The notes under the pieces were generated by a model. The model searched no databases and was not told the DNA's origin. It saw only the letters and a program-made list of their open reading frames with translations. Positions 1 to 16,665 of a DNA stretch of 16,665 nt are shown here, piece after piece. The number at the start of each line of letters is the position of its first letter. Positions within the stretch are counted from its first letter, which is position 1. The stretch comes from Solirubrobacteraceae bacterium. Lineage in GTDB: Bacteria; Actinomycetota; Thermoleophilia; Solirubrobacterales; Solirubrobacteraceae. Location of the stretch: assembly GCA_030149625.1 (NCBI GenBank), contig JASLHP010000267.1:1-16665 (forward strand), in the 5' to 3' direction. A program made the translations under genes and the position numbers.

Positions 1-710
1 GCCGCCCACTCCAGAAAGCTGCTCGGCTCGCCGTCGTGAGCGATGCGCCCATCCTGCATCGCGACGACTCGGTCGGCGTAGTTGAGGCAGCGCTCGAGCC
101 GATGCTCCGCGAGCAGGATCGCCGTGTCCCACTCCTGGTTGAGACGCCGCAACAGCGCGATCAGCTCGTCGCCGGCAACGGGGTCCAGCTGCGAGGTCGG
201 CTCGTCGAGCAGCAACAGACGCGGGCGACCGGCGAGCGCCGCCCCGAGCGCAACTCGCTGCTGCTCGCCGCCGGACAGCTCATGCGTGGGACGATCGAGC
301 AGCTGATCGATGCCCAAGGCCAGGGCGACCTCCTCGACGCCACGCGCGACGGCGGTAGGCGACTGTCCACGGGTCTCGAGCGCGAGCGCGAGCTCGGAGC
401 GCACGGAGTTCATCACGAGCTGCGTCTCGGGATCCTGGAACAGCGCACCGGCGGATTCGCCGAGGCGCGCGGGCCCGTGCTCGTGCGTGTCGAGGCCGGC
501 CACGACGACCCGGCCGGAGAAGTGCCCGCCATAGAAGTGCGGCGCGAGCCCGCAGGCGGCGCGCAGGAGCGTCGACTTGCCGTGCCCCGAGAGTCCCGCG
601 AGCAGACAGAGCTCGCCCGGCTGCATCTCGAAGTCGACGTTCCGCAGCGCGGCGGAGGCCGCGCCGGGGTAGCGGTAGCTGACGCGCGCGAACGAGAGGA
701 TCGCGGTCAT
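1..710 (-). CDS. ecfA: ECF transporter ATPase subunit (EcfA/CbiO type), 3' end cut by window
   Basis: ATP-binding subunit of an energy-coupling-factor importer, acting on the cytoplasmic face of the membrane to drive vitamin or cofactor uptake. The frame is open from ATG at 708-710 to the window edge, giving 236 residues without a stop. Visible motifs are Walker A GLSGHGKS (39-46), Q-loop FQDPETQLVMNSV (91-103), signature LSGGEQQR (145-152), Walker B LLLLDEP (165-171) and H-loop AEH (201-203). The FQDPETQ form of the Q-loop is typical of EcfA/CbiO rather than other ABC ATPases. Its ATG overlaps the TGA of the EcfT gene as ATGA, so the two are probably translationally coupled. The missing C-terminus could hold a second ATPase domain, as in some actinobacterial EcfA proteins; the window cannot show this. 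The substrate is inferred from the B12 riboswitches upstream. Confidence 0.93.
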   Translation of the reverse strand, partial: MTAILSFARVSYRYPGAASAALRNVDFEMQPGELCLLAGLSGHGKSTLLRAACGLAPHFYGGHFSGRVVVAGLDTHEHGPARLGESAGALFQDPETQLVMNSVRSELALALETRGQSPTAVARGVEEVALALGIDQLLDRPTHELSGGEQQRVALGAALAGRPRLLLLDEPTSQLDPVAGDELIALLRRLNQEWDTAILLAEHRLERCLNYADRVVAMQDGRIAHDGEPSSFLEWA

Positions 711-1644
711 GGATCGATTCCTCGGCGGTCACAGAAGGGGAGCACGACGGCGAGCGCGAGCGCGGCGCAGAGCGCCAGCAGCGAGACGTCGACCGGCACG
801 CGCGCCAGCGGATAGGCGGTGTAGGAGGCGACGTTCGTCAGCCGTCCGAGCAGCGCGAGCGCGAGGATCGCGAGCGCCGAGAGAGCGAAGGCGAAGTCGT
901 GGCGCGACCAGGGCCCGCGCGCGGCGCGGGAGGCCCGCTGGCGCGGTTCACGCGCCAGCGATCGCATCGGCAATGGCCTATGTGAGCTCGCGGCGAGGCC
1001 GCGGACCTCGAGCGTCGCGGCGACGTCCATCGCCCGGTCGAGCGAGCCGGCGACGACCGCACCGATCAGGGCCGCCCGTGCGCGAGCGCCGCGCGGCGGG
1101 CCAGCGGGACGCGTGCGCTGCGCCTCGGCGAGCCGCCCAGCGTCGGCGGCGAGCAGGGGGATCATGCGCAGCGCGAGCGATGCCGTAAGGCCGGAGCGGA
1201 AAGAGAGGCGACGACAGATCCGCAGCAGCGCATCGGGGTCGATCGCGAGGCTCGAGAGCGAGGTGATGAGGATCAGGACGGTGACCTTCAACGCGATCAC
1301 GGCGCCGTAGAGGAGCGCCTCCACGGTGAGATCGCCTTGCCCGAACGGTCCGAGATCGCCGAGCCGGGCGAACACCGTGAGACCCTCGCGGCTGACGAGG
1401 ACGTTGATGAGCACGATCGGCAGCGCGACGATCGTCGCCGTGAGCAGGGCGCGCGCAAGCTCGCGCGCGACGCCCGCACCGCGGGCGGCGCCAAGGATCG
1501 CGAGAGCGAGCGCCACGAGCACGAGCGGGTGGTAGAGCAGCAGGGCCGCGGCGGTCAACGAGATCGCCCACAGGCTCGCGATCCCCGCGCGCGTGGCGTG
1601 CAGCGGGCTCGCGAGCGGACGGTAGATCAGTGACGCGACGCGAT

Positions 1645-1648
<4 letters not shown>
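707..1648 (-). CDS. ecfT: ECF transporter transmembrane subunit EcfT (CbiQ family)
   Basis: Membrane coupling subunit that links the EcfA ATPases to a substrate-binding S component. The start ATG at 1646-1648 is chosen because it overlaps the upstream TGA as ATGA; a longer open frame upstream lies antisense-like over the preceding gene and is rejected. The product is 313 residues with hydrophobic segments at about 27-53, 66-84, 110-134, 192-203, 253-270 and 287-304. The two family coupling motifs are recognisable: SLALRMIPLLAADAGRLAEA (157-176) leading into AQRTRPAG (176-183), and ATLEVRGLA (211-219). The first is normally A-x-x-x-RG, so the R-T-R-P-A-G form is slightly divergent. A basic insertion (about 230-250) lies before the last helices. 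It lies between the DUF4430 lipoprotein and EcfA genes, the expected position in an ECF operon. Confidence 0.9.
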
Positions 1649-2640
<992 letters not shown>

Positions 2641-2642
2641 GG

Positions 2643-2975
2643 CTAGGGCGTGCCCGGGCTGGCGTTGGCGGGATTCTTCTGAACGTAGACGAGCTGGCCG
2701 TTGGCGAGACGGTAGACGGTGCCGACGGGCTGACCGTGGCCGCTCGCCGATCGCGCGCCGGACGCTGGCGAGGGCAGCGTCTGCGTGTGTCGGGTGCTCG
2801 GCGTGCGCTTCTGCAAGCTGCCGGTGTGGGGGTTGAGCGTGAGCCCGAGACCGGCGATCAGGAACGCGACAGCCAATACGATGCCGATGTCGAACAGGTT
2901 GACCAGCCCGTCCAGCGGGTCGCCGGCGGCGTCTGCGATGCGGCCGTGACGGGCGAGCCCGGTGCGCCGGCTCAT
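2643..2975 (-). CDS. Small membrane protein, DUF2149-like (ExbD-like partner)
   Basis: A 110-residue protein with one membrane helix. ATG at 2973-2975 overlaps the upstream TGA as ATGA. The N-terminal DPLDGLVNLFDIGIVLAVAF (19-38) gives one transmembrane segment with Asp29 at its cytoplasmic edge. This resembles the helix of ExbD/TolR, where a conserved Asp takes part in proton flow. After a Ser/Thr/Pro-rich linker (50-80) the C-terminus PVGTVYRLANGQLVYVQKNP (83-102) looks like a small beta element. The combination fits DUF2149, a family I recall as often lying beside MotA/TolQ/ExbB proteins in archaeal cobalt/corrin-related loci. Assignment is from motif memory, not a search. Here it directly follows an ExbB-like gene, supporting a two-part proton-channel complex. 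Confidence 0.7.
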   Translation of the reverse strand: MSRRTGLARHGRIADAAGDPLDGLVNLFDIGIVLAVAFLIAGLGLTLNPHTGSLQKRTPSTRHTQTLPSPASGARSASGHGQPVGTVYRLANGQLVYVQKNPANASPGTP

Positions 2976-3574
2976 CGTGACGCGGCGCGCTCCAGCGCGG
3001 TCAGGTCTTCGGTGTACAGCCGGGTGCGAATCAAGGTGAGCGCGAAGGCGACGGTGCCGACCAGCAGGCCGACGGTGGTGGCGGCGAAGGCGGTTCGCAA
3101 GTCCGTCGCCAGGGTCGCGACATCGCCGTGGCCAAGCGCGGCCAGCCCAGGGGCCAGCGGGATCAGGGTGCCCATCAAGCCGAGCGCCGGCCCGGCCCGC
3201 ACGAGTATCCGCGTCGGGTCGAGGCGTCGCTGCACCGCCAGCTCGAAATCGGCGAGCGCGTTCTCGATCCCGCCGGCGTGACCGGCGAGAACGGCGCGCG
3301 CGATCTGCACGAGCGCGTCGCCCGCGAACGAGCTGGGAGCGCGCTGCGAGAGCGCGGCGGCCTGGCCGGGATCGGCCAGCACCTGGCTGACGAGCACGCG
3401 TAGAGCGCCACGGCCCGCGCGCGCGCGCGACCACAACTCTGTGGCGAAGCGCCCCGCCTCGAGGGCGCACGCGAGCAGTGCAAGCAACGCGAGGATCAGC
3501 ACGGGAGTGCGCAGCGCCGAGGCGATCTGTGCGAGCGCTTCGGCGATGCCGCCTGTCGCGGCGAGCACGCTCAC
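2972..3574 (-). CDS. MotA/TolQ/ExbB proton-channel family protein
   Basis: A 200-residue membrane protein of the MotA/TolQ/ExbB superfamily, which forms proton-conducting stators that energise other proteins. The start is GTG at 3572-3574, overlapping the upstream TGA as GTGA; no ATG is closer. Three membrane segments are visible at about 23-40, 127-147 and 163-183, with a cytoplasmic stretch between the first two. The diagnostic second-helix region VRAGPALGLMGTLIPLAPGL (125-144) and the third-helix TAFAATTVGLLVGTVAFA (161-178) match the ExbB pattern of a Gly-rich G-x-x-GT-L helix and a Thr-Thr-x-GL-x-x-G helix. It sits between the anchored toroid gene and the DUF2149-like gene. No TonB-like gene is seen, and a monoderm would not be expected to have an outer-membrane receptor, so its partner here is unknown. 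Confidence 0.83.
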   Translation of the reverse strand: MSVLAATGGIAEALAQIASALRTPVLILALLALLACALEAGRFATELWSRARAGRGALRVLVSQVLADPGQAAALSQRAPSSFAGDALVQIARAVLAGHAGGIENALADFELAVQRRLDPTRILVRAGPALGLMGTLIPLAPGLAALGHGDVATLATDLRTAFAATTVGLLVGTVAFALTLIRTRLYTEDLTALERAASR

Positions 3575-5127
3575 AGGACCACCTGCCGGCGCCTGCGCTC
3601 CAGCAGGGAGCCGGCGAAGGCGAGCAGCGTCGCCGCGAGCGCGATCGCCAGCGACAGCCCCTGTTCGCCGCCGACCGCGGCGCTGCGCAGGCCGGGCGCG
3701 CCGCGTGCGAGGGCGCTCCGATAGCTCGCGTTCGAGGTACCTCCGATCACGATGCCTTTGACGTCATGCCCGCCGGCCTGTGGGGAGCGGCCGCGCTTGG
3801 CGGCACGCTTGTTGGCGTGACGCACCGCGCCAGGCGCTTCGGCGGTGACGGTGGCAACAGGTTCTGTTCGTGCCGCGCCCGGGTTGCGGCGATGCTTGCC
3901 GGCGCGCGTCTTGGCGCGATGCGCGAGCAGCCGCACGCCGCCGGGCGTTTCCCCTTTGCTCTGTGGCTGGGGGCGACTGAACAGCGCGGCGCCGTTGCCG
4001 CCGCCGCCCGCGAGCACGCCGGACCCCGAGCTCGGAGGCGTGCTCGGCACTTCGCGCGGCACCGCCGGTATCGGCTGCGCTTGGCCGGCGAACGCCGGTG
4101 CGACCTGTGCCGTCATCCACAGCCCGTTCTCTTCTGCGCTTGCCTTGTAGCGGATGTGGCCGTCGGGCTGTTGCAGTGTTTCGAGATAGGAAAGCGGTTC
4201 GTGGCCTTCGCTCGTGAGCCAGTCTTCCGGATTCTCTGCGGCCGACCACATCCCCTGGACCGCCCAGGCGGTGGACGCGACGTTCGCTTCGCCTTCCCCG
4301 GCGAACTCCGGGAAACCGCCGTCGGGCAGTTGAGCTTCGCGCAGGTATCCGAAGGCATGTGCCTGCGCCTGCTCGATTTCCGCCTTCTGGAGTTCGGTGA
4401 CATGCAGGTTGGGGGCGTTGAGCGCCTCGATCGCCGCGCCCGTCATGTCGACTTCGCCTTCGCCTTCGGCTCTTGGGTGCAGGGTGGGCCAGCTGCCGTC
4501 GGGGTTCTGCGCGCTCAGCAGCCACATCACGCCGCTCGCGAGCGCTTCCTGCGTTGCTTGCCCGGGGACGAGGCTCAGCGCGAGGACCGCATAGATCGTG
4601 TCGTTGACTTCGCCGTTGCCCCCTGGCACGAACGGAAACGAGCCGTCGGCGAGTTTTCGGGCGAGAAGTTCGCCGACGAGATCGATCCCGCCGAAGTCAT
4701 CGGGCGAGGTCCCGGACGCGTCGACCACGAGCAGTTCGCGCTCGAGGGAAGTCGTGCAGATGGTCGGCCTGCAGAGTTCTTCGTGCAGAGCCGTAGCCGC
4801 GTGATCGGCGAGGTAGTCATATGCGTCCACGCCGCCAGGCCGCCGCTGGTCCTGAGGGTTGATCCCCGCGGCCGCGAGCGCGAACGCCACCCAGGCGCTG
4901 ACGTCCTGATTGGATTCTTCACCGGCATTCAGACCGAAGCCGCCGTTCATGTTCTGGGCGTTCTGCAGATAGCGCACCGTGCTGTCGAGCCGCTTTTCGT
5001 TCGTCGCGTTGTCCGGCTTGGCGACAGCGCCGTCAGCCGCCCAGCCAGCGAGCAGGGCACACAGAACGACCGCGCCCGCCAGCGACCCGACGAGCGGCCG
5101 GATCCTAGGCTTCGACCGCCACACCAT
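3571..5127 (-). CDS. Secreted, C-terminally anchored alpha/alpha-toroid (prenyltransferase/squalene-oxidase repeat) protein
   Basis: A 518-residue surface protein. Residues 10-36 form a signal peptide. Residues 45-345 carry repeated toroid helices with the family hallmark of a Gly-Gly/Gly-Ser-Phe/Trp turn after each helix pair: QNMNGGFG (58-65), LADGSFPF (159-166), QNPDGSWP (207-214), QLPDGGFPEF (266-275) and QQPDGHIRY (319-327). The same fold forms the N-terminal part of intrinsic factor and transcobalamin. No DUF4430-like domain follows. Instead there is a Pro/Gly/Ser linker (350-385), a basic stretch (395-450), one membrane helix (about 489-507) and an RRRR tail (511-514), so the C-terminus is probably retained in the membrane. 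Cys119 and Cys124 could pair. It overlaps the upstream DUF4430-like gene by 23 bases. The likely role is corrinoid capture at the surface; an enzymatic cyclase role is unlikely because it is secreted and no DxDD-type motif is seen. Confidence 0.82.
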   Translation of the reverse strand: MVWRSKPRIRPLVGSLAGAVVLCALLAGWAADGAVAKPDNATNEKRLDSTVRYLQNAQNMNGGFGLNAGEESNQDVSAWVAFALAAAGINPQDQRRPGGVDAYDYLADHAATALHEELCRPTICTTSLERELLVVDASGTSPDDFGGIDLVGELLARKLADGSFPFVPGGNGEVNDTIYAVLALSLVPGQATQEALASGVMWLLSAQNPDGSWPTLHPRAEGEGEVDMTGAAIEALNAPNLHVTELQKAEIEQAQAHAFGYLREAQLPDGGFPEFAGEGEANVASTAWAVQGMWSAAENPEDWLTSEGHEPLSYLETLQQPDGHIRYKASAEENGLWMTAQVAPAFAGQAQPIPAVPREVPSTPPSSGSGVLAGGGGNGAALFSRPQPQSKGETPGGVRLLAHRAKTRAGKHRRNPGAARTEPVATVTAEAPGAVRHANKRAAKRGRSPQAGGHDVKGIVIGGTSNASYRSALARGAPGLRSAAVGGEQGLSLAIALAATLLAFAGSLLERRRRQVVL

Positions 5128-6802
5128 CCAACTCGGCCGTTCCGTGCAGCACGCGCAGGCTCACCGTCCCCTTGCCGGTCCGCCGTGCGGCCGCGAGGGC
5201 CCGTGACGATCCGCCGGAGCCGCCGGCGATCGAGAACACCTGCCGATGAGCGCCCGAGCGCACTTCGACCCGAGCACCGTGCGCGCTCGCGCGCAGCAGG
5301 AACACGGGACGGCCGGCGGCCAGCGTCGCGGAGACCGTTGCTCCGGCACCGCCGCTGCTGAGCGTTCCCATCCAGGCTCCCGCGACGGTGGCTCGGCGCC
5401 AGGCGCCTCGATAGCGCAGGCCCCCCCAGCGGTCGTCGAACGGCACCAGAACCTTCCCGATCGCCGTCGTCGAGCTGCGACCCAGGGCGTCCGTGATCGT
5501 CAGCTGAAGCTGATAAGCGCAGCCGGGCGGAAGCTCGAGCAGCGCAGCGGTGGCGCCGGTCCCGGAGGCGCGCGTGACGTAGCCCGCCGCGCCGGCGCCC
5601 AGGGTCTTGGAGGAGATCGTCCAGCTCTCGATGCCGACGCCGGCTTCGAGCACGCGCCAGCTCACGCCGATCAGGCCGTGGGCTGCGCCCAGCCCGTCCA
5701 CGACTGGAGCCTGCAGGCGCACGTGCCCGAGATCGGCTTCTGAGAAACCGGCGACGCCGCCATTGCCGGTGTTGCCGCCAGTCGTATTCGTGGCTGGGGT
5801 TTCGTCTGTGCTTTCGGGCTCGGTGCTGGTCGGTTCATGTCCGCTTTCCGGTTCTCCGTGGTTGCCTTCGGGAGCTTCGCCGCCGGCCTGGATGTAAGCG
5901 GGGCTGCGCACCTCGTCTTCCGCGGGAGGCGCCCCACAGCCGGGTTCGCCCTTCGGTGGCACGCAGATGTCCAGGCGATTCGAGCGGATTGCTTCTTCTT
6001 CGTCGCTCGAGCCGATCAGGGTTGCCTTGATGCGGTGCCATCCCGGTTCGTCGAAGGTCAGGACGGCCTTGCCGCCGGCGCCGGTCTCGACCGTTGACGG
6101 GCTGCTCGTGTCGAGCTTCTCGAAACCCTTTTCGCTGGTCTGCACGGGTGAGACGTCGGCGCCTTCGAAGGGGGTCGAGCCAGTGCGTTCGGGGTGTGGC
6201 GGCGGTGCGTCTTCCCTGTCGTCGCCGTAGTCGAGCACTTCGACTTCGAACGGCTTGCCGAGTTCCGCGGTCGCTGTCAACGGACGCGTGCCCGACGTGT
6301 CGCCCGCCGGATAGAGCGCGAGGAACGGGCGACGTTCGAATGCGTCAAAGGTCCACAGGACTTCGTCGCCATCGCTCAGCTCGTATTGGCAGCCGCCCAC
6401 GTTCGTGAAGACGTTGTTGACGAGGACGCCCCAATACCAGCCCTTTTCGAGATCCTCTTCGCCGGGGCCCCAGCGAGTGATGAAATAGTCTTCGTAGTCG
6501 GAGTACCACTGGCCGTCGAAGGTTTCGCCGATCAGCCCCATCGCGTCGACCGAGGCCGCCGTGGGCGTAGCGCCGGGCTCGGTGTTCTGCGGATCGTTGA
6601 CGTCGATCCCGTCGCACGAGCGTTCCTTCGTGTCCGAGGATGCTTTGACCTTGTGACCTTCGGTCAGGATCGGCCCTTCGAACAACGTCTGTTCGCGACC
6701 CTCGATTCTGACGTTGACCTCAGTCGCGGCTCCCTGGGCGATGCCGGACAGGCAGATGGTGATGGCGGCGGCGACGCCGAGGGTCGCTTTGATGCGGCGC
6801 AT
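5105..6802 (-). CDS. Secreted DUF4430-like protein with long linker and C-terminal beta-rich domain
   Basis: A 565-residue exported protein, the first gene after the internal cobalamin riboswitch. ATG at 6800-6802 is chosen because a signal peptide (1-25) starts there and an upstream GGAAAGGGG can serve as ribosome site; longer frames run into the riboswitch. Residues 26-165 resemble a DUF4430/transcobalamin-like beta domain with FDGQWYSDYEDYFITRW (95-111) and DGDEVLWTFDAF (144-155); Cys63 and Cys138 may form a disulfide. Residues 175-280 look like an Ig-like module. A Glu/Thr/Asn/Gly-rich low-complexity linker spans about 300-352. Residues 355-565 form a beta-rich domain I do not recognise. 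The first 280 residues are clearly paralogous to the protein at 8596-9297. It probably works with the toroid protein whose start overlaps its last codons. Confidence 0.77.
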   Translation of the reverse strand: MRRIKATLGVAAAITICLSGIAQGAATEVNVRIEGREQTLFEGPILTEGHKVKASSDTKERSCDGIDVNDPQNTEPGATPTAASVDAMGLIGETFDGQWYSDYEDYFITRWGPGEEDLEKGWYWGVLVNNVFTNVGGCQYELSDGDEVLWTFDAFERRPFLALYPAGDTSGTRPLTATAELGKPFEVEVLDYGDDREDAPPPHPERTGSTPFEGADVSPVQTSEKGFEKLDTSSPSTVETGAGGKAVLTFDEPGWHRIKATLIGSSDEEEAIRSNRLDICVPPKGEPGCGAPPAEDEVRSPAYIQAGGEAPEGNHGEPESGHEPTSTEPESTDETPATNTTGGNTGNGGVAGFSEADLGHVRLQAPVVDGLGAAHGLIGVSWRVLEAGVGIESWTISSKTLGAGAAGYVTRASGTGATAALLELPPGCAYQLQLTITDALGRSSTTAIGKVLVPFDDRWGGLRYRGAWRRATVAGAWMGTLSSGGAGATVSATLAAGRPVFLLRASAHGARVEVRSGAHRQVFSIAGGSGGSSRALAAARRTGKGTVSLRVLHGTAELDGVAVEA

Positions 6803-6844
6803 ATGCCTTCTGCCCCTTTCCGCGAGGGCGATCGACGGTTGGGG

Positions 6845-7005
6845 ATCGGAGGGAGGTCTCCTGGCTTCCGAGGCTCTCGTCGCGCCTTCCCGGCCCTGCG
6901 TGGCCAGTGGCTGCCGTGTGGCGTGCGGCGGGCGTGCTGCTCGGTCACAGTGGCGGGCCCGCGCCGGTCTCTCACCGGCTTCCCTGTCCACCGATCCTCT
7001 TGCCT
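6845..7005 (-). ncRNA. Cobalamin riboswitch (leader of the 5105-6802 gene and ECF operon)
   Basis: On the minus strand the leader contains the classic adenosylcobalamin-type elements in order. These are GGGAAGCCGGTGAGAGACC (about 6966-6984), a GC-rich stem, the B12-box core GCCACTGTG (6946-6954), a variable domain with GCAGCCACTGG, and the conserved 3' closing element GCCAGGAGACC (6855-6865). The pyrimidine run CTCCCTCC just after the aptamer could pair with the downstream ribosome site GGAAAGGGG, consistent with translational control; no poly-U terminator is seen. The start codon lies about 50 bases from the aptamer end. It sits inside a co-directional gene series, so the downstream transporter operon is regulated separately from, or in addition to, the first riboswitch. 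Confidence 0.93.
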
Positions 7006-7016
7006 TTACTCGCCGC

Positions 7017-7022
7017 AGTCTA
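7017..7022 (-). promoter_or_regulatory. Possible -10 element ahead of the internal riboswitch
   Basis: TAGACT on the minus strand lies about 10 bases before the start of riboswitch-like sequence, a suitable spacing for a promoter. No convincing -35 is present, so this is a weak call. Read-through from the 7050-8444 gene is the alternative. Confidence 0.25.
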
Positions 7023-7049
7023 CAGTGCGCCGAGGCCGCGAGGAGATTC

Positions 7050-8444
7050 CTAGCCCAGCCGCAGGTAGATCGTGTCTCCCAAGCCGATGGCACTGGTGGC
7101 CTTGGCAAGCTTTTCGGGACCTCCGTCGATGCTGATCTCCCATTTGGGCTGCGCGGGACTGGGCGCGCCGTCGATCGAAGTGATCGCGCCCTTGCCCGTC
7201 GCCGGGGTGAAGCCGGTCACGCACGACGAAGGCGTCGAAGCCGTCTCCGCGGCTTCGAGCACCTCGACGAGCTTCGTCTTGGACGCTTCGGGCGCGATCT
7301 CGACCGCGCACACGTCCAGCGAGCCCGTGCCGTCCTCGACGATCAGCGTCAGCAGACCGTCGACGCCCGGATTCGGGTCGAAGCTCTTTTCAGCCTCCCA
7401 CCGTGGAGCGCGCTTCGCCTTCGGTGGCGCGGGCGTGAAGCCGCCCCCGGCGAGCGCGCGCACGGCGTCCTGACTCGAGTACTCGTCCGCGACCTTTTCG
7501 CTCGCCAGATACTTGAAGGCGCCGCCGGCAAGCTGCTGAGAGATCAGGAAGTCGATCGGCGTCCTGCCCGCCGGGGTCGTGAATTCGGGTCCCTGCGGGT
7601 TGACCGCGCACGTGTCCAACCCCTCCACCGCCCACGCGTTGGAGTCCGTGTTGGCGCCGAGTTCCGAGGCGAACGCGCCGGTCGCGGGCACGAGCAGCGA
7701 ATGCAGGTATGCGCGGGCTTTGACGATCGCCGGATCGCTTGCGGAGACGCCCGCTCCGCACAGCGCCGCGATCGCGGCGCCGGTCATGTCCGGTTCGGCC
7801 ACCGATTTGAGCGCTTTTTCGTTGCCTTCGACCTTCTGGTAGTTCCAGCCGCCGTCGGCGTGCTGGTTCTTGCGGAGCGCTTCGACCGAAGCGTTCAGCA
7901 GCACCTGCGGAACACGCTGCGCGCCCTTCGTCGTCTTCGCGCCCTCCAGCGCGAGCAGCGCGAAAACGGTGCCGTTGAATAGTCCGGGCGTGCCGTAGTA
8001 CCCAGGGCTCGTCGCCTGGTAGCGCGCCGCTATCTGTGCGATCAGGTTCTGCGTCTGGGAGACACGCGCCGGATCGATGCCCGCCGCGTAGGCGATCAGC
8101 GACGCGCGCTCGAATTCGCTGACGGGGGCGTTCTCTTCTTCGGGCCAGGTTTCGGTGTCGCCGATCAGCCCCCGATACCAAGCGCGGGCGTCTGTCGAGC
8201 CCGCGGCCTCACTGACATTGGCGGCGGCGGTGCCGGCGGCGGCGAACGAGGTAAGCGACCAGCCGCCGCCGGATCCCGGGATTTCGCCGTCGGGCAGCTG
8301 CAGCGATGCCAGGTAAGCCACGCCGTTGGTCGTGGCGGTCTCGATTTCGCCGCCGGATGAGGTGGCGAGCGCGGCCGGAGCGGCCAGACACACGCCACAT
8401 GCACCCAGCGCGAGGAGTGTGAGCAAGCGGCGTAGTGGTCGCAT
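7050..8444 (-). CDS. Secreted transcobalamin-like protein: alpha/alpha toroid plus C-terminal beta domain
   Basis: A 464-residue exported protein with the overall layout of vertebrate intrinsic factor/transcobalamin. Signal peptide 1-28 ends ALA-TSS. Residues 32-335 carry toroid repeats: LQLPDGEIPGSGGGW (48-62), NQHADGGWNY (193-202), EPDMTGAAIAALCGAG (217-232), ANTDSNAWAVEGLDTC (264-279) and YSSQDAVRALAGGGF (322-336). Residues 360-464 form a DUF4430-like beta domain, ending WEISIDGGPEKLAKATSAIG (435-454) then LGDTIYLRLG. Cysteine pairs 229/279 and 379/408 are conserved in the paralogue at 9422-10819. The start ATG 8442-8444 follows AAAGGAG at 11 bases; an in-frame upstream ATG would add 11 residues before the signal peptide. 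Squalene or terpene cyclase activity is unlikely given secretion and the added beta domain. Corrinoid binding is inferred from architecture and the B12 riboswitches. Confidence 0.83.
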   Translation of the reverse strand: MRPLRRLLTLLALGACGVCLAAPAALATSSGGEIETATTNGVAYLASLQLPDGEIPGSGGGWSLTSFAAAGTAAANVSEAAGSTDARAWYRGLIGDTETWPEEENAPVSEFERASLIAYAAGIDPARVSQTQNLIAQIAARYQATSPGYYGTPGLFNGTVFALLALEGAKTTKGAQRVPQVLLNASVEALRKNQHADGGWNYQKVEGNEKALKSVAEPDMTGAAIAALCGAGVSASDPAIVKARAYLHSLLVPATGAFASELGANTDSNAWAVEGLDTCAVNPQGPEFTTPAGRTPIDFLISQQLAGGAFKYLASEKVADEYSSQDAVRALAGGGFTPAPPKAKRAPRWEAEKSFDPNPGVDGLLTLIVEDGTGSLDVCAVEIAPEASKTKLVEVLEAAETASTPSSCVTGFTPATGKGAITSIDGAPSPAQPKWEISIDGGPEKLAKATSAIGLGDTIYLRLG

Positions 8445-8535
8445 GATGATCGGCGCTCCTTTCGGTCGTGACGGCATCTAGGCTGAGCCCGCTCGTATCT
8501 TGACCAAAGACCGCTCGACTCGAGCTCGCTCAGCC

Positions 8536-8569
8536 GATGGTGAGAGGGATCGAGCGCCCTCTCACCATC
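8536..8569. terminator. Perfect 13-bp hairpin between two genes (possible terminator or operator)
   Basis: GATGGTGAGAGGG (8536-8548) and CCCTCTCACCATC (8557-8569) form a perfect stem with an 8-base loop, 27 bases after the stop codon of the 8596-9297 gene. No T-run follows on either strand, so it is not a textbook intrinsic terminator. It may be a weak actinobacterial-type terminator, an RNA-stabilising stem, or a protein-binding palindrome ahead of 7050-8444. Confidence 0.5.
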
Positions 8570-8595
8570 CAGGCTCCGAGCAGTCCGCGGATCGT

Positions 8596-9297
8596 CTAGA
8601 GAACGACGACCAGCAGTCCGTTCGAACGGACCGATTCGCTCTTCGTGGCCTTCAATCGCTGCACTCCGACATGCGTAAAGGTCACGGCCGCTTCGCCGTT
8701 GCCGTTGGTGCTCGCCCCGTCGACCATGGCGCCGGCGATCGGTGCGCCGTCCGAGCCTTCGGTCACTTTGACGGTGACGGGATGGCCGACCGTCGCGACG
8801 TGGGGACCGCTGAGCTTGAGGAAGTGTTCCGCGTTGAAGGCATCGAACGCCCACAGCACTTCCTCGCCGTTGTGCAGCGCGAACTGGCACCCGCCGTCCG
8901 GGATGAATTCGTAGTTGACGAGAGTTCCCCAGAATTCATCAGTCGCTTCGTTCTGGCTTGTTTCGGCGATGCGCGAGACGAAGAAGTCTTCGTATTCGGA
9001 AGACCATTCGCCGTCGAAAGAGAATTTGCTGCGTTCGGCCGCATCCGCGAGCGCCGCCGTCGGCACCGGAACCGCTCCTGGGTTCGCGCCATGATTGGTG
9101 CCGTTGCACTCGTGGGTCCCGCCGGATTCCGTGGTGACGCTGCGTCCTTCGACCAGGAGCGGCCCTTCGAAGATCGTCCGCGTGGCGCCCTCGATGCGCA
9201 TCTTGACGAGCACCGGCGTCGCCGAAGCAGTGCCTGCTGCGATCGCGAGTGCGCAGATCGCCGCCGCCGTCGGTCCTGCGATGTACTTGAGTCTCAT
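8596..9297 (-). CDS. Small secreted DUF4430-like protein
   Basis: A 233-residue exported protein. ATG at 9295-9297 follows a good ribosome site (GAGGAAGGA, about 7 bases away) and starts a signal peptide (1-26, cleavage near TASA-TP). Residues 27-165 align by eye with the N-terminal part of the 5105-6802 protein. Shared elements are RIEGATRTIFEGPLLVEG (34-51) against RIEGREQTLFEGPILTEG, FDGEWSSEYEDFFVSRI (94-110), and NGEEVLWAFDAF (143-154). The cysteines at 64 and 137 match those of the longer paralogue. Residues 166-233 form the Ig-like module, ending VRSNGLLVVVL; the linker and C-terminal domain of the paralogue are absent. It lies between the two transcobalamin-like genes and probably shares their transcript. 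It may be a soluble corrinoid-binding or partner module; function is inferred only. Confidence 0.75.
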   Translation of the reverse strand: MRLKYIAGPTAAAICALAIAAGTASATPVLVKMRIEGATRTIFEGPLLVEGRSVTTESGGTHECNGTNHGANPGAVPVPTAALADAAERSKFSFDGEWSSEYEDFFVSRIAETSQNEATDEFWGTLVNYEFIPDGGCQFALHNGEEVLWAFDAFNAEHFLKLSGPHVATVGHPVTVKVTEGSDGAPIAGAMVDGASTNGNGEAAVTFTHVGVQRLKATKSESVRSNGLLVVVL

Positions 9298-9421
9298 TTC
9301 CAAATCCTTCCTCTCTATCTGGGGTCTCTCGCGGACATCCGATCGTGTCTGCACTCGCCTCAGGCCGCCGACGTCCGGTCCCACGTGATGCGGTGCGGGA
9401 CCAGCCAGCCGGCTCCTGCTG

Positions 9422-10819
9422 TCAGGTGTAGCGCAGGTAGATCGTGTCGCCTAGATGAATCGCGGTTGTCAGCGTGGCTTGTTTTTCGGCGCCGCCGTCG
9501 ATGCTGTAGTCCCACAGCGCTTTGGGCGTCGACGGGAATCCGTCGATCTGGGTGATAGCGCCACTTTCGGCCGCGTGTCCGGTCACGCAGCTCGCGGGCG
9601 ACGAGCCCGCTTCGGCAGCGAGCAGAACCTTTTCGAGCGTTACCGTTTCGGCTTCGGCCGTCGTGGACGACACCGACACCGAGCAGATCTTCAGCGCTTC
9701 GCTTTCGTTGTTGATGATCAACATCAACGGGCTTTTCGCCGTTTTGGTGAAGCCCGATTCCGCTACCCATTGTGGGGGTTTGGGGCTACCCGTCGGCAGC
9801 GGCGGCGAGACGCTGAAGCCGGCGCCGGCCAGCGCGCGAACCGCGTCCTGGCTCGCGTATTCGTTTGCTCCTTCTTTCGCCGGCGATTCCCGGAACGCCC
9901 CGAGGGGGCTCGCCAGCTGCTGGGCGATTATGAAGTCGATCGGCGTTTTACCCGCGGAGGTCGTGAATTCCGTGCCCTGCGGTTCGATTTTGCAGGCGTC
10001 GAGGCCTTGCACCGCCCAGGAGCTTGAGTCCGTGTTTTCCCCGAATTCGTATTCGAAGCCGCCGGTCGCTTTGATCAGTATCGACTTCAGGTAGGCCTCG
10101 CCGCTTTTGACCGCTTCGTTGGATGCCGGGGTGGCGCCGGTGGCGCACAGCGCGGCCATCGCGGCACCCGTCATGTCGGGTTCGGCGCCGGCTTTGCGCT
10201 TGGTTTCGTTGCCTTCGACCTTTTCCCAGCTCCAGCCGCCGTCGGTGTGCTGGTTTTTTTCGATCACTTCGACCGTCTTTTTCAGCAGCGCGTTCGGGAC
10301 GCGCTGCACGCCGCTCTCGGTCTTTGCCTGGGTGAACGCGAGGAGCGCGAACACGGTTCCGTTGAAGTTCCCCGGGGGACCGTAGTAGCCGGGGCTCGTC
10401 GGTTCGTAGAAGGAGGCGATTCCCGCGAACACGTTCTGCGTTTTGGAGAACCGAGCCGGGTCGATGCCGGCCGCATAGCCCACGAGCGCCGCCCGCTCGT
10501 ATTCGGTCACGATCGCTTTTTCCGGCCATTTCGTGGCGGTCAGGTTGCCCACCAGTTTCTGATACCAGGACCGCGCGTCGGTTTCGGCGCCGGCGATCTT
10601 GAGGTTCGCCGCCGCGACGCCGGCCGCCGCGATCGAGTCGAGGTCCCAGTCACCCGCAAAGCCGCCGGTGCTTTTCTGCAGCCCCTCGAGATATTCCGCA
10701 CCTTTGGTCTTTGCGTGCAGGATCGCTTCCGCCGAGGAGGTCGCCAAGGCCGATGACGGCGTCAGCAGTGCCCAGATGCCAATCGCAAGGGAGGCGAGCC
10801 GCCAGGTCAAACTACGCAT
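9422..10819 (-). CDS. Secreted transcobalamin-like protein: alpha/alpha toroid plus C-terminal beta domain (paralogue)
   Basis: A 465-residue exported protein, first gene behind the minus-strand cobalamin riboswitch. ATG at 10817-10819 has AAGGAG nine bases upstream. Signal peptide 1-27 ends ALA-TSS. Toroid repeats fill 32-335: LQKSTGGFAGDWDLDSIAAA (47-66), NQHTDGGWSWEKVEGNE (189-205), EPDMTGAAMAALC (213-225), SSSWAVQGLDAC (265-276) and YASQDAVRALAGAGF (321-335). The beta domain covers 360-465 and ends with LWDYSIDGGAEKQATLTTAI (435-454) then HLGDTIYLRYT. Cys225/276 and Cys379/411 are conserved with the 7050-8444 protein, and the two are colinear throughout. The toroid-plus-DUF4430 layout is that of B12-binding intrinsic factor/transcobalamin, so extracellular cobalamin capture is the best reading. 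Codons favour GAA and AAA more than the flanking housekeeping genes. Confidence 0.84.
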   Translation of the reverse strand: MRSLTWRLASLAIGIWALLTPSSALATSSAEAILHAKTKGAEYLEGLQKSTGGFAGDWDLDSIAAAGVAAANLKIAGAETDARSWYQKLVGNLTATKWPEKAIVTEYERAALVGYAAGIDPARFSKTQNVFAGIASFYEPTSPGYYGPPGNFNGTVFALLAFTQAKTESGVQRVPNALLKKTVEVIEKNQHTDGGWSWEKVEGNETKRKAGAEPDMTGAAMAALCATGATPASNEAVKSGEAYLKSILIKATGGFEYEFGENTDSSSWAVQGLDACKIEPQGTEFTTSAGKTPIDFIIAQQLASPLGAFRESPAKEGANEYASQDAVRALAGAGFSVSPPLPTGSPKPPQWVAESGFTKTAKSPLMLIINNESEALKICSVSVSSTTAEAETVTLEKVLLAAEAGSSPASCVTGHAAESGAITQIDGFPSTPKALWDYSIDGGAEKQATLTTAIHLGDTIYLRYT

Positions 10820-10842
10820 GGGATGGAACTCCTTCTTGTAGG

Positions 10843-10864
10843 GGACGGGAGGCGATCTCCGTCC
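10843..10864 (-). promoter_or_regulatory. Leader hairpin just ahead of the ribosome site (possible expression platform)
   Basis: On the minus strand GGACGGAG and CTCCCGTCC can pair (one bulged C, five-base loop) a few bases before the AAGGAG ribosome site of the 9422-10819 gene. It lies between the aptamer and the start codon and could form part of the switching structure. No U-run follows. Confidence 0.35.
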
Positions 10865-10924
10865 GCTCGAGAAGCAGCGAGGCGATCAAGACCTAACCGT
10901 CCGTTCGCGAGAACAGGGTCCGTA

Positions 10925-11040
10925 TGTTTGGCGTCAAGCAACGAGTATTCGGACTCAGGCCGAGCCGCTTCGCGCGAAGCGACCCGCCTACACCGTTGCG
11001 CGTCAGTCCCGGATTCCCACCGGGTTCCCTCGATTGCGAG
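10925..11040 (-). ncRNA. Cobalamin riboswitch (leader of the 9422-10819 gene)
   Basis: The minus strand shows the actinobacterial form of the cobalamin aptamer. Elements are GGGAACCCGGTGGGAATCC (11011-11029), then GGGACTGACGCGCAACGGTG (about 10991-11010) as the B12-box region, a hairpin GGTCGCTTCGCGCGAAGCGG, and the 3' element GAGTCCGAATACTCG (10942-10956). The sequence type differs from the other two riboswitches in the window, whose box reads GCCACTGTG. It is preceded by a well-spaced promoter and followed by about 100 bases of leader before the start codon. It probably represses the three secreted-protein genes downstream when cobalamin is plentiful. Confidence 0.92.
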
Positions 11041-11049
11041 ACGGCCCGG

Positions 11050-11078
11050 ACAATAGCGCTTGCGATCAGCTCAGGCAA
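11050..11078 (-). promoter_or_regulatory. Promoter for the minus-strand riboswitch transcript
   Basis: TTGCCT (-35, 11073-11078) and TATTGT (-10, 11050-11055) are separated by exactly 17 bases on the minus strand. Predicted start of transcription near 11043 is immediately ahead of the riboswitch. Confidence 0.6.
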
Positions 11079-11081
11079 GCA

Positions 11082-11136
11082 GGGCCCACCGGGCCACGCT
11101 AAGCGGGCCCTCGGGCTACGCCAAGCAAGGCCCGCT
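11082..11136. repeat. GC-rich inverted repeats between the divergent riboswitches
   Basis: Two potential stems lie here. GGCCC-ACC-GGGCC is at 11083-11095. AGCGGGCC (11102-11109) pairs with GGCCCGCT (11129-11136). They lie upstream of both divergent leaders, at or just beyond the minus-strand -35 element. They could bind a regulator or insulate the two transcripts. Confidence 0.4.
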
Positions 11137-11146
11137 GGAGCTGCGT

Positions 11147-11152
11147 TATGCT
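11147..11152 (+). promoter_or_regulatory. Possible -10 element for the plus-strand riboswitch
   Basis: TATGCT lies about 10 bases ahead of the riboswitch-like sequence. No recognisable -35 is present at 16-18 bases, so the call is weak. Confidence 0.25.
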
Positions 11153-11159
11153 GCGGGAC

Positions 11160-11325
11160 GACTATCGACGGGTCGGTGGACGGGGAAGCCGGTGAAAGAC
11201 CGGCGCGGGCCCGCCACTGTGATCGAGCATCGCCCCGCCACGCGCCGCTCCGCGGCAGCCACTGGCCCTCACGGGCTGGGAAGGCGTGGCGGGATGCCTC
11301 GAAAGCCAGGAGACCTCCCTCCGAC
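11160..11325 (+). ncRNA. Cobalamin riboswitch (leader of the beta-propeller/collagen-like gene)
   Basis: Elements in order are GGTCGGTGGACGGGGAAGCC (11171-11190) leading into GCCGGTGAAAGACCGG (11188-11203), the B12 box GCCACTGTG (11213-11221), GCAGCCACTGG, and the 3' closing GCCAGGAGACC (11305-11315). The core is nearly identical to the riboswitch at 6845-7005. The run CCTCCCTCC after the aptamer is complementary in part to the downstream GGAAAGGGG ribosome site, which suggests translational control. The start codon is about 45 bases away. This places a secreted structural-looking protein under B12 control. Confidence 0.93.
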
Positions 11326-11363
11326 CCCTCCCATCTAGCACCCTCGTGGAAAGGGGTACCCGG

Positions 11364-13547
11364 ATGTCTCAGCACAAATTGGCCCGCGCGCGGCCGCTCG
11401 ATCTCGGCGCGCTGGTGGTGCTCGCGCCGCTGGTGCTCGCGCTCACGATGCTCGGACTGTCGTGTTTCGCGGTAAGCGCCCACGCGGCGAGCGACGAAAC
11501 CGCCGGCGAGACGTTCGCGGCCTCGATCGTGCCGGCCGGTGAATTTGCCGAAGGCGGGATCGGCGCAGCCACGTCCATCTCCGGCGACGGACGCTATGTG
11601 GCATTTCTGAGCGCCGCGGAAAACCTCGGTTGGGAAAGCCCTGCCGGCGTCAAGGAGGCCTACGTCAAGGATCTGCACACGGGCGCGCTCGAGCTCGTGA
11701 GCCGCGTGAACGGCGTGGACGGCGAACCCGCGGGCGAATCGGTCGAAGATCTCCGCATCTCCGCGGACGGGCGCTACGCGATCTTCTCGTCCACCGCCGC
11801 GAACCTCCTCGAAGGAGCTTCGCCAGAAGCAGGACTGCACGTCTACCGGCGCGACCTGAAAACCGGGGAAACCACGCTCGTGGACCGTGTGAGCGGCACA
11901 AAAGGCGCGGTCGTCACGCGCGAAGCCTACGCCGAGGCGGTCTCCGCCGACGGCCGCTACGTCGTCTTCAGCGCCGACGTCGAAGATCTCGAAAACCCCG
12001 TTGGCGCCCACGCGATCACCGGGGGGTTGACGTTGTACGTCCGCGATCTGCAAACCGGTGTCACGACGACGGTCGGTCGCGCCAGCGGTGCGGGCGGCGC
12101 GATCGCCAACGAACCGAGCATCGCGAGCTCGATCTCGCCGAACGGCCGCTACGTCGCGTTCGAAAGCGCCGCCACGAATCTCGTCCCCGGGATGAGCGCC
12201 AACACGGTCTCGCAGGTCTACCTGCGCGACCTGCAGACAGACACGACGACGCTGGTCAGCAAGACCGCGCCGAGCGGATCCGCGCCCGCCGGGGAACCGG
12301 GCAATGCCGCTTCGTCGGTGGCAGAACTCGTCGGCGACGAAGGCTGCGAGGTCGCGTTCGACTCGGAAGCGGGCAATCTCTACAGCTTCGAAGGACGGCC
12401 CGTGACCACGCCGCAGGTGTATCTGACGAACGTCTGCTCGACGCCACCGCAAACCGTCCTCATCAGCCGCGCCGACGGGGCAGCCGGCCTGCCCGCGGGC
12501 GAAGGCAACTCGGCCAGCCCGCGAGTCTTCGGGGCGAGCGCCGACGGTCGCTACATCCTGTTCAGCGCGCTCGGATCGCTGTTGAGCGAAGACACGAACA
12601 CGAGCAGGCATCTCTATCTGCGCGATCTCGAAACGAGCGAAACGACGCTCGTCGATCGCGCCACCGGTGTCGCCGGCGAAGCGGCCAACAGCAACCCCGA
12701 AGGCAGCGCGATCTCAGCCAACGGCTGTCGTGCCGTGTTCGTTACGGACGCGAGCAACCTGGTCGACCCGGAACCGCCGTTCACCGAGCGCGAGGCCTAC
12801 GTGCGCCAACTCGCCGCATGCAACGAAGAACCGACGATGACGCCCACGAGCGTCGAGCTCGGCGCGCAGGCGCTCGACACGCTCGGCGCCGCGCACACGA
12901 TCACCGTGACGGCGGGCTCCGAAGCGCTCCAGATCGAGCGCGTGCAGATCGGCGGCAACGATCCTTCGGATTTCATCGTGACCGGGGACGAATGCACCGG
13001 AGAAACCCTGCAGCCAGAAGAAAAATGCGCGTTCACGGTGAGGTTCGTGCCCAGCGCCGCGGGAGCGCGATCGGCGTCGCTGGCGCTGCGCACGGCGCCC
13101 ACCACCGAGCTCGACGTGAGCCTGGCGGGCGAAGGCGGCCAGCTCCCCGCTGGCGAAAAAGGCGGCCCGGGAGCAGCCGGCAGGGAAGGCGCGCCGGGTC
13201 AACAGGGCGCTCCCGGCCAGCAGGGCGCTCCCGGCCAGCAGGGCCCCGCCGGCCAGCAGGGCGCCGCCGGTTCCAAAGGCGAACGGGGCGCGCGCGGACC
13301 CGCCGGATCTGACGCGAAAGTGACGTGCAGGCTCGCCAAGAATGCGCGCAAGATCACATGCGCGGTGACGTTCGAGGGCAGGAAGTCCAGCTGGGCCGCA
13401 CGAGCGAGACTGACGAGACGCGGGCGTACCTACGCGATTGGCCTGCTCGCGGACCTGCACGCCGCGCGGGCGATCGGGCATGGCACATACGTGCTGCACC
13501 TGAGCATCGGCGGGCGCAACCTCGCCCTGCAGGTGATGCTGCGTTGA
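11364..13547 (+). CDS. Secreted beta-propeller protein with anchor-D-like and collagen-like domains
   Basis: A 727-residue exported protein. ATG at 11364 follows GGAAAGGGG and starts a signal peptide (1-42, ending AHA-AS); an earlier in-frame ATG lies inside the riboswitch. Seven propeller repeats with the S-x-S-x-D-GRYVAF pattern occur near 71, 131, 192, 257, 322, 390 and 449, each followed by a YVRDLxTGxTTLVSR-like strand, as in PD40/TolB-type propellers. Residues 492-590 resemble a choice-of-anchor-D/ASH-type beta domain (GGNDPSDFIVTGDECTG, 530-546; PEEKCAFTVRFVPSAAG, 551-567). Residues 597-650 are Gly-x-y collagen-like repeats, including three APGQQG units. The basic tail (651-727) has Cys655 and Cys666. 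Such multi-domain proteins are common in Solirubrobacterales, to my recollection; control by a cobalamin riboswitch is unexpected. Function is unknown; surface binding or scaffolding is a guess. Confidence 0.85.
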   Translation: MSQHKLARARPLDLGALVVLAPLVLALTMLGLSCFAVSAHAASDETAGETFAASIVPAGEFAEGGIGAATSISGDGRYVAFLSAAENLGWESPAGVKEAYVKDLHTGALELVSRVNGVDGEPAGESVEDLRISADGRYAIFSSTAANLLEGASPEAGLHVYRRDLKTGETTLVDRVSGTKGAVVTREAYAEAVSADGRYVVFSADVEDLENPVGAHAITGGLTLYVRDLQTGVTTTVGRASGAGGAIANEPSIASSISPNGRYVAFESAATNLVPGMSANTVSQVYLRDLQTDTTTLVSKTAPSGSAPAGEPGNAASSVAELVGDEGCEVAFDSEAGNLYSFEGRPVTTPQVYLTNVCSTPPQTVLISRADGAAGLPAGEGNSASPRVFGASADGRYILFSALGSLLSEDTNTSRHLYLRDLETSETTLVDRATGVAGEAANSNPEGSAISANGCRAVFVTDASNLVDPEPPFTEREAYVRQLAACNEEPTMTPTSVELGAQALDTLGAAHTITVTAGSEALQIERVQIGGNDPSDFIVTGDECTGETLQPEEKCAFTVRFVPSAAGARSASLALRTAPTTELDVSLAGEGGQLPAGEKGGPGAAGREGAPGQQGAPGQQGAPGQQGPAGQQGAAGSKGERGARGPAGSDAKVTCRLAKNARKITCAVTFEGRKSSWAARARLTRRGRTYAIGLLADLHAARAIGHGTYVLHLSIGGRNLALQVMLR
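13190..13262 (+). repeat. 18-bp tandem repeat encoding collagen-like APGQQG units
   Basis: Near-identical 18-base units (core GGCGCTCCCGGCCAGCAG) recur three to four times and encode Ala-Pro-Gly-Gln-Gln-Gly. The third and fourth copies diverge toward GPAGQQ. Expansion or contraction would keep the reading frame. Confidence 0.8.
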
Positions 13548-13638
13548 CGGACGGACACCGGGCGCGCGTAGACGAGCGAATCACGAGGAGGCTGCCGGCG
13601 ACCCCATGCACGCGGCCACAGGCAGTGCGCGCACATCC

Positions 13639-14451
13639 TCAGCCAAAGGCCGTCCGCGCCGCCTTCGCACCCGCGGCCGACAGCTCCGTGAAGCCGTACG
13701 TGCCGTCGGCGAGCAGCTCGCCTGCGACCTGCACCGCGGCGCCGTAGCCGGCGAACGCGAAGCCGCCGCCGACGGAGACGCGCTTGACGCCCAGCGCGGC
13801 GAGCTCCGCGACGGGCGGCGTCGCGGCGCGCGCGAGCACGTTGACGGGCAGCTCGACAGCGGCGAGCAGCTCGCGCAGATCGTCGGGGCGGTCGAGCGCG
13901 GGCGCATACAGCACGTCGGCGCCGGCGCGTTCGTATGCCTGCAGACGCGCGATCGTGTCGCGCACGTCGGGGTTGCCACGCAGGTGGTTCTCGGCACGCG
14001 CTGTCAACACGAGACCGACAGCGCCATCGTGCGCCGCCGCGGCGGCGGCAGCGACGCGTTCGGTGGCCACGTCGATGTCGTACAGGCGCCGCTCGCGCGG
14101 ATCCCAGTCCTCGATCGAGCAGCCCGCGAGGCCAGCGCCGCGCGCGAGCCGCACGGTCTCGGCGACGCCCGCCGCGTCGAGCGCGAAGCACTCCTCGAGA
14201 TCGGCGGACACCGGCACGCCCGTCGCGGCAGCCAGCGCGGCGGCGTGCGCGAGCGCCTCCTCGCGAGTGATCCCGTAGTCGAGGCGCCCAAGGCTCGCGG
14301 CGAAGCCGCTGCTGGTGCTCGCCAGCGCCTGGAAGCCAAGCGACGTGAGCAGCTTCGCCGAGCCGACGTCCCACGCGTTGGCCAGCAGCAGCGGGCGCTC
14401 GCCCCGGTGGAGCTCGAGGAAGCGGGCGGTCTTCTCGGCTTGCGTGCTCAT
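13639..14451 (-). CDS. Isocitrate lyase/PEP mutase family protein
   Basis: A 270-residue cytoplasmic TIM-barrel protein of the isocitrate lyase/phosphoenolpyruvate mutase superfamily, which breaks or forms C-C or C-P bonds of 2-carboxylate substrates. ATG at 14449-14451 overlaps the upstream TGA as ATGA. Motifs seen are LLLANAWDVGSAKLLTSLGF (21-40), the SSGFAASLGRLDYG loop (47-60), metal-binding VSADLEE (81-87), SIEDWD (112-117) and LTARAEN (149-155). The N-terminal substrate loop and metal-ligand acidic residues are present. The isocitrate-lyase K-K-C-G-H signature is absent, so it is neither isocitrate lyase nor 2-methylisocitrate lyase in the strict sense. The length is typical of the short uncharacterised family. 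Its specific reaction cannot be given. Context with a DNA repair gene does not explain it. Confidence 0.88.
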   Translation of the reverse strand: MSTQAEKTARFLELHRGERPLLLANAWDVGSAKLLTSLGFQALASTSSGFAASLGRLDYGITREEALAHAAALAAATGVPVSADLEECFALDAAGVAETVRLARGAGLAGCSIEDWDPRERRLYDIDVATERVAAAAAAAHDGAVGLVLTARAENHLRGNPDVRDTIARLQAYERAGADVLYAPALDRPDDLRELLAAVELPVNVLARAATPPVAELAALGVKRVSVGGGFAFAGYGAAVQVAGELLADGTYGFTELSAAGAKAARTAFG

Positions 14452-15950
14452 GCCGCCAGCCGTTCGACCGGCAGGGAGGCGCCACCGCGCTTTGACCTCG
14501 GCGACACGCCGAGCGACGCCCACAGATGCTGTACGGCGTACGCGCGGTACGGGCGCCAGCGCTCGGCGAGCGCAGCCGCGCCGGCCGGATCGCCCCCGTG
14601 CCCGAGGTGCTCGAGCGCGTGGCGCACGCCGAGGTCGCTCGACAAGAACGCGTCGGGATCGCGCAGCGCGCGCATCGCGACGTATTCCGCGGTCCACGGC
14701 CCGATGCCGGGAAGCGCGAGCAGCTGCGCGCGCGCTTCGGCGCGGTCAGCGCCCATGTCGATCGACAGATCGCCGCGCGCGAGTGCGCCCGCGAGCGCGA
14801 GCAACGCGCGGCGGCGCGCATGCGGCATCGCGAGCCGCGCCGGGTCGGCACCGGCGAGCGCATGCGCGGACGGAAAAACATGCGTGACCGTGCCGAGCGG
14901 ACGCTCGAGCCGCTCGCCGTAGCGTGCGACGAGCCGGCCGGCGAGCGTCGCGGCGCCACGGATCGAGACCTGCTGGCCGAGCACCGCGCGCACGGCGAGC
15001 TCGTTGCCGTCGACCGCGCCCGGCACGCGCCGCCCGGGGTCGCCTCGCACGAGCGGCGCGAGCAACGGCTCCGCGCGGAGCACGTCGGCGACGCTCATCG
15101 GGTCGGAGTCGAGGTCGAGCAGCGCACGCGAGCGCTGCGTCGCGGCGCCGAGGTCGCGCAGGTCATCGAGCCAGAAGCGTGCGTGCACGTGCCCGTCGGC
15201 GGGACGCAACTCGACCACGCCCGTGCCGTGAGGCAGGCGCAGGCTGCGCCTGTACGCGCCGTCGTGGAGCTCCTCGACGCCGGGAACAGCGCGCAAGCCG
15301 AGGAACTCGATGAGACCGTGGGCGTCGAGCGGCGCGCGGTAGGGCAGGCGCAGCGACAGCGCGCCGCTGTCCTCGCCGCGTCCGTATTTACGCGCGCGCA
15401 GCCGCAGCGCGCTCGGCGTGAGCGCGAACACCTCTTGGATCGTCGCGTTGAACTGGCGCACGCTCTGAAAACCGGCGGCGAACGTCACGTCGACGATCGG
15501 CAGCGCCGTCGTCTCGAGCAGGATGCGCGCGGTCTGCGCGCGCTGCGCTCGCGCGAGCGCGAGCGGGCCCGCGCCGGCGACCGCGACGAGCTGGCGGTGA
15601 ACGTGGCGCTCGGTATAGCCGAGCCGTCGCGCGAGGCCGCCGACGCCCTCACGGTCGACGAGGCCGTCGGCGATCAGGCGCATCGCGCGCCCGACGAGAT
15701 CCGCGCGCAGGTCCCACTCGGGCGATCCCGGCGTCGCGTCGGGGCGGCAGCGCTTGCAGGCGCGGAAGCCGGCCTGCTGCGCGGCCGCGGCGGACGGGAG
15801 CAGACGCACGTTCTCGCGTTTGGGCGTACGCGCGGGGCAGCTCGGACGGCAGTAGATGCCGGTCGTCTCCACGCCGCAGAAGACCCACCCGTCGAAGCGC
15901 GGATCGCACGCCTCGATTGCCTGCCAGACGTGGTCGGAGTCGAAGTCCAT
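14448..15950 (-). CDS. alkA: AdaA-AlkA fusion: methylation-damage sensor plus DNA-3-methyladenine glycosylase II
   Basis: A 500-residue DNA repair protein combining three modules. Residues 1-75 are the Ada zinc domain with ligands Cys34, Cys38, Cys65 and Cys68 (GIYCRPSCPARTP; FRACKRCRPD). In Ada this domain accepts methyl groups from DNA phosphotriesters. Residues 80-190 form an AraC-type helix-turn-helix pair (GGLARRLGYTERHVHRQL, 104-121; VTFAAGFQSVRQFNATIQEV, 155-174). Residues 195-485 are AlkA-like, with the helix-hairpin-helix LLALPGIGPWTAEYVAMRAL (410-429) and FLSSDLGVRHAL (435-446), where Asp439 aligns with the catalytic Asp of AlkA. It removes alkylated bases, leaving an abasic site, and may regulate its own expression through the HTH. 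ATG at 15948-15950 follows GAGGG by seven bases. It overlaps the next gene by ATGA. Confidence 0.95.
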   Translation of the reverse strand: MDFDSDHVWQAIEACDPRFDGWVFCGVETTGIYCRPSCPARTPKRENVRLLPSAAAAQQAGFRACKRCRPDATPGSPEWDLRADLVGRAMRLIADGLVDREGVGGLARRLGYTERHVHRQLVAVAGAGPLALARAQRAQTARILLETTALPIVDVTFAAGFQSVRQFNATIQEVFALTPSALRLRARKYGRGEDSGALSLRLPYRAPLDAHGLIEFLGLRAVPGVEELHDGAYRRSLRLPHGTGVVELRPADGHVHARFWLDDLRDLGAATQRSRALLDLDSDPMSVADVLRAEPLLAPLVRGDPGRRVPGAVDGNELAVRAVLGQQVSIRGAATLAGRLVARYGERLERPLGTVTHVFPSAHALAGADPARLAMPHARRRALLALAGALARGDLSIDMGADRAEARAQLLALPGIGPWTAEYVAMRALRDPDAFLSSDLGVRHALEHLGHGGDPAGAAALAERWRPYRAYAVQHLWASLGVSPRSKRGGASLPVERLAA

Positions 15951-16307
15951 GCATGCACCCTCGCATACCGACGCGGGCGCGTCTAGCGGAAATCGGACGT
16001 TGCAGTGTCAGGCGGCAAGGCGGCCTATCCGCGGAACCGGCCCGATCACACAAAGCGGTGCCCAGCCGGGCGTGCGGCCACGACGACAGCGGCGCCGCGT
16101 TGTGTGAGGCGCCACGAGTTCGCGGCGCCCTTCGCTTGGCCCGGTCCGCGATTCTCGATCAGTTGCAGCCTCGCTAGCCGGCCGAGCAGCTTCGAGAAAT
16201 CGGAGATGCGCTAGCTTGCCGAGCCGCGCGCGCCGAAACAGATGAGTGGGCAAGCTCTACTCTTCGGTATGCCTCTCAGTCACAGGAAGAGCCAGAGAGT
16301 TAGTCCA
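15951..16307. other. Intergenic stretch with a regulator remnant
   Basis: This 357-base gap separates the divergently transcribed AdaA-AlkA gene and the methyltransferase gene, so both promoters should lie here. The only coding-like signal is the winged-helix remnant at 16046-16210 on the minus strand. No clear sigma-70 promoter pair, riboswitch or RNA gene was recognised. Confidence 0.5.
16046..16210 (-). pseudogene. Remnant of a winged-helix (MarR-like) regulator, C-terminal part only
   Basis: The minus strand encodes 54 residues ending in TGA at 16046-16048. The pattern is ISDFSKLLGRLARLQLIENR, then GPGQAKGAANSWRLTQRGAA. This matches the recognition helix and wing of small winged-helix proteins common in Actinomycetota (SKLLxRLxxLGLIENxG then GxPNAWxLTxxG). 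There is an in-frame TAG at 16211-16213 directly before it and no start codon or ribosome site, so the N-terminal half is missing. Recognition is from motif memory. It could also be chance in a GC-rich reading frame, but the match to the wing is detailed. Confidence 0.55.
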
Positions 16308-16665
16308 ATGAGCACGCACGGCGAACTAGTGAACATCGACGGGGTCGAGGTCATGCTCGACAAGGCTTGGGCCGGCCCCTCGGTCAGCGCTGCGCTCCGC
16401 TGCGGATCCTACGAGCGGGCCGAGCGGGGGGTTCTTGCCGCGACGCTCTCGCCGCACGACACCTACCTTGAACTCGGCTGTGGAATCGGGGTCCTCGCGA
16501 CGCTGGCCGCGACGCGCGTGGGCGATCGAAACGTAGTCGCGATCGACGCAGATCCGGCCATTGCCGCCGTGGCCCGGGAAACCACTTCGCGTAACGGGCA
16601 CGCGATCGACGTTCGCAACGTCGTCCTGCTCCACGACCCGGCAGAGGCCGCCACGTCGTTCTATG
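16308..16665 (+). CDS. FkbM-like SAM-dependent methyltransferase, 5' part, cut by window
   Basis: An open frame of 119 codons from ATG 16308-16310 to the window end. The N-terminus contains MLDKAWAGPSVSAALRCGSY (16-35) then ERAERGVL. The SAM-binding motif I YLELGCGIGVLATLAA (53-68) follows, then VVAIDADPAIAAVARE (76-91), where the acidic residue should bind the SAM ribose. The layout, with an N-terminal Gly-x-Tyr-Glu stretch leading into an ELGCGIG motif, fits the FkbM or related class I methyltransferase families. Substrate is unknown, and the C-terminal half is outside the window. Ribosome site is weak (GAGAG eight bases upstream). It is divergent from the AdaA-AlkA gene. Confidence 0.75.
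   Translation, partial: MSTHGELVNIDGVEVMLDKAWAGPSVSAALRCGSYERAERGVLAATLSPHDTYLELGCGIGVLATLAATRVGDRNVVAIDADPAIAAVARETTSRNGHAIDVRNVVLLHDPAEAATSFY

What the first reader, a model, noticed from the sequence alone, without database searches (positions are those of the whole stretch)
1..13547. Candidate complete cobalamin-capture system in a Gram-positive bacterium: transcobalamin-like surface proteins, ExbB/DUF2149 pair and ECF transporter under three B12 riboswitches
Three cobalamin riboswitches, two toroid-plus-beta-domain secreted proteins, a membrane-anchored toroid, three further DUF4430-like proteins, a proton-channel pair and EcfT/EcfA lie in one cluster. The riboswitches tie all of it to B12. 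Toroid plus DUF4430 is the fold pair of intrinsic factor and transcobalamin. The inference is surface binding, then lipoprotein hand-over, then ECF import, possibly energised by proton flow. I know DUF4430 proteins near ECF genes in other Gram-positives, but not this full set.
Basis: partly seen in the sequence, partly recalled or inferred. Interest (0 to 1): 0.85.

Follow-up and report, generated by a model that had tools for sequence, protein, structure and literature searches.

The report
Motor-linked vitamin B12 capture gene cluster
A soil-type bacterium carries, under vitamin-B12-sensing RNA switches, genes for secreted proteins predicted to fold like our own B12 carriers together with a B12-type importer and a proton-motor-like gene pair, which suggests that such bacteria may capture B12 on their surface with a motor-coupled binding protein.

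Summary
The window (Solirubrobacteraceae-like) holds two cobalamin riboswitches above Rfam's threshold and one just below, two toroid+beta proteins, an anchored toroid, three DUF4430 proteins, ExbB+DUF2149 and EcfT/EcfA. A model of one toroid+beta protein (pLDDT 85) has transcobalamin, intrinsic factor and haptocorrin as its first 15 PDB matches. The gene set recurs: 13 of 22 close ExbB hits in 18 genomes have a cobalamin riboswitch within 12 kb, against 0 of 9 lower-scoring hits; relatives supply the S component that the window's edge cuts off. Toroid+ECF loci without ExbB are an existing actinobacterial theme (SCO2321 family). New is the motor: ExbB/DUF2149 usually follow a secreted protein with a C-terminal membrane helix ending in glutamate (53 of 55 by fixed rule). 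Toroids have this glutamate in 13 of 16 cases with ExbB in the locus, 0 of 9 without. The pair also sits in heme-like, PBP-type ABC and CobN loci. Best reading: B12 capture by transcobalamin-like surface proteins, ECF import, with an ExbB-type motor docked on the toroid's tail. Binding, proton flow and docking are inferred, not shown.

The parts
3..710 (-). ecfA, ECF ATPase, cut by the window edge
   Evidence: ABC_tran 88.2 bits; best NCBIfam model ECF_ATPase_1 164 bits, below its cut-off 315
707..1648 (-). ecfT (CbiQ family)
   Evidence: PF02361 61.1 bits; start set at the 4-base overlap with the lipoprotein gene
1645..2640 (-). DUF4430 lipoprotein (lipobox-like LLLGGC; motif recalled)
   Evidence: PF14478 59.6 bits
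2643..2975 (-). DUF2149: one TM helix with an Asp that is invariant in 29 aligned members, short C-terminal part
   Evidence: PF09919 41.8 bits; alignment A6
2972..3574 (-). ExbB/TolQ-family protein
   Evidence: PF01618 30.7 bits; shared ExbB/TolQ residues
3571..5127 (-). torC: toroid with C-terminal TM and Glu-Arg tail (...AFAGSLLERRRRQVVL)
   Evidence: PF00432 44.2 bits; SCO2321_fam 75.1 bits, cut-off 300; tail
5105..6802 (-). large secreted DUF4430 protein
   Evidence: PF14478 28.3 bits; start read
6834..7022 (-). cobalamin riboswitch of the core operon
   Evidence: RF00174 67.3 bits
7050..8477 (-). torB: secreted toroid + beta domain
   Evidence: 55% identical to torA in A5
8596..9297 (-). 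small secreted DUF4430 protein (ORF opens at 9384; likely ATG at 9297)
   Evidence: PF14478 20.9 bits, E 4.9e-4, just under cut-off
9422..10819 (-). torA: secreted toroid + beta domain, transcobalamin-like fold
   Evidence: AF2 pLDDT 85.3, pTM 0.86; Foldseek ranks 1-15 B12 carriers
10923..11053 (-). probable cobalamin riboswitch upstream of torA
   Evidence: RF00174 30.0 bits, E 4.7e-5, gathering 31.5
11137..11336 (+). cobalamin riboswitch of the divergent gene
   Evidence: RF00174 73.5 bits
11364..13547 (+). secreted PD40 propeller + collagen repeats + ~85-aa C-terminal module
   Evidence: PD40 40.8 bits, Collagen 30.3 bits; module also in other loci

Best explanation
This is a corrinoid capture and import locus, controlled by B12 riboswitches, of a Solirubrobacterales bacterium. 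Secreted two-domain proteins (torA, torB) of transcobalamin-like fold and DUF4430 proteins bind corrinoid outside the cell; a membrane-anchored toroid (torC) and a DUF4430 lipoprotein take it over at the membrane; an ECF transporter (EcfT, EcfA, an S component expected beyond the window edge) imports it. ExbB plus DUF2149 form an ExbB/ExbD-like stator, and torC's C-terminal helix with its glutamate docks on it, so that ion flow moves the ectodomain, to release the tightly held ligand or to pass it on through the envelope. Shown here: gene set, gene overlaps, riboswitches, recurrence, predicted fold of torA, recurrent Glu tail, conserved Asp. Inferred: ligand, hand-over order, docking, ion flow, force.
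For: RF00174 sites upstream of the torA, large DUF4430 and propeller genes. The first 15 of 580 Foldseek matches of torA are transcobalamin, intrinsic factor and haptocorrin, E 7.3e-9 to 1.7e-6, aligned over both domains; cyclases follow from rank 16. Riboswitch, torC and ExbB-DUF2149 occur together, in varied order, in L004, L005, L112-L115, L119, L121, L122, L124, L127. 13 of 22 close ExbB hits in 18 genomes have a riboswitch within 12 kb against 0 of 9 lower-scoring hits (Fisher p 0.0036; 0.0044 without one truncated hit; chance about 0.026 riboswitches per locus). S component next to EcfA in L122 and L004. Tail Glu: 53 of 55 upstream proteins by fixed rule; TM-tailed toroids 13 of 16 with ExbB in the locus against 0 of 9 without (p 1e-4). 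DUF2149 directly follows 94 of 100 ExbB domains. ExbB keeps eight positions shared with E. coli ExbB and TolQ in 100 of 100 sequences.
Confidence: 0.58

Rival explanations
1. Same B12 capture locus, but ExbB/DUF2149 is not a force-transducing motor for capture: it only anchors or assembles the surface protein, or serves as an ion leak or sensor.
For: No outer-membrane transporter is expected in this group (recalled), so there is no obvious TonB-type task; toroid + ECF loci L161-L168 show no ExbB; the E. coli pore Glu is not conserved; three toroids of ExbB loci lack the tail Glu.
Against: Tight gene coupling and near-constant pairing of ExbB with DUF2149 (94 of 100); channel-type residues kept in ExbB; invariant TM Asp in DUF2149.
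Confidence: 0.25
2. The locus takes up cobalt, heme or another tetrapyrrole rather than B12; the riboswitch only coordinates it with B12 status.
For: Relatives of the module sit with heme-type genes in Patulibacter L001 and with CobN-DUF2162 in L173; EcfT belongs to Pfam's cobalt-transport family.
Against: B12-carrier fold of torA; the heme-like loci L001 and L002 show no riboswitch while the DUF4430-torC loci have it; no CobN, CbiM or CbiN among the 14 window proteins scanned.
Confidence: 0.1
3. torA, torB and torC are terpene-cyclase-like or glycan-acting enzymes of the surface, not carriers.
Against: The best two-domain matches are B12 carriers; secretion signals and riboswitch control do not fit cyclases. 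Cyclase active-site motifs were not tested.
Confidence: 0.05

Closest known systems
SCO2321-family toroid + EcfT/EcfA loci of other Actinobacteria (NCBIfam NF053823)
   Same: Toroid with C-terminal TM next to EcfT and EcfA (L161-L168); weak cobalamin riboswitch in 3 of the 9 loci searched (L164, L167, L168)
   Different: No ExbB/DUF2149 found in the stretches fetched and no tail glutamate (0 of 9, L161-L169); the window's torC scores 75.1 bits against the family cut-off 300
ECF-CbrT B12 transporter of Lactobacillus delbrueckii (PMC5997447, passages seen) and a protein named 'additional lipoprotein component of putative cobalamin ECF transporter' in Lacticaseibacillus (PMC9963975, passages seen; that it is a DUF4430 protein is my inference)
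   Same: ECF module, and a lipoprotein, in a B12 setting
   Different: No toroid+beta carriers, anchored toroid or ExbB pair in the passages seen
Vertebrate transcobalamin / intrinsic factor / haptocorrin
   Same: Alpha-toroid followed by beta domain in one chain
   Different: 12-15% identity; no match to their sequence family; relative domain placement differs in the model
Bacteroidota Hmu system HmuS-HmuT-HmuU-HmuV (PMC13227078 and PMC10434189, passages seen)
   Same: ExbB-like HmuU and DUF2149 HmuV stand in one operon with a membrane-anchored extracytoplasmic protein (HmuS, with a C-terminal TM)
   Different: There the anchored protein is a CobN-like chelatase and there is a TonB-dependent receptor; PMC13227078 says HmuV has no homology to any known family
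TonB-ExbB-ExbD / Tol-Pal
   Same: ExbB-family protein; one-TM partner with a TM Asp; third protein with one TM helix
   Different: The third protein would be the ligand-binding ectodomain itself; DUF2149 lacks ExbD's long periplasmic domain and gives no Pfam ExbD match

Membership tests
Cobalamin riboswitch (RF00174) | Score above the Rfam gathering threshold, 31.5 bits | tested here: met
   73.5 and 67.3 bits; the third site, 30.0 bits, does not meet it
Transcobalamin/intrinsic factor/haptocorrin | alpha-toroid + C-terminal beta domain in one chain | tested here: met
   torA model and Foldseek ranks 1-15; torB only by 55% identity
Transcobalamin/intrinsic factor/haptocorrin | Match to the carriers' own sequence family (Pfam PF01122, accession recalled) or to their PDB sequences by profile | tested here: not met
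   No such hit for torA, torB or torC at E up to 1; the torA profile finds 9 PDB sequences, all squalene-hopene or related cyclases
Transcobalamin/intrinsic factor/haptocorrin | High-affinity corrinoid binding | not testable with these tools
   needs purified protein
ECF transporter | EcfT and EcfA | tested here: met
   CbiQ 61.1 bits, ABC_tran 88.2 bits; EcfA is cut by the edge
ECF transporter | S component | tested here: inconclusive
   None found in the window; present between EcfA and ExbB in L122 and after EcfA in L004
ExbB/TolQ proton channel family | Pfam MotA_ExbB above cut-off and core residues | tested here: met
   30.7 against 22.9 bits; P129, G132, L133, G135, T136, A162, T166, G169 shared. 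The E. coli pore Glu is replaced by Thr
ExbD/TolR | Pfam ExbD match or convincing profile homology for DUF2149 | tested here: not met
   No ExbD hit at E up to 1; hhalign probability 26% and 11%, though the Asp residues align and score 24.1 exceeds 24 controls (highest 17.1)
TonB system | TonB and an outer-membrane receptor | not tested
   no whole genome held for the window
SCO2321 family (NF053823) | Score above 300 bits | tested here: not met
   torC 75.1 bits
HmuS/CobN-ExbB-DUF2149 systems | CobN-like chelatase beside ExbB-DUF2149 | tested here: not met
   No CobN match among the 14 window proteins scanned; ExbB and DUF2149 themselves present

The most novel reading that the evidence does not exclude
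ExbB-DUF2149 is a second kind of ExbB-type energiser, working also in bacteria without an outer membrane and used by several uptake systems. Its TonB-equivalent is the substrate-binding ectodomain itself (transcobalamin-like toroid for B12, PKD protein for PBP-dependent ABC importers, CobN-like chelatase in other lineages), plugged into the motor by a C-terminal helix ending in a conserved glutamate.
Probability: 0.33. Interest if true: 0.9.

Novelty: new variant of a known kind. Interest (0 to 1): 0.73.

Why it matters
How Gram-positive bacteria pick up B12 outside the membrane is poorly known (recalled). A bacterial two-domain protein whose nearest solved structures are the vertebrate B12 carriers, under B12 riboswitches and beside an ECF transporter, makes that question testable. 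An ExbB-type motor tied to capture without an outer membrane would widen what this motor class is thought to be for, and the Glu-tail and TM-Asp signatures give precise mutants and a way to find further such systems, including for the unexplained HmuU/HmuV proteins of Bacteroidota.

Tried and rejected
Considered and rejected: ordinary terpene cyclase cluster (the best two-domain matches are B12 carriers); cobalt ECF (CbiMNQO) locus (no CbiM or CbiN among the proteins scanned); defence system with an ExbB-like protein (no PADLOC hit for ExbB, DUF2149 or torC); a general B12 link for all ExbB/DUF2149 pairs (0 riboswitches in 8 loci L010, L016-L018, L033, L052, L056, L064; 0 of 9 lower-scoring hits in the 18 genomes).

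Led nowhere or against: the fold of the large DUF4430 protein gave no B12 carrier in the 50 rows listed. Profile search of PDB sequences with torA gave no B12 carrier, with DUF2149 nothing useful, with ExbB only weak hits, two of them MotA. DUF2149 by the Pfam model over 296 genomes of the phylum gave 7 with a match, 6 above cut-off, but misses copies that my own profile finds, e.g. in G001. A home-made riboswitch pattern (motif recalled) found the site of L005 only and was given up for Rfam. Literature: searches listed no paper whose title or abstract start treats ExbB or DUF2149 in Gram-positive B12 loci or bacterial transcobalamin-like proteins; I opened five papers, passages only (searches cover six reads of six papers in all: PMC4350170, PMC10434189, PMC9963975, PMC5997447, PMC2667541, PMC13227078). 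The library is open-access only.

Counting choices: one search looked at 100 ExbB domains (some places fetched twice, e.g. L006/L125, L007/L126, L012/L131, L019/L129, L077/L130): 60 have an upstream ORF with a TM-like end, 28 one without, 12 none nearby. The 65 tails were picked by hand: the window, 56 of the 60 (dropped: S components of L116, L122, L124, and the copy L130), 5 with weaker hydrophobicity (L012, L019, L023, L041, L074), and three toroids of the same locus that are not the adjacent ORF (L113, L122, L124). By fixed rule 55 of 58 distinct tails have the Glu; three of the 58 are those S components, two counted as having it, so 53 of 55 without them. The 28 without a TM end include out-of-frame ORFs and divergent neighbours. 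The toroid count of 13 was first made without L006, L007 and L123, whose TM-tailed toroids lack the Glu; with them it is 13 of 16; L113's helix is weakly hydrophobic. L170 and L171 (toroids without TM tail) are not in the 9, and L169 is a 5-kb contig on which no ECF gene was seen. The control of other C-terminal-TM proteins is poor: 13 proteins, of which 4 are ExbB itself; 5 have Glu, three of these looking like the same anchor class and one being the CobN of L076. One of the 9 lower-scoring ExbB hits (G185:C119) is a piece at a contig end with 66% identity, so perhaps a close copy; without it 0 of 8. Upstream and downstream sets for searches were also hand-picked. Related genomes are not independent, so Fisher values overstate.
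Full report
WHAT IS THERE. The window encodes on the minus strand, from base 10819 down: torA (toroid+beta), a small DUF4430 protein, torB (toroid+beta), a cobalamin riboswitch, a large DUF4430 protein, torC (toroid with C-terminal membrane helix), ExbB, DUF2149, a DUF4430 lipoprotein, EcfT and EcfA, the last cut by the window's edge. A second riboswitch (73.5 bits) reads rightwards into a secreted propeller protein with collagen repeats, and a third site of 30.0 bits, just under the gathering score of 31.5, lies before torA. torC/exbB, exbB/DUF2149, lipoprotein/ecfT and ecfT/ecfA overlap by 4 bases; DUF2149 and the lipoprotein gene are 2 bases apart (coordinates; starts). The named protein relatives among the best hits are Solirubrobacteraceae MAGs.

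RECURRENCE. A scan of GTDB contigs with the ExbB alignment kept 80 of 202 confirmed loci; a search of 232 genomes of one relative's order found ExbB at E up to 1e-10 in 65. In L005, L112, L114, L119, L121 and L127 the order riboswitch - DUF4430 - torC - ExbB - DUF2149 recurs. In L113 the same genes are present with ExbB-DUF2149 on the opposite strand; in L115 torC - ExbB - DUF2149 has its own riboswitch and the DUF4430 gene stands on the other strand under another. In L005, L112, L113, L114, L122, L124 and L127 a second riboswitch faces away into another toroid. In L122, and by a similar ORF end in L124, the operon reads riboswitch - DUF4430 - torC - (weak DUF4430) - EcfT - EcfA - S component - ExbB - DUF2149; L004 has EcfT - EcfA - S component - riboswitch - torC - two ExbB-DUF2149 pairs. 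The S components of L122 and L004 match only the FolT subfamily, weakly (25.6 and 27.1 bits, cut-off 60). In 18 genomes with 91 riboswitches above threshold, 13 of the 22 ExbB hits of at least 176 bits have one within 12 kb, and 0 of the 9 lower-scoring hits (150.2 bits or less) in the same genomes do; by chance about 0.026 riboswitches per locus would be expected. Of the nine close hits without one, some lie on short contigs and one (L001) is in a heme-like setting.

WHAT IS NOT NEW. In other Actinobacteria SCO2321-family toroids with a C-terminal membrane helix stand next to EcfT and EcfA: 11 of 396 genomes of the phylum sample exceed the family cut-off. Of eleven stretches with such or related toroids (L161-L171), none shows ExbB or DUF2149 by my profiles, and cobalamin riboswitches pass the threshold in 3 of the 9 searched. 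A 'lipoprotein component' of a putative cobalamin ECF transporter already exists as an annotation in lactobacilli (PMC9963975, passages), and ECF-CbrT is a characterised B12 transporter (PMC5997447, passages).

THE MOTOR MODULE. DUF2149 directly follows 94 of 100 ExbB domains examined (some places were fetched twice). Besides the B12 loci the pair occurs behind PKD-domain proteins (23 of 33 hand-picked upstream proteins), with PBP_like_2 proteins further upstream (13 of 30) and ABC permeases and ATPases downstream (8 and 4 of 28); behind a toroid and before a fusion of a heme-degrading-type (HugZ-like, name recalled) and a periplasmic-binding domain, FecCD and an ABC ATPase in Patulibacter (L001); and behind CobN-DUF2162 in L173. 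In Bacteroidota the same two families are HmuU and HmuV of the heme system (PMC10434189 and PMC13227078, passages), where HmuS, like the anchors here, is reported to have a C-terminal membrane helix and HmuV is said to resemble no known family.

THE TAIL. The protein before ExbB often ends in one membrane helix and a short basic tail with a glutamate at the helix end (torC: AFAGSLLERRRRQVVL). By fixed rule 55 of 58 distinct upstream tails have the Glu, 53 of 55 without ECF S components; a hand-picked set over toroid, PKD and other ectodomains gave 62 of 65. Other C-terminal-helix proteins of the same loci have it in 5 of 13 cases, but that control is poor, since 4 of the 13 are ExbB itself and several of the five look like the same class. 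The CobN-like proteins of L172-L174 end in a helix followed by GYFKES or GYFKEN. The best control is the toroids: with ExbB in the locus 13 of 16 TM-tailed toroids have the Glu, without ExbB 0 of 9 (p 1e-4, overstated by kinship). The three exceptions (L006, L007, L123) have no riboswitch and another gene between toroid and ExbB. This suggests, but does not prove, a docking helix on ExbB.

STATOR CHEMISTRY. DUF2149 has one membrane helix with an Asp present in all 29 aligned members, and in all 22 of a second set that includes CobN-type copies. hhalign sets this Asp on the ExbD/TolR Asp with P-values 7e-4 and 0.0028 but probabilities of only 26% and 11%; the second score (24.1) exceeds 20 column shuffles, one reversal and three other profiles (highest 17.1). 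ExbB keeps eight positions (P129, G132, L133, G135, T136, A162, T166, G169) shared with E. coli ExbB and TolQ in 100 of 100 sequences, but the E. coli pore Glu (E176, number recalled) is Thr. An ExbB/ExbD-like stator is therefore plausible; that it passes protons is not shown.

MECHANISM. Most likely B12 scarcity lets the riboswitch-controlled genes be expressed; torA, torB and the DUF4430 proteins bind corrinoid outside; torC and the lipoprotein receive it at the membrane; the ECF complex imports it with ATP; the ExbB-DUF2149 stator moves torC through its tail to release or pass on the ligand. Regulation, gene set, fold and signatures rest on results here; ligand, order and force are inference. 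The fold evidence and the riboswitches make B12 more likely than heme or cobalt, but the heme-type cousins show that the motor module itself is not tied to B12.

VERDICT. Real, conserved and more interesting than a list of parts: a new variant of the actinobacterial toroid-ECF B12 locus, with an ExbB-type motor module that appears to be shared by several uptake systems.

Noticed in passing
window 11364-13547; L112:14155-16359, L112:1367-3211, L005:4557-6554, L114:14287-16440, L127:6092-8221; also L058, L079: A ~85-residue C-terminal module (after collagen repeats in the window's propeller) recurs in secreted proteins of these B12-riboswitch loci, but also in L058 and L079, which are not known B12 loci; it may be a general surface-attachment module. 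A propeller homolog (136 bits, L112:1-1255) overlaps a riboswitch on its strand at L112:1067-1271.
   Followed up: partly
L015, L009, L035, L069 and others: PBP_like_2 protein - PKD-domain anchor - ExbB - DUF2149 - BPD_transp_1 permeases - ABC ATPase: an ABC importer apparently coupled to the same motor pair.
   Followed up: partly
L001:8358-14740, L002: Patulibacter: toroid - ExbB - DUF2149 - fusion of heme-degrading-type and periplasmic binding domains - FecCD - ABC ATPase; looks like heme uptake. Toroid and FecCD were checked in L001 only; in L002 only the fusion was.
   Followed up: partly
L172-L174: CobN-like - DUF2162 - ExbB - DUF2149 operons in small genomes; the CobN-like protein ends in a membrane helix with a Glu, like the anchors of the other loci (Pfam run on the L173 copy only).
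   Followed up: partly
L004:5555-7513: Two ExbB-DUF2149 pairs in tandem behind one toroid under one riboswitch in a Patulibacter MAG.
   Followed up: no
L010, L018, L052: ExbB-DUF2149 near FhuF-like ferric reductase genes (L010, L052) and a B12-dependent methionine synthase (L010, L018); no cobalamin riboswitch in 8 loci of this kind.
   Followed up: partly
L112: Four cobalamin riboswitches above threshold within 13.1 kb of one genome, around the toroid/ExbB cluster.
   Followed up: no
window 13639-16664: Ordinary neighbours: PEP mutase-family enzyme, Ada/AlkA DNA repair fusion, methyltransferase; no tRNA in the window.
   Followed up: no
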